From Halichondria panicea (lineage: Eukaryota; Porifera; Demospongiae; Suberitida; Halichondriidae), in NCBI RefSeq assembly GCF_963675165.1, contig NC_087393.1:3663502-3727501 (forward strand): 64,000 nucleotides of DNA, written 5' to 3'. The notes below the pieces were generated by a model, which was not told where the DNA came from, made no database searches, and saw only the letters and a program-made list of their open reading frames with translations. Both the position numbers and the translations under genes were made by a program. Shown one piece after another: positions 1 to 64,000 of this stretch. How positions within the stretch are numbered: position 1 is the stretch's first letter; each line of letters begins with the position of its first letter.

Positions 1-660
1 TGAGCACTGATTTGTCAGACGGGAGAATTGGCCGTGCTGTATTAGCATAGCTGCTCCCTGTGACCGATGCCATCATCGTCATAGTTACTCTGAACCACCA
101 GTCAACCGTTTTTGTGATAGCAGACTCAGTTGCATCGATCCTACGTAACTGTACCGAGTATTTTCTATTTTCTTTCTTGCTCTGTACACATAGCAACCTC
201 TCCCTCTCGTGAAGTACCAGACGTTGGCGTTGATGAGAGTCGTACTGAGACGTGCAGTCGAGACTATTGGCACTGCTGTTTTGGTCAGGAGTCTGCAGTC
301 AAGTGAGTAACGGCGTCTAGTACTATAATTATTACACTGAACTGCATGTGCAGTTAGTTTCTTGCACAGTCTCAAAGGCGACAAATAATACTGTGTAGTT
401 CAAAAGTTTCTGGGTGTAATAATTATTGTGCCAGTATTGTATTAATTGGTATGTAGTACGCTCTATTGCTTTCAGTGTGATGATGATTTATATATTAGCT
501 CTATCTGTATATGCATTCATTGTATAATTTGATGAGAGACATTCACTCTGAGCACTGAAATTAGAGAATGCATGATCATAATAGTCGACACATTGATGTG
601 CCACTGTTCGATACACGAGAGTGTGCGTATGCATTTCAATATTTCGATATGTTTTCGCAG
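1..660. other. Probable URB1 intron, no gene seen
   Basis: No reading frame here resembles a conserved exon, and the next downstream sequence (661) is an internal URB1 exon preceded by a good acceptor (TTTTCGCAG). This stretch is therefore most simply an intron of a gene whose 5' part is outside the window. No RNA gene or clear repeat was recognised. Confidence 0.5.
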
Positions 661-3600
661 TTGATTCGTTCCTTGTGACGTATGCTGACAGAGTGTTGAA
701 GTGTCTGCCTGACATCAAAACCCTCATCTCCCTGCACCAGCATCTATCAAAGGGTGTGGTCAGTGGGTGTGCCCTCGATAAGCTGGACCACAGTGATCAG
801 CTCAAAAACGCTGGTAAAGTTATCCTTTGTCATCGATTCTGTTTCCTTTCTAGAGGAGTCATTCCCGTGGTATGACTCCCGTGGTATGCTTTAGTTTTAC
901 ATGGGAGCTAGCATACATGACTTTTGTCACCGATTCTGTTTTCTTTTTAAGCGTGGTATACATTATTCTGCGTGGGAGCTGGCATACAGTGACAGTTTCG
1001 CGCACACTCAATCGTATCCCTACCCTTCCGCTAATAGAGCTTCAAGAGTCACCAGACCTCCTCTCAGTCTGGCTAGAAGTGCTGCGGTATTACCAGACCC
1101 TCTCTCCCACCATCTTCCTTGTGGCCGGCTACAACCTTACCAAACTACTGCCCACGGTGGGTGGAAAGGGAATTCCCTCTGCCGTTGTCATGCCGACAAT
1201 TCAGCTGCTCACAGAAGCTCCAGTCGGGAGCATTAAGTGGACACAGAAGGTGTGTTTGTGGGAGGAGTTCCGTACCTGTTACTGTGACATTGTGCGTACA
1301 TGTATAACAGTAATTTCTATCGTAATTATAATGACTTACATGTACGTGTTACTAAGCTGTGTTCATTGAAAAGAGAAGAGAGGCACCTGCGCTTTGAGGT
1401 GTAGCCGTAAGATTGCATGTCTTGTGATGTACACAGTATCAGTATTCAACTTAAGAATCGTTTTCTATTGAATCGTAGCCATCAGACCGAAGCAAAACAT
1501 GCCTTGAGGCATTAAGCATTCGGGGTGCTTGTGGGGTTTTTGCTTCAGTAATAAAAAAAAAAATGCATTTAAGATCGAGGGTTACATAGGTATGCATTTG
1601 CATAAGATTGTCGTCTATGTCCTTTGTCATTATTGTTGATTGCCTCCACAGGGAGGGTCAGCGCTGAAGAGTGTTCTGTTGCTCATGCTCAACCCTTCAA
1701 TGGAGATAGCAACAATGGCCACTACCCTTGCTCACAAGGTGAGACAGTAAGTATCCAATACTATGTACGCACCTTAGAAACTAGCTGAATTAGCGTACCA
1801 ATTAATGCTCGATTTTAGGTGCCATTACCAGCTTTTGTGATGGAAATTTATAAGCGCTTTTCAAGCAATTAATGAAAACGCGTTAAGAGTTATAGACATA
1901 ACAAAAGGTGCCTATCTTTTGAGTGTGAGTATGAAGTTAATAAACTATAACCTCAAAATGTCAGTACATGTAGTCAAGTTAGTAGTCTATTAGTGCGTCT
2001 ATAGTGTTGACTTGTTGTTATGTGTACTAACACCAAGAACGAAACGAGAGCTAGAGGGAGTATCGAATTTATGCAAAAGTAACGTGACTTCCAATATTGA
2101 CAATAAATATATTGCTGCCTCGAGGCACAAGTAGGGACTCCGGGCACTCAGATTGGTCAGTTACTAAGCAGGCAAGTAGTCGCGTTGCTTTCCGAATAGT
2201 TACATCTGATCAGAGATACAAAAGAAAGGGGATTGGAAACGACCGCCCACCCTATGTAAAAGGACTGACATCCGGTGAAGCACTCCGTGTAATTATTGCG
2301 CTCGCAAATAATTACATGGAAAAGTTTTATATCCCTGGTTTCTAGCTCTCCTATCCACTAGAGATCACTCAGGGCCTGGGAGATACTTGAGAGAAGTAAG
2401 CTTATACCACTGACAAGCTCTAAGTCCGTTGTCTTTACTCTGTTTCCAATTTTTTTGAGTTTAGCTTGAATTACTCTATGTCAACTTTTCTCTGTCCCTC
2501 CTGTGAAGTCAAAACAGCAAAGGACATTGCTTGACTTGGTTATTATGTATCTAAGTGCTACATAGAATGGCTTCATGCTATAGATAAGCTGTACTGTTCA
2601 AAAACGTTTGCAGTATAGTCCTTCAAACTGCTTTAGTATACTTTTAGACACGCCACGGGCCTGTCCCTCCTACGACTTCATAGTAAAGGCTATTTCTTCT
2701 TGCATAGCATTTATTTGTCTAGTAATAGTGGCTACATGGCTTAGTCGACTTTTTAGAGCTAAATTCTCTTTACTTTTTAGAAAAATCAACATTAAAAATG
2801 ATCAATTTCACTGTTTCTATGTACAGCACATTGTAGAGCAGTCAAGACTGGTAATGAGCATGCTGACTATAAATATAATCCTTTGTAGTTTTAGCTACGC
2901 CCTATAACGCGGAATGCTTCACGCAAAAATTTCGTAAAAATTTCGTTTCCAATCCCCTTTCTTTTGTATCTCTGATCTGATACACGGTACTACGTTCAAT
3001 GCTCCTCCTCTTTTAATACGGGCGCTTGCTAATAAAGTCTGACTGTCGCTGGCCATGAAAAGTCATTATACTTTCATTCTTACATACTAAGTGAAGCGTT
3101 TATGTTATCCACCTGCTCTGGTTCTTCTCGTCTCTAAAATACTAATTGTTTGGGTATGACGCTGTAAAAGCCTGGCAATTGGCAATCGAAAGAATCTTAT
3201 GTTCGAAACCAAATAATATTACCGTATTACTAGAATGTTTTGCGAGCATCAAAACATATGCGAACTTTGCGAGGGTTGATCAATTCGCAACATTAAAAAT
3301 CGCAAAACCTAAATTATTACTAGTAAATACTCACGGTCCTTTGCCAGAACGCAATAGTTAGATTGCAAAGGGCCAACATTTCTGCTGATTTGGCTCATTC
3401 GCACAGGTTTTTCACTCGCAAAATATTCTAGTAATACGGTATACTGTTTACATTAATTTGTATAAATAACATTAGTGGTCTATCACATATCTACATGTGC
3501 ACACTAGAACTAGTTTCTGTTCAATATTGAACAAAAGTTAATATTAAGTCACATTGTTCCATGTTTACGCTAGCCAAGACTTGTAGCCTGCTCTTTGTAC

Positions 3601-6600
3601 TGTGACTTTGAAGAGCACGTTTTTCCCACAATAGTCAATTTTGTTTTTCGTACGTAAAGTAGTAAGCTTATTTAACTCTGCTTCTTGTGCACAAATGACT
3701 TTACTCCACTGATCTTGTGTGCATTCGTACTCCGTGTGATTTTGGTCCTCTGTCTGGTTAAGAAGCGTGACCTTGATGCTACCCAAAAATCTTGGCGTAG
3801 CTTTCACATATATCTTCATGTCTGGTTGGGTCTCTCTCTCGAACTTTTTGACATTAAATGTTAGTACTAATTCGCAGTCAGTATGTTTATAATGTAGAGG
3901 TGGACTATTAAATATATTATCGCCTTTAAGTAGCAAAAGTGGGTCTCGTTTCAAAATGAACGGCTCTTTTTCTGATATTGATATTCTTTTGGAAGAATTA
4001 ACTTTGCTAGAGAGGCTGGTTATAACTCTATCTTGTTTTTCAACTGTTTGCATCAACTCAAGTACTTTTTCTTTTGCACCTTGGAGATGTAGCTTGGAAT
4101 CTTCCTCGTGTTTCTTCATTTTTTTTCTCACCTCTTTTTCTTCACAGCCAAGTTTAGCAAACTTGCATGGAGTCGGCTCAAAATCACATTCAGATCGATG
4201 TCTTTCTATATCTTCTCTGTGCATAGGCTGATTGCATCGTATATTTGGGCACTCAACTATCACTTTTTTGCATTCTTGCGGATGATCTTTAGTGATTGTT
4301 TTGAATTCTCCTGTTTTAGAACAGAGCTCGCATTCGTGTGGTCGACGGGGGCACGCATTTTGTTCGTGGTTTTCTAGGTCTCGACGAAGCAATCGTGTAC
4401 AATCACATTCATACATACATGCCGCTATAGCGTAATCACATTTGTCGTGATGGTCCTTTGCATTGCCCAATTCACCTTCCCATAGACACCCATATTCACG
4501 ATTGTTGCACTTCACCTTCAATCGATTCACATCTTGGTCACCTAAATTATGAGTATGTAAGTTTTTAACCTTAAGAATTATTATTTAGCTTATTTTCTTA
4601 CCTCTTCGATCGGGGTAGGTAGTGAACTCTTGTCGACAGTTAGGGCAAGTCGGATTGCTACTTTTCTGTCTGTGATCGTCTACACATGCACTTGTTGCAA
4701 AATAGTTTTCCACATTCCCCGTGCTGTTGAGCTTGTTTCACAACAGAGTGGCATATCTGACACGTTAAGCTATCTGGAAGTACTTCTATAAACTCGTACT
4801 GGGACCCTTCCATTGCTGAACAAATAGTTCATGCAAGTCGTCTTGTTTTGGTTCAAAAGTTAGTATGTTATCACATGACTTTTTAGGGGTGTACGTTTTT
4901 CTGTATTTCACATGATTATTATTCATTGCCTGTTGATGTTTCGTGCAGTGGGTTTAATTGCTGTAGAGATGTAACAATAAGTTTGTGTGCACATTCATTT
5001 CTTATCGTGTCTCAGTACGCTTGCTCATATCAGGATCCTGAATTTTTGTAGCAAAAGTCTTGTTAGTTTGCTCTGCATTTGGCATCAGCCATTATTCACT
5101 TCGCACGTTTATAGCATTACCAACAATCACATTTCCCGTAATTTCCAGCAAAGATTTTGTAAAAATTATTATTTTATACATAATTATGATTTAATTACTC
5201 GTCAGTAAAAAGCTTGCATTGAGGCATCAGCACATAATTATATAGTATTACTAAATAAATAGTTTGTATTGTAACACAATCGTAAACGTGTTTGTGTAGT
5301 TAGGTATGGCATAATTTATATAGCATTTTATTACAATGGTTACATTGTTCATGTGGTACACTCCAGCCATGGCTTGTCCCCTGGGACTTGTACAACGATT
5401 TGAAAGTACAAATTATCATTCCTCAGGTACTGTGTCGCCTTTTTACTATCGTACACTAGCCTGCTGTGTGCAATGAGGCGGGCCTTGCCCCACCCACTAG
5501 ACCTCTCTCCGCCAACCACTACACGTCCATTTATCTCCTCGTCTTCGTCAGTGGGGAAAGCAATGTTAAACTTGAGATGATTCTTATCATCAATCTGGTT
5601 AATCAGCTCCACCACTATGGTGCCTTTGAACGGCCATGTCAAGGAATTGTCGTTGTCTCCCTTCTCAAGATGGACATAAAGAGAGACGTGTGTATTCTTT
5701 CCAACTCCATTGCCGTTTGGCCAGGCTGCAAGAATCAATCTATAACCACCTTGACTCGAGTAGAAAGGGGGGCTGTAAATAACCTTGTTTTGTCGCTTGT
5801 GCTCGGAGAACTTTGTGAATCGGAAGTATATCGGTGCTGTGTATCTCCTGCAGCTGCCAATGCTTTCCTTAATGGCTTCTATGTCTTTGTTCTGCTGCTT
5901 TATCTGAGCTCTGAACATCTTATCCTGCTCTTCAATCAGTTTAGTCAGCTCCAAAACCTTCTCTTTAGTTTTCTGAAGATGTTGATGGTCGTCTTCCTCG
6001 TGAGCTATCAAATCTCTCCTGGGCAGGCGTTTTGTGCAACCAAGCTCGTTAAATTTGCAGCTGCCTACTTCGAACTGACACTCGGATTTGTGTTTCTCCA
6101 ACTCTGAACGTGGGATGCTGTCTTCACATTTGGTTTGTGGGCAGCGAACTTTAACTCCGGGACAGGTTTCGAGGTGTAGAGATACCCTCTCTGCATATAT
6201 CCCAGGTTCCGTGCAATGTGGGCAAATGTATTGTCGTCTCACACATTCGTTTTCCAGGTGGTTCTGAAGACCTTTGCGAGAAATGCGCACCATTTCTTGA
6301 TTCACGGTGCATCCATTTGGGCAGATGACCTGGCTATATTCGCATTCCTTGGTATGCTCATCTAGAGAACTGAGTGCTCCTGTCCACTGGCAGCCATCAT
6401 TTGCACCTGTGCATCCCACCTTTATCGTCTTGATCTCTTGGTCACCTGTGTAAATGTTGTGTTGCAGGCATTGTATACTGCAGGCCATATCTTCTGTAAC
6501 ATTATCAAGATATATTTTTTGCTATTTCAGCTACCGTACTTCTTCTAGAAGAAATAGCCAATGGCTTATGGGATAAATCTGCGCCTTATTAGAAGGGAGC

Positions 6601-9600
6601 CTCTTTTAGAAGAAGTACTGTAGCTTAAAAGTTACAGCAATGCTGAACACTTTAATACATCAAATCTTAGAACATTGTTTGTGCATGCCTATGTAATTGT
6701 TTGGAGCTCACTCTTTCCATCAAAGAAGGTAATTAGCTGGAGATCACAGTTAGGGCATTTGTTGCTTATCTGTCGGTGCTGAGTCAGACAGCTGTTACAG
6801 AAGAGCTTCCACACTCTCCATGTTGTTGTGGCTGCCTGGCTACAGCTAGACAGATGACACACTTGAGCCCATGAGGAGGCTCCTCCACAAACTGGTAGCC
6901 ATAGCCTCCTCTAACTCTAGTGATAGCCATCTTGGTCAGAAATAATAAATTTTGATTTACATGTGACTATTGTGTTTTGAGGTGACCTTATATAGGTGAC
7001 AGTCAACATGTTAATTGAATTCCTGTGGTTGATTTTTAGATAAAATTGGTGCTTTGGCACAAGCAAGCATAATCGTGTGATTCTTAGTTGCCTTTAATTA
7101 GCTTGCACGAAGAGGTGATTGTACGTTTGCATGAAAAACTTGTATTGAAATGAACACAAACTAGTACTTCAGAAGTGGCAATGCCTTAAAAATTATCTAC
7201 TTCCTTTCTGGCCGCTAATACTATAAGCCACATTCATGACGTATCTAATCCTCTTAAGTTATTAGATACGCAATACATTTGACGTATTATTGCAGTTGGT
7301 TTAGGCTGATGCTAATATGTGTTTACCGTTGTTCTGCTAAGGTTTCGTATACATTTTGAAGCGTGAAGCATATAAATCATAATCATTTTGTTGAGTTTAT
7401 AATTGGTGAGGGTATATAAATTTAAATGTGTTTAGTATATAAATCGTGAGGTGTGGAGTCAGCCAAAACATAATATTACCATATACAGCGTACAGCGATA
7501 CAATAGATCATGCAGAGCCTTTTTTAATAGGCTTTTCTACACTAGTAATACGAAAGTACAGCGTGTCACTCCTTAGGTACTGCCTTTTACTTGAGATGTT
7601 TGCCAGTTCTCTGTTAGAGACAAACTGTTCCTTTCCCCAACCTGTTGTGGTCTTGCCCTCAACCATTTTCCCGCTGACGTAGTCAATATTAGGGAAATGA
7701 ATATCATTGCTGAAGTGGTTGCGGTCTTGTAGCTGATTGAGTATCTCGACTTTTACAGAGCCTTGAAACGGCCAGGTTAGGTATTCGTCATCTTGTCCTT
7801 CTGTAATGGCTAGATATACAGAGACGTGTGTGTTTGCACCCTGGTTTCGACCGTTTGCATAAATCACCAATTGAAATCGATAGCCCGTTTTGAGGTAGAA
7901 CTTCGAACTGGCAAATAGCTTGTCTTGCAGCTTGTGCATGTCGAATTCTCTAAACTTAAGAGTAGTCGGTCCTTTGTATCTCACACAAGTGAGCATGCTG
8001 TGATGAAGATCAGCTAGTACTTTGTTTCTCTGTTTAATGAATACTCTGAACCTTGTCTCCCTCTGTTTGAGGATCAGTGTGAGCTCTAGTACGTTCTCTT
8101 TAGTTAGCTGTAGATGGAGTAGGTCATTTTCTTCGTGCTCCTGTAAATCAGCTAGTTTCAGTATAGCAGGACAGCCAACATCCGCAAACTTGCACTGTAT
8201 GGCTTTGTGCAGGCAATAGTTGATGTGGGTATCAAGGTAGCAACGTTGTATGCTTTGGTTGCACTCGGGATAAGGGCATTGAACTTTAGCCTTTGGGCAG
8301 CTGTCAATATGTAGCGTTGTTATCTTCTCGTATGGTCCCAAGATGCTGCAGTGTGGGCACTGGTGTGAACGGTTTGGGCAGATGGCTGAATGTTCGTTCA
8401 AATCTTTTTGTAGTAGTTTAGCGTCCGACTCGAATGTTTTGCAGTTGTTGGGGCATCTCACGACCTGGTAGTTGCATGCTGTGCTGTGTCTGAGCATAAA
8501 GCCCAGATCTCCAACCCATGGACAGCCATTGACCACATTGCTGCATTTCACCTGTAGGGCCTTCACTTCTACATCACCTATAATACTGGTTATAATAACA
8601 ATAACACGGTACATGTACTCACTCTTTCCATTGTAAAACGTGTTTAGCTGGAGATCACAATTAGGGCATTTGTTGTTTTTCTGTCGGTGCTGAGCCAGAC
8701 AGCTGCTACAGAAGAGCTTCCCACACTCTCCATGTTGTTGAGGTTGCCTGGTTACAGCTAGACAGATGACACACTTGAGCTCACGGGGAGGCTCCTCCTC
8801 AAACTGGTAGTCATAGCCTCCTCTAACTCTAGTGGTAGCCATCTTTGTTGTTTTCGATCATTCATTGACTGTCGTTACATAACTCGGGTTTTTGAGTTGA
8901 CCTTTATTAGTTGCTGTCAACAGTTCCATGTGGTTGATTTTTAGATTGTGGTGTTGTCTGCAAGTGCTGGGCGTAATCATGTGATTCCTTACTTGGCACG
9001 AAGAGGTAATTCCATTCTTACTACACAAATGTGTTAAAGAACTTGACATGTAAATTTTGATCAATCAGTTGTGCACCAAGTGTGTGGAACACCCAAAAAT
9101 TTATAACTTTACCATGCTAACTCCAGTCCTGGCGACGCCTACTATAATCCACATCTGGTACCATATATGCCACTTGATCCACTTGCATAGTTTGTTTTTA
9201 GATACACTACTGGTACATGTAGCAGCAGGTCAGGTTTATATCGAGGGTATACATTTTCGTGTTTTTCTCTGATTAAATGTGTACTGTGAATATGCATACC
9301 TACGAATATGAATATCGTATGCATGCATGCGGCAAAAGGCTAATATAGTCCACACAAATTTAATCTGCAAGTGTAAAGCAACATGTAAGTCATAATCAGT
9401 TTGTCCTAGGTGTGATTTCTAATTAACAAGGATATATATATATATATAACTGTGAGAGCTTGTCAAACGTAGGTGTGGAGTCAGCAAAACACATTACCAT
9501 ACACAGCAACACAATAGATCATTGTCTGTCAAACAGAGCCTTTTTTACAGGCTTTTCTACACTAGTAATACGAAAGTACAGTGTGTCATTTCTTAGGTAC

Positions 9601-12600
9601 TGCCTTTTACTTGAGATGTTTGCCAGTTCTCTGTTAGAGATAAATAGATCACTCCCCCAACCTCTTGTGGTCTTACCCTCAACCATTCTCCCACACACAC
9701 AGTCATTGAGGAAAGGAATAGCAATGCTAAAGTGGTTGCGGTCTTGTAGCTGATTGAGTATCTCGACTTTTACAGAGCCTTGAAACGGCCAGGTTAGGTA
9801 TTCGTCATCCTGCCCTTCTGTAATGCCTAGATATACAGAGACATGTGTGTTTGCACCCTGGTTTCGACCATTTGCATAAACCAACAGTTTAAATCGATAG
9901 CCTGTTTTAAGGTAGAACTTTGGACTGGCAAATTGCTTATCTTGCAGCTTATGCATGTCAAATTCTCTAAACTTAAGAGTAGTCGGTCCTTTGTATCTCA
10001 CACAAGTGAGCATGCTGTGATGAAGATCAGCTAGTACTTTGTTTCTCTGTTCAATGAATACTCTGAACCGTGTCTCCCTCTCTTTGAGAATCTTTGTCAG
10101 GTCTAGTACATTCTCTTTAGTTAGCTGTAGATGGAGTAGGTCATTTTCTTCGTGCTCCTGTAAATCAGCTAGTTTCAGTATAGCAGGACAGCCAACGTTT
10201 GCAAACTTGCACTGTACGGCTTTGTGTGGGCAATAGTTGATGTGGGTATCAAGGTAGCAACGTTGTATACTTTGGTTGCACTCGGGATAAGGGCATTGAA
10301 CTTTAGCTTTTGGGCAGCTGTCAATATGTAGCGTTGTTATCTTCTCGTATGGTCCCATGATGCTGCAGTGTGGGCACTGGTGTGAACGGTTTGGGCAGAT
10401 GACTAAATGTTCGTTCAAATCTTTTTGTAATAGTTTAGCGTCCGACTCGAGTGTGTTGCAGTTGTTGGGGCATCTCACGACCTGGTAGTTGCATGCTGTG
10501 CTGTGTCTGAGCATAAAGCCCAAATCTCCAACCCATGGACAGCCATTGACCACATTGCTGCACTTCACCTGTAGGGCCTTCACTTCTACATCACCTATAA
10601 ATTAATAATATGATTTAAGCCTAATGAAGGCACCGCGAGTGCTGATGCCACAGTGGATGTGTCAAAACTACATAACATAAAGCTACTATAGCTGCTAATA
10701 AACATGATGAACATTTTTGCCTAGGGAAACTCAAATCGGAGTGATTGACCACACGATTGTTACTACAAAGGATGCCCAAAGTCTGTAATTAATGGCTACT
10801 GCATCAGTAGAGCATTGCAGCTAACTACTAAGTAGAGTAGTAACACTACATGGAAAGCTTTTGCTACGCACTATTCTGAAAAGGCTGCAATGGCATTCCA
10901 AGTAAGCAGAACTAGGCATAACTCCTAGAAGCCTATAAAAACTCTTCTTGCCTTTCATTGATCCTTGGGCAGACACTGACACACACACAAACTCACTACC
11001 GTATACCGCGCTTGCGTATACACATGCCTAGGCATAATAACACGGTACATGTACTCACTCTTTCCATCAAAGAAGGTGATTAGCTGGAGGTCACAGTTAG
11101 GGCATTTGTTGCTTTTCTGTCGGTGCTGAGTCAGACAGCTGCTACAAAAAAGCTTCCCACACCCTCCATGTTGTTGGGGCTGCCTGGCTACAGCTAGACA
11201 GATGACACACTTGAGCTCACAAGGAGGCTCCTCCACAAACTGGTAGTCATAGCCTCCTCTAACTCTAGTGGTAGCCATCTTGGTTTTCCTTTAGTCACAT
11301 CACATGATGCTATTCATTATCAGATCATCATGAATATTCATACACTCCTGCATGATGTTATTCATAGCATTAGAACAACATGTACAATCATGTAAGTAAA
11401 TTATTAATGTTTAAGAACTGTTGCCAAACTAGATAAATACATGGGTTAAAAAAAAAAACATAAATAATTATAGTACAGTTTTGCGCTATAATAAATGTGT
11501 ATACATGCACCAGTTAGTTCTATGTGTACGTGTGTGTTTATGTGTCCTCGAAACTTCACTTCACATGTCGCACTCTAGCCATGGCTTGTACTCGGGTAGC
11601 TGCGTTGCTACTCTAAACACAAGTTTGTTGTCTTTGAGGTACTGACAGTTCTTACGAGACTTGTGCCCAAGGTGCCTGTGAGCAATGAAGTGTGTTGTGC
11701 CCCATCCCCTTTTCCTGACCATGCCAGTGACACGCCCGCTAACTTCCTCGTCTTGCGGAAACTTGATGGTGTATTGTTTGTGGTTCTTGTCTTCGAGCTG
11801 GTTGAGTAACTCGATGATAACTGAGCCTTGGAAGGGCCATGTGAGGGAATCATCGTTAACCCCCCTCTCCACATGGGCGTACACTGAAACGTGTGTATCT
11901 TCTCCTCCGTCAAGACCGTTAGTATTAACGCTGATGCTCAACCGGTAGCCTTTCGAACTGGAGTAAAAACTGGGACTGTGAAATGGCTTGTTGCCCACTT
12001 TGTACTTTCGATATTTCGTGAGCTCGAACGTCTTGGCTTTATTTGGAGGTGCAGCTGTTAGCGAGTTGATCTTATTTTCTTGTTGCTTGATTTCCTCTGT
12101 GAACTTCACCTCTTGTTTCTCTAGTTGGTCCATAAGCTCCAGCACCTTCTCTTTTGTGCTCTGTAGGTGCAGTCCCTCATCATCTTCGTGTGTTTTCAGC
12201 TCTCTCTTGGGAAGTTCATGATCACATCCAAACCTTGCAAACTTGCATGATGTTCGTTGAAACTCACACTCAGATTTGTGCCTCTCCATCTCACATCGCA
12301 GCACCCTCTCTCCGCATTCTTCGTTTGTACATTCGAGTGTGACCTTTGGGCACCGGTTGAGGTGCAGGTTCATTCTCTCCTCGTATTCACCCATTTCTTC
12401 GCAGTATGGACACTTGTACTGTCGTCTTGGACACTCTGTGTTGATGTGTGTCTCCAGCTGCCCCCGCTGAAGCTTGGTAATCTCTTGGTTGCTCTCACAC
12501 TTGTTAGGACATAGCAGGATAGCGTGGTCACACCTCTTCATGTGGTCTTCAATAGAGTAGAGCTCTCCCTCCCATGCACAGCCATTGGGCTGATTTTCAC

Positions 12601-15600
12601 ACTTCACCTTCAGTGTCATCACATCTTGAGCACCTGTAAATAATTGATATGGTTTGTATATTGCGTAGCTATATAGAAGAGTACAAGTGTAGTTGTTAGT
12701 GTTTAAATTTTGGCGGTTAACTTTGACTGACCACGCCCCTTTATAACTACTTGGACACTAGTGTACGTGTAACTCACTTTTTCCATCATTGAATGTCTCC
12801 AAGTGTTGTCTGCAGTGAGGGCACTTTGGGAACACAAAGCTTGTTTCTCTGTATTCAGTAATGCAGCTGCTACAGAAGAGCTTGCCACACTCTCCATGTT
12901 GTTGTGGCTGCCTGGTTACAGCTAGACAGATGACACACTTGAGTCCATGAGGAGGCTCCTCCACAAACTGGTAGTCATAGCCTCCTCTAACTCTAGAAGG
13001 TGAATCCATCTTGGCTAGCTTCTTTTGACTCTTTTGACTCTTTTCTATTGGGTGAAACAGCATACATAGTATTATTCATAGGCATAGCTATCTAAACTGA
13101 TTGTAACTACCCACTAAGTACTTGTATTCATTCCTTAGCACTATCAAGTTACACTGTTTTGTATGGCCTGCTGGCTGCTTGGAATGCTTCCAATATCTGC
13201 TACAATAGTTTGACACACGTACACCACGTGTTTAATGTTTACTTGAAAGGGCAACTGGCTCTCACCTTGGTAAACAATGGAGTGTTTTTGTTTCAGTACA
13301 CCATCTTTTATGTTTCAACTTCCTAAATTGCTAATCAGTAGTGCTTCGCTTGTAGTAGAGTCAACTGTTCCAGTAGACTCAACAGTACTTAACTACTGTA
13401 CTAATTATTAATACTATTAGTAGACTCTAACTGTACTATAATTATATTGGCATGTACTGTGTTCATGTTTTATCAAGATACGCTCAGTTATCAGTTTATC
13501 CATGTTGTACGTGGCATCAACTTTATTATGTTGTGAAATTCACAGTTTAGATTTTACCTCCCACCTTTATTCTTGGGATCTGACTCTTACACAGTTTACA
13601 GCACAGTTCCTTTCGATAGTGTGTTCCATTTTATGTCAGTCAATCTGAAACAATAGCAATAGTCTAGCTATGTACTATGCATGGTTGCAAGAAGAAACCA
13701 ACAATGCTACCTTGTTATTAGACTCTCTTTACTGAAAGTTAACACTATGAGTGTGCTCTAGCTAGCTAGCTATATTATTATATCTAGCCACTTCACATTA
13801 AACATGAACATCTTGCCAATGTTGAATATTACTTGTTATGGCTTTGCAAAAGTACAAGTACATTCCTACAAAAGCTTTTAGGACAAGCATTTATCCAGGA
13901 AGACTTGTGTTGATATTTAAATTAACACTCTGTAACTGTAACATGCTTACCTAAGAAAATCTTTCAGTTACACTGCACTGCACTAACACTGCACTGTTTA
14001 TTGAACATTGTCTTCCTGTTTGCTGCAGCTGCTGATTTCCATGGAGATGTTCAAAGGATTAGACTGTGAGGTGGACCTGCTCCTGATGAGTCTAAGGGAG
14101 TGCCACACCTACTCTGTTGTTGAGTTTGTGGGTGGGGCTATATTGGAGGCACTAAAGGATGGAAAGGTGCCAAATAGCACAACGGGGACCACCAGTCATG
14201 ATAATTCAATGGAAGCAGTAAAAGAAGAAATGATGAAAGAATCACTAGCTGTCTGTCTCTCAATTTCACTGGACGAAATACTATGTAAAAACAACCTTGA
14301 TTTTTTCGCATTCAAATACATATTTTTTTCGTAATGTAGCTGGTCCTTGTGTTATTCCTGATGCTATTGTGTCACATGATGGCCACGCGGCCAACCAGCA
14401 GCCTAATGGAGTGTTTCCACTACTGCCGGCACTTTTAGTAAACAGCGGTGAGTACTTTATATACATGCAGGTATTGTTTAGTGAATTAACCTGACCAAAA
14501 TGATGATCACAAATAAATAACCTGATGGGTGTGGTCACCACCCCCACTGAGGGCTTGCATGTATTACCTGATTGGTCAAATTTGGTAAATTAATGTATGT
14601 ATCATGTGACTGTACATGTAGCTAAATTGTCGTTTACATGTACACAGATCAAGAAGAACTGAATAGATTCAAAGAGAATTTTCTACAGAAGCTGTTGCTG
14701 GTCGACCCTACAATTGCCAAAAGAATTGCAAAGCCATTATCTCGAGCAGTTTTGACGAGAGCTAATACTTGCATTACCCTTATAGCAGGCTGTGTGCATT
14801 GGGATGAGCATGTTACCTTGGAAATTAATGCTGAGGCTAAAAGTCAGCTGCTTGAGATGTGGAATAGTCTTAGTGCAGGGAGTGCAGATTACAAGTGCTC
14901 TGTTAGGGCTGTCTCTATGTTACTATGGCAACTCTATCAAGAGGAGGAGGTGATTTCATAGTACTCATCACCATTACTATTTACTGCACTTACTTGTAGC
15001 TAGCTGCATTACGCTTAGGTTACACACTCCACTTTCTTTATTATTCAGGAAGATGTGGCCCTGGTTGAGTTTCTGTTTGACCTACTCTCAGAAGCACTGT
15101 TGATACTAAGGACTGTTCCTATTGAGCACAAAACCATCTTCATTAACGTGTGTGAAAGCCCCTTAATTAGAGATTGCTTCCTTTCGGAGAAGATGCTCCA
15201 TACATCCAAAAGAAAACAAACGAAGAAAATGAACCCAATCGCCCTTCTATTCAGTTCCAGAATTGGACAGCTTCTATCCATCGGTTTGAATAGTTTTCCC
15301 GTTCTTAAAGATTCAAAGTGTCTTCAGGCCTGTCGAGACAAGGTCTTCACTGCAATCACAGTTCATTTGAGGTGCCCTGATTCCACAATAGGTAAGCAGT
15401 AGTTTATAACTACAGTAGCTTTATTCAGACCAAAATGATGAATACCGATGATCAAGAACCTGATGGGTGTGGTCACCACTCCCACTGATGTCTAGCGTGT
15501 ATTACCTGATTGGTCATTAAAGGATTCTTACTGTGTTAGTAGACAGATGTGGTACTGTTGAGTTCATGCACACATAATATATACCTGCAGATGAGCTCCT

Positions 15601-18600
15601 CTCTGTGTTACTGGATCACCTCGTGGCCACCATTGACTCAAAAATTGCATCGACATTCATAGAATCTATCCTTGTTCCTCACTCAAGCATTCACCAAGAC
15701 TCAATACCTTTTCTGGCCACTGTTATCTCCATCTTATTAGATGGTATTTCTCTTGAAAATGAAGGATGCACATTTGAGGAATCTGACTCCACTAACCAGG
15801 ATGCTTGTGGTACAGTACACTTTAATGAGCAAGCTTTGGAGGGCCTTGTCAAGTTGGTTATTATGATCCAGGGTACCACTTTAGATAGTATTCTGTACAC
15901 CATCTTGAAGCATCAGCTCGGTAGATCACCAAAGGCGCCGTCTCTCGATCTGAAATCCTCACGTGAACCAAAAGTTGATTCTATTACCTCTAGCATCGAC
16001 TCATTAATGACCTCACTGTTTTCGTCTCACGTAACTACACCACAGGAATCTTCTTTGTTGTCTCCTAGGTCTGATCGGTCGTTAACACAGCTACTAGTTA
16101 CCCCTAGTGATACGTTCATTGTGGACAAATTTGATCGAATTTACTCTTGCCTAACCACTAACTGTACACAGAATCTCCGAGCTAAAAAAATCTTCGAGCA
16201 ATCGCAAATGCAACTCAACAAACACTGCCTCCACAACGAACCTCTTACACAAAAAGTTTGTCACCTATCGAACAAAATTCTGAAAAAACTACTGAAACAT
16301 TATGTTGGCCATATCTCAACAGCCTCTGCTAACATTATAAACATTCTTTTCGAGAGCTCAACTTTTTTGGTTGATTATTTTGAAAATAGTTTCCTGAGTG
16401 TAGTTAGTGAACGCCTCACCACAGGAGGTACCGAAATGGAGATTGACTTTAGTAACGAGCAAGTGTGTATTCTGCGTATGTTGTTGTCGTATCTCACGCA
16501 CTCTGAGGGGAGGTGGGAGGAGGGAGCTGTCAAGATGGCTGCTAAGCAACTGTGGAGTGTGTGCTGTGATCTGCTGTCCTCTGTTTGCGCCAAAGAAGTA
16601 CAGGTCGGTTCATGTGACTGTGAATACCTTGTACTGTATGTCGTTTTTTTATGTTGTGTAAAAAGAGTTCATGGTTTTTTCTCTGTCCGCATACAGGACA
16701 TTTGTGCAGCTATTATGCAGATGCTGTTAAACGTAATGCCTAAAGGTAAAGGATCATATTATTTGTAAAGGCTAGAGGCAGGCAACATTACGTTAATTAC
16801 CCCTTTCTCTTCTAATAGGGCCAAAGAAGGTTGAAAAGTTGCTCCTCAAGTGGACCAAGGAATCCACACTATGGCCACTGTGAGTTGGTGGACTACATTT
16901 TGCTGTGTGTGTTGCAAATGATGATGTCATCTTCTTTCCCCAACTGACCTAATCATGGAGAGAACCAATGATGTTATATAACTGATGCAACACTACAAGC
17001 AGCCATTAGCTGGTGTATGCTATTACCACCCACTGTACTTACAGCAGTCTACAATAATTATGTCACTCTGTTAATTTTGATTGCAGGCCTCAATTGTTTC
17101 TAGCTCTCCATTTTCCTCTCAACATTTCCTGCCTCCCAGTTCTAGAGCAGTCCCTACGCACAATGACCGAGCTGTTTCACACAAGAGGAAGGGAGGGACA
17201 AGAAGAGGTGGACAAGATCTTAAAGGAAACTATCCCTTTTGTCAAGGTTAGTTGCAAAAGTTTATTTTTTTAATATTGGGATCCATGTATAAGTGTCTGC
17301 CTGAAAATGTCAAGGTATAAAGATAGTGACATATATTAATTATTTGTGTACTGTAACTCACATTGCTCTATATCGTGCTGCTGTAAACTTTAGGTATGCA
17401 ATAGCGTTGTATTGTCAGATTGTGTCAGTATCTGTTCCTCCTACATGTACCTTACAGGGTTGCCAAGAGTATAGCAGTGACGATACACCAAGTGCCGATA
17501 CACTCTCTCACTTCATGCACAGTGCACTCAAGTGAGTTCCTCGTGTAAATAGTGTTAATAGTATTTGTTACCTTTGATTGAATTTGTTGCAAATGATGAT
17601 GTCATCTTCTTTCCCCAACTGACCTATCGTGGAGAGAACCAATGATGTTACATAACTGATGCAATATTGTAGATTGTAACTTGTTTTACGTTTCTCAGTA
17701 ACCATTTTTGAGGTTGTTACTTGTCGTTACACAGGTATCGCTTCACTTGCTCGTTGACTATGAAACTTCTATCCTGTTTAGTCAAATTACTCAACAAACA
17801 AGGTGGTGGGTGTGGCTTTGATTTGGATACACTGTTTGAGAGGATGTGGTCTCATTCCAAGTTCATTCCTGTCATGTGCCAGTCGCATGACCAGGAAGAA
17901 GACAATGAATCGACAGAGACGTTGAAAGGTGAGCATGTGACAGGGGAATCTGTTTATTATCAATTGGAATTGAATTTTCAGAGTGTCTGATTGAGCTGTT
18001 AGTGACAGTAGTGGAGAGTAGGCCATCGTTAGGCAACACATCTCATGTCCCTCTCCTGATGAGTGCCTACTCTGCCAGTAGGAGCAAGTCTGGTAAGTGT
18101 ATCTTGGAGGATGATTAACTCGAGCATTGTGTGTACTCTCTTCCTCGCACACAATAGATCGAGGGATACTCTATCTGCTGTTTAAGTACGAGGAAGCTGG
18201 TGTCTCAGTGAACAAGCACAAGTAAGTGCTTATGTTAAATCATATCGTATTAGGAAAATTGTTAGTTCTTTACAGCTCGTGAATTCATTACTGTATTACT
18301 AGAATGTTTTGCGAGTGTCAAACATTATTTTGCGAGGGGGTTGTTTATTTTGCAAAAAATAAAATCACAACACCTAAATTAGTACGGTAAATACGATCCT
18401 TGCCTGAACGCAATAGTTACAGTACCCATCAATAAAAAGTTCCGTTTCTTAAAACACGTATAAACGGTAGCGTTAAACCAGATGTAGAACGGCCACTTCC
18501 TCATTATAAATAAAAACAGTGGCGTCATCATGAAATTGTTTACACAAGATTTGTACAATGAGCTAGCTATTGTAAAGTACGCAGACAGCCAGACATACTG

Positions 18601-19379
18601 ATACAACACTGGAGAAGAGACGACGGTCTTCAAAAACGGTCATTCCAGGTCACAGATGACTTGCATGGAGGGCAACTTAGTAACTTAGTCTTGGGGCTGA
18701 TGCAAGATTGTGATGCAAGATTGAAAACAACTGGTACACTGCTGCAAATAGCATCTATAAGCTAACTAAGAGGATTGAAGCGCTACACAATCAGCTATAT
18801 TGTAGTACACAAGCTAGCTACGCAATCACAAGTTAACGAATCTGCTTACTCAGTGATTGTTCTGCACACGCGTGAAAACCGTAGCTTTTTTGCATATTAC
18901 AATGCGTTTATTGCGCGGTTTTTTTGTGTGCATTTAACTGGGAACGGTGCGTTTTACGCAAACAGAACGGGAACTTTTTATTGAACGGTACTGTAGATCA
19001 CAAAGGGTCAATTTTTCTGCTGATTTGGCTCATTTGCAAAGGTTTTTCATCAGCAAAATATTCTAGTAACACGGTATATCTTCTTTTTCTTTTTACTGTA
19101 GGCCTCTCCTATGGGGACCGGCTGCTGTGGAACATTATAAACAGAGACAGGAAATGGGATGGTTGCTGTGGAAACAGCCTGGCGTACAGGAAGTGATCGG
19201 ACAATTAAAAAGAGATTTGCTAAGTGAATCGATTCACAACTTCTCATCAAACACACCTATAAAGGTATTGTTGGGATCCTAATACTTTACTGCGAAGTGT
19301 ATTAACCTTGTATACAACCCTCCCCCTCCCTCTTACCTCAATCAATTATAGTCTGGTGTTCAGGAAACGAATTCCCCAT

Positions 19380-19419
<40 letters not shown>

Positions 19420-22400
19420 ACACACATACACACACATACACATACATACATATACAGCCAGTCAACCCTTTCTCTGATGAGCGTGGTCTCGACAGTCGAG
19501 TTGAGCTTTATGATCCATGTTTCCTTCTTCCATTGCTGACAAATCAACTTGATACAAGTACGATCTCCACATTATTATTATAACTTAAGGTACCTCTTGT
19601 GTTCCTTAGGCAACTTGGTCGATTGCCGGCGGTTTATTGACTCTGGTTGTCTTGGTTACCTGATTACTGCCCTGAGCTCGAGAGTGGAAGGTGTGCGTAC
19701 CATAGGTGGGTGTGGTCTGGAGCTGTTTGTGGGTCATTTGGAGGGGAGCAGGTTTAGAGAAAAGACACAGGTAATACCAAATTTAATGGGCACAATGTTT
19801 TTCAAGATCATTATTTTATTGTAAAGCATGTCTAATGGTACACGTACATGTAGGCGCCTGAGGACCATTCATTAATTTGAGTGCTTGTAATCAGGTATAC
19901 ACCTAGTTCTAGTCACTTGTTAAAGCAGAATGTTGCAAATGTCATTAACATAATGTGATGTACGTACTTAGGTATCCCTACTACTGGAGGTACTGAGGAA
20001 CACCCTCTCTGAGAAAGATGTTAGGCTGCCCACTATTTTCACTGCCTTCTTCAGTACCACTGCCTCCCTACTCTTGCACCCTGGTGAGTACCCTCATCAA
20101 CCAGGCCAATTTTTGAACCTGCCGTATATGTCTGATCAGAGGCTGCGGCTACTAAATGTTTCATTTGCTGGCAGAGGAGGCCACAATTCGAGAGAGGCCA
20201 TTGTTCAAAAGCGGCGTTTTTTTTCAACAACCTTTGGTTTGTCATCAAAAGCTCTTTTTTCACCTGCATATAAACTCTGCCATGAGAAAGTCTTTGTGAA
20301 GCACTAACAAGCTGCTACCTAGCTACATATAACTAGCTGCTAGTAACTATGGCTGCCACGTGCAGAAATGCTAGAGTTAAGTTGAGAGCGGCTACTACAT
20401 GTTTCATTTTGCTGGCAAAGGAGGCTACTATTTGAAAATCACCGTGAACAAACTTTTTACCCCACAAAAATTACACACTGTTTACACCGCAACAGTAGTG
20501 CCAAGTTTGTACTGATTTCTTGTTATATGAGATTGATTCTTGTCCTCTTCCCCACAGAAAGTCCTCTGTACTCCGTGGTGACTCGCTTCCTGGTATACAA
20601 GCCGGCACTGGGACTGGGGGAAATCCCTATTTTGATGACCATGCTGCATAGCTCTAGTATCGAGGTACACGCATCACACACCCACATCTTTTAATGAAAG
20701 TGCACTATACACACACAATATTTTACCCGAGCCCCGAGCCACGCATGGGCGGCCACAGGTATAGTGGTCGTCTGTTTGTAATGTGTAAGTCTGCTTACCT
20801 GGATGTCATAGCACTGCGTTTACAGCATAGATAGCCTTCACACAATAAGTTATTAGTTTTAACAATGGTAGATTTCGATATTAGAGCTTCGTTGTCGAAT
20901 AAAAGCGAGCAAAAGCTTGAACTTGCACATTGGCAGCTAGCTAACTACACGCGGTCTTTATTCGAGGTTACTTACGTATTTACAGCTAAAGTGATCTTGT
21001 CCCAGGAATGATGGAAAAGGGTCACTACAATAGAAAGCTAGAATTTTGACTGATTTGTTGCTCTGTTAACTGACTCAAGAGCAAGGTTTCATACAGGATT
21101 TTTAGCTGGGAGGGGGAAACGTTTAATCGGAAAATGTTTTGAGGAATGGTTTTAAGAGATGCAATTTGGGTTTTTGTGCATACATTTCACTAGTTTAGTT
21201 CGATTGTAGATATTTTTAAGGAGAAAAATCATACATTTTTATCAGAGACTCCAGGTTTCTTTACTGTGATCCTAGACTAGGACCTAGTCCAGTCTGGTTT
21301 GGTTTTATTGCTCCTGAGTTGCTGTGCTAGACAGCTCAGTCATACATCACTACATGCATGCACTGCATTCTCTTTATAATGTAATTATGTCACCAGCTGA
21401 GGGCTTGCACTTTAGTGGTCTAGTTTTTTAGAACTTTGGTAGATGCCTTTTAGCAACTGTTTGTAACAATCCAGTGACAAAACAAGCATATTCATTTGAT
21501 GTGTTGATCACAGCATAGATTGAGTAGGGAGAGGGATTGGAAACGGAAGTTACCTCAAATTATATCCGCGTTACGCTGGGGTTTAATCGAGGCTATGTAT
21601 CTAACGTTGAGTAAAATCTGTCACCTTCGACTGTCTGCTAGATTATTATCTTGATGCTCACCATTAGGGGGCATGAGAATGACGTTTTAGGGAGGCTCTG
21701 AATATCTTGTAGTGATCATAATTCATGTTGTTTCCCGCATGTTGAGCAACCGTAACACGGATTGACATCAAAGGCTCTCTCTGGTGCCATGCTGCAAATT
21801 CAATGTAAAATGTCACGTGACGCTACTTCGTTTCCAATCCCTCTCCCTATTCAATCTATGATCACAGATACCATATACCAGGTTTTAAATGCGAACTCTT
21901 TTGATAGCAAGTGTTTGTGTATAGAATGCAAATTCGCGGTAGTTAAAAACGAAATAAGGCTTGTACCGTGTCATTCGCAAAATGGTTAACTACGCATTCG
22001 AATCCTGACATACGGTATAATTAATTAATGAAATTGCTCTAGGATTGTCAAGTTATTCTTTTCTGTACATAATGTTATAATTATTGTCACCCTCTGCCGT
22101 TTTCCCTACAATAAATTGTATGTACTTAAACTTCATAATATGCTGTTACATAATCGTGCATCCCCCCCCTTTGCCACACATAGCACAAACTGGAGAGAGT
22201 GTGGATTCTGCAAATTCTAGTGAATGGTATCCGTAGCAACGAGGACTACTCCCTTTATCACAGAAAGAGAATGTTTGATCATTGTCTATCTCTCCTTGTA
22301 ACAGGGATGACTGGGAAGAGGGATCAGGTGAGAGTCATAATGATCAGATTGAGCAATAGATTATGCAATTTTTTCTCCACGCGTGTATACAGGCTCTGAT

Positions 22401-22518
22401 TTTGGACTTATTGTTGACAGGTGTGTCAATACCTGAAGTTGCCATGGATCTCGTAATGAATAAAGGGTTAATGACAACATTAGAACTTGTTCGGCCTATA
22501 ATTACATCTTATTTGTAA
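661..22518 (+). CDS. URB1: URB1/NPA1 nucleolar pre-ribosomal-associated protein 1, 5'-partial
   Basis: URB1/NPA1 is a large helical-repeat nucleolar protein needed for 60S ribosome assembly. I trace 22 phase-consistent exons: 661-813, 1038-1249, 1652-1738, 14029-14284, 14340-14447, 14648-14949, 15049-15391, 15591-16603, 16697-16745, 16819-16879, 17087-17246, 17458-17531, 17735-17928, 17982-18092, 18158-18221, 19102-19264, 19458-19557, 19610-19770, 19972-20083, 20558-20664, 22184-22327 and 22393-22518. They encode about 1,366 residues; the human protein is about 2,270, so the N-terminal third is missing upstream. Diagnostic stretches are LWGPAAVEHYK, YDPCFLLPLL, VDCRRFIDSG and HLEGSRFREK, which match the C-terminal URB1 domain as I remember it. 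The stop is TAA at 22516. The intron 16604-16696 is a multiple of three without a stop and could be retained. The 12.3-kb third intron hosts opposite-strand TRAF genes. Confidence 0.88.
2211..2974. mobile_element. Non-autonomous TIR transposon, 7-bp TSD ATCTGAT
   Basis: The terminal inverted repeats begin CAGAGATACAAAAGAAAGGG, and inside both ends is the motif GGGATTGGAAACG. The 764-bp element is flanked by ATCTGAT at 2204-2210 and 2975-2981. The inverted arm at about 40965-40990 has a single ATCTGAT in the same context and no element, so this insertion happened after the duplication or was absent from the copied allele. No transposase is visible inside; the longest frames match nothing I know. 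Confidence 0.85.
3222..3439. mobile_element. Short MITE, CCGTATTACTAGAAT ends, TA target
   Basis: A 218-bp element has ends CCGTATTACTAGAATGTTTT and the reverse complement, flanked by TA on both sides, as in Tc1/mariner-type insertions. Copies occur at about 40521-40733 (same insertion, other arm) and 59125-59275, and a longer relative at about 18288-19077. The short frame at 3146-3361 is only read-through of this repeat. Confidence 0.65.
3565..4813 (-). CDS. TRAF-like gene A; RING exon frameshifted, TRAF/MATH exon intact
   Basis: Exon 1 (4813-4602) begins MEGSQYEF and encodes the RING. Exon 2 (4541-3565) encodes TRAF-type zinc fingers, a coiled coil (KEKVLELMQTVEKQDRVI) and a short, divergent MATH-like end (…FKVTVQRAGYKSWLA). 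Both exons join in phase 1 across a small intron. Compared with its inverted copy at 33225, exon 1 has a 4-nt insertion near 4686-4689, after FCNKC, giving a premature stop within about ten codons. Either the gene now makes no full protein, a downstream start yields a RING-less TRAF protein, or the base calls are wrong. It lies within the URB1 intron on the opposite strand. Family membership is clear; functionality is not. Confidence 0.7.
5349..6930 (-). CDS. TRAF-like gene B; RING exon has 1-nt deletion
   Basis: Exon 1 (6930-6712) starts MAITRVRGGYGYQF and encodes the RING; exon 2 (6445-5349) encodes four TRAF zinc-finger segments, a coiled coil (KEKVLELTKLIEEQDKMF) and a full MATH domain ending DKPWLECTT. 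The inverted copy at 30512-32092 has a 220-nt RING exon; here it is 219 nt because one C of a CCC run is missing near 6809-6811, which shifts the frame inside the RING. Exon 2 is undamaged. An ATG at 6488, just upstream of the acceptor, would give a RING-less 379-aa protein from an unspliced or alternative transcript. A sequencing error in a homopolymer is a real alternative. Confidence 0.72.
7508..8842 (-). CDS. TRAF-like gene C: RING, TRAF zinc fingers, coiled coil, MATH
   Basis: An intact gene. Exon 1 (8842-8623) encodes MATTRVRGGYDYQF and a RING with Cys24, Cys27, Cys40, Cys45, Cys48, Cys59 and Cys62. A 45-nt intron (8622-8578) happens to be open, so the unspliced frame reads 444 aa; spliced, it is 429 aa and reads GKS-DVEVKALQ as in its relatives. 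Exon 2 (8577-7508) carries TRAF-type zinc fingers (CNYQVVRCPNNC, CPNRSHQCPHC, CPKAKVQCPYPEC, CKFADVGC), a coiled coil around KENVLELTLILKQRE, and a MATH domain (LTWPFQGSVKVEILNQ; final YFRITSVE). The architecture is that of TRAF adaptor/E3 proteins; partner and pathway are unknown. Confidence 0.85.
   Translation of the reverse strand: MATTRVRGGYDYQFEEEPPRELKCVICLAVTRQPQQHGECGKLFCSSCLAQHRQKNNKCPNCDLQLNTFYNGKSEYMYRVIVIITSIIGDVEVKALQVKCSNVVNGCPWVGDLGFMLRHSTACNYQVVRCPNNCKTFESDAKLLQKDLNEHSAICPNRSHQCPHCSILGPYEKITTLHIDSCPKAKVQCPYPECNQSIQRCYLDTHINYCLHKAIQCKFADVGCPAILKLADLQEHEENDLLHLQLTKENVLELTLILKQRETRFRVFIKQRNKVLADLHHSMLTCVRYKGPTTLKFREFDMHKLQDKLFASSKFYLKTGYRFQLVIYANGRNQGANTHVSVYLAITEGQDDEYLTWPFQGSVKVEILNQLQDRNHFSNDIHFPNIDYVSGKMVEGKTTTGWGKEQFVSNRELANISSKRQYLRSDTLYFRITSVEKPIKKGSA
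8578..8622 (-). other. 45-nt, frame-preserving intron of TRAF-like gene C
   Basis: The donor GTGAGTACAT follows GGAAAGA and the acceptor is TTATAG before GTGATGTA. The length is 45 nt, a multiple of three, with no in-frame stop, so splicing or retention changes the protein by 15 residues only. Gene D has a much longer intron between the same codons, which shows this is a true intron position. The inverted copy has the same 45 nt at 28846-28890. Confidence 0.75.
9041..9518. other. Intergenic AT-rich stretch between TRAF-like genes C and D
   Basis: Outside the inverted duplication. It contains an (AT)n run near 9430-9447 and no supported gene. Confidence 0.5.
9519..11278 (-). CDS. TRAF-like gene D (close paralogue of C)
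   Basis: Exon 1 (11278-11059, 220 nt) encodes MATTRVRGGYDYQFVEEPPC and the RING; exon 2 (10594-9519) encodes the zinc fingers, coiled coil and MATH domain, ending KKALFDRQ. Both join in phase 1 across a 464-nt intron, where gene C has only 45 nt. Exon 2 is close to that of gene C, with replacements clustered near the MATH end (for example IAIPFLNDCVCGRMVEGK), suggesting tandem duplication followed by local divergence. All RING cysteines are kept. It lies in the URB1 intron, antisense to URB1. Confidence 0.85.
11561..13009 (-). CDS. TRAF-like gene E: RING, TRAF zinc fingers, coiled coil, MATH
   Basis: Exon 1 (13009-12778) starts MDSPSRVRGGYDYQF and encodes a RING slightly longer after the second cysteine pair (CITEYRETSFVFPKCPHC). 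Exon 2 (12633-11561) starts in phase 1 and encodes TRAF zinc fingers, a coiled coil (KEKVLELMDQLEKQEVKF) and a MATH domain ending YKPWLECDM. I chose the ATG at 13009 because it aligns with the other family starts; an in-frame ATG at 13063 would add 18 Lys/Ser-rich residues. The first 20 residues nearly match genes B-D while exon 2 is much more different and closest to gene B. Confidence 0.85.
13064..14028. other. Remainder of the large URB1 intron
   Basis: AT-rich, no supported gene. It ends in a good polypyrimidine tract and acceptor (TTCCTGTTTGCTGCAG) before the URB1 exon at 14029. Confidence 0.6.
18288..19077. mobile_element. Nested MITEs in a URB1 intron
   Basis: The outer borders resemble the CCGTATTACTAGAAT MITE family (TATTACTAGAATGTTTTGCG at the left; its complement with ATATTCTAGTAACACGG at the right). 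Inside is a second inverted-repeat pair: a left end with CAGTACCCATCAATAAAAAG near 18420 and a right end with CTTTTTATTGAACGGTACTG near 18973-18992. This suggests a later insertion into an older MITE. No coding capacity. Confidence 0.5.
19378..19452. repeat. (CA)n microsatellite next to a URB1 acceptor
   Basis: A run of CA with occasional TACA units ends a few bases before the URB1 acceptor at 19457. The frames predicted across it (Thr-His or Cys-Val runs) are repeat artefacts. The tract replaces the usual polypyrimidine tract of that intron. Confidence 0.9.
21514..21860. mobile_element. CATAGAT-end MITE, 7-bp TSD ATCACAG
   Basis: A 347-bp element in the penultimate URB1 intron. Its left end reads CATAGATTGAGTAGGGAGAG followed by GGATTGGAAACGGAAGT; the right end is the complement. 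ATCACAG flanks it at 21507-21513 and 21861-21867. Same family as the elements at 25184, 34905 and 48085. Non-coding. Confidence 0.85.
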
Positions 22519-23152
22519 ATAATCCTTATAGAGCCAATCTGTCTGAGAAAAGTGTATAATTTTAATAGTAAAGTTAACTTATATATAACTATTGTGTGTT
22601 TGTGGCCCATTGAGTGGGCAAATCAAAGCAATCTAGTGCTCTGTGTATGGCATGTTGCATCACCACCATAGCAATATATGGCATTTGCACTCTGTGCTGG
22701 GCAATAACTATCTTTTAAGTGATAAATTCAAGGATAGTTCATGAAAAATAATTATATTGTGCAGAAAAAAGAGATCGAAATCATTTCAGGTTCACATTCA
22801 TAATTATGTACATGTAAATCATGACATCAATTTAAGAGCATACTGTAGTGGTATCTCTTCAACTTGCTATAACTCTTGATGTAGTTAGCTGAATTTCTGA
22901 TCAAAACTCACTCTCTATATAGCTGCTGCTTCTTTTTTTTTTTTTTTACCCATTAGACGACTTCACCCATCACGATTAAAATATTTTGTGGTACTGTATT
23001 GAAAAACGGGTTATTATAATTAAGTATCAAAATGTAACTGCTGTAACTGTCATGCATGGCTGTGCACTCTAATTTTTGGACTGAACATAATAATTATGAC
23101 AGAAAAGTGAACAGTATACATTTTGTGCAGAAACTAATTATTATAGAAGGTA
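22519..23152. other. URB1 3' flank and repeat-unit border
   Basis: No gene is supported. From about 22800 the sequence becomes similar to 41100-41450 and 44220-44550, the 3' flank of the coiled-coil gene family. Confidence 0.5.
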
Positions 23153-24086
23153 TCAATTTTCCAGTTCAATATCTAGTAGAGTTGAGCTCCCTTCCACTGA
23201 GTGGTTAGGTACATACAGTGCCACTATAGTTTCTTGTGGAATTCTTCAGCTTTGCTAACTGTGTCTAGTCATCGTGACACTTGCTGCTTAACTATAGTAA
23301 TCGCATTCTCAAGCCTCTTCAAGTTGCTTTTGAGTCCTTTAAGCTGAATTTTCTGATCAAAATTCAGGCTCTCTGTCATGGCCAAGATTCTGCCTTGCTT
23401 CCATTTACATTTGCTTTCCATCCACGCCAACTTTTCTTTGAGCTCATACACTCTGTCCTTCTGAGCAACAGACATATCCATGTATTGTTTGGCGCTCGCT
23501 GCTTGCTTTGTATCCAAGTGCACGGTGTACCGGTCTGTGGAATATCTGTTTTCCTCCCAGCACCTTGGTGCTAAGAACTCTGGTGCGGGTGTCTTGTTTG
23601 AAGATGCCTTCTTTTTGCCGACATCAATCCCAAACAGGTTGACGGTGATTCGTCGTCGTCGGAGCTCAGTGTTTACGGCAAATATTTTATCCTCCAACCT
23701 CTTCGAGCTGTTCTTGAGAGCCTTGAGCTGCATCCTTTCATCAAAAGTGAGGTGCTTGTCCTCCATGTCTTCGATTCTCTTCTCCTTTCCTTCTTGCTTT
23801 CTCCATCCATTTCATTTTGACCAGGAGCTCAGCAATCTTTTCCTTTTGAGAGAGGTACACTCGGTAATCGGCCTCCTGCTCTTCTATGAGCTTTGTTTCA
23901 GGATCAGTGCATTTGTTGTGCTTTGTTAGGACCCCCTTCATCATCGATTTGAGAGACTTCTTTTTTCTCTACAGAATCCACCTCGTGAATCTCCTCAAAG
24001 ACAGTGACTTTGTTGCGATGAAACAGCTTGCTGCCACGACCCATTCTGTTTAAGTAGTCAAAAGTTGAAGCTTCTTCTACAGTCAC
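23153..24086 (-). pseudogene. Decayed copy of the lineage-specific coiled-coil gene
   Basis: Homologous along its length to the intact genes at 41451-42359 and 44552-45460. Damage visible by comparison includes a CGA-TGA stop shortly after the second repeat (near 23270), loss of three residues (KRM) near 23380, a 2-nt loss near 23807 that shifts the frame in the WMERKQ region, and a deletion near 23965 in the lysine run. The reading frame is broken into at least three pieces. The oldest or least constrained of the three copies. Confidence 0.8.
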
Positions 24087-24927
24087 AATGTTTCTCTGAA
24101 TGAAAAATGACTCTGTATAGCTACTAGATACGCGTGTCTAAAAGTGGACGCGCACGCGCAGATGATCCCGCGGGGTAATTCTGAACCATCTTCTAGTGAA
24201 AGTTCTCCAGTGAACCTCTTATAATAATTATTATTATAAGGGACTCTCTAAATAGTGGACCCCTCTGTTATAGCGGACAGCATGCCTTGTACCTGTAACC
24301 GTACTATCTAACTCGCATCCAGAACTACGGCATGAGGGTCACCCTGGGCTAGGACTCGAAGGTTTTTTGTTTCGTTTTTTGCACTCCATCTCGGGGCGTA
24401 AAAAACAAAAGCAAAAACAGAAAAGGATTATAACAAGTTACACAAGTAAGGTGTTCATTGTTGCAGTATTGATTCCATTGTGTATAGCCAGCTCCGCAGC
24501 GATAACTGCCTTACGGCGAGAGGATCTAAGCAATGAAAGGAGAGGCGGCATCTTAACCAGTTGAGAGTCTTGCAGTAAGGGTTGTCCCATTTGTGCGAGA
24601 GCAGGGAAGCCAATCTTTTATAGAAGGTTGTGGCCTCTCTGCCCATCCCTCCAGTGGTAGACATTACCAAAGGTGTGAATGATGCATATTCTATTTCTCG
24701 TACTCTCTGTTCGTAGGATATTTTCTTTTCTCTCGTGTTTCTTATAGCAAGCCATTAGTGATTAGCCTCGATTACCCAGTGAGTGGGTAGATCAAAGCAA
24801 TCCAGTGCTTAGCCTCAATATCCACGCGGATTAAAATACGTATTTTAATTGGCCTGGATTCGAGGGCTATCCAGTGCTCTGTATTATGCATGGCATGTTG
24901 CATCACTACCATAGCAACCATACATAA
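24087..24927. other. Repeat-derived flank of the coiled-coil pseudogene
   Basis: Matches the upstream flanks of the two intact copies (42420-43090 and 45500-46230), including paired motifs TAGTGGACCCCTCTGTTATA and AGCGGACAGC that look like a Tc1/mariner- or pogo-type transposon end. From about 24770 the sequence matches 44030-44170 in reverse orientation. No gene supported. Confidence 0.5.
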
Positions 24928-26726
24928 GGCCACTCCAAGTGATACTCTGGTTTCTGGTCCACCTCCCGCATCAGATTTTATTCTTGGATTTCTATCTCAT
25001 TATTTCTACTACGCATGCGCAGAATGGTCCATGTGGTACAAAATAGTGTGATAATGATAAATTATTCATTTGCAAAATAATGAGATTCATAAGGTGAAAT
25101 TGATAATGACATAATGAGAAAAGCCGCCCGCCCGCATGCAATTAGAAAAACTTCAGGACCAGAAACCAGAGTGTCACTTGGAGCATAGATAGTAGAGGAA
25201 GGGGATTGTGAACGAGATCACGTGCGCTATAGATCATACATGAGAGCTGAGGTCTATCCGCGTTAGACCGCGAATTGACTAATTTTGAGCGGGCTAAAGA
25301 CTTTTCAGAGTTTTACTCGGTTCTAAAGGTAAGAAACGACTATCTAAGAGCCTTAATGTCAGTAGTAATCTATACTAACAATATTTTGAGCGTTTTAAGT
25401 AATAAGATATACCTGTTGAGCTACAAGTTAGCTATGACTCACCATTTACCTGTTTTTAGCACTGTTTGGGGAGAATCTAGTTTCTGATACACTTTTAGAA
25501 GCTAGTAAGCATATTGGCTGTTTCCTTGACTTGAGCTTTAACAGGATAGCCCCTTTTTTTGATATATAAGCTTTTTGTTGTTCTCCAGTGTTGTGAAATA
25601 AGTCGAATGGGGTGCCTTCTTTGTGTGGGGTGTCCTGATCTGACCGTTCACAATTGAAAGTTTTAGTGTGCATTTTCTGATTCTTTTAGCTTTACTCTAT
25701 GAGAATAGCTATTACATAGTAGCTGTACTAACTCGAAAGAATAATTTTGCCTCAATGAAAAAGTGTGAAAATGTCATGTTGCTCTTTTCCCACACAGGTG
25801 TGATTGTAAACAATGGGCATGGGAAGTCAGAAATTGCGTTTTTTCAGCGATAGAAAAGCAAGAAGCAGCAGACATCCCCCGTCTGCTCTCATCAGCCTTT
25901 ACCTGAGTCGACCAGCAACTCTTGAATCTCTCCACTTCTTGGTTGCCAAGTCAGTGTTGAACTAATTGCCGTCAAGAACGTGCTCACCATTGTCAAGCTA
26001 CCAAGAGTTGATGTCATCGTCACCTCGTGTGTTCAGTGCCAGCTCATTTGGAATTTGTCAGTACGTTCTGAATACACCCTTATACCCCCTCTCTCAACTC
26101 ATCACTCCAGTTCTTTACCAGCGTGCTGTGCTATTTTGATTGAGATACATCGATTCCCTGAACTTTTGTGATGAAAATCCTGGCCTTAAATGTTTAATTA
26201 GATTTGTGAAAGCATCACTCTTCTACACTTATTATAGTTGATCAGGTAAGTTCTGTCAAAAAATTGTTCACGAACCGTTACCCAAACGCAGAAGACCGGA
26301 CTCTGACAACACATTCTGACTCATATCATTCATAATGTACGTGTATCTTTACAATGTCATAGCTTGCGCTTGTCTGCAGTTCATAATAATGTTATATAGA
26401 TGATGAGTTGTCATGGATATTATATATTGTATAATTGTAGCATGGACACATTTCCAGAGTAGAAAGAACCTACAAAAAAAAGAATTTCAAAACTAAAAGC
26501 TTGCATACACACATAGCTCAGAGTCCTACTTCCTTGATATGTCTTCACTAGCAGAAGGGCCCACAGAGGAGGCTGCAACCATACCCAGCAACACAGATCT
26601 ATATACTTCCTGTCTACTTCCGGCCATTCTGCTAATGCTTCCGTCTAACACGGACAGTCCATGAAATTGAGTTCACGTGATCTCGTTCACAATCCCCTTC
26701 CTCTACTATCTATGCTTGGAGTGGCC
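24928..26726. mobile_element. PIF/Harbinger-like MITE split by a nested element
   Basis: The ends GGCCACTCCAAGTGATACTC and the complement GAGTGTCACTTGGAGTGGCC are flanked by TAA (24925-24927 and 26727-26729), the 3-bp TWA duplication typical of PIF/Harbinger. Without the inserted element (25184-26714) the MITE is about 260 bp and matches 34472-34743 closely. Non-coding; it would need a transposase in trans. Confidence 0.78.
25184..26714. mobile_element. CATAGAT-end transposon nested in the MITE, TSD CTTGGAG
   Basis: The left end CATAGATAGTAGAGGAAGGG is followed by GATTGTGAACGAGATCACG; the right end is the complement. CTTGGAG flanks it (25177-25183, 26715-26721); this heptamer is part of the MITE terminus, so the nesting order is certain. 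About 1.5 kb; no frame resembles a transposase. Confidence 0.85.
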
Positions 26727-26937
26727 TAATCATTGAGTCTTGACATACTGTACTACTCGCTGAAGAAGATAGAGACATCATCGTAGACCGACCAGGTGCG
26801 ATTAATAAATTATAAGCTCACGTGTAGAACAATATTTAGCGGCATGCCCGTTTCTGGTTTCTACTCCATAGCACTACTATACTTGCAGGCAAAGCAGCGT
26901 TAGCTGCAGATCGAGCCCCACCCGTACCCAGTAGAAC

Positions 26938-28189
26938 CATAGATACTGTACACTCCGTGGATGTGAAACACTTCCGCCCACTACCAAAAGTCCTGAAACA
27001 CTCATTGCAACGGATGACACGGACCGAGTATCCGGAATTCCCTATAGTATACGGAACTACTGCATGGATACAATAATAACAGTAACTACGTGTGAGTGAT
27101 CAGATAACTGAAGCTCCCAGTCCAAGTTCTTCCAGTGCTAACTGATTCTCTGCGCAGGGAGAGCCAAGAGAGATGTTCATGAATGAAAGTGGATGCAGAA
27201 ATCATATTGGAACCTGATCTAGCTACATGTACACTGCTTACTTAATTTTGTGATGACATTGTATATATAGCACAGCATGTATGCACACAGAATATTATAT
27301 AGGCAGGCATCCATGCACGGAGATAGACTTAGTAATAGACAACTAAATGGACAACTAAAACTGATTTAAAGTTGAAGGAGGATTCTTCTTCGTCTTATCG
27401 CTACTTGTGCTCGTACACTTGTTTGTTAGTCTTGCATCAGGGAATAATTATGCTCCTTTCCGCTTCCTTTGGTGATAGAGCATTACCTAAATTAAAAAAG
27501 TATGTTAGTAATAATAATTTACTCAGGCCGCTGTTGTACGATCATGTATGCATCATCATCATACAGTACATTTGTATGAGTAAACATGTTCACCACAAAA
27601 AGACACGCTTTCCTGAAATAACAAAACATTTACTGAGGGTCAAAATAGATTCTCCTGGTATAAGGACATCTATATTATTGAATGACCACATCATTTAAGT
27701 GATGGAGCTTTTTGTTGGCAAGATCGCCTAACCACAAGATAGGTACTGTTGAACACCTATTTTTGACCTATCATTCAGTTTGCTGCTAGCCTTATACATT
27801 TCCTTAAGTGCTGAACACATTCTCCCAGTACTTCACTTCATAGACTAACAGGAAAGCAAAGCGAAATGTTCCAACCATAAACCCAACCAAAGATCGCCTA
27901 ACCACAAACTTGTCACCTAGTAAGTTACAGACAAAAATGAGCTCCAAAAGGCTATCCACTAATAATGTAGGCTCAATATACATGCTCTATGATAGACTTA
28001 CCTCCCACCTACGAGTACAGCAAGCCTTCTCCTCAACTGAAGCCACAAGTGCGCAGCTGTGCAAGAAAAACAACACTAAAAGTGTCCATTTCTGCAGCTG
28101 GGTGCCGTTGCATTGAGTGAACATGAATACTCCGTAATCTACCCGTATACTACCTACGTTTCACATCCACGGAGTGTACAGTATCTATG
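26938..28189. mobile_element. CATAGAT-end transposon, TSD GTAGAAC
   Basis: The inverted ends start CATAGATACTGTACACTCCG and continue TGGATGTGAAAC, with GTAGAAC at 26931-26937 and 28190-28196. It shares the seven terminal bases and TSD length with the other CATAGAT elements but has a different subterminal sequence, so it is a separate subfamily. A 108-codon frame at 27372-27698 is not recognisable. Confidence 0.8.
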
Positions 28190-28214
28190 GTAGAACTGAC
28201 GAAAAGTTTTTAAA

Positions 28215-28320
28215 AGAATGCTGATTCAGCAACAATTGTGCACAGTCAGCAATAATTAGCCTCGATTCCAGGCCGCACTGAAGATTATGTGCATAATTAT
28301 TGCTGAATCAGCATTATTTT
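28215..28320. repeat. Short palindromic repeat (ATGCTGATTCAGCAA ends)
   Basis: Inverted copies of AATGCTGATTCAGCAA and TTGCTGAATCAGCATT frame about 100 bp that includes AGCCTCGATTCCAGGCCGCA, a motif seen again near 39735-39795, 39990-40022 and 45727-45775 in both orientations. Probably a small MITE; the insertion site was not resolved. Confidence 0.5.
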
Positions 28321-28625
28321 TGTCAGCTCTCTAGTGCTCACTAGTTACAGTTGTGCCAAGAAGTATTGTTTAGTGCTAGTAGTTTCAATGCTTAGTAAGC
28401 GTGTAGTAAGGATGGAATTACCTCTGCATGCCAAGTAGAGAATCACATGATTACGCTCAGCACTGCAGACAAAACCACAATCTAAAAATCAACCACATGG
28501 GAATGGTAGTCTCGATTTCCAGCCTCTAAAGTATGGGAGGGCGTGGCCAGACTAATGGAATGGACAGCAAAAAGGTCAACTCAAAAACCTGAGTTATGTA
28601 ACGACAGTCAATGAAAACAACAAAG

Positions 28626-29960
28626 ATGGCTACCACTAGAGTTAGAGGAGGCTATGACTACCAGTTTGTGGAGGAGCCTCCCCATGAGCTCAAGTGTGTC
28701 ATCTGTCTAGTTGTAGCCAGGCAACCTCAACAACATGGAGAGTGTGGGAAGCTCTTCTGTAGCAGCTGTCTGGCTCAGCACCGACAGAAAAACAACAAAT
28801 GCCCTAATTGTGATCTCCAGCTAAACACGTTTTACGATGGAAAGAGTGAGTACATGTACCGTGTTATTGTTATTATAACCAGTATTATAGGTGATGTAGA
28901 AGTGAAGGCCCTACAGGTGAAATGCAGCAATGTGGTCAATGGCTGTCCATGGGTTGGAGATCTGGGCTTTATGCTCAGACACAGCACAGCATGCAACTAC
29001 CAGGCCGTGAGATGCCCCAACAACTGCAAAACATTCGAGTCGGACGCTAAACTACTACAAAAAGATTTGAACGAACATTTAGCCATCTGCCCAAACCGTT
29101 CACACCAGTGCCCACACTGCAGCATCTTGGGACCATACGAGAAGATAACAACGCTACATATTGACAGCTGCCCAAAGGCTAAAGTTCAATGCCCTTATCC
29201 CGAGTGCAACCAAAGTATACAACGTTGCTACCTTGATACCCACATCAACTATTGCCCGCACAAAGCCGTACAGTGCAAGTTTGCGGATGTTGGCTGTCCT
29301 GCTATACTGAAACTAGCTGATTTACAGGAGCACGAAGAAAATGACCTACTCCATTTACAGCTAACTAAAGAGAATGTACTAGAGCTCACACTGATCCTCA
29401 AACAGAGGGAGACAAGGTTCGGAGTATTCATTGAACAGAGAAACAAAGTACTAGCTGATCTTCATCACAGCATGCTCACTTGTGTGAGATACAAAGGACC
29501 GACTACTCTTAAGTTTAGAGAATTCGACATGCACAAGCTGCAAGACAAGCTATTTGCCAGTTCGAAGTTCTACCTCAAAACGGGCTATCGATTTCAACTG
29601 GTGATTTCTGCAAACGGTCAAAACCAGGGTGCAAACACACACGTCTCTGTATATCTAGCCATTACAGAAGGACAAGATGACGAATACCTAACCTGGCCGT
29701 TTCAAGGCTCTGTAAAAGTCGAGTTACTCAATCAGCTACAAGACCGCAACCATTTCAGCAATGATATTCATTTCCCTAATATTGACTATGTCAGCGGGAA
29801 AATGGTTGAGGGCAAGACCACAACAGGTTGGGGAAAGGAACAGTTTATCTCTAACAGAGAACTGGCAAACATCTCAAGTAAAAGGCAGTACCTAAGGAGT
29901 GACACGCTGTACTTTCGTATTACTAGTGTAGAAAAGCCTGTTAAAAAAGGCTCTGCATGA
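28626..29960 (+). CDS. TRAF-like gene C' (inverted copy of gene C)
   Basis: Exon 1 (28626-28845, 220 nt) and exon 2 (28891-29960) flank the conserved 45-nt intron. The protein has the RING, TRAF zinc fingers, coiled coil and complete MATH domain and is intact. I use the ATG at 28626 (MATTRVRG), which aligns with its paralogues, rather than the in-frame ATG 15 nt upstream. It differs from gene C at about 16 positions by eye, including VEEPPHEL for EEEPPREL, ISANGQN for IYANGRN and VELLNQ for VEILNQ. Function as for gene C: a predicted TRAF-type adaptor or ubiquitin ligase. Confidence 0.87.
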   Translation: MATTRVRGGYDYQFVEEPPHELKCVICLVVARQPQQHGECGKLFCSSCLAQHRQKNNKCPNCDLQLNTFYDGKSEYMYRVIVIITSIIGDVEVKALQVKCSNVVNGCPWVGDLGFMLRHSTACNYQAVRCPNNCKTFESDAKLLQKDLNEHLAICPNRSHQCPHCSILGPYEKITTLHIDSCPKAKVQCPYPECNQSIQRCYLDTHINYCPHKAVQCKFADVGCPAILKLADLQEHEENDLLHLQLTKENVLELTLILKQRETRFGVFIEQRNKVLADLHHSMLTCVRYKGPTTLKFREFDMHKLQDKLFASSKFYLKTGYRFQLVISANGQNQGANTHVSVYLAITEGQDDEYLTWPFQGSVKVELLNQLQDRNHFSNDIHFPNIDYVSGKMVEGKTTTGWGKEQFISNRELANISSKRQYLRSDTLYFRITSVEKPVKKGSA

Positions 29961-30511
29961 TCTATTGTGTCGCTGTACGCTGTATATGGTAATGTTATGT
30001 TTTGGCTGACTCCACACCTCACGTTTTATATACTAAACACATTTAAATTTTATATCTACCCTCGCCAATTATAAACTCAACCAGAGACAAAATGATTATA
30101 ATTTATGTAATTATGCTTCACGCTTCAAAATGTATACAAAACCTTAACAGAACAATGGTAAACATATATTAGCACCAGCCTAAACCAACTGCAATAATAC
30201 GTCAAATGTATTGCATATCTAATAACTTAAGAGGATTAGTAGCTTAATTATACGTCATGAATGTGACTTATAGTATTAGCGGCCAGAAAGGTAGTAGAGT
30301 TGGCTACGGTAGATGATTTTTAAGGCATTGCCACTTCTGAAGTACTAGTTTATGTTCATTTCGATACAAGTTTTTCATGCAAACATACAATCACCTCTTC
30401 GTGCAAACCACAGGAATTCAATTAACATGTTGACTGTCGTCTATATAAGCAAAACACAATACATGTAGTCACATGTAAAATTATATTCAAAATTTATTAT
30501 TTCTGACCAAG

Positions 30512-32092
30512 ATGGCTATCACTAGAGTTAGAGGAGGCTATGGCTATCAGTTTGTGGAGGAGCCTCCTCATGGGCTCAAGTGTGTCATCTGTCTAGCTGT
30601 AGCCAGGCAACCTCAACAACATGGAGAGTGTGGGAAGCTCTTCTGTAACAGCTGTCTGACTCAGCACCGACAGAGAAGCAACAAATGCCCTAACTGTGAT
30701 CTCCAGCTAATCACCTTCTTTGATGGAAAGAGTGAGCTCCAAAAATTACATAGGCATGCACAAACAATGTTCTAAGATTCGATGTAAGTGTTCAGCATTG
30801 CTGTAACTTTTAAGCTACAGTACTTCTTCTAAAAGAGGCTCCCTTCTAATAAGGCGCAGATTTATCCCATAAGGCACCATTGGCTATTTCTTCTAGAAGA
30901 AGTACGGTAGCTGAAATAGCAAAAAATACATCTTGATAATGTTACATAAGATATGGCCTGCAGTATACAATGCCTGCAACACAACATTTACACAGGTGAC
31001 CAAGAGATCAAGACGATAAAGGTGGGATGCACAGGTGCAAATAATGGCTGCCAGTGGACAGGAGCACTCAGTTCTCTAGATGAGCATACCAAGGAATGCG
31101 AATATACCCAGGTCATCTGCCCAAATGGATGCACCGTGAATCAAGAAACAGTGCACATTTCTCGCAAAGGTCTTCAGAACCACCTGGCAAACGAATGTGT
31201 GAGACGACAATACATTTGCCCACATTGCGCGGAACCTGGGGTGTATGCAGAGAGGGTATCTCTACACCTCGAAACCTGTCCCGGAGTTAAAGTTCGCTGC
31301 CCACACCCCGAATGTGAAGACAGCATCCCACGTTCCGAGTTGGAGAAACACAAATTCGAGTGTCAGTTTGAAGTAGGCAGCTGCAAATTTAACGAGCTTG
31401 GTTGCACAAAACACCTGCCCAGGAGAGATTTGATAGCTCACGAGGAAGACGACCATCAACATCTTCAGAAAACTAAAGAGAAGGTTTTGGAGCTGACTAA
31501 ACTGATTAAAGAGCAGGATAAGATGTTCAGAGCTCAGATAAAGCAGCAGAACAAAGACATAGAAGTCATCAAGGAAAGCATTGGCAGCTGCAGGAGATAC
31601 ACAGCACCGATATACTTCCGATTCACAAAGTTCTCTGAGTACAAGCGACAAAACAAGGTTATTTACAGCCCCCCTTTCTACTCGAGTCAAGGTGGATATA
31701 GGTTGATTCTTGCAGCCTGGCCAAACGGCAATGGAGTTGGAAAGAATACACACGTCTCTCTTTATGTTCATCTTGAGAAGGGAGACAACGACAATTCCTT
31801 GACATGGCCGTTCAAAGGCACCGTAGTGGTGGAGTTGATTAACCAAATTGATGATAAGAATCATCTCAAGTTTAACATTGCTTTCCCCACTGACGAAGAC
31901 GAGGAGATGAATGGACGTGTAGTGGTTGGCGGAGAGAGGTCTAGTGGGTGGGGCAAGGCCCGCCTCATTGCACACAGCAGGCTAGTGTACGATAGTAAAA
32001 AGGCGACACAGTACCTGAGGAACGATAATTTGTACTTTCAAATCGTTGTACAAGTCCCAGGGGACAAGCCATGGCTGGAGTGTACCACATGA
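30512..32092 (+). CDS. TRAF-like gene B' (inverted copy of B, intact RING)
   Basis: Exon 1 (30512-30731, 220 nt) encodes MAITRVRGGYGYQF and an undamaged RING (CVICLAVARQ; CGKLFCNSC; CPNC). Exon 2 (30996-32092) encodes the TRAF zinc fingers, coiled coil (KEKVLELTKLIKEQDKMF) and MATH domain ending DKPWLECTT. They join in phase 1. Unlike gene B, no base is missing from the RING exon, so this copy can encode the full protein. The ATG at 30953, just before the exon 2 acceptor, is also preserved and allows a RING-less start. Confidence 0.86.
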
Positions 32093-32308
32093 ACAATGTA
32101 ACCATTGTAATAAAATGCTATATAAATTATGCCATACCTAACTACACAAACATGTTTACGATTGTGTTACAATACAAACTATTTATTTAGTAATGCTATA
32201 TAATTATGTGCTGATGCCTCAATGCAAGCTTTTTACTGACGAGTAATTAAATCATAATATAATAATTTTTACAAAATCTTTGCTAGAAATTACGGGAAAT
32301 GTGATTGT

Positions 32309-32909
32309 TATGGGGGGTGATCAGTGCCAAAACCTCCAGCTCTTTGGTTTCAAGTCAATGCAAATATATATGAGAGTGTCATTGTAAAACTAACAAAGCT
32401 TATCATTTGCCATGCAGCGTTATTTGTATGTAGAACTTCTCATTTGTATGTAGAACTTTCATCGTGTGTAGAACTTCACCATGCAAATAAGAGTATCATT
32501 TATATGTAGAACTTCACCATGCAAATAAGAGTATCATTTGTATGTAGAAAATCACCATGCAAATAAGAGAGAGCGTGTCATTTGTATGTAGAACTTCACC
32601 ATGCAAATGAGAGTATCATTTGTATGTAGAACTTCACCATGCAAACAAGAGAGAGCATGTCATTTGTATGTAGAACTTCACCATGCAAATGAGAGTATCA
32701 TTTGTATGTAGAACTTCACCATGCAAACAAGAGAGAGCATGTCATTTGTATGTAGAACTTCACCATGCAAATGAGAGTATCATTTGTATGTAGAACTTCA
32801 CCATGCAAACAAGAGAGAGCGTGTCATTTGTATGTACAACTTTACCATGCAAATAATTTTAGTACTAAATAAAAAGAACTGGAGGTTTTGGCACTGATCA
32901 CCCCCCATA
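32309..32909. mobile_element. TATGG-end element with internal minisatellite, TSD GATTGT
   Basis: The ends TATGGGGGGTGATCAGTGCC and its complement flank 601 bp. GATTGT is duplicated at 32303-32308 and 32910-32915; the left arm near 5115-5125 has the single-copy site. The interior, about 32400-32860, is a tandem array of some ten 28-46-bp units containing TTTGTATGTAGAACTTCACC and ATGCAAAT, with a variable AGAGAGCGTG block. No coding capacity. Confidence 0.82.
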
Positions 32910-33224
32910 GATTGTTGGTAATGCTATAAACGTGCGAAGTGAATAATGGCTGATGCCAAATGCAGAGCAAACTAACAAGACTTTTGCTACAAAAATTTAG
33001 GACCCTGATATGAGCAAGCGTACTGAGACACGATAAGAAATGAATGTGCACACAAACTTATTGTTACATCTCTACAGCAATTAAACCCACTGCACGAAAC
33101 ATAACAGGCAATGTGATAATAATCATGTGAAATACAGAAAAATGTACACCCCTAAAAAGTCATGTGATAACATACTAACTTTTGAACCAAACAAGACGAC
33201 TTGCATGCACTATTTGTTTAAGCA

Positions 33225-34450
33225 ATGGAAGAGCCCCAGTACGAGTTTATAAAAGTAGATCTACTTCCAGATAGCTTAACGTGTCAGATATGCCACTCTG
33301 TTGTGAAACAAGCTCAACAGCACGGGGAATGTGGAAAACTATTTTGCAACAAGTGTGTAGACAATCACAGACAGAAAAGTAGCAATCTGACTTGCCCTAA
33401 CTGTCGACAAGAGTTTGCTACCTACCCCGATCAAAGAGGTAAGAAAATAAGCTAAATAATAATTCTTAAGGTTAAAAACTTACATACTCATAATTTAGGT
33501 GACCAAGATGTGAATCGATTGAAGGTGAAGTGCAACAATCGTGAATATGGGTGTCTATGGGAAGGTGAATTGGGCAGCGCAAAGGACCATCACGACAATG
33601 TGATTATGCTATAGTGGCATGCATGTATGAATGTGATTGTACACGATTGCTTCGTCGAGACCTAGAAAACCACGAACAAAATGCGTGCCCCCGTCGACCA
33701 CACGAATGCGAGCTCTGTTCTGAAACAGGAGAATTCAAAACAATCACTAAAGATCATCCGCAAGAATGCAAAAAAGGGATAGTTGAGTGCCCAAATATAC
33801 GATGCAATGCACAGAGAAGATATAGAAAGACATCGATCTGAATGTGATTTTGAGCCGACTCCATGCAAGTTTGCTAAACTTGGCTGTGAAGAGAAAGAGG
33901 TGAGAAAAAAATGAAGAAACACGAGGAAGATTCCAAGCTACATCTCCAAGGTGCAAAAGAAAAAGTACTTGAGTTGATGCAAACAGTTGAAAAACAAGAT
34001 AGAGTTATAACCAGCCTCTCTAGCAAAGTTAATTCTTCCGAAAGAATACCAGAAAAAGAGCCGTTCATTTTGAAATGAGACCCACTTAAAGGCGATAATA
34101 TATTTAATAGTCCACCTCTACACTATAAACATACTGACTGTGAATTAGTACTAACATTTACTGTCAAAAAGTTCGAGAGAGAGATCCAACCAGACATGAG
34201 GATATATGTGAAAGCTACGCCAAGATTTTTGGGTAGCATCAAGGTCACGCTTCTTAACCAGACAAAGGACCAAAATCACACAGAGTATGAATGCACACAA
34301 GATCAGCGGAGTAAAGTCATTGGTGCACAAGAAGCAGAGTTAAATAAGCTTACTACTTTACATACGATAAACAAAATTGACTATTGTGGGAAAAACGTGC
34401 TCTTCAAAGTCAAAGTACGAAGAGCAGGCTATAAGTCTTGGCTAGCGTAA
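33225..34450 (+). pseudogene. TRAF-like gene A' (RING exon intact, TRAF exon broken)
   Basis: Exon 1 (33225-33438) is open and encodes MEEPQYEFIKVDLLP and the RING; its donor GTAAGA and the acceptor at 33498 are good. Exon 2 (33499-34450) has multiple lesions relative to gene A: a base lost near 33598 (GACAATGTG), about 5 nt lost near 33808, a frameshift near 33910, several residues lost near 34045-34090, and an in-frame TGA at about 34077. The damage is complementary to gene A, where the RING exon is broken and the TRAF exon is intact. Confidence 0.8.
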
Positions 34451-34471
34451 ACATGGAACAATGTGACTTAA

Positions 34472-34743
34472 GGCCACTCCAAGTGATACTCTGGTTTCTG
34501 GTCCACCGCCCGCATCAGATTTTATTCTTGGATTTCTACATGTATCTCATTATTGGATTTCTATCTCATTATTTCTACTACGCATGCGCAGAATGGTCCG
34601 TGTGGTACAAAATAGTGTGATAATGATATTCATTTGCAAAATAATGAGGTGAAATTGATAATGACATAATGAGAAAAGCCGCCCGCCCGCATGCAATTAG
34701 AAAAACTTCAGGACCAGAAACCAGAGTGTCACTTGGAGTGGCC
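34472..34743. mobile_element. PIF/Harbinger-like MITE, TSD TAA
   Basis: A 272-bp element with ends GGCCACTCCAAGTGATACTC and the complement, flanked by TAA at 34469-34471 and 34744-34746. The left arm has the empty site (near 3536-3555). The interior includes a local duplication of ATTGGATTTCTATCTCATTA and a GCCCGCCCGCATGCAATTAG block. This is the cleanest family reference copy in the window. Confidence 0.88.
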
Positions 34744-36131
34744 TAAGATTAACTTTTGTCCATTATACATAATATTGTACAGAAACTAGTTTTAGTGTGC
34801 ACATGTAGACATGTGATAGACCACTAATGTTATTTATACAAATTAATGTAAACAGTATACCGTATTAGTACAACCAGTAGGTTAGCACAACCAGTAGGTT
34901 GTACCATAGATGTAGGAGAGAGGGATTGGAAACGGAAGTGGGCCTCGGAAAACATCCGCGCCTCGCTTTCTTGTTCTCTTTTCTTGAGGAAAACTCATTG
35001 CATAAGCAGTGAAACAAGAGGGAAAGAGACACGATCAACAGTGTGTCGGTACATGGTAATAGTAAGGAGAATGTGCAGAGCTAGTGGTATTGGATACTTG
35101 TTTCCCAGTAGATATAAAATCATCAGAGGATGCTTAGTTCCCTGAAATTGTGAATGTATTTGTGACTGTCAGAGGCTTCTCTTTTGCTGCCAACGAAAAA
35201 GAAAACCATCAAGAAGTCCACTAGTTTGAGGCAATAACCATGATCATTCACACGACAAGATACATAATACACCATGTAACTTTCTTAATAATTGTTTTCA
35301 CTTTTGATGAATCAATTGTACAAAGTTTCTATATATACTAGGCTGGTGAGCATACATTTCAATTTCCAATTCATTAAGTATAATTACATACACTTGGAGA
35401 CAGTAAAACACTCCACAGCACTGCTAGTTGTTTTCTAAGTGTAAAACGAGTGGGATCAAACCGAACAACATTAACAAAAACTTACACGATAAAAATGATT
35501 ATTACAGCTATAATTATGATTAGTTTAGCACTCTAATCAGACAGTCTTAGATGGAGAGAAGCTGGTGAGGTATACAAGGGTGTATATATAGCCGGAACAG
35601 CCGATAACATTTACGAGGGCGGTGACGTGTAGGGGTGTAGAGAGGAGGGGTATTCTTCTGTCTTCTTTTCTTCAGCGTACTCATGGCTTGCGAGGTATTG
35701 CTATATAAAATATAGATGAAACAGCATTTGTAGTAGTTAAATATCTCAGGCCTACAGGCCCTTCACCACAATCTACTACCGGGCCAATAACAATTATGAG
35801 GTAAAAATAGATGACTACACATTCATGCACACAAAAGCTATACATCCACCTGATCCAAAACTAATGCTCTTGGGGTGATCACCAATCATAAGGGAATGTA
35901 TGCCTAAAATTAAAATTTCTGTAACGCTTAGCGTATTCCCAAAAAAGCGATCTTTAGTGGTGCTCTTTAATTCAACTTTTTTCTAGCACTAAATTCTACC
36001 AGCTGATGTATGACTAATTTTCTTTGGCTTGGGGTGATACCACATGATTTACCAACAAGCATATTGAAGTATACGACCTAAACATTAATCATTTCAGAGA
36101 AAAAGGGATAAATGTGTACAATACAAGATTA

Positions 36132-37420
36132 GGCCACTCCAAGTGACACTCTGGTTTCTGGTCCTGAAGTTTTTCTAATTGCATGCGGGCGTATGGCGCG
36201 CCGTGTGTTTCAATAACAATGTCTGCATATACATAGGAGTGTCCTGGTGTGAATATACAGACATAGCATGCACGTGCAATGATCGCCTTATGCAGTGATC
36301 ATGTCTGCACATGCAACCATTAGTCTCTGCACATGCAGTGATCATGTCTGCACATGCAGTGATCATGTCTGCACATGCAACCATTAGTCTCTGCACATGC
36401 AGTGATCATGTCTGCACATGCAACCATTAGTCTCTGCGTGTGCAGTGATCATGTCTGCACATGCAACCATTAATCTCTGCACATGCATGCAGTGATCATG
36501 TCTGCACATGCAACCATTAGTCTCTGCACATGCAGTGATCATGTCTGCACATGCAACCATTAGTCTCTGCACATGCAGTGATCATGTCTGCACATGCAAA
36601 ATGTGTTCCAGCCGAGTACTTCAATGGCAGATTCGTCTTCATCCATGTCCATATCATCTATTATATCCATCATTAATTTTTAATACATCTTTGATACACG
36701 TGCTTTAAATAGAGCTGCTGCATCAGGTCAAAGTATATGTTTCTCAATGGGACTCAGGTACACCTATACTGTACTGCATGTGCAGAGATTAATGGTTGCA
36801 TGTGCAGACATGATCACTGCATGTGCAGAGACTAATGGTTGCATGTGCAGACATAATCACTGCATGTGCAGAGATTAATGGTTGCATGTGCAGACATGAT
36901 CACTGCACACGCAGAGACTAATGGTTGCATGTGCAGACATGATCACTGCATGTGCAGAGATTAATGGTTGCATGTGCAGACATGATCACTGCATGTGCAG
37001 AGACTAATGGTTGCATGTGCAGACATGATCACTGCATGTGCAGACATGATCACTGCATGTGCAGAGACTAATGGTTGCATGTGCAGACATGATCACTGCA
37101 TAAGGCGATCATTGCACGTGCATGCTATGTCGGTATATTCACACCAGGACACTCCTATGTATATGCAGACATTGTTATTGAAACACACGGCGCGCCATAC
37201 GGGCGGGCGGCTTTTCTCATTATGTCATTATCAATTTCACCTTATGAATCTCATTATTTTGCAAATGAATATCATTATCACACTATTTTTGTACCGCATG
37301 ACCATTCTGCGCATGCGTAGTAGAAATAATGAGATAGAAATCCAATAATGAGATAGAAATCCAAGAATAAAATCTGATGCGGGCGGTGGACCAGAAACCA
37401 GAGTATCACTTGGAGTGGCC
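36132..37420. mobile_element. Harbinger-like MITE, middle layer of the nest, TSD TTA
   Basis: The ends GGCCACTCCAAGTGACACTC and its complement are flanked by TTA (36129-36131, 37421-37423). It is interrupted by the palindromic element at 36192-37199. With the insert removed, it resembles 34472-34743. Confidence 0.85.
36192..37199. mobile_element. Near-palindromic element, TATGGCGCGCC ends, TSD CGGGCG
   Basis: A 1,008-bp element. Each arm is about 410-430 bp: roughly 100 bp of unique terminal repeat (TATGGCGCGCCGTGTGTTTC…) followed by a subterminal array of units with GATCATGTCTGCACATGCA and ACCATTAGTCTCTGCACATG. The arms are mirror copies around a centre of about 180 bp near 36600-36775. CGGGCG is duplicated at 36186-36191 and 37200-37205, and the uninterrupted MITE has it once, so the insertion is certain. 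Frames such as MQRLMVACADMITACA are repeat read-through. Confidence 0.85.
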
Positions 37421-38049
37421 TTAAACTTACCTAAATTCAATGAAGAAGATAGTTGCAACGGTAAATAGAGCTTGAATAATGGTTATTCACTATCTATATA
37501 AAGCACAGTTGCACTGGATACTGGAAAACTTGACAGAATACTAGTGACAACCTAGATTTGCAATAATCTCAGTTACCTGCGAAGTTCCTGGGGAATAGAT
37601 TAGCCCTCATTAAGCGAGGCGCGGATGTTTATCGAGGTCATATGTGAAGTACATTGAAATCTACTTCTGTTTCCAATCCCTCTCTCCTACATCTATGGTT
37701 GTACATAGGATTGACAGTGCAGTTGTGTGTTTTCAATTATTGCACAAATTTTGACTCGTGTTTAGACTGCTCTATTTCTGCAGGGAAGGGCCACAGCAAG
37801 AAACTGAGTTGACAGATAGCTTAGTTAGCCTTTTATCTGTCTAAATGTGTGAAATTATAGTCAATGAATATTCTCATGCATTACTATTGATATTTGAAAA
37901 ATTGCGCTATTTTCATATTTCACCGCGTTTCGTCTGACTGACTAAGTAAGTTAGTAAGTAAGTTAGTAAGTAACTTTCTTGGAAAGAATTTCCTCCTTGT
38001 ACAGACATGTTCAGAAGATTCTAGATACAGCCTCTAGTCGACTAGAACC

Positions 38050-39258
38050 CGGACCATGGGCGTTAACAATAGCGAAGGTTGATGTGGTCATGAAAATCTG
38101 CTTTGGCATCAAAGAAAAATCCGTGCTCTGCAACAGGTATTGTATTAAGTGTGCTTGAGCCCCCTTTCTCACGTGCTAGGGCCATAGCGCGTTGTTGGGG
38201 TTCTGGTAGGCGTCTCTGTAGATCATCTGCCTTTATTTTGTACAATATGTCGTGACGTTGCCGCACGGCCATCTTTTGATTTTTAGGTCCTGGTCAATGC
38301 TCATCATGACATCTGTCCCGTTGTCAGTAATCAGCTGGGTGAGTTTTGCTGTGCATTCAATTGAGTCAGCGTGTTTGCTCCTTGAATCCTTAACAGGATC
38401 GTTAAACGATATACCTCCCAGCCGTGTAGGCAGTGTCATCAGCTCCAGCTCTGTGTCATTTAGTTCATGTTTCACTATTTTTGGTATTAGTTTGTGATCA
38501 ATAGCGTCCTTCAGTGGTTGAATGTGGTCCTCCGCGGTAGGCATGGTTCTTTGAATAAATGTCCATCGATGCTGTAGTCCAAACACGAAACCAGTGTATG
38601 CAGCATGGGGTTGGGTAGAGGCAATGTCAGCAAGCCGAGACACCTGTTCCACCCAAACGGTAACTTTTCCTCTAAGTATGTGGCAACAAATGCTGGGGAC
38701 CCAATCGCTGCACCCAGGTGACGCTGTCCTGACTTATTTGCTAAATCTTCTCCATCCTCAGACATCTGGATGCCTGTGCCTTCGAATTCTTTGACTGCTG
38801 CTGTTCGGCATTCTGGTTTCAGTACGAGGAACGTTTTTGATGGTTTTGGGAAGTACCCATACGCAGGTCCTTGTTGCAGTAGGATGTCCCAGTAGTTGCG
38901 TAAAATCTTCAGGTTCCCTCCAGCTGCGGCGTCATCGGCATACCATATTTGAACTGCACTGGGATAATCAACTGTGGTTAGCACACTCCTGCATTTGTCT
39001 ATTAAAGGTACAGTGCTTAGTGCATACATCGCCATGGACAGGGGACATCCCTGGGTGGTACCTTCTTCTGAGGACAGTTCCATTCCTCCTGGCCACTGCA
39101 CGATTCAGACGATTAAATGCATTATCTGCGTCAACCAGCAAAACGGCGTCTGTGCCTGCTGAAGCAAATACCTTTCTCAATGCATGTATAGCAGCTTCAC
39201 AACCAGACGGGTGGCCTGCACATACTTGCGTAGATCCTGCAGCTTTGGTAATATCCAA
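38050..39258 (-). pseudogene. Reverse-transcriptase relic (YADD) of a retroelement
   Basis: Read on the minus strand, consecutive frames give LLVDADNAFNRLNRA, then EEGTTQGCPLSMAMYALS, QIWYADDAAAGG (RT catalytic motif) and a C-terminal part with LPTRLGGISFNDP and PVAEHGFFFDAKADFHD. These are parts of one RT protein broken by frameshifts near 39095 and 38640. Both ends are missing, and on the left it abuts a MITE fragment. The group (DIRS-like or other) cannot be settled from the domain alone. Confidence 0.8.
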
Positions 39259-39468
39259 TCCTCATTATTGGATTTCTATCCCATTATTTCTACTACACAT
39301 GCGCATAATGGTCCATGCGGTACAAAATAGTGTGATAATGATTATTCATTTGCAAAATAATGAGATTCATAAAGTGAAATTGATAATGACATAATGAGAA
39401 AAGCCACCCGCCCGCATGCAATTAGAAAAACTTCAGGGCCAGAAACCAGAGTGTCACTTGGAGTGGCC
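39259..39468. mobile_element. Truncated Harbinger-like MITE
   Basis: The right part of the MITE family ends GAGTGTCACTTGGAGTGGCC, followed by TAA. The left 60-90 bp are missing and replaced by the RT relic. Confidence 0.7.
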
Positions 39469-39699
39469 TAAACACAAAACCTCCTTTCTTTAGCTCAGCT
39501 CTCCATTCTCTCACTTCAGGTATGCTATTTATGCTAGACGCACTGACTGGATCTACCATAGGCCTCCATGCTTTTGCACTTGGAAGTACATCTACATGGC
39601 TGCCATTATTTTTATCATAGATAAATGACTGAATAAAATGCTGAATAATGTTTATTCCAGTCCTGTCTTCTCTTCTTGAACTTCTCTTGCTTCTTAATG

Positions 39700-40510
39700 T
39701 AGGTATTTCACTTTCATTATTGAGAAAAGAAGGCCGGTGAAGGAGGCTAACTCCTCAATTCCCTGAGTGAAGTGCGGCCTGGGATCGAGACTATTGAGGA
39801 GTATAATATAATTCTGTCCAACGATCACTTATATATTATCTTCAACAAGATTACAGGACGATGACGAATTAATCAACGTCACACTAATTTTATCTTATCA
39901 TTAATGTACTACTGTATGAAAAAAGAAAGGGAATCAAAACTAAAAACATTTGCAATGTGAACGTTGCTAGGATTGCCAGGAAAAGAATAGCCTCGAGACC
40001 AGGCCGATTTGGATTCGAGGCTAGGAAAATAAAAGCGCGAAAAAGCGAAGAAACAAGAAATTCGGCGAGTGCATAACTCCAATCCGTTACAACGTCATGA
40101 ACATGTACCTACTGTTGATAAGGAATTTTAAAATCGAAATACAGGTTGGGTAAATACACAGTCATTGGTCTTTATCTGCTGGTCATGAATAACTTGGAAT
40201 ACTTCCACCCACACATCCAACACTTGCGTGTTTGCTCAACACTGTAAGGGAGTCATAAACACATAACTATAGCCTGCAAAAAATGCACATAATTAACATC
40301 ACTATAATTATTACTTGCAATGTGAAAGGATTGGCCAGGAAAAGTACCGAAACAAAAATAATAATTATAACTTATTGAAACAGTACACGTGAATGAAGTT
40401 GTAACGGATTGGAGTTATGCACTCGCCGAATTTCTTGTTTCTTCGCTTTTTCGCGCTTTTCTTTTCCTGGCAATCCTAGCAACGTTCACATTGCAAATGT
40501 TTTTTAGTTT
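39700..40510. repeat. Patchwork of small repeats, including an inverted pair
   Basis: The sequence at about 39955-40100 (GCAATGTGAACGTTGCTAGG … GCACTCGCCGAATTTCTTG) is repeated in inverse orientation at about 40400-40500, framing about 300 bp with the motif GTCATTGGTCTTTATCTGCT. This looks like another inverted-repeat element. Nearby are two AGCCTCGAKNCCAGGCCG motifs (39735-39795 and 39990-40022). No gene. Confidence 0.5.
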
Positions 40511-41450
40511 TGATTACTAGAATATTTTGCGGGTGAAAAACCTATGCGAATGAGCCAAATCAGCAGAAATGTTGGCCCTTTGTGATCTAACTATTGCGTT
40601 CTGGCAAAGGACCGTGAGTATTTTACTAGTAATAATTTAGGTTTTGCGATTTTTATTGTTGTGAATTGATCAACCCTCGCAAAGTTTGCAAATGTTTTGA
40701 TGCTCGCAAAACATTCTAGTAATACGGTAATATTATTTGGTTTCGAACGTAAGACTCTTTCGATTGCCAATTGCCAGGCTTTTACAGCGTCATACCCGAA
40801 CAATTAGCATTTTAGAGACGAGAAGAACCAGAGCAGGTGGATAACATAAACGCTTCACTTAGTATGTAAGAATGAAAGTATAATGACTTTTCATGGCCAG
40901 AGATAGTCAGACTTTATTAGCAAGCGCCCGTATTAAAAGAGGAGGAGCATCGAACGTAGTACCGTGTATCACGTGTATCAGATGTATCTATTCGGAAAGC
41001 AACACGACTACTTGCCTGCTTGGTAACTGAAGCACTGGATTGCTTTGATCTACCCACTCACTGGGTAACAAATACATGCACTATCCATGAGGACCATGAC
41101 GTCAATTAAGAGCACTTAAATTATACTCGGTGCAGGTATCTCTTCAACTTGCTATAATTATAGCTCTTATTGATGTAGTTAGCTGAATTTCTGATCAAAA
41201 CTCGCTCTCTATATATAGCTGCTGCTTCTTTTTTTTTACCCATTAGACGACTTCACCCATCACGATTAAAATAATTATGTTGTGGTACTGTATTGAAAAA
41301 CGGGTTATTATAATCAAGTATCAAAATGTAACTGCTGTAACTGTCATGCATGGCTGTGCACCCTAATTTTTGGAGTGAACATAATAATTATGACAGAAAA
41401 GTGAACAGTATACATTTTGTGCAGAAACTAGAAGGTATCAATTTTCACGT

Positions 41451-42359
41451 TCAATTTTCCAGTTCAATATCTAGTAGAGTTGAGCTCCCTTCCACTGAGT
41501 GGTTAGGTACATACAGTGCCACCAGTTTCTTGTGGAATTCTTCAGCTTTGCTAACTGTGTCTAGTCGTCGTGACACTTGCTGCTTAACTATAGTAATCGC
41601 ATTCTCAAGCCTCTTCAAGCTGCTTTTGAGTCCTTTAAGTTGAATTTTCTGATCAAAATTCAGGCTCTCTGTCATTCTTTTCATGGCCAAGATTCTGTCT
41701 TGCTTCCATTTACATTTGCTTTCCATCCACGCCAACTTTTCTTTGAGCTCATACACTCTGTCCTTCTGGGTAACAGACATATCCATGTATTGTTTGGCGC
41801 TCGCTGCTTGCTTTGGATCCAAGTGCACGGTGTACCGGTCTGTGGAATATCTGTTTTCCTCCCAGCACCTTGGTGCTAAGAACTCTGGTTCAGGTGTCTC
41901 GTTTGAAGATGCCTTCTTTTTGCTGACATCGATCCCAACCAGGTTGACGGTGATTCGTCGTCGTCGGAGCTCAGTGTTCACGACAAATATTTTGTCCTCC
42001 AACCTCTTCGAGCTGTTCTTGAGAGCCTTGAGCTGCATCCTTTCATCAAAAGTGAGTTGCTTGTCCTCCATGTCTTCGATTCTCTTCTCCTTTCCTTCTT
42101 GCTTTCTCTCCATCCATTTCATTTTGACCAGGAGCTCAGCAATCTTTTCCTTTTGAGAGAGGTACACTCTATAATCGGCCTCCTGCTCTTCTTTGAGCTT
42201 TGTTTCAGGATCAGTGCATTTGTTGTGCTTTGTTAGGACCCCCTTCATCATCGATTTGAGAGACTTCTTTTTCTCTTTCTTCTCTACAGAATCCACCTTG
42301 TGAATCTCCTCAAAGACAGTGACTTTGTTGCGATGAAACAGCTTGCTGCCACGACCCAT
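41451..42359 (-). CDS. Lineage-specific coiled-coil protein with internal duplication, copy 2
   Basis: A 302-aa frame from ATG 42359 (MGRGSKLFHRNKVTVFEEI). I do not recognise the family. It is highly charged, rich in Lys and Glu, and probably mostly helical. Two tandem repeats of about 68 residues are clear: one from SQKEKIAELLVKMKWMERKQ to NTELRRR (about residues 70-137) and one from TQKDRVYELKEKLAWMESK to KQQVSRR (about 197-266). Both share QKx4ELx2Kx2WMExK, FDx3QLKxLKxSxKRLE and a terminal RR. No signal peptide or membrane segment. In unit 2 the frame continues upstream of this ATG; here an inserted TATACAGTCAGTG creates a stop. Confidence 0.65.
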   Translation of the reverse strand: MGRGSKLFHRNKVTVFEEIHKVDSVEKKEKKKSLKSMMKGVLTKHNKCTDPETKLKEEQEADYRVYLSQKEKIAELLVKMKWMERKQEGKEKRIEDMEDKQLTFDERMQLKALKNSSKRLEDKIFVVNTELRRRRITVNLVGIDVSKKKASSNETPEPEFLAPRCWEENRYSTDRYTVHLDPKQAASAKQYMDMSVTQKDRVYELKEKLAWMESKCKWKQDRILAMKRMTESLNFDQKIQLKGLKSSLKRLENAITIVKQQVSRRLDTVSKAEEFHKKLVALYVPNHSVEGSSTLLDIELEN

Positions 42360-43206
42360 TCTGTTTAAGTAGTCTAAAGTTGAAGCTTCTTCTATACAGT
42401 CAGTGACAATGTTTCTCTGAATGAAAAATGACTCTGTGTAGCTACTAGATACGCGTGTCTAAAAGTGGACGCGCACGCGCAGATGATCCCGCGGCGTGAT
42501 TCTGAACCATCTTCTAGTGCAAGTTCCAGTGAACCTATTATTATAAGGAACTCTTTAAATAGTGGGCCCCTCAGTTATAGCGGACAGCATGCCTTGTACC
42601 TGTACCCATACTATCTAACTCGCATCCAGAACTACGGCATATGAGGGTCACCCTGGGAGGACTCGAAGATTTTATTGTTTCGTTTTTTGCACTCCATCTC
42701 GGGGCGTAAAAGACGAAAGCAAAAACAAAAAGGATTATAACAAGTTACACAAGTAAGGCGTTCATTGTTGCAGTATTGATTCCATTGTATATATAGCCAG
42801 CTCTGCAGCGATAACTGCATTATGGCGAGAGGATCTGGCTCCTCGTATTGCCTGGATCAAGGATCTAAGCAATGAAAAGGAGAGGCTGCATCTTAACCAG
42901 TTGAGAGTCTTGCAGTAAGGGTTGTCCCATTTGTGCAAGAGCAGGGAAGCCAATCTTTTATAGAAGGTTGGCCTCTCTGCCCATCCCTCCAGTGGTAGAC
43001 ATTACCAAAGGTGTGAATGATGTATGTTCTATTTCTCGTACTCTCTGTTTGTAGGATATTTTCTTTTCTCTCTCGTGTTTCTTATAGCAAGCTGTTAGTG
43101 AGCCTTTATTTGATGGGGCATGGGGATTGAACACTCTTACATCAAAGTAGGTCTTTTCAAGTCTGCCTCCCCATACCCCATTTGCTGAGATGTCAAGATG
43201 AGCTCC

Positions 43207-43601
43207 TTCTTGACTATTGCATTCTGGAGTGTTTCTTCATTAATTGATTGGCTGCAGGTGCGGTTCTATTCAAACATCGTTGCATACTTCAGGACTCCAA
43301 GTTCATCGTTGCGTATCCAGCTAGGACGGACTACTCTTGAACAGCGTAGAGAAGAGCTAATGCTGGTACAAGTCCACCGCAGCATGATTAAAGATGCACC
43401 TAAGTACATGCAAGAACTTTTCACCAAGACTTCTGAACATAGACAAGCACAAGTGTCAACTCGTGGACATGATAACCTCCACCTCCCAAGACTATCCACT
43501 GAGCACTCAGGAAAGGTTTCGAGCAATAAAGTATAACTCACTTCCTCAAGAGACAGTATACCAGCGTTCACTTCAATGTCTGACTGCACCTATATAACTA
43601 A
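43207..43601 (+). mobile_element. LINE ORF2 C-terminal fragment, unit 1
   Basis: The frame reads LGRTTLEQRREELMLVQVH … VSTRGHDNLHLPRLST … FRAIKYNSLPQETVYQRSL with one shift near 43520. This pattern (LxLxxRR, TRGH, WNSLP-like end) is the usual tail after the RT domain of many animal LINEs. Everything 5' of it is absent, as expected for 5'-truncated insertions. Confidence 0.65.
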
Positions 43602-44551
43602 TAACTAAAACTCCATACTTTTTGTTTTTGTTTTTGTTTTGACAGGGACATGCATTAAAACCCACACTGTGGATGCAGCATTTCCTGTCCAAGTAAAAGT
43701 TATCTAACCCCGAATAGCGGACACCTCTAAACAACGGACAACAGCTTGCACGAAAGATACATGGTTTTTCATGGGAATGGGTGTGGTTAGGAAGGGCTGG
43801 TACGAAAAACCAAAATCGATGGTGTGACAGTTATCGGTATATCAGAGATGGATAATGTGTGACACATCCTGTTTCCCATCAAATGCAATGGAGTAGAAAC
43901 CAGAAACGGGCATGCCGCTAAATATTGTTCTATACACATGAGATTATAATTTATTAATCGCACCTGGTCGGTCTACGATGATGTCTCTATCTTCTTCAGC
44001 GAGTAGTACAGTATGTCAAGACTCAATGATTATGCATGTATGGTTGCTATGGTAGTGATGCAACATGCCATGCATAATACAGAGCACTGGATAGCCCTCG
44101 AACCCAGGCCGATTAAAATACGTATCGGCGTGGATATCGAGGCTAAGCACTGGATTGCTTTGATCTACCCACTCACTGGGTAACAAATACATGCACTATC
44201 CATGAGGACCATCACGTCAATTAAATTATACTCGGTGCAGGTATCTCTTCAACTTGCTATATAGCTCTTATTGATGTAGTTAGCTGAATTTCTGATCAAA
44301 ACTCACTCTCTATATATAGCTGCTGCTTCTTTTTTTTTTACCCATTAGACGACTTCACCCATCACGATTAAAATATTTTGTGGTACTGTATTGAAAAACG
44401 GGTTATTATAATCAAGTATCAAAATGTAACTGCTGTAACTGTCATGCCATGGCCTAATTTTTTAGAGTGAACATAATAATTATGACAGAAAAGTGAACAG
44501 TATACATTTTGTGCAGAAACTAATTATTATAGAAGGTATCAATTTTCACGT

Positions 44552-45460
44552 TCAATTTTCCAGTTCAATATCTAGTAGAGTTGCGCTCCCTTCCACTGAG
44601 TGGTTAGGTACATACAGTGCCACCAGTTTCTTGTGGAATTCTTCAGCTTTGCTAACTGTGTCTAGTCGTCGTGACACTTGCTGCTTAACTATAGTAATCG
44701 CATTCTCAAGCCTCTTCAAGCTGCTTTTGAGTCCTTTAAGTTGAATTTTCTGATCAAAATTCAGGCTCTCTGTCATTCTTTTCATGGCCAAGATTCTGTC
44801 TTGCTTCCATTTACATTTGCTTTCCATCCACGCCAACTTTTCTTTGAGCTCATACACTCTGTCCTTCTGGGTAACAGACATATCCATGTATTGTTTGGCG
44901 CTCGCTGCTTGCTTTGGATCCAAGTGCACGGTGTACCGGTCTGTGGAATATCTGTTTTCCTCCCAGCACCTTGGTGCTAAGAACTCTGGTTCAGGTGTCT
45001 CGTTTGAAGATGCCTTCTTTTTGCTGACATCGATCCCAAGCAGGTTGATGGTGATTCGTCGTCGTCGGAGCTCAGTGTTCACGACAAATATTTTGTCCTC
45101 CAACCTCTTCGAGCTGTTCTTGAGAGCCTTGAGCTGCATCCTTTCATCAAAAGTGAGTTGCTTGTCCTCCATGTCTTCGATTCTCTTCTCCTTTCCTTCT
45201 TGCTTTCTCTCCATCCATTTCATTTTGACCAGGAGCTCAGCAATCTTTTCCTTTTGAGAGAAGTACACTCTATAATCGGCCTCCTGCTCTTCTTTGAGCT
45301 TTGTTTCAGGATCAGTGCATTTGTTGTGCTTTGTTAGGACCCCCTTCATCATCGATTTGAGAGACTTCTTTTTCTCTTTCTTCTCTACAGAATCCACCTC
45401 GTGAATCTCCTCAAAGACAGTGACTTTGTTGCGATGAAACAGCTTGCTGCCACGACCCAT
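44552..45460 (-). CDS. Lineage-specific coiled-coil protein with internal duplication, copy 3
   Basis: A 302-aa frame from ATG 45460, nearly identical to copy 2 (changes include KVDS to EVDS, YLSQ to YFSQ, VNLVG to INLLG, SSTLL to SATLL). It has the same two QK…WMExK…KRLE repeats. The frame stays open upstream to about 45502 (TVEEASTLDYLNR), beginning near an acceptor-like CTGTAG, so an upstream first exon is possible. The preserved frame and mostly conservative differences between copies 2 and 3 suggest the gene was functional at duplication. No known domain; function unknown. Confidence 0.65.
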   Translation of the reverse strand: MGRGSKLFHRNKVTVFEEIHEVDSVEKKEKKKSLKSMMKGVLTKHNKCTDPETKLKEEQEADYRVYFSQKEKIAELLVKMKWMERKQEGKEKRIEDMEDKQLTFDERMQLKALKNSSKRLEDKIFVVNTELRRRRITINLLGIDVSKKKASSNETPEPEFLAPRCWEENRYSTDRYTVHLDPKQAASAKQYMDMSVTQKDRVYELKEKLAWMESKCKWKQDRILAMKRMTESLNFDQKIQLKGLKSSLKRLENAITIVKQQVSRRLDTVSKAEEFHKKLVALYVPNHSVEGSATLLDIELEN

Positions 45461-46330
45461 TCTGTTTAAGTAGTCTAAAGTTGAAGCTTCTTCTACAGTC
45501 ACAATGTTTCTCTGAATGAAAAATGACTCTGTACTGTGTAGCTACTAGATACGTGTGTCTAAAAGTGGACGCGCACGCGCAGATGATCCCGCGGCGTGAT
45601 TCTGAACCAACCTCTTATATTTATCACTAAATAGTGGACCCCTCTGTTATAGCGGACAGCATGCCTTGTACCTGTAACCATACTATCTAACTCGCATCCA
45701 GAACTACGGCATGAGGGTCACCCTTAGCCTCGATCCCAGGCCGCACTTCCCGCTAGGGACGGTGGAGGAGGCTAGGTCACCCTGGGCTAGGACTCGAAGG
45801 TTTTATTGTTTCGTTTTTTGCACTCCATCTCGGGGCGTCAAAAAAAAACAAAAAAGGATTATAACAAGTTACACAAGTAAGGCGTTCATTGTTGCAGTAT
45901 TGATTCCATTGTATATAGCCAGCTCTGCAGCGATAACTGCCTTACGGCGAGAGGATCTGGCTCCTCGTATTGCCTGGATCGAGGATCTAAGCAATGAAAA
46001 GGAGAGGCGGCATCTTAACCAGTTGAGAGTCTTGCAGTAAGGGTTGTCCCATTTGTGCGAGAGCAGGGAAGCCAATCTTTTATAGAAGGTTGTGGCCTCT
46101 CTGCCCATCCCTCCAGTGGTAGACATTACCAAAGGTGTGAATGATGTATGTTCTATTTCTCGTACTCTCTGTTTGTAGGATATTTTCTTTTCTCTCTCGT
46201 GTTTCTTATAGCAAGCTGTTAGTGAGCCTTTGTTTGATGGGGCATGGGGATTGAACACTTTTACATCAAAGTAGGTCTTTTCAAGTCTGCCTCCCCATAC
46301 CCGGTTTGCTGAGCTGTCAAGACGAGCTCC

Positions 46331-46719
46331 TTCTTGAGTGTTGCATTCCGGAGTGTTTCTCCATTAATTGATTGGCTGCAGGTCTGGTTCTATGCGAACA
46401 TCGTTGCATACTTCAGGACTCCAAGTTCATCGTTGCGTAGCCAGCTAGGACGGACTACTCTTGAACAGCATAGAGAAGAGCTAATGCTGGTACAAGTCCA
46501 CCGCAGCATGATTAAAGATGCACCTAAGTACATGCAAGAACTTTTCACCAAGACTTCTGAATATAGACAAGCACAAGTGTCAACTCGTGGACATGATAAC
46601 CTCCACCTCCCAAGACTATCCACTGAGCACTCATGCAGGAAAGGTTTCGAGCAATAAAGTACAACTCTCTTCCTCAAGAGACAGTACCAGCGTTCACTTC
46701 AATGTCTGACTGCAACTAA
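46331..46719 (+). mobile_element. LINE ORF2 C-terminal fragment, unit 2
   Basis: Same fragment as at 43207-43601 (LGRTTLEQHREELMLVQVH, TRGHDNLHLPRLST) with a 3-nt CAT/TGC difference before the RKGFEQ end. It is followed at 46805-46835 by AAGTTATCTATCTATCTAAC, a simple-repeat tail of the sort that ends many LINEs. Confidence 0.6.
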
Positions 46720-46958
46720 ACTAATAACTAAAACTTAATACTTTTTGTTGTTTTTTTGACAGGACCTGCATTAAAACCCACACTGTGGATGCAGCATTTC
46801 CTGTCCAAATAAAAAGTTATCTATCTATCTAACCCCGAATAGCGGACACCTCTAAACTCCGAACAACACTTGCACGAAAGATACATGGTTTCATAGGAAT
46901 GGGTGTGGTTAGGAAGGGCTGGTATGAAAAACCAAATCAATGGGTGTGACAGTTATCA

Positions 46959-48084
46959 ATTAACGTCATCATTGCCCAGATGAATGCTCTCTAGAAACTG
47001 TGTTGGAAAAACAATACCTAATGTGAACTCTTAAATTATTGAAAACTAGTTGAACTTGAGTAGTGTAGTCAAAATTGCCATATAATGATGATGCTGTGAT
47101 TGATTCAGGATAGACACACTTTTTATGTGAGTAACATCCATGGTACTTAGCTAGGTAAGTTACTCATTAAATATGCCGTAAAACGTATTTTTCGTAGCAC
47201 TGACGACGAGGACATCTGACTGTTGATGTATTATACAAAATGTGGCTTATTTTGTGCTCACGTCTCTCTTGACTAGTACGTCTCGACTCTCAATGAATTG
47301 ACAGGAACAATTTTACATGTTATGTGGGAATGGCACTCAACATGTTATATACCCAATTAAAAAAGTGTCAACTATTATTCAATCAGTCTGATTTTGATTT
47401 GCTGGTGGTGGTTGGTGGACAGGGGATGCCCAAGAACTTGCACACCTCGGCCTGTACTCTCTGGTGCTCTCTGTGAGGGGGCGGTATGTGATTGGTCAAC
47501 ATTCCACATAGACCTACTACTGTATAGCGCGAAATATTTGAGGCACTTAAATTTCGTGGAATCGCCTTTAAAAATAATACATTTCGTGGGCAATCTTTAG
47601 AATTTTCTTGAACACTAGTTACTGCAACTAGGAACCACTACATGTAAAACTAACGGAATCAGTTCAGTATTTAGATCGTAGTGTAGTCAAAATTGCCATA
47701 TAATTATTGCTGTGATTGATTCAGGATAGACACACTTTTTATGCCTCGATGCGCATGCGCAAGCGAGCTATACGGTAGTGTGTTTGTGTGTGTCTGTAGA
47801 CTGCTACAGCTGCTCAAGGATCAATGAAGTGCAAGTAAGAGTTTCTATAGGCTTCCATGCAGTCATGTTTTCGTGGATTTTAATTCGTGGATTTACAAAA
47901 TAATGCTAGAGTTATGTCTAGTTTTGCTTACTTGGAATGCCATTGTAGCCTTTTCAGAAGAGCATGTAGCCAAACTTGTTTACCGAGTGTTGCTACTCTA
48001 CTAAGTAGTTAGCTCTACACTAGAACGCTACCTATTAGTAGCTGCAAGAGTGAGAAGAGAGCTGCAAGGCTCTGCTGATGGCAT
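46959..48084. other. Repeat-rich intergenic stretch
   Basis: Contains two copies of GTGATTGATTCAGGATAGAC (47096, 47709), a 130-bp block at about 47165-47285 repeated at 48838-48975 (GGACATCTGACTGTTGATGT, TTTTGTGCTCACGTCTCTCT), and a possible MITE with TAGCGCGAAAT and TTTCGTGG motifs at 47515-47600. No gene supported. Confidence 0.5.
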
Positions 48085-48609
48085 CATAGATAGAGTAGAG
48101 AGGGATTGGAAACGGAAGTACCCTCAAAGTACCATCCGTGTATCTCCGCGGTTTTAATCGAGGCTTACTTTTTAACACAAGGGCTAAACATGAATAATTC
48201 ATGAGAATTGTCTGTAAGAAGTCCACGAGCAGTTCTGCTGTTAAACATAAACTTTCATTTCATACTTAAGGCCATTTGGGACACAGGACACTATTTAGTT
48301 ACACAGCCTTAGCTATATCAAAGGTACTATAGGAACACAAGCATGAAAAAGCGCTCTGTGTATCTCTAGCTACTTCACGACAATCAAGATTATATTTTCT
48401 TCGTTTCCAATTGATACTTACTATCAGGGGACATGTGATTCAGTAATGGGGGTAGCTCTGAGATGTATGCATTGGACACAACAAGTTTCCCAGGATTTTT
48501 GCGGGAGTTATGAGGAGATACACAGATGGTCCCAGAGCCACTACGTAGACTTCATTGTAAAACATTACGTGAATCACTTCCGTTTCCAATCCTCTCTACT
48601 CTATATATG
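48085..48609. mobile_element. CATAGAT-end MITE, TSD ATGGCAT
   Basis: A 525-bp element with left end CATAGATAGAGTAGAGAGGG, then ATTGGAAACGGAAGT, and right end ACTTCCGTTTCCAATCCTCT … CTATATATG. ATGGCAT flanks it at 48078-48084 and 48610-48616. Non-coding. Confidence 0.85.
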
Positions 48610-48616
48610 ATGGCAT

Positions 48617-49382
48617 AGACTTGAACTTTTGCCATCGATCGTTTTTAACAACAATCATGGTCGATCATTACCCACTCTTTGAGTTTGCATGCATCAAATT
48701 GAAAAAATGTTCATCATGTGTATAAAATTAAGCTTTATGTTATGTAGCCTTGGCATCTCCACCGAGGCATCAGCACCTGCGGCGCTTTCATTATAACATT
48801 ACCCTTCCACTTAGGTATTATAACTAGCGAGGTTTCTCATTAAATACGACACGTAAAAAGTATTTTTGTAGCACATAGCTGGATGCAAGTATACACGACG
48901 CGGAGGACATCTGACTGTTGATGTATTATACAACATGTGGTTTATTTTGTGCTCACGTCTCTCTTGACTAGTACATGATGCATTTCTTGACGGCCTACAT
49001 GTAGAACTAACGGAAGCAGTTCAGTATTTAGTTCTAGAACTGTAATTATGATAAATAATGGCTTTTCTACTTATGTAGATCTAGCCAAGCTATTAAAATG
49101 ATGTGTAATGATAAGTACAAACGTTTGCCATACGCTGCCAGGTACGGAGATGTCTTTCTCATAACTACACACAGATGCATAAATTAACATTTCAAAACTA
49201 CACTTTGTATAGGCCATTATGTGAATTGCATGGACCATACAACTAATAATTAGACATACGTTTTGTTCCCGAACGTGCACTGAGCGGTGAGGGAGAGAGT
49301 GAGCCCCGACAGGAACACCAAAACAACCTGAATTGGTGCAATTCCTAAATGACCACTTATCTGCACATAATTACACTATACA
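48617..49382. other. Intergenic, repeat copy only
   Basis: Holds the second copy of the 130-bp block named under 46959-48084. No gene supported. Confidence 0.45.
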
Positions 49383-49594
49383 GGGTGTCATACAGGATTT
49401 TGAAGTAGAGGGGAGAAATAAGGCATGCTTTTTAAAGTAACCAGAACATGTTGCTAAAAAAAGGTCAACTGTTATTTCAATTGGCAGCTATGGACACTCA
49501 GTCATACAACTAGTACCTAAATGCAAATTTTAGGGGAGGGGATTGGAGCCAGAGGGGGACATCCTCCCTTTCCCCCTCCCCTGTATGACACCCT
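49383..49594. mobile_element. MITE with AGGGTGTCATACAGG ends
   Basis: Inverted ends AGGGTGTCATACAGG (49383) and CCTGTATGACACCCT (complement, ending 49594) frame about 210 bp; the interior is purine-rich on one side (GGAGGGGATTGGAGCCAGAG). The duplication was not resolved. A related end, CATACAGGATTTTTAGCTGG, occurs near 21090. It overlaps the predicted 3' end of the CYBC1-like gene. Confidence 0.6.
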
Positions 49595-50725
49595 AACTAT
49601 AATTATATTATTATGGTTTCTCTGTGTCCACTTAATGGGTATATTATTTGTAATACGGATAATTATCATGGTCTCTAGGCTTCTAGTTATCAGAGGTGGT
49701 AAATCGTTAATGGTCTCAAATAAGGTACACACATACGGTAGAGTGTGTGGAGAGTATACCGTGTATCCAGTTCCCCCAGGAGAGACCTTTTGCTCGTCAA
49801 TCATCACAGTCATTATCTCACTCAGCTCACTTACAACTACAATGGAGACACATAGTGTTACTAAAATCCAACCTCTTGGGGGAGCTTTATTGGGAGTACC
49901 CCAGAAATTAAAATCCTCCATGAAGCCAATCGACCTATCTGTACAATACTGACGGTTATACGTGTTACATGTAACAAATACGACACTAGACACTTATTAC
50001 AATGACTGTGGTTACGATCGAGTTACAAAATTAAGGGATACTACTATAAAGGCCTTGGACAAGTTGAAAACTACTTACTTTGCCTGCGATAGCCAAGTAA
50101 GTGTTTCCCTAGGAATCTAGAGTTCATGAGTGAAACCGTGCCCTTGTTTTTGTCAAATATCACCTCCTGCAGAGATTATCTTTTAATGACACAGGAAATA
50201 ATACCTGTCTTACAAACTGACAAAGAAACACACACACGCACACGCACAGTATAACCATTTAATGCAGAAAGGTGTAGTAAAGTCAACATACTTAAGGGAA
50301 CAAAGTAGCTGGATAATCACAGATTTAATATACCTCATACTTCTCCGTGGCAATGTAACTAAAGTATACTCCTAATGCATAGCACACATACCCCAGGTAG
50401 GGTATTTCTGTTGAGAAAAAACGGCATGATTGTGATTAGATCATACGAATGTGGACTTACCGGCTTGAGTTGATATGTAGTGTGTTAGGGCAAAAAATAC
50501 TGTAGGGAATAATGATTATACATGTACAGGTGTTTTAGATATAAATGTGGACAGTGTGTAAACACATAAGCTAGCTATTGTACTGTCATTATTACCAAGG
50601 AAGAGAAGAAGTGAGCGCCATGTTGGATTTCTCCTGTAGTGCAGCACAGTAGTGTCCCTTTGAACAGTATGTAAGAAGTAGGAAGAACCGAACAGCCTTG
50701 CTAGCAAGCTGCCCATGATATGCAT
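49517..50725 (-). CDS. CYBC1: CYBC1/EROS-like NADPH-oxidase chaperone
   Basis: In vertebrates EROS/CYBC1 is an ER membrane protein that stabilises the NOX2 gp91phox-p22phox heterodimer. Five exons join in phase: 50725-50596, 50499-50461, 50407-50334, 50166-50079 and 49836 onward. The product reads TVLHYRRNPTWRSLLLFL, two hydrophobic stretches (LLLFLVFFALTHYI; YLGYVCYALGVYFSYI), then KYEEVIFDKNKGTVSL, LSEIMTVMIDEQKV and GTGYTVY. These line up with human EROS (hydrophobic pair, EEAIFDKSTGKV, DVSVEEEKV, GKGYMVV) by memory; overall identity is modest. The start may be ATG 50725 or 50716. The last about 20 codons before the TAG at 49517 run into a MITE, so the true C-terminus may differ. The gene lies 159 bp after DUS1L on the same strand. 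Confidence 0.62.
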
Positions 50726-50883
50726 ATAGCGCTAAGAGATAGTAAAAATTGTAATGGGGTAAAGGTAGAAAACTCAATAACCATGACTGTTCAAATTCGG
50801 ACATTTAGCGATCTTTACCAAAACAAAACAATGTACATTAAATTTTATTTTGATTCATAAATAATAACATGTAAACACTTATG

Positions 50884-53800
50884 CTAGCTAGAGACAGAGC
50901 TAACAGTATGTAACTGTTCAGTTCCGAGCTCTGTCTCTTTTGCATTTGGCTCATGTGCATCTGTGAGCTGGTGTTTGCTTGTAAACCTGTGCCCTGGAAT
51001 AAAACAATATAGGTGAATAGGACGGACAGTGGGAGAAAACACAATGTCTGTTCACATACCTGGACAGTCCAATCTCTCAGTGCGACACTTGATACGACAG
51101 CACACTTTGCACAGGTTGTGAACACACTTCAAGCCCTGGGAGAGGTACAAGTATTCGTAAAACTTACAACACAGCTAGGCAAATGACTACCTTGGGGTTC
51201 CCCTTGCAATTAGCACATGTAATCCACTGCTTTTCTGTCCATAATGAGTGCATGATTAAATTATGCTCGCAGTTACTAATGAACTCACTGTTTGGGGTGG
51301 TGGGATTACCAACTTTGTTTTCTTTCTTTAGTGCATCTCGTTTGTTTTTCTGTCGCTTGGTAATCATGGCAGCCAGTTCAGCAGAGTCTGGCTCCCCCTC
51401 TCCCCCAGAAATGGACCTTGACCTCTTATGAGCTATTGACTGAGCCTCACTAAGTGGGGGGCTACAGGAAACATTATAAAGGCGAGAGATTACAACTAAT
51501 CTGAATCAAAGAAAGTAAACATGCCAGCATCAGAACAAAATGCGAAAAGTAAGTCTCAGAATCAATGGCTTATATGCTAAAAACAGTTAGACGGTGTATA
51601 CTGGTGTACAGTAGCTGTAGCATTCTCATTTTTCTTTTTCAGAGGTCTCATAACTTCTAGCTAGGTGAGAATAATTGTACCCTTGTACCCTTGTAATGTT
51701 ATACACACATTGGTCTGATGTAGGGCTGACACCTCCAATACGGTATAGCATCCAGAGTGAACTCTGACTTCAGCTCCTCCTCACTCAGTCTAGCCTGCAA
51801 AAACAAAATGATAAGCTCACACGAGTTCATGTCTCAATAGATTTTTCTCAGCTAAAACAACTGCCGCACTAAAATGTGACCTTGGAAAATTGAGAAAGAG
51901 AGACAAGCATTTAATTGAAAAAGCTACTGCGCTGTAAATGTGGGTACCTACCTCAGCCTACATGTGCTGTATGTCAACTTTGACTATTGTATTGCAACAA
52001 GTTGTGAGAGTACATCAAACAGCACCCACCCAAACAGTATACTCACTAGAAGCAGTGCTTTCATCTCCCCGGTGATTTCCTCCATGGTCTCTAAGCTCCT
52101 GGCCACACCCATACGCTCTCGGAAACAATGGAACTCAGGTTGCTTCATCCTAGCAGACAAAACAAAAGCATGCAACCATATGACAGTAACTACTACAGTA
52201 CATGATGTCTATGGTGTGTAATCAAATCATACTCACACACACAAGGAAACTTTACCCTCAGAAAGTTACTATATACCGTATTTATCGGACACTCTTCTGG
52301 GCAATTTTCGTTGTCGTTGTTCTAATACAACAGACACTCCGGGCTAGTGCAACTATTCAGTTGCACACTGTTCTATTAAACTTAGCTAGCTCGCATGCAG
52401 CTGCTTGCTTGTTCTACGGACACTTTCTATTTTGCTGTCCGATAAATTATAAGATATACGGTACATACGAAACAATGCTCAATATTGTGTACAAGTGTGT
52501 GTTGGTGCATATTATGGTGTGGGTATGACATTAATTTGAACGGTCCGTTCCCTGCTGGTTTAAGTTCTCTTGTGTGGGTGAGGGAAGAGTTCCTCTTTGA
52601 GTATGCTTGGATATGACTTTTTGGGGTATAGTTTCCTTGTGTGTGTGTGTGTGTGTGTGAGTAAGCTTTTCTGCTGGGTATACTTTCATTGTGTGTGTGG
52701 ATATGCCTTGTGTGTGTCACTGTATCTGTTTCCTAGTCTGTTTCCTAGTAGTGGCCATCCTTTTCCGTCACTTTCTACTGTCAGCATTTTAGGGTCCAGT
52801 CTTGGTAGGCCCATTTAATTTAAACTAGCTAATTTTGTCAATGACAGTCTATATGGGGATAATAGCTCTCTGGTCAATCCTTTATGAGAGAATATCGATT
52901 TTGGGGTGGCATAATATACATAAAGTCTCTAGAAGTGATAATCACATTAAAGAATCAATGCAGACTAAATGAGCCACGCTAATACCGCCACACACTCACA
53001 CGTGAAACCAGATCTTGAAGAGGTGACCTCTAACAAAGGAGATGGGACAGGGGTGTGTCCTCACTAATTGCAGGTACTCCTCGCTCACCCTCCAACATGG
53101 CGGCTGCTCCCCGGAAAACAAGGCAGGGTTGAACAGGTTTCCCTCTGTAGAGGAGATAACAAAATAACAGAATCAACCTTATTCTACAGTACACTGTTGC
53201 AGTACATGAATATTGATGGTTAACCTTTAGAGAGGCGACATCCTTTATAAGCAAACACCTAATGTAATTTTAAGCAATCAGCACACATGTCAAATAACCA
53301 CACTTGGGCAAGACTGCTGCACAGCTGTTAGGTTGTCACTTCGCCACAACGTCATACATGCCTAGCAAATGATAATGTTTAGCTATGCAAGTGAGTAACC
53401 GCAGTTTTTTCTATATCTTTGACCTACATGTACATAATATACACATGTTACAGTAGCTGATTTTAAAGAAGGGGCAGGATCATTTGATAAAAATTTAGCG
53501 ATACCATATCACAACATTCTTATGTTAAATCAAAATCACTGACAAAAAAAGGTCCTGCCGAGACTTGAACTCGGATCTTTGGATTCAAAGTCCAAGGTGC
53601 TAACCATTACACCACAGGGCCACACAGAGACTTTGTGTATATACGTGCATGTACATACCAGGGACTCACCAGCTGCCATGACTCCATCCACTCCGGTTGC
53701 TGTGAGACACCTTTCCACATCGCCATGGTACTGGATGTTGCCATTAGCAAACACTGGGATGGATACACTCTCTCTGTATAATGGGAAAGCGGGAAACATT

Positions 53801-55896
53801 GTTCAAGCTCACAGTTATGACTTTGGCATAATTTACATGTATATCACACCACCTCACAAACTGCAGCCCTACTGTGACAACATGCTTGTCCCTAGGATAT
53901 AAGATATCCAGGGGAGACTGACAATGTATATGTATACACGGTATTTTCATCCCAGGAATAATTAAACATGGTATGTCCCAAACTTGCTATCCCAAAACAG
54001 GTCCAGAGACATAATTATGTAATGTGCTCTCTGTCCCATAAAGTACTTAATTAACTACAGGTGTACAGAAACCAGTAGAATTTAACAGACATTCTTATAA
54101 TGCCGCTCTACTCACCTGACTGCTCTGACGTGCTCCCAACTAGCCAGCCCCATCTTCATTCCCCTCTGGTCCCTCGTCCGTCCATGCACCGTTAACAACT
54201 GCATGGAGAAAGAACAAACGAAAAAGTCACTACATACAACCAAGAGTTCATTAGGAATTCTTGATACAACATGTACATGTATATCCACCATTGCAAATAT
54301 TATTGTGTTGCAGTGGGAACCCTCCCACTAAAGGACAGCGTCTCTAAAAGTCAAAGGGGGTGCTCTAAAAGTATCTGAAGCTCGCTGGATCGAGCTACTG
54401 TGCCAGACTCCTCCTTAGGGGTGGACCAAGACTCGTGATATAGGAACTGTATGGTGCAATTAAGAGTCACAGGGGACTCCTCCTCACCTGGCAACCAGAT
54501 TTCTCTAACATCTTAGCGTACTGTACTGTCTTTTCAACTTCCTCAAACACTCTTATCTTACACGTTACCGGGACAGAGAGATCTCTATGAAGGAGGCCAA
54601 CTGTGTGTGTGTGGAGGGGGAGAGGGTAGTGTGAGTGGATGAGTGTGTGCGGGGTGTGTGTGTGAGGAGTGTGAGTGGATGAGTGTATGGGGGGGGTGTG
54701 TGTGTGAGGAGTGTGTGTGGATGAGTGTGTGTGGGGGGGGGAGTGTGTGTGTGAGGAGTGTGAGTGGATGAGTGTGTGGGGGGTGTGTGTGTGAGGAGTG
54801 TGAGTGGAGGAGTGTATGGGGGGGGGGTATGTGGGGATCGAGAGAGATATGCGCTGTGCGTGGAGAGATCTCTATAAAAAAGGGTGGATAAGTGTGTGGG
54901 GGGGTGTGTGTGTGTGAGTGTGTGGGGGGGTGTGTGTGTGAGGAGTGTGAGTGGATGAGTGTGGGGGGGTGTGTGTGAGGAGTGTGAGTGGATGAGTGTG
55001 TGTGGGGGGTGTGTGTGAGGAGTGTGAGTGGATGAGTGTGTGGGGGGAGGGGAGTATGTGTGTGAGGAGTGTGAGTGGATGAGTGTGTGTGGAGGGGGAG
55101 AGGGGAGTGTGAGGAGTGTGTGGGGGTCGAGAGAGATATGCGCTATGCGTGGAGAGACCTCTATAAAGAAGGCCAACTGGGAGTGTGTGTGTGTGTGGAG
55201 TGTGAGGGAGAGGGATACGTGCTGTGCGTGTGGGATCGACCATGACGTGTAGTTGAAATACATGTTATGGAGATGTTAGCATGTACATGCATGTACTATT
55301 GTGGGTCACCTGACCTGCTTATAGGGTGACCACACACAATAGACAGGTTTCACTTTAAGCAATAACTGCTTACCCATTCGTGATATTAAGTCCCACTCAT
55401 CTTGAAGGAAAGCTCCATAATGCCCTGCACAAATACACATTCAGCACACAGTCACATAACAGTCACATAACAAACAGCCAGTAACTTCACACCTTTTTTA
55501 GCAATGATCTGCGGACAGCCTAAATTGAGGTCCACTGCATCACAGTAGGGGGCAACCATCTTGGCAGCTTCCAGGAGAATAGCAGGGTCATTAGCGCAAA
55601 ACTACGGAGAAAAAACATCGTCTCAGTGTGAATTCACCAAACTAATTTTCATCTGAATAATCTACCTGTACTATAAGAGGTCTATCTTCAGGGCACACGA
55701 CCAAATTATCTTTTCGGTAATTGGGATCTCTACGAAACACAGCAGCGTGTAGCATCGGTGTGTAACAAAGTTCTGCTCCATATTTCCGACTTAACATTCG
55801 CCAGGCCAGCTCAGACTGGTCCACCATGGGAGCCACAATGTACTTGGCTCTGTTTAGGGCACCACTCCATAGTTCATAGCCTTTGAATTTGCTCAT
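50884..55896 (-). CDS. DUS1L: DUS1L: tRNA-dihydrouridine synthase 1-like, 13 exons
   Basis: FMN enzyme that reduces uridine to dihydrouridine in the tRNA D-loop. Exons (minus): 55896-55666, 55601-55493, 55424-55374, 54600-54488, 54198-54116, 53773-53670, 53144-53000, 52149-52047, 51794-51709, 51461-51289, 51234-51191, 51135-51060 and 50993-50884; all phases agree. The TIM-barrel part has [31 protein letters not shown] with the catalytic Cys, [18 protein letters not shown] and VFANGNIQ. The C-terminal part has a basic stretch ([13 protein letters not shown]) and a Cys-rich module (CANCKGNPK … [10 protein letters not shown] … CPGHR) typical of DUS1L. I start at ATG 55896; the frame further up has no ATG. 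Donor 51708 (GTGTGT) is weak. A tRNA-Gln gene lies in the sixth intron and a G/T-rich array in the third. Confidence 0.92.
52275..52462. mobile_element. MITE with ACCGTATTTATCGGACA ends in a DUS1L intron
   Basis: The left end TACCGTATTTATCGGACACT and right end (complement) TACCGTATATCTTATAATTT with ATCGGACAG are imperfect inverted repeats about 190 bp apart. Non-coding. The class is uncertain. Confidence 0.5.
53543..53550 (-). terminator. Pol III T-run terminator of tRNA-Gln
   Basis: Directly after the tRNA 3' end the minus strand reads a run of T, the standard Pol III stop signal. Confidence 0.85.
53551..53621 (-). tRNA. tRNA-Gln (anticodon TTG)
   Basis: 71 nt on the minus strand. The acceptor stem GGCCCTG/CAGGACC pairs except for a C-A at 3:70. 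The D arm contains TGTAATGGTTAGCA, the anticodon stem-loop TTGGA-CTTTGAA-TCCAA has TTG at the anticodon, and the T arm is CCGAG-TTCAAGT-CTCGG. It matches animal tRNA-Gln closely. A run of T follows at once on the minus strand (53550-53543), a Pol III terminator. No intron and no encoded CCA. It lies in DUS1L intron 6, same strand. Confidence 0.95.
54601..55235. repeat. G/T-rich array with duplicated exon-start fragments in DUS1L intron 3
   Basis: Plus-strand units combine TGTGTGTGAGGAGTGTGAGTG and GATGAGTGTGTGGGGGG with G-runs up to 9. Interspersed at about 54840-54885 and 55130-55175 are fragments such as GTGGAGAGATCTCTATAAA and AGAAGGCCAACTGGGAG that repeat the start of DUS1L exon 4 (54575-54600). 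The 232-residue Pro/His/Thr frame read on the minus strand is an artefact of this array. Confidence 0.8.
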
Positions 55897-56930
55897 GGTA
55901 CCATGCACCTTTTGGCTTTGACTTTACTACTAGTAATGACGACCATGACCAGCTAGCTACACAGGGTGACCTTTAGTTGAACTTGCGTGGGATGTATTTT
56001 ACAGGCCTTGTATGGTTTCTGTGAGCTGAGCAGAGATATTAAACCTTCAGCATTTAATATGCATGTTCACTTGCCAGTCACTAACTTGAACTTACACTTA
56101 GTAATAGCTAGGCTAGTTGAAAACCAAGTTGGCTCACCACTTAACTGCTTTTCTGCTAAGTGGAATCATATGGGAATTGAGTTTTGATTAATTCATGATC
56201 AGCATAAAAGGACATCACTGGGAAGAGAGTCAGCAGAGTGCTCAACAAAATCACCCCAGATGCTAAAAAACAGTGTCAGAGATTACAAGCTAAGGTGAGT
56301 GATGTGATACCATCTTTGATACAACTAGAGTTCAAGGGCCATAATTGTGTGCTCTACTGTTGTGTGCACAACCAATCAAAAATATCACTTGTCAAATAGT
56401 TTGAATTTGTGAACTACTTGCGAATAACACTAACAGAGTGTCAGATTTTATATTACCAGTAGTAGATCAATGTTTACTTATAATATGGTAGTCAACTAGA
56501 ATAGCACCACCAGCTAGTCCTTCATCATAAGAACCCGTTGTACCTAACTACTCAGCAATGCATTATTGGGGGTATCCTATGGCCATAATTATTAATCAGC
56601 CAAATTATACTTAAGTATCAATGACAACATTTTATAGGTTATTGCAATGTTCTTGTGACAAAATAGGTGCTGCTGTGATCTGCACGGAAATCATATGTAG
56701 GGTCTAATAGGATCTAGCGGGGGAAATGTCGACACTAGCGTCTGTGTAAACCCCATTGAAAACATTAAACGTTTACTTAACTTACCTACTTTCAATTTCT
56801 CACACACACGGAAGTGGTGCAAACGAAACTACCCAATGACAGTGTATAGAATACATATAACTTGTATTGGTGCATGACCCCCTCACTATAATTGATGGTT
56901 TCTTATGCAGAAAACCATTGAAGCTCAACA
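55897..56930. other. Divergent intergenic region between DUS1L and FMO genes
   Basis: About 1 kb between two divergently transcribed genes, presumably holding both promoters. On the plus strand, an exon-like stretch ends AAGCTAAG|GTGAGTG at about 56294, and an acceptor TCTTATGCAG lies at 56910, so the FMO may have a spliced 5' untranslated exon. No promoter motif is claimed. Confidence 0.45.
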
Positions 56931-58775
56931 ATGGCTTCACTACCGACAATGGCAGAGGAAGGAAATGTGTGCTACCATGATGTCACTGTCATTGGAGCTG
57001 GTTGGTCAGGCCTTGTTGCGTGCAAGTACATGAAAGAGGAGGGGCTATCAGTGGTATGTATCGAGAGGAAAGGGGATATTGGAGGGGTGTGGCTGTACTC
57101 AGACGACTCGACTATTCCCACGGTGATGAAATCAACTCGTTGTACATCCTCCTCCACTGTAACTGAAATGTCCGATTTCCCAATGCCTCTTGAAATAGGG
57201 ACTTTTCCCACCCATGATTCCATTATGCAATACCTACATGACTATACCAATTGCTTTAAATTGATGCCTCACATTCAACTCAATACTGAGGTGGCACTTG
57301 TCGAGAAAAAAGATGCTACATGGTATACTACGTGCTCCAATGGGACCGTGTACTCAAGCAGGAATCTAGTCATAGCTACCGGTGTTGTACAGCAACCAAA
57401 TAGGGAGCTTGAAGATTCCCTCCTCAGTAGCTTCACCGGTAAAATCTACCACGCAAGCGAGATCAAGGCCCCTCTAGAAAAGCATCGAGAGCAGAGACTA
57501 CTCGTCTTGGGAGGGGGAGAAACAGCGAGCGATATTTGCACAGAGTGGAGAGATCTAGTCGACTTCACATACTGGAGCATCCCAAGAGGACAACACTTTT
57601 TCAGAAAGTACGCTAAAGTTGTTCCGTGGGGAAAACCCCAGGCTCTGGATAAAGCATCATCTAGAATGATGAAAGCACTTGCGCCATACCATCGAGGAAA
57701 GCCTGGACTCTCTTGGATCTGCAAGTGGACAACGAATGGATCGCTATTGGCCTATCAAGGTCATGGAATTTCCGAGTGGAAAAACGATGCAAAGTTTTTT
57801 CATTTCTTCTTTAACAAGAATGGCAAGGTCTTGGATTTAGTTGACTACAAGCGTCTTGTGCCTAAGGGTGGAATTACAAAATGTGAAGGAAAGAAAATCA
57901 CATTTGTCGACGGTACCTCTCAAGAATTCGACCTCATCATCACCTCAACAGGGTACAAAGTGCAGTATCCCTACCTACCAAAGCGCTACTCAGACGTGAA
58001 AATAATTAGTAGGCACAAGTTCGTTTTTGATGTTGAGGATCCATCGATTGCTTTTATTGGTCTTGCTCGACCTATTGTTGGCTCCATTGTAGGAATTTCT
58101 GAGCTCCAGGCCCGATGGTCGGCCAAAGTGTACAGTGGGTACATTCCCCTGAAGAGTCTGGAGGAAAGGCGAACAGACGTAGCAAAGGACACAGCACACT
58201 GGCAGGAATACTTCCGGGAATCTTCGCAACGAATCGAAGGTCTGGTTGAGGGGTACACCTATGTGGACGACTTAGCCAAGCATGCTGGAATCTATCCCAA
58301 TTATTGGGAGCTGTTCAAGACTAACCCGCGACACTGGTACATCGCTGTTTTCTCACCGTACAATTCTGCAAGTTATCGAATAAGCGAACCACAACACAGG
58401 GAGCAAGCTATTGCCACACTGAACAGCCATCGTAAAGGTACACTCACTCCTGCACACCTCTTCTTGATTCTTTTCCTGCGAATCATTTGGTTCGATTGGT
58501 GGTTAATTCAATTGAGCACTATCAAGTATCGTATTCAGAGTGCCAGCTGGTGGCCACGTATCCGAGATACTCGTGCAATGAGAGCAGTCAACCATGTATG
58601 GACGTACCCCAAAAGAGTTATGTTTGACAACATATCGAGCGATCGCAATGAAGAGTTGACGCTAAGAAATGGACACCACCTGTCGCCAAAACAGAATGGA
58701 CATGTGTTGACTGGTGAAAATGGAATGTGTGTACACAATAAACAACAAACACTTAGTAAGAGACCACACACATAA
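56931..58775 (+). CDS. Flavin-containing monooxygenase-like, single exon
   Basis: A 614-aa FAD/NADPH monooxygenase that would oxygenate a soft nucleophile (N or S) on a small substrate; the substrate cannot be told. The FAD motif GAGWSG is at residues 22-27 with the acidic E of CIERKGDIGGVW after it; the FMO signature-like FTGKIYHASEI is at 168-178 with Ile at the last position instead of the usual Tyr or Phe; ATG of VIATGVV is at 149-151; the NADPH motif GGGETAS is at 194-200. A hydrophobic stretch (HLFLILFLRIIWFDWWLIQL, about residues 505-524) may anchor it to a membrane, as in animal FMOs. Length is slightly above the 530 usual. ATG 56931 opens the frame; M7 is an alternative. It has no introns, unlike its neighbours. 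Confidence 0.88.
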   Translation: MASLPTMAEEGNVCYHDVTVIGAGWSGLVACKYMKEEGLSVVCIERKGDIGGVWLYSDDSTIPTVMKSTRCTSSSTVTEMSDFPMPLEIGTFPTHDSIMQYLHDYTNCFKLMPHIQLNTEVALVEKKDATWYTTCSNGTVYSSRNLVIATGVVQQPNRELEDSLLSSFTGKIYHASEIKAPLEKHREQRLLVLGGGETASDICTEWRDLVDFTYWSIPRGQHFFRKYAKVVPWGKPQALDKASSRMMKALAPYHRGKPGLSWICKWTTNGSLLAYQGHGISEWKNDAKFFHFFFNKNGKVLDLVDYKRLVPKGGITKCEGKKITFVDGTSQEFDLIITSTGYKVQYPYLPKRYSDVKIISRHKFVFDVEDPSIAFIGLARPIVGSIVGISELQARWSAKVYSGYIPLKSLEERRTDVAKDTAHWQEYFRESSQRIEGLVEGYTYVDDLAKHAGIYPNYWELFKTNPRHWYIAVFSPYNSASYRISEPQHREQAIATLNSHRKGTLTPAHLFLILFLRIIWFDWWLIQLSTIKYRIQSASWWPRIRDTRAMRAVNHVWTYPKRVMFDNISSDRNEELTLRNGHHLSPKQNGHVLTGENGMCVHNKQQTLSKRPHT

Positions 58776-59396
58776 CCTTGCATGTGTCGGGAAGTAGCAA
58801 CCATTTCATTAGCTCAATATACATGCCATGCATTCTTCTCATACCATTCACCAAATTAATAGTAGTATTCATTGTCATGAAATCCAATGTGCAACAAAAA
58901 ACATTGTCATTATTTCCCATAATAGCAGTGAATATTTTTATAGGATTGATGCATGTTTTTTACAGATGCCAAATAATAATTGTAAGCACTGCAATTGTAC
59001 TATATAATGTAATTACATGCAGATGTCTAATAGCAATTAGAATTCTATACTATAATTATATTAAATATTGTAAACAAATGTAACGTAATCACAAACTACA
59101 TTGAAAGTCAGCAACTTTTAGTTACCGTATTACTAGCGGGTGAAAAACTTTTGCGGATCTGACAAGGATCGTGTGTATTTACTAGTTAAGTTTTGGATTT
59201 TATTGTTGCGAATTGATCAACCATCGCAAGTTCGCAAATGTTTGATGCTCGCAAAACATTCTAATAATATACGATACACTGTTTATAATTTATCGCTCTA
59301 AAGTAATAAATTTCAGTAGCACTGTACAATCTTGTCATAACTAGTAAAGCACTCGCAACAGTTTATTATAGAAAGTGCAAAGTTAGCTCTAACACT
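58776..59396. other. FMO 3' flank with a MITE at 59125-59275
   Basis: Contains a copy of the CCGTATTACTAG MITE family (59125-59275; inner motifs GCGAATTGATCAACC and GATGCTCGCAAAACATTCTA shared with 3222-3439). The 101-codon frame at 58778-59083 is not recognisable and is AT-driven. Confidence 0.5.
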
Positions 59397-61654
59397 CTAT
59401 TCATTATTGTTCACAGTTTCTTTTGTCTCGTTCACAAGGATATACAAGGTTTCCTCTTCGTAGTCTAACTCTGCCTGCCCCTCCTCCCCCACGTCCACAC
59501 CTGTACGACAAGAAGTGACAGTATTAACAGGAGCTGATCCTGGTATTAGGGTGTTTCTTTAGACGTGAAATACATGAAGAGTGTATATAGAACTAAGAGA
59601 GCATATATAGCTATATGGTATTCAAAAGGTGTGTAATAATGTGACTCTTGTATAACACACCATCTTCTATCAGCATCTTCTTTGTCTTTCTCGCCTCCTG
59701 CTCCGCCTTACGGCGGTATTCCTTGTACTGTGACATCATCTTCTTTCTCTTCTCAAGAAGTTCCTAGAGGGGAGAGAACAGCAAGTTAATACACACAGTT
59801 TACCCTGACCACAAGTTCAATAGCTCAGACTAGCTACCAAGGACCATTCTACACTGCTCACACTTGAGGCCACTTCTATAGAAACACTAGTGTACATAAG
59901 TTGTTGCTACATCAGCCGGTTCCACTGTACTGTCATGCATAGCTCCAATGTTTAGTAATTGTAAAGATCAGAAATAAAATTTGAGTGTTCACATTAATGA
60001 GTAATGAGTGTCACACTAAGCTTTAGGCCACGTACTGGTGTTCTCTAATAGGGTCATAAATGAACACACACCTTGGATGCTTTGCTCTTGGAGGTCCTGT
60101 CTCTCTGTTCGAACATGTGAGAGTACTTCTTCTGGTCTTTCTTGATCAGCTACACGCATGGAGTGAAAAGTTAGCAATGGATAGGAAAAAACCTTTCAAG
60201 AGGTGAACTGAACACAATTAGTTAAAGCAAATACAAAAGGAAGTGTATAAGTTATAATAACATCAGTTTTGTTGCTACAAGTAAAGTAACACTTGACACT
60301 AAAAGCGAGGCAAACATAAATTTTGCGGAGCTCCTAATTAACTATGTAGTAGATATCAGCAGTACGTACTTTGAGGTGCTCCTCGGCGAGCAATGTGGGG
60401 GGTCTTGGTCGCCACTGGTGTTGACAGAACTTGTCTAAGCTAGGGGGGCTGCGATAGAGTGACCGTCCTTGGAACGACCACATGCAGAATCCAGTGTCCA
60501 TCTATAGTGTATTAATATCAGCACACACATCATTACAGGCTCTGCTATACAGCAACAACGAAAGCCACACTGTAATAACAGAAGACGTCTAAATGCCAAT
60601 AGGGCGTATAGACATTGTGTGTGTGCGTGCAATTCACCTTCTGCTTCCAGACGCTGACAGAGGTGACAACGTATCTGCCTGAGGGGTCCCACTCCAGATC
60701 AGAGGCCTGCTGGTGCTGGGAAGAGTTCATCAAGGTCATTGACCCCGTGTCCCAGAACTCTAGGTGACCACTCTCAGGGCTAAGGGAGAAACAGGTGCAG
60801 TGAAACTCGCATACAACTGGGCAGACTAACAGTGGGTGTACTAAAGAAGTGGCCTGCTAAACGCAAATTGAAAAACAATATGCTAGAGAGAATTTGGAGA
60901 TTACAATTATAAGGATGGGTGACCACAATCGACAGCTAGCTTTCACTTTATGCTATCTAAACTGATTTTATGTACACCTAGGGTAACAACGAGAGATTGA
61001 AGGCATTAATGCTATACAAGACTGTAGTGAAGCGCTTGTCACACTTGGTTCACTGAATTAAGTACATGTATATACCACAACGTATACAGGTAATTACACA
61101 ATCGAACTACAAGATTATAAACGACACAAGGGAATCAAACTGTAGTATATACAATTTGGAGTGGTACCCCAGGATATAGGATACCCAAAGATGTTAGTCA
61201 CAACCATTATAATTATAGACATGTAGTTAGATAGTTGACAGGCTCAACTCTGTAGCTGCCCGCCCACTTACCCCTTTAGGTTGGCCAGCACCACAAACTG
61301 TCCACTAGGAGACCAGAAGATGTTGTTGACAGCTGTGTTCTCCAAAATCTCGAGGGTCTCTATAGCAACAAATATGACTGTTACACATGGTGTTAATTTT
61401 AAACCGATTTCAAAGATTATGCAGAGTGTGTAGAATAGGTTTCCCGAGTTCTACCTCTCTCTAAGACTTAACACATTTATTGGTATAATGAGCCAATTAA
61501 CATACAGTCACGGGGGGGGGGGTCTTACTGATTTGGGTGGGCTTTCCCCCCTTGTTGATTTGATAGAAGGTGGTGTGTATTCGTAAGGGGGGCTCCCCAT
61601 GGATGACTGCCAGCTTTGACCCCTGAGGCTCCAGAGCAAACGCCACAACCGGTT
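59397..61654 (-). CDS. EIF3B: eIF3B C-terminal part (5' exons not found)
   Basis: eIF3b is the WD40 scaffold of translation initiation factor 3. Seven phase-matched exons: 61654-61529, 61359-61272, 60779-60638, 60501-60370, 60149-60072, 59763-59661 and 59500-59397. They encode the last propeller blades (VVAFALEPQGSKLAVIHG, NNIFWSPSGQFVVLANLKG, FWDTGSMTLM, ASDLEWDPSGRYVVTSVS, MWSFQGRSLY), the WRPRPPTLL segment and the C-terminal helix that binds eIF3i (KKYSHMFEQRD, KEYRRKAEQEA, then an acidic end). That is about 257 of roughly 800 residues. The RRM and first propeller half should precede 61654 but are not seen before the plus-strand gene that starts at 62342. The open acceptor at 61655 shows the gene continues upstream or is truncated. 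Confidence 0.9.
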
Positions 61655-62341
61655 CTGGGGAATACAAGATATCCGATATTATGTAATGCAATGCAACAGC
61701 TGCATATGTAATTATAGTATGAGCGATTTGCATGATAATTATAACGCACCATAAACCACTTAAAAGGAGAACAGCTGGGTTTATTGTTACCAGTTATTAA
61801 AGAACTAAAGTCGGAAAGCGTGTATAGGTGGTTCTATTCAAATAAGAGTTACGGCAATAAAAAAAGAGCGATCAGGGCAAATATTGATCAACTTGTCATT
61901 CTCAAAGCTTCTGAAGTGATGCAATAGTTTTTTATGGCCTCGTTTCTGCTGACTGAGATGGAGGAATCGTGTTAAACTACCATAAAGTGATTCCTTGGGT
62001 TTTCATAATGTGGCACAGGCCGGACATAAACAAGATAAAAAGAAGACAACTCATGCACTTGTCGACTGCGACAAACAGGATGCACATCCAACCACGAATC
62101 CCCCCAACACAGAAAACTACACAATTTTGCACACTAGCTCATGCAATCAAGTAATTACAGCCCCCTGCAGCCAGGTTAGACTAACCACAGACAGGATGTT
62201 AGAGCATAAAATGACTTTGATCACTACAAATGAAATTCATAAAATTATTGCGCAATTACGACATAGCAACCAGCCTTGTATAAAAATAGCTAGTGTAGCA
62301 TCAACGCCATCATCAACAATAATTTGTCATTTCTCAAGAAG
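61655..62341. other. Stretch between eIF3B exon and membrane-protein gene
   Basis: No exon of either gene was identified. The frames at 61969-62369 have no recognisable feature. It may hold the membrane-protein promoter and, if eIF3B is complete, part of an eIF3B intron. Confidence 0.4.
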
Positions 62342-64000
62342 ATGCAGTTGGCCATGGACAAGACTATAATTACACTGTTGGCTTCAGCATTTGTAATTGG
62401 TAAGCGTATGCACATGCATGAGGCATCTTTTTGCTTGCATGGCCCAGATGTTAAATTCATTCATGTTATAATATCTTGAAACGTACTCCCGTTAACTGTG
62501 CCCATCCCTAGACTTTCTGGATACCAGTCTCGAGAGTGTTCAATTATTTTTAGTATACAATAACACAATTAATCTCTCACACGCACGCTTGTTTTTTCTA
62601 CAGCTGTTTTAGGGGTTCGTTGCTCCAATGCCATTTGCAGTCAACAGTCTTTTCCTTCCACGTTTGACCTCAGGGCATTTCTCCCCTCAGTAGGCCAGCT
62701 GCCCCATCCCAGTGATATTCTTGTCACCTCTTACAGGTACGCAGTACAAGAGAGTTGATGTCATATAATAATAATAGTGCCAAATAAGTTGATAATGTGA
62801 ATTGTCTTAATAAAAGACTCGGAAATTGTGTTGTTTTAGAAAAAAGCCCACTGAGGGCTAAAAAGTTGTTTGTTGACGTCAAAAAAATAATGGGTAAGTT
62901 CATTAATAATTATTTATACTTTCTCAAGCTACGATTCAGCAGTCTCAAGCCCGTCCCCCTACAGGTTCACTTGTGAAGGCACCATCACTCACTGGGAGGC
63001 CTACACTACAGGCACTGGGTCACATCCAATGGAGTTCCAAGTATGGCGGGAAGCTCCTGAGCTGCTAAGATACAATCTAGTCGGTAACAATATTTTCCCT
63101 ACCGCTTCTCCGACCAATGGGATGCTTCGACTGGGCGTCCCTGTAGACCAACAAATCACTGCTATGCCCGGAGATTTTGTGGGGGTGAGAACAATACAAG
63201 GAAACGAAGATGACCCGTTTCAAATTCTTACTATCCTTGGCTACTACCTTAATTATAATCTAACGGACCGTGGTTTCGATAGCACTCCTGCACAGCTGCC
63301 ACTGGGCTCATTGTTTGGCTTAGACTGCTTTACACCTAGCAACAGCCTGCCTACTAACATCAGCATAACTCCATTGATCAATGCAGTGCTTAACAGTGAG
63401 TTCATGGCAGTAGCTAGGTTTCAGTCTGAGAGGTAACAAACACTAAAGGTGTTCAGCATCCTTACTAAGAACTTTGTCCGCAGACAGGGTAATCCAAAAT
63501 GTACTAACATAATTATACATGACTTACAAAAATTGAAGGTTTTCAAGCCTTACTAGTTATATGCACACTAACGTTGTAGTAACAAAACAGTGGGAGTTGT
63601 CTAAGCAACAGACAAGAATGGCTGGTTACACAAATGAGTACATTAAGTCTAAGTATCAATAGAGAGCATACACTAGTGCATGCACTAGCTAACAAATACA
63701 CACACTAAGTTAAGGTGAGTGTTTCCAATACTATGCACTTTTACGATACTACAGGTACCTCTGATGTATGGACCCCTGAACCCTCAAACTCTGACCCCTC
63801 CACCCCTCCGCCAGACGAGCCAGCTACCTCACAAGCACTCCTCATTGCTACAGGAGTATTAGCAGGCCTGCTACTGACTCTATTAATTATCTTGGTTGTC
63901 ACGGTGACTCTGTTTTGCTGCTACATGCAACACAAGAGAGGGGGGAACACTGTCAAGGAGCCAGCAATGACCTCCAACACTGCGTATAATGGTGTGAGGG
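62342..64000 (+). CDS. Single-pass type I membrane protein, 3'-partial, unknown family
   Basis: Exon 1 (62342-62399) encodes a signal peptide (MQLAMDKTIITLLASAFVI). Exon 2 (62604-62736) and exon 3 (62965-63432) encode an ectodomain of about 195 residues with few cysteines (CSNAIC; FTCEG; LDCFTP) and a phrase GDFVGVRTIQGNEDD. The last exon (from about 63752) encodes a Pro/Ser/Thr-rich stalk, a transmembrane helix (LLIATGVLAGLLLTLLIILV … VTLFCCY) and the start of a basic cytoplasmic tail (MQHKRGG), running off the window. Exon 3 and the last exon do not share phase; a 5-nt microexon at 63484-63488 would connect them (ER-QG-TSDVW). I do not recognise the family; a sponge-type surface receptor is possible. 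Confidence 0.7.

Follow-up and report, generated by a model that had tools for sequence, protein, structure and literature searches.

The six transposable elements in the window (64,000 nucleotides of Halichondria panicea DNA) are gene-less, non-autonomous derivatives of P-superfamily cut-and-paste transposons, and their family has been recently active. Autonomous copies of about 4.4-5.1 kb lie elsewhere in the same genome, carry two genes and, judging from the shared ends, would mobilise the window elements in trans. We put the probability of this P-type, two-gene identification at about 0.9. P elements are a founding model of eukaryotic transposition, and the open-access literature searched describes them as having one gene and a THAP DNA-binding domain. 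A 7-bp target-site duplication (TSD) is already known from the P-superfamily element Galileo; the conserved second gene (ORF2) and the missing THAP domain are the unexpected part.

When the sequence was re-read, the coordinates given for the six elements in an earlier note proved exact, with perfect 7-bp repeats flanking each (Table 1). The terminal inverted repeats (TIRs) are ungapped over the first 29-41 bp and perfect or near-perfect in five of the six, the sixth (48085) having a small indel about 19 bp into the TIR in addition to its variant right end. The view that five elements share one subterminal sequence holds loosely; it fails for 25184, where the inner box is GGGATTGTGAACG instead of GGGATTGGAAACG and the nearest autonomous ends are those of the C9:2950576-2954992 lineage (GGGATTGGCAAC). 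The 2211 type has its inner box and TSD length in common with the other types. In the window CATAGAT elements other than 26938, likeness to the autonomous copy is confined to the terminal 30-90 bp: the first 81 bp of 21514-21860 and the first 88 bp of 48085-48609 each align at 79% with the end on the ORF2 side of the 4.66-kb autonomous copy described below. In element 26938-28189, by comparison, positions 26938-27209 align at 81% with the end of the C14 element on its ORF2 side, and positions 27589-28189 at 88-92% with the transposase-side end of the C7 element; the element thus matches both sides of its two-gene type and is therefore an internal-deletion derivative. Element 25184-26714 sits in another repeat, and its joined flanks match uninterrupted copies of that repeat, 10 bp past the junction. 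Copies of the same host repeat (36129-36191 and 37388-37421) flank 298-nt inverted arms in the repeat nested within 34905-37697; these arms are tandem repeats (TGCACATGCAGTGATCATGTC..., window 36190-37201). The window also holds a large inverted segmental duplication (3544-10600 and 28613-34471) with TRAF-type zinc-finger genes, its arms 92-98% identical.

Table 1. P-type elements and associated sites; positions without a prefix are those of the window.
Feature	Position	Strand	Length	TSD	Remarks
Non-autonomous element, CAGAGATAC end type	2211..2974		764 bp	ATCTGAT	32-bp perfect TIR
Non-autonomous CATAGAT/GGGATTGGAAACG element	21514..21860		347 bp	ATCACAG	
Non-autonomous CATAGAT element	25184..26714		1531 bp	CTTGGAG	41-bp TIR with GGGATTGTGAACG
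Internal-deletion derivative of two-gene element, CATAGATACTGTACACTCCGTGG ends	26938..28189		1252 bp	GTAGAAC	
Non-autonomous CATAGAT/GGGATTGGAAACG element	34905..37697		2793 bp	GTTGTAC	Contains nested foreign repeat
Nested repeat within 34905-37697	36129..37421				Host-repeat copies flank inverted arms
Natural empty site, inverted paralogue of 2211 flanks	40775..41030	-			One ATCTGAT, no element
Non-autonomous CATAGAT element	48085..48609		525 bp	ATGGCAT	Right end ATATATG
Two-gene element, closed	C16:4252551-4257172			GTTTTAC	CATAGAT TIRs, identical 20-bp ends
Two-gene element, closed	C9:2097267-2102390			GGCAAAC	CATAGAT TIRs
Third two-gene element	C9:2950576-2954992			CTCAAAG	Left end eroded
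Element with 26938-type ends (L151)	G000:C14:490500-492270		1.7 kb	CTGGCAT (from flanks)	ORF2 kept, no transposase

The element ends were then counted across the host genome (131 Mb), with the reversed pattern as control. There are 565 occurrences (289 + 276) of the CATAGAT...GAGGGATTGGAAACG end, 67 of the 26938-type end and 238 of the 2211-type end, and each reversed control returned 0. In a sample of 53 complete insertions across the three end types, the TSD was exactly 7 bp in 51 and absent in two, bearing out the proposal of a coherent transposon family with 7-bp duplications; two of the 51 have common flanks and represent a single insertion within a duplicated segment. The two insertions lacking a TSD may be chimeric copies like those reported for Galileo (PMC3573991). 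Pooled targets are palindromic in preference (T-n-n-GT-n-n-n-AC-n-n-A); after symmetrising, the second TSD base is T, and the sixth A, with a frequency of 82% in either case. Two empty sites confirm the 7-bp duplication: the natural one in the window (41030-40775) is 93% identical to the 2211 flanks across the junction, and locus L030 has a single GTTTTAC at the repeat site corresponding to 34905, an empty relative. As a separate observation, different P-type elements have hit the same position of related repeats at the 34905 site, L030 and L032 (GTAGGTT(G/T)TAC), and likewise at the 48085 site and L128 (GCTCTG(C/T)TGATGGCA), which suggests that particular sites in repeats are favoured as targets.

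The earlier note had rightly found no transposase in the window, and proposed looking for longer members and comparing them with transposase profiles. Autonomous copies were located by spacing, as end pairs 4.66 kb apart, and then read. Three such copies (L031-L033) have CATAGAT...GGGATTGGAAACG ends, are 99.9% identical and each carry a 7-bp TSD; they encode a P-superfamily transposase. Their near identity, together with their different sites and different TSDs (ATGCAGC, GTTTTAC and TCCGCAC), indicates recent movement.

The L032 transposase is 844 amino acids long when spliced from five putative exons, the joins being a reading of GT-AG sites. It matched three P-specific Pfam domains above cut-offs (PF21787, 7e-25; PF21788, 2e-12; PF21789, 1.6e-7), covering the N and C parts of the P-type RNase H fold and the GTP-binding insertion, and its sole PDB match was the Drosophila P transposase (6p5a, E=4.6e-13). 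In the 6p5a alignment, D406, D503 and E776 correspond to the P catalytic residues D230, D303 and E531, and the DxxH motif is retained (SDIPHLIK aligned to SDTPHLIK). The first catalytic aspartate is present in all eight aligned lineages, and DxxH in the six whose frame is open there. Eight GTP-contacting residues have been listed for the Drosophila P transposase (PMC7776569); seven are identical in the sponge protein (K385, K400, V401, F443, D444, N447 and D528), the odd one out being S409, replaced by lysine. Divergent lineages likewise have CA...TG terminal inverted repeats and a 7-bp TSD. On the strength of the P-specific domains, the 6p5a match and the catalytic and GTP-binding residues, we assign the family with high confidence to the P superfamily; the CA...TG ends had given a hint of this, and the transposase of same-ended copies now shows it. 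That the elements come instead from a different superfamily whose duplications measure 6-8 bp (Dada, hAT or Mutator) is extremely improbable; the duplication length alone speaks for it, and against it stand the P-specific domains, the GTP-binding insertion among them, that are encoded by full-length copies whose ends are the same. In the Pfam scan of these copies only P-type domains were significant, by which Dada, hAT and Mutator were ruled out (Dada if it is modelled there).

The 7-bp length had been read as arguing against the known P superfamily, a point that falls with Galileo, a Drosophila P-superfamily element that makes 7-bp duplications with the consensus GTANTAC (PMC4168063, PMC2775673). 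Galileo resembles the sponge family in its P-type transposase, 7-bp TSD and GTANTAC-like target (PMC4168063, PMC2775673), but differs in having a THAP domain, very long TIRs (~300-1200 bp; PMC3573991) and no second gene described. The sponge elements have TIRs of 20-41 bp, a convergent ORF2 and no THAP found; of the Galileo features, the 7-bp TSD with a GTANTAC-like consensus is present and the long TIRs are absent. It is therefore very unlikely, to our reading, that these are ordinary Galileo/1360-type members of familiar architecture: the shared TSD length and GTxxxAC target are consistent with such membership, whereas the short TIRs, the second gene and the distance of the nearest THAP match from any sponge P transposase (13 kb, against a THAP within the Galileo transposase) are not. 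The Drosophila P element (PMC7776569; PDB 6p5a/6pe2) shares the catalytic D, D and E, seven of eight GTP-binding residues and TIRs of similar size (~31 bp), but makes 8-bp TSDs, and a single protein holds both its THAP and its C-terminal domain. Zebrafish Pdre2/THAP9 (PMC10983969) is alike in its CATA- terminal sequence (CATACCTG...), P transposase and non-autonomous copies, and differs in its 8-bp TSDs, THAP domain and single gene. PIF/Harbinger and Pong (PMC5543537) offer an analogy only, in that they too are cut-and-paste elements with two ORFs, one for a transposase and one for a companion protein; their transposase superfamily and TSD are different, and no homology is claimed. In the open-access literature searched (Repbase, Dfam and subscription papers being outside its scope), no P-type element with a conserved second gene and no poriferan or cnidarian P element on point was found; a database-only or unpublished description of a two-gene P element may exist.

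A Pfam scan of the spliced transposase found no THAP domain, and the host genome gave 14 THAP matches, none closer to a P transposase than the distance given above. The N-terminal region instead holds a conserved four-cysteine motif ending in (R/K)CxxCxxYRxxL, possibly a zinc-binding DNA-recognition domain. A diverged THAP may sit in a 5' exon of some lineages. We take THAP as typical of the P superfamily rather than defining, because it is the catalytic and GTP-binding core that defines the superfamily.

The second gene of the 4.66-kb copies is a convergent open frame of ~330-350 amino acids. A search of the host genome with ORF2 returned 63 matches, and 81 when a second lineage was added. 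Among 44 P-transposase loci, defined as clusters of P-transposase matches in the host genome, 36 have an ORF2 within 10 kb against a chance expectation of ~0.4, and in all 36 it lies downstream in opposite orientation (tail to tail). One family accounts for eight of the 36, as near-identical copies, leaving ~28 separate lines, which are not fully independent because they descend from common ancestors; the remaining eight of the 44 loci have no detectable ORF2, several of them being fragments. The motifs W, RY-xxGY, DRGGL and TIRGF are common to the ORF2 of eight lineages (aligned in full or part) whose transposases are 29-59% identical. Between diverged pairs, ORF2 differs by 0.62-0.68 at codon position 3, which is nearly saturated, and by 0.40-0.49 at position 2, which is not, showing constraint at the protein level. 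Distances for transposase and ORF2 are correlated (Mantel r 0.73, p 0.014), as expected if the two travel together.

ORF2 had no significant match in Pfam, NCBIfam or PDB, no profile similarity to the transposase itself and no relative among the prokaryote and viral contigs searched. Its weak match to Tnp_P_element_C (E=0.19-0.2) bears on the idea of a split transposase, in which the C-terminal domain of the P transposase would have become detached and would now form a separate convergent gene, ORF2. The transposase ends ~68 amino acids past the catalytic glutamate, whereas a C-terminal domain is present in zebrafish THAP9 and Drosophila P, and the alignment of one ORF2 member with Tnp_P_element_C falls on the conserved RYVAGYV motif (E=0.19). 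That match is not significant, however, and was seen in one of nine ORF2 members, and ORF2 matches neither PDB 6p5a nor the transposase profile; we consider a split transposase unlikely. The Pfam Tnp_P_element_C model (PF12596) run against the sponge's own genome gave 0 matches, which weighs neither for nor against. It is somewhat less doubtful, though still improbable, that ORF2 is a self-regulator (repressor) or a passenger, dispensable for transposition. Its standing as an independent, convergent gene with no recognised domain would suit such a role, as would the many non-autonomous copies that lack it, except that these would be moved in trans and so do not discriminate; retention at 36 loci and the protein-level constraint exceed what a passenger would lead one to expect. 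The layout could also be inherited without ORF2 being required for transposition. Our preferred reading, held tentatively and at a little under even odds, is that ORF2 is an accessory transposition protein that would replace the THAP or C-terminal-domain function of single-gene P elements. With similar reserve, this may be an ancient P-superfamily branch working as a two-protein system, in which a THAP-less transposase depends on an obligatory ORF2 for end recognition or C-terminal function.

By analogy with P and Galileo, the elements most likely move by P-type cut-and-paste transposition. The transposase would bind a lineage-specific box ~20-33 bp inside each end, the ends would pair with GTP as cofactor, GTP-dependent excision would follow, and insertion would proceed with a 7-bp stagger at roughly palindromic TnnGTnnnACnnA targets. 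ORF2 would most likely act as an accessory protein in this process, whether as a relocated C-terminal domain, a partner that binds ends or targets, or a repressor. A branch that lacks THAP and has a conserved second gene would demonstrate that the P catalytic core can work with another DNA-recognition and partner arrangement, and the near-identical, intact-looking copies make the two-gene system testable. Set beside that of Galileo, the 7-bp stagger offers a comparison for what sets duplication length (7 or 8 bp) within one superfamily.

Three further two-gene lineages (Table 1) all start with CATA and carry the inner-box variants GGGATTGGAAAC, GGGATAGGAAAC or GGGATTGGCAAC. The suggestion that subfamilies with differing inner boxes use one transposition machinery stands as to the type of machinery, but the two-gene elements form several related lineages, and the ends are particular to each. 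A two-gene relative of the 26938 type lies on C7 and has the 26938-type end on its transposase side. In the loci read, no autonomous partner was found for the CAGAGATAC ends of the 2211 type. The right TIR of L151 is duplicated in tandem. Nested within a 6.0-kb CATAGAT element (L034, G000:C1:7527847-7533837) that has a 7-bp TSD is a Gypsy-like polyprotein frame of 1332 amino acids. Finally, a 4.0-kb element with the same ends and the 7-bp TSD GTATTAT (L035 241-4246, G000:C1:7557140-7561145) has an ORF resembling tyrosine recombinases (DUF3504, E=6.7e-17; Phage_integrase, E=5e-10), possibly a Crypton-like or host gene that was captured or became nested there.
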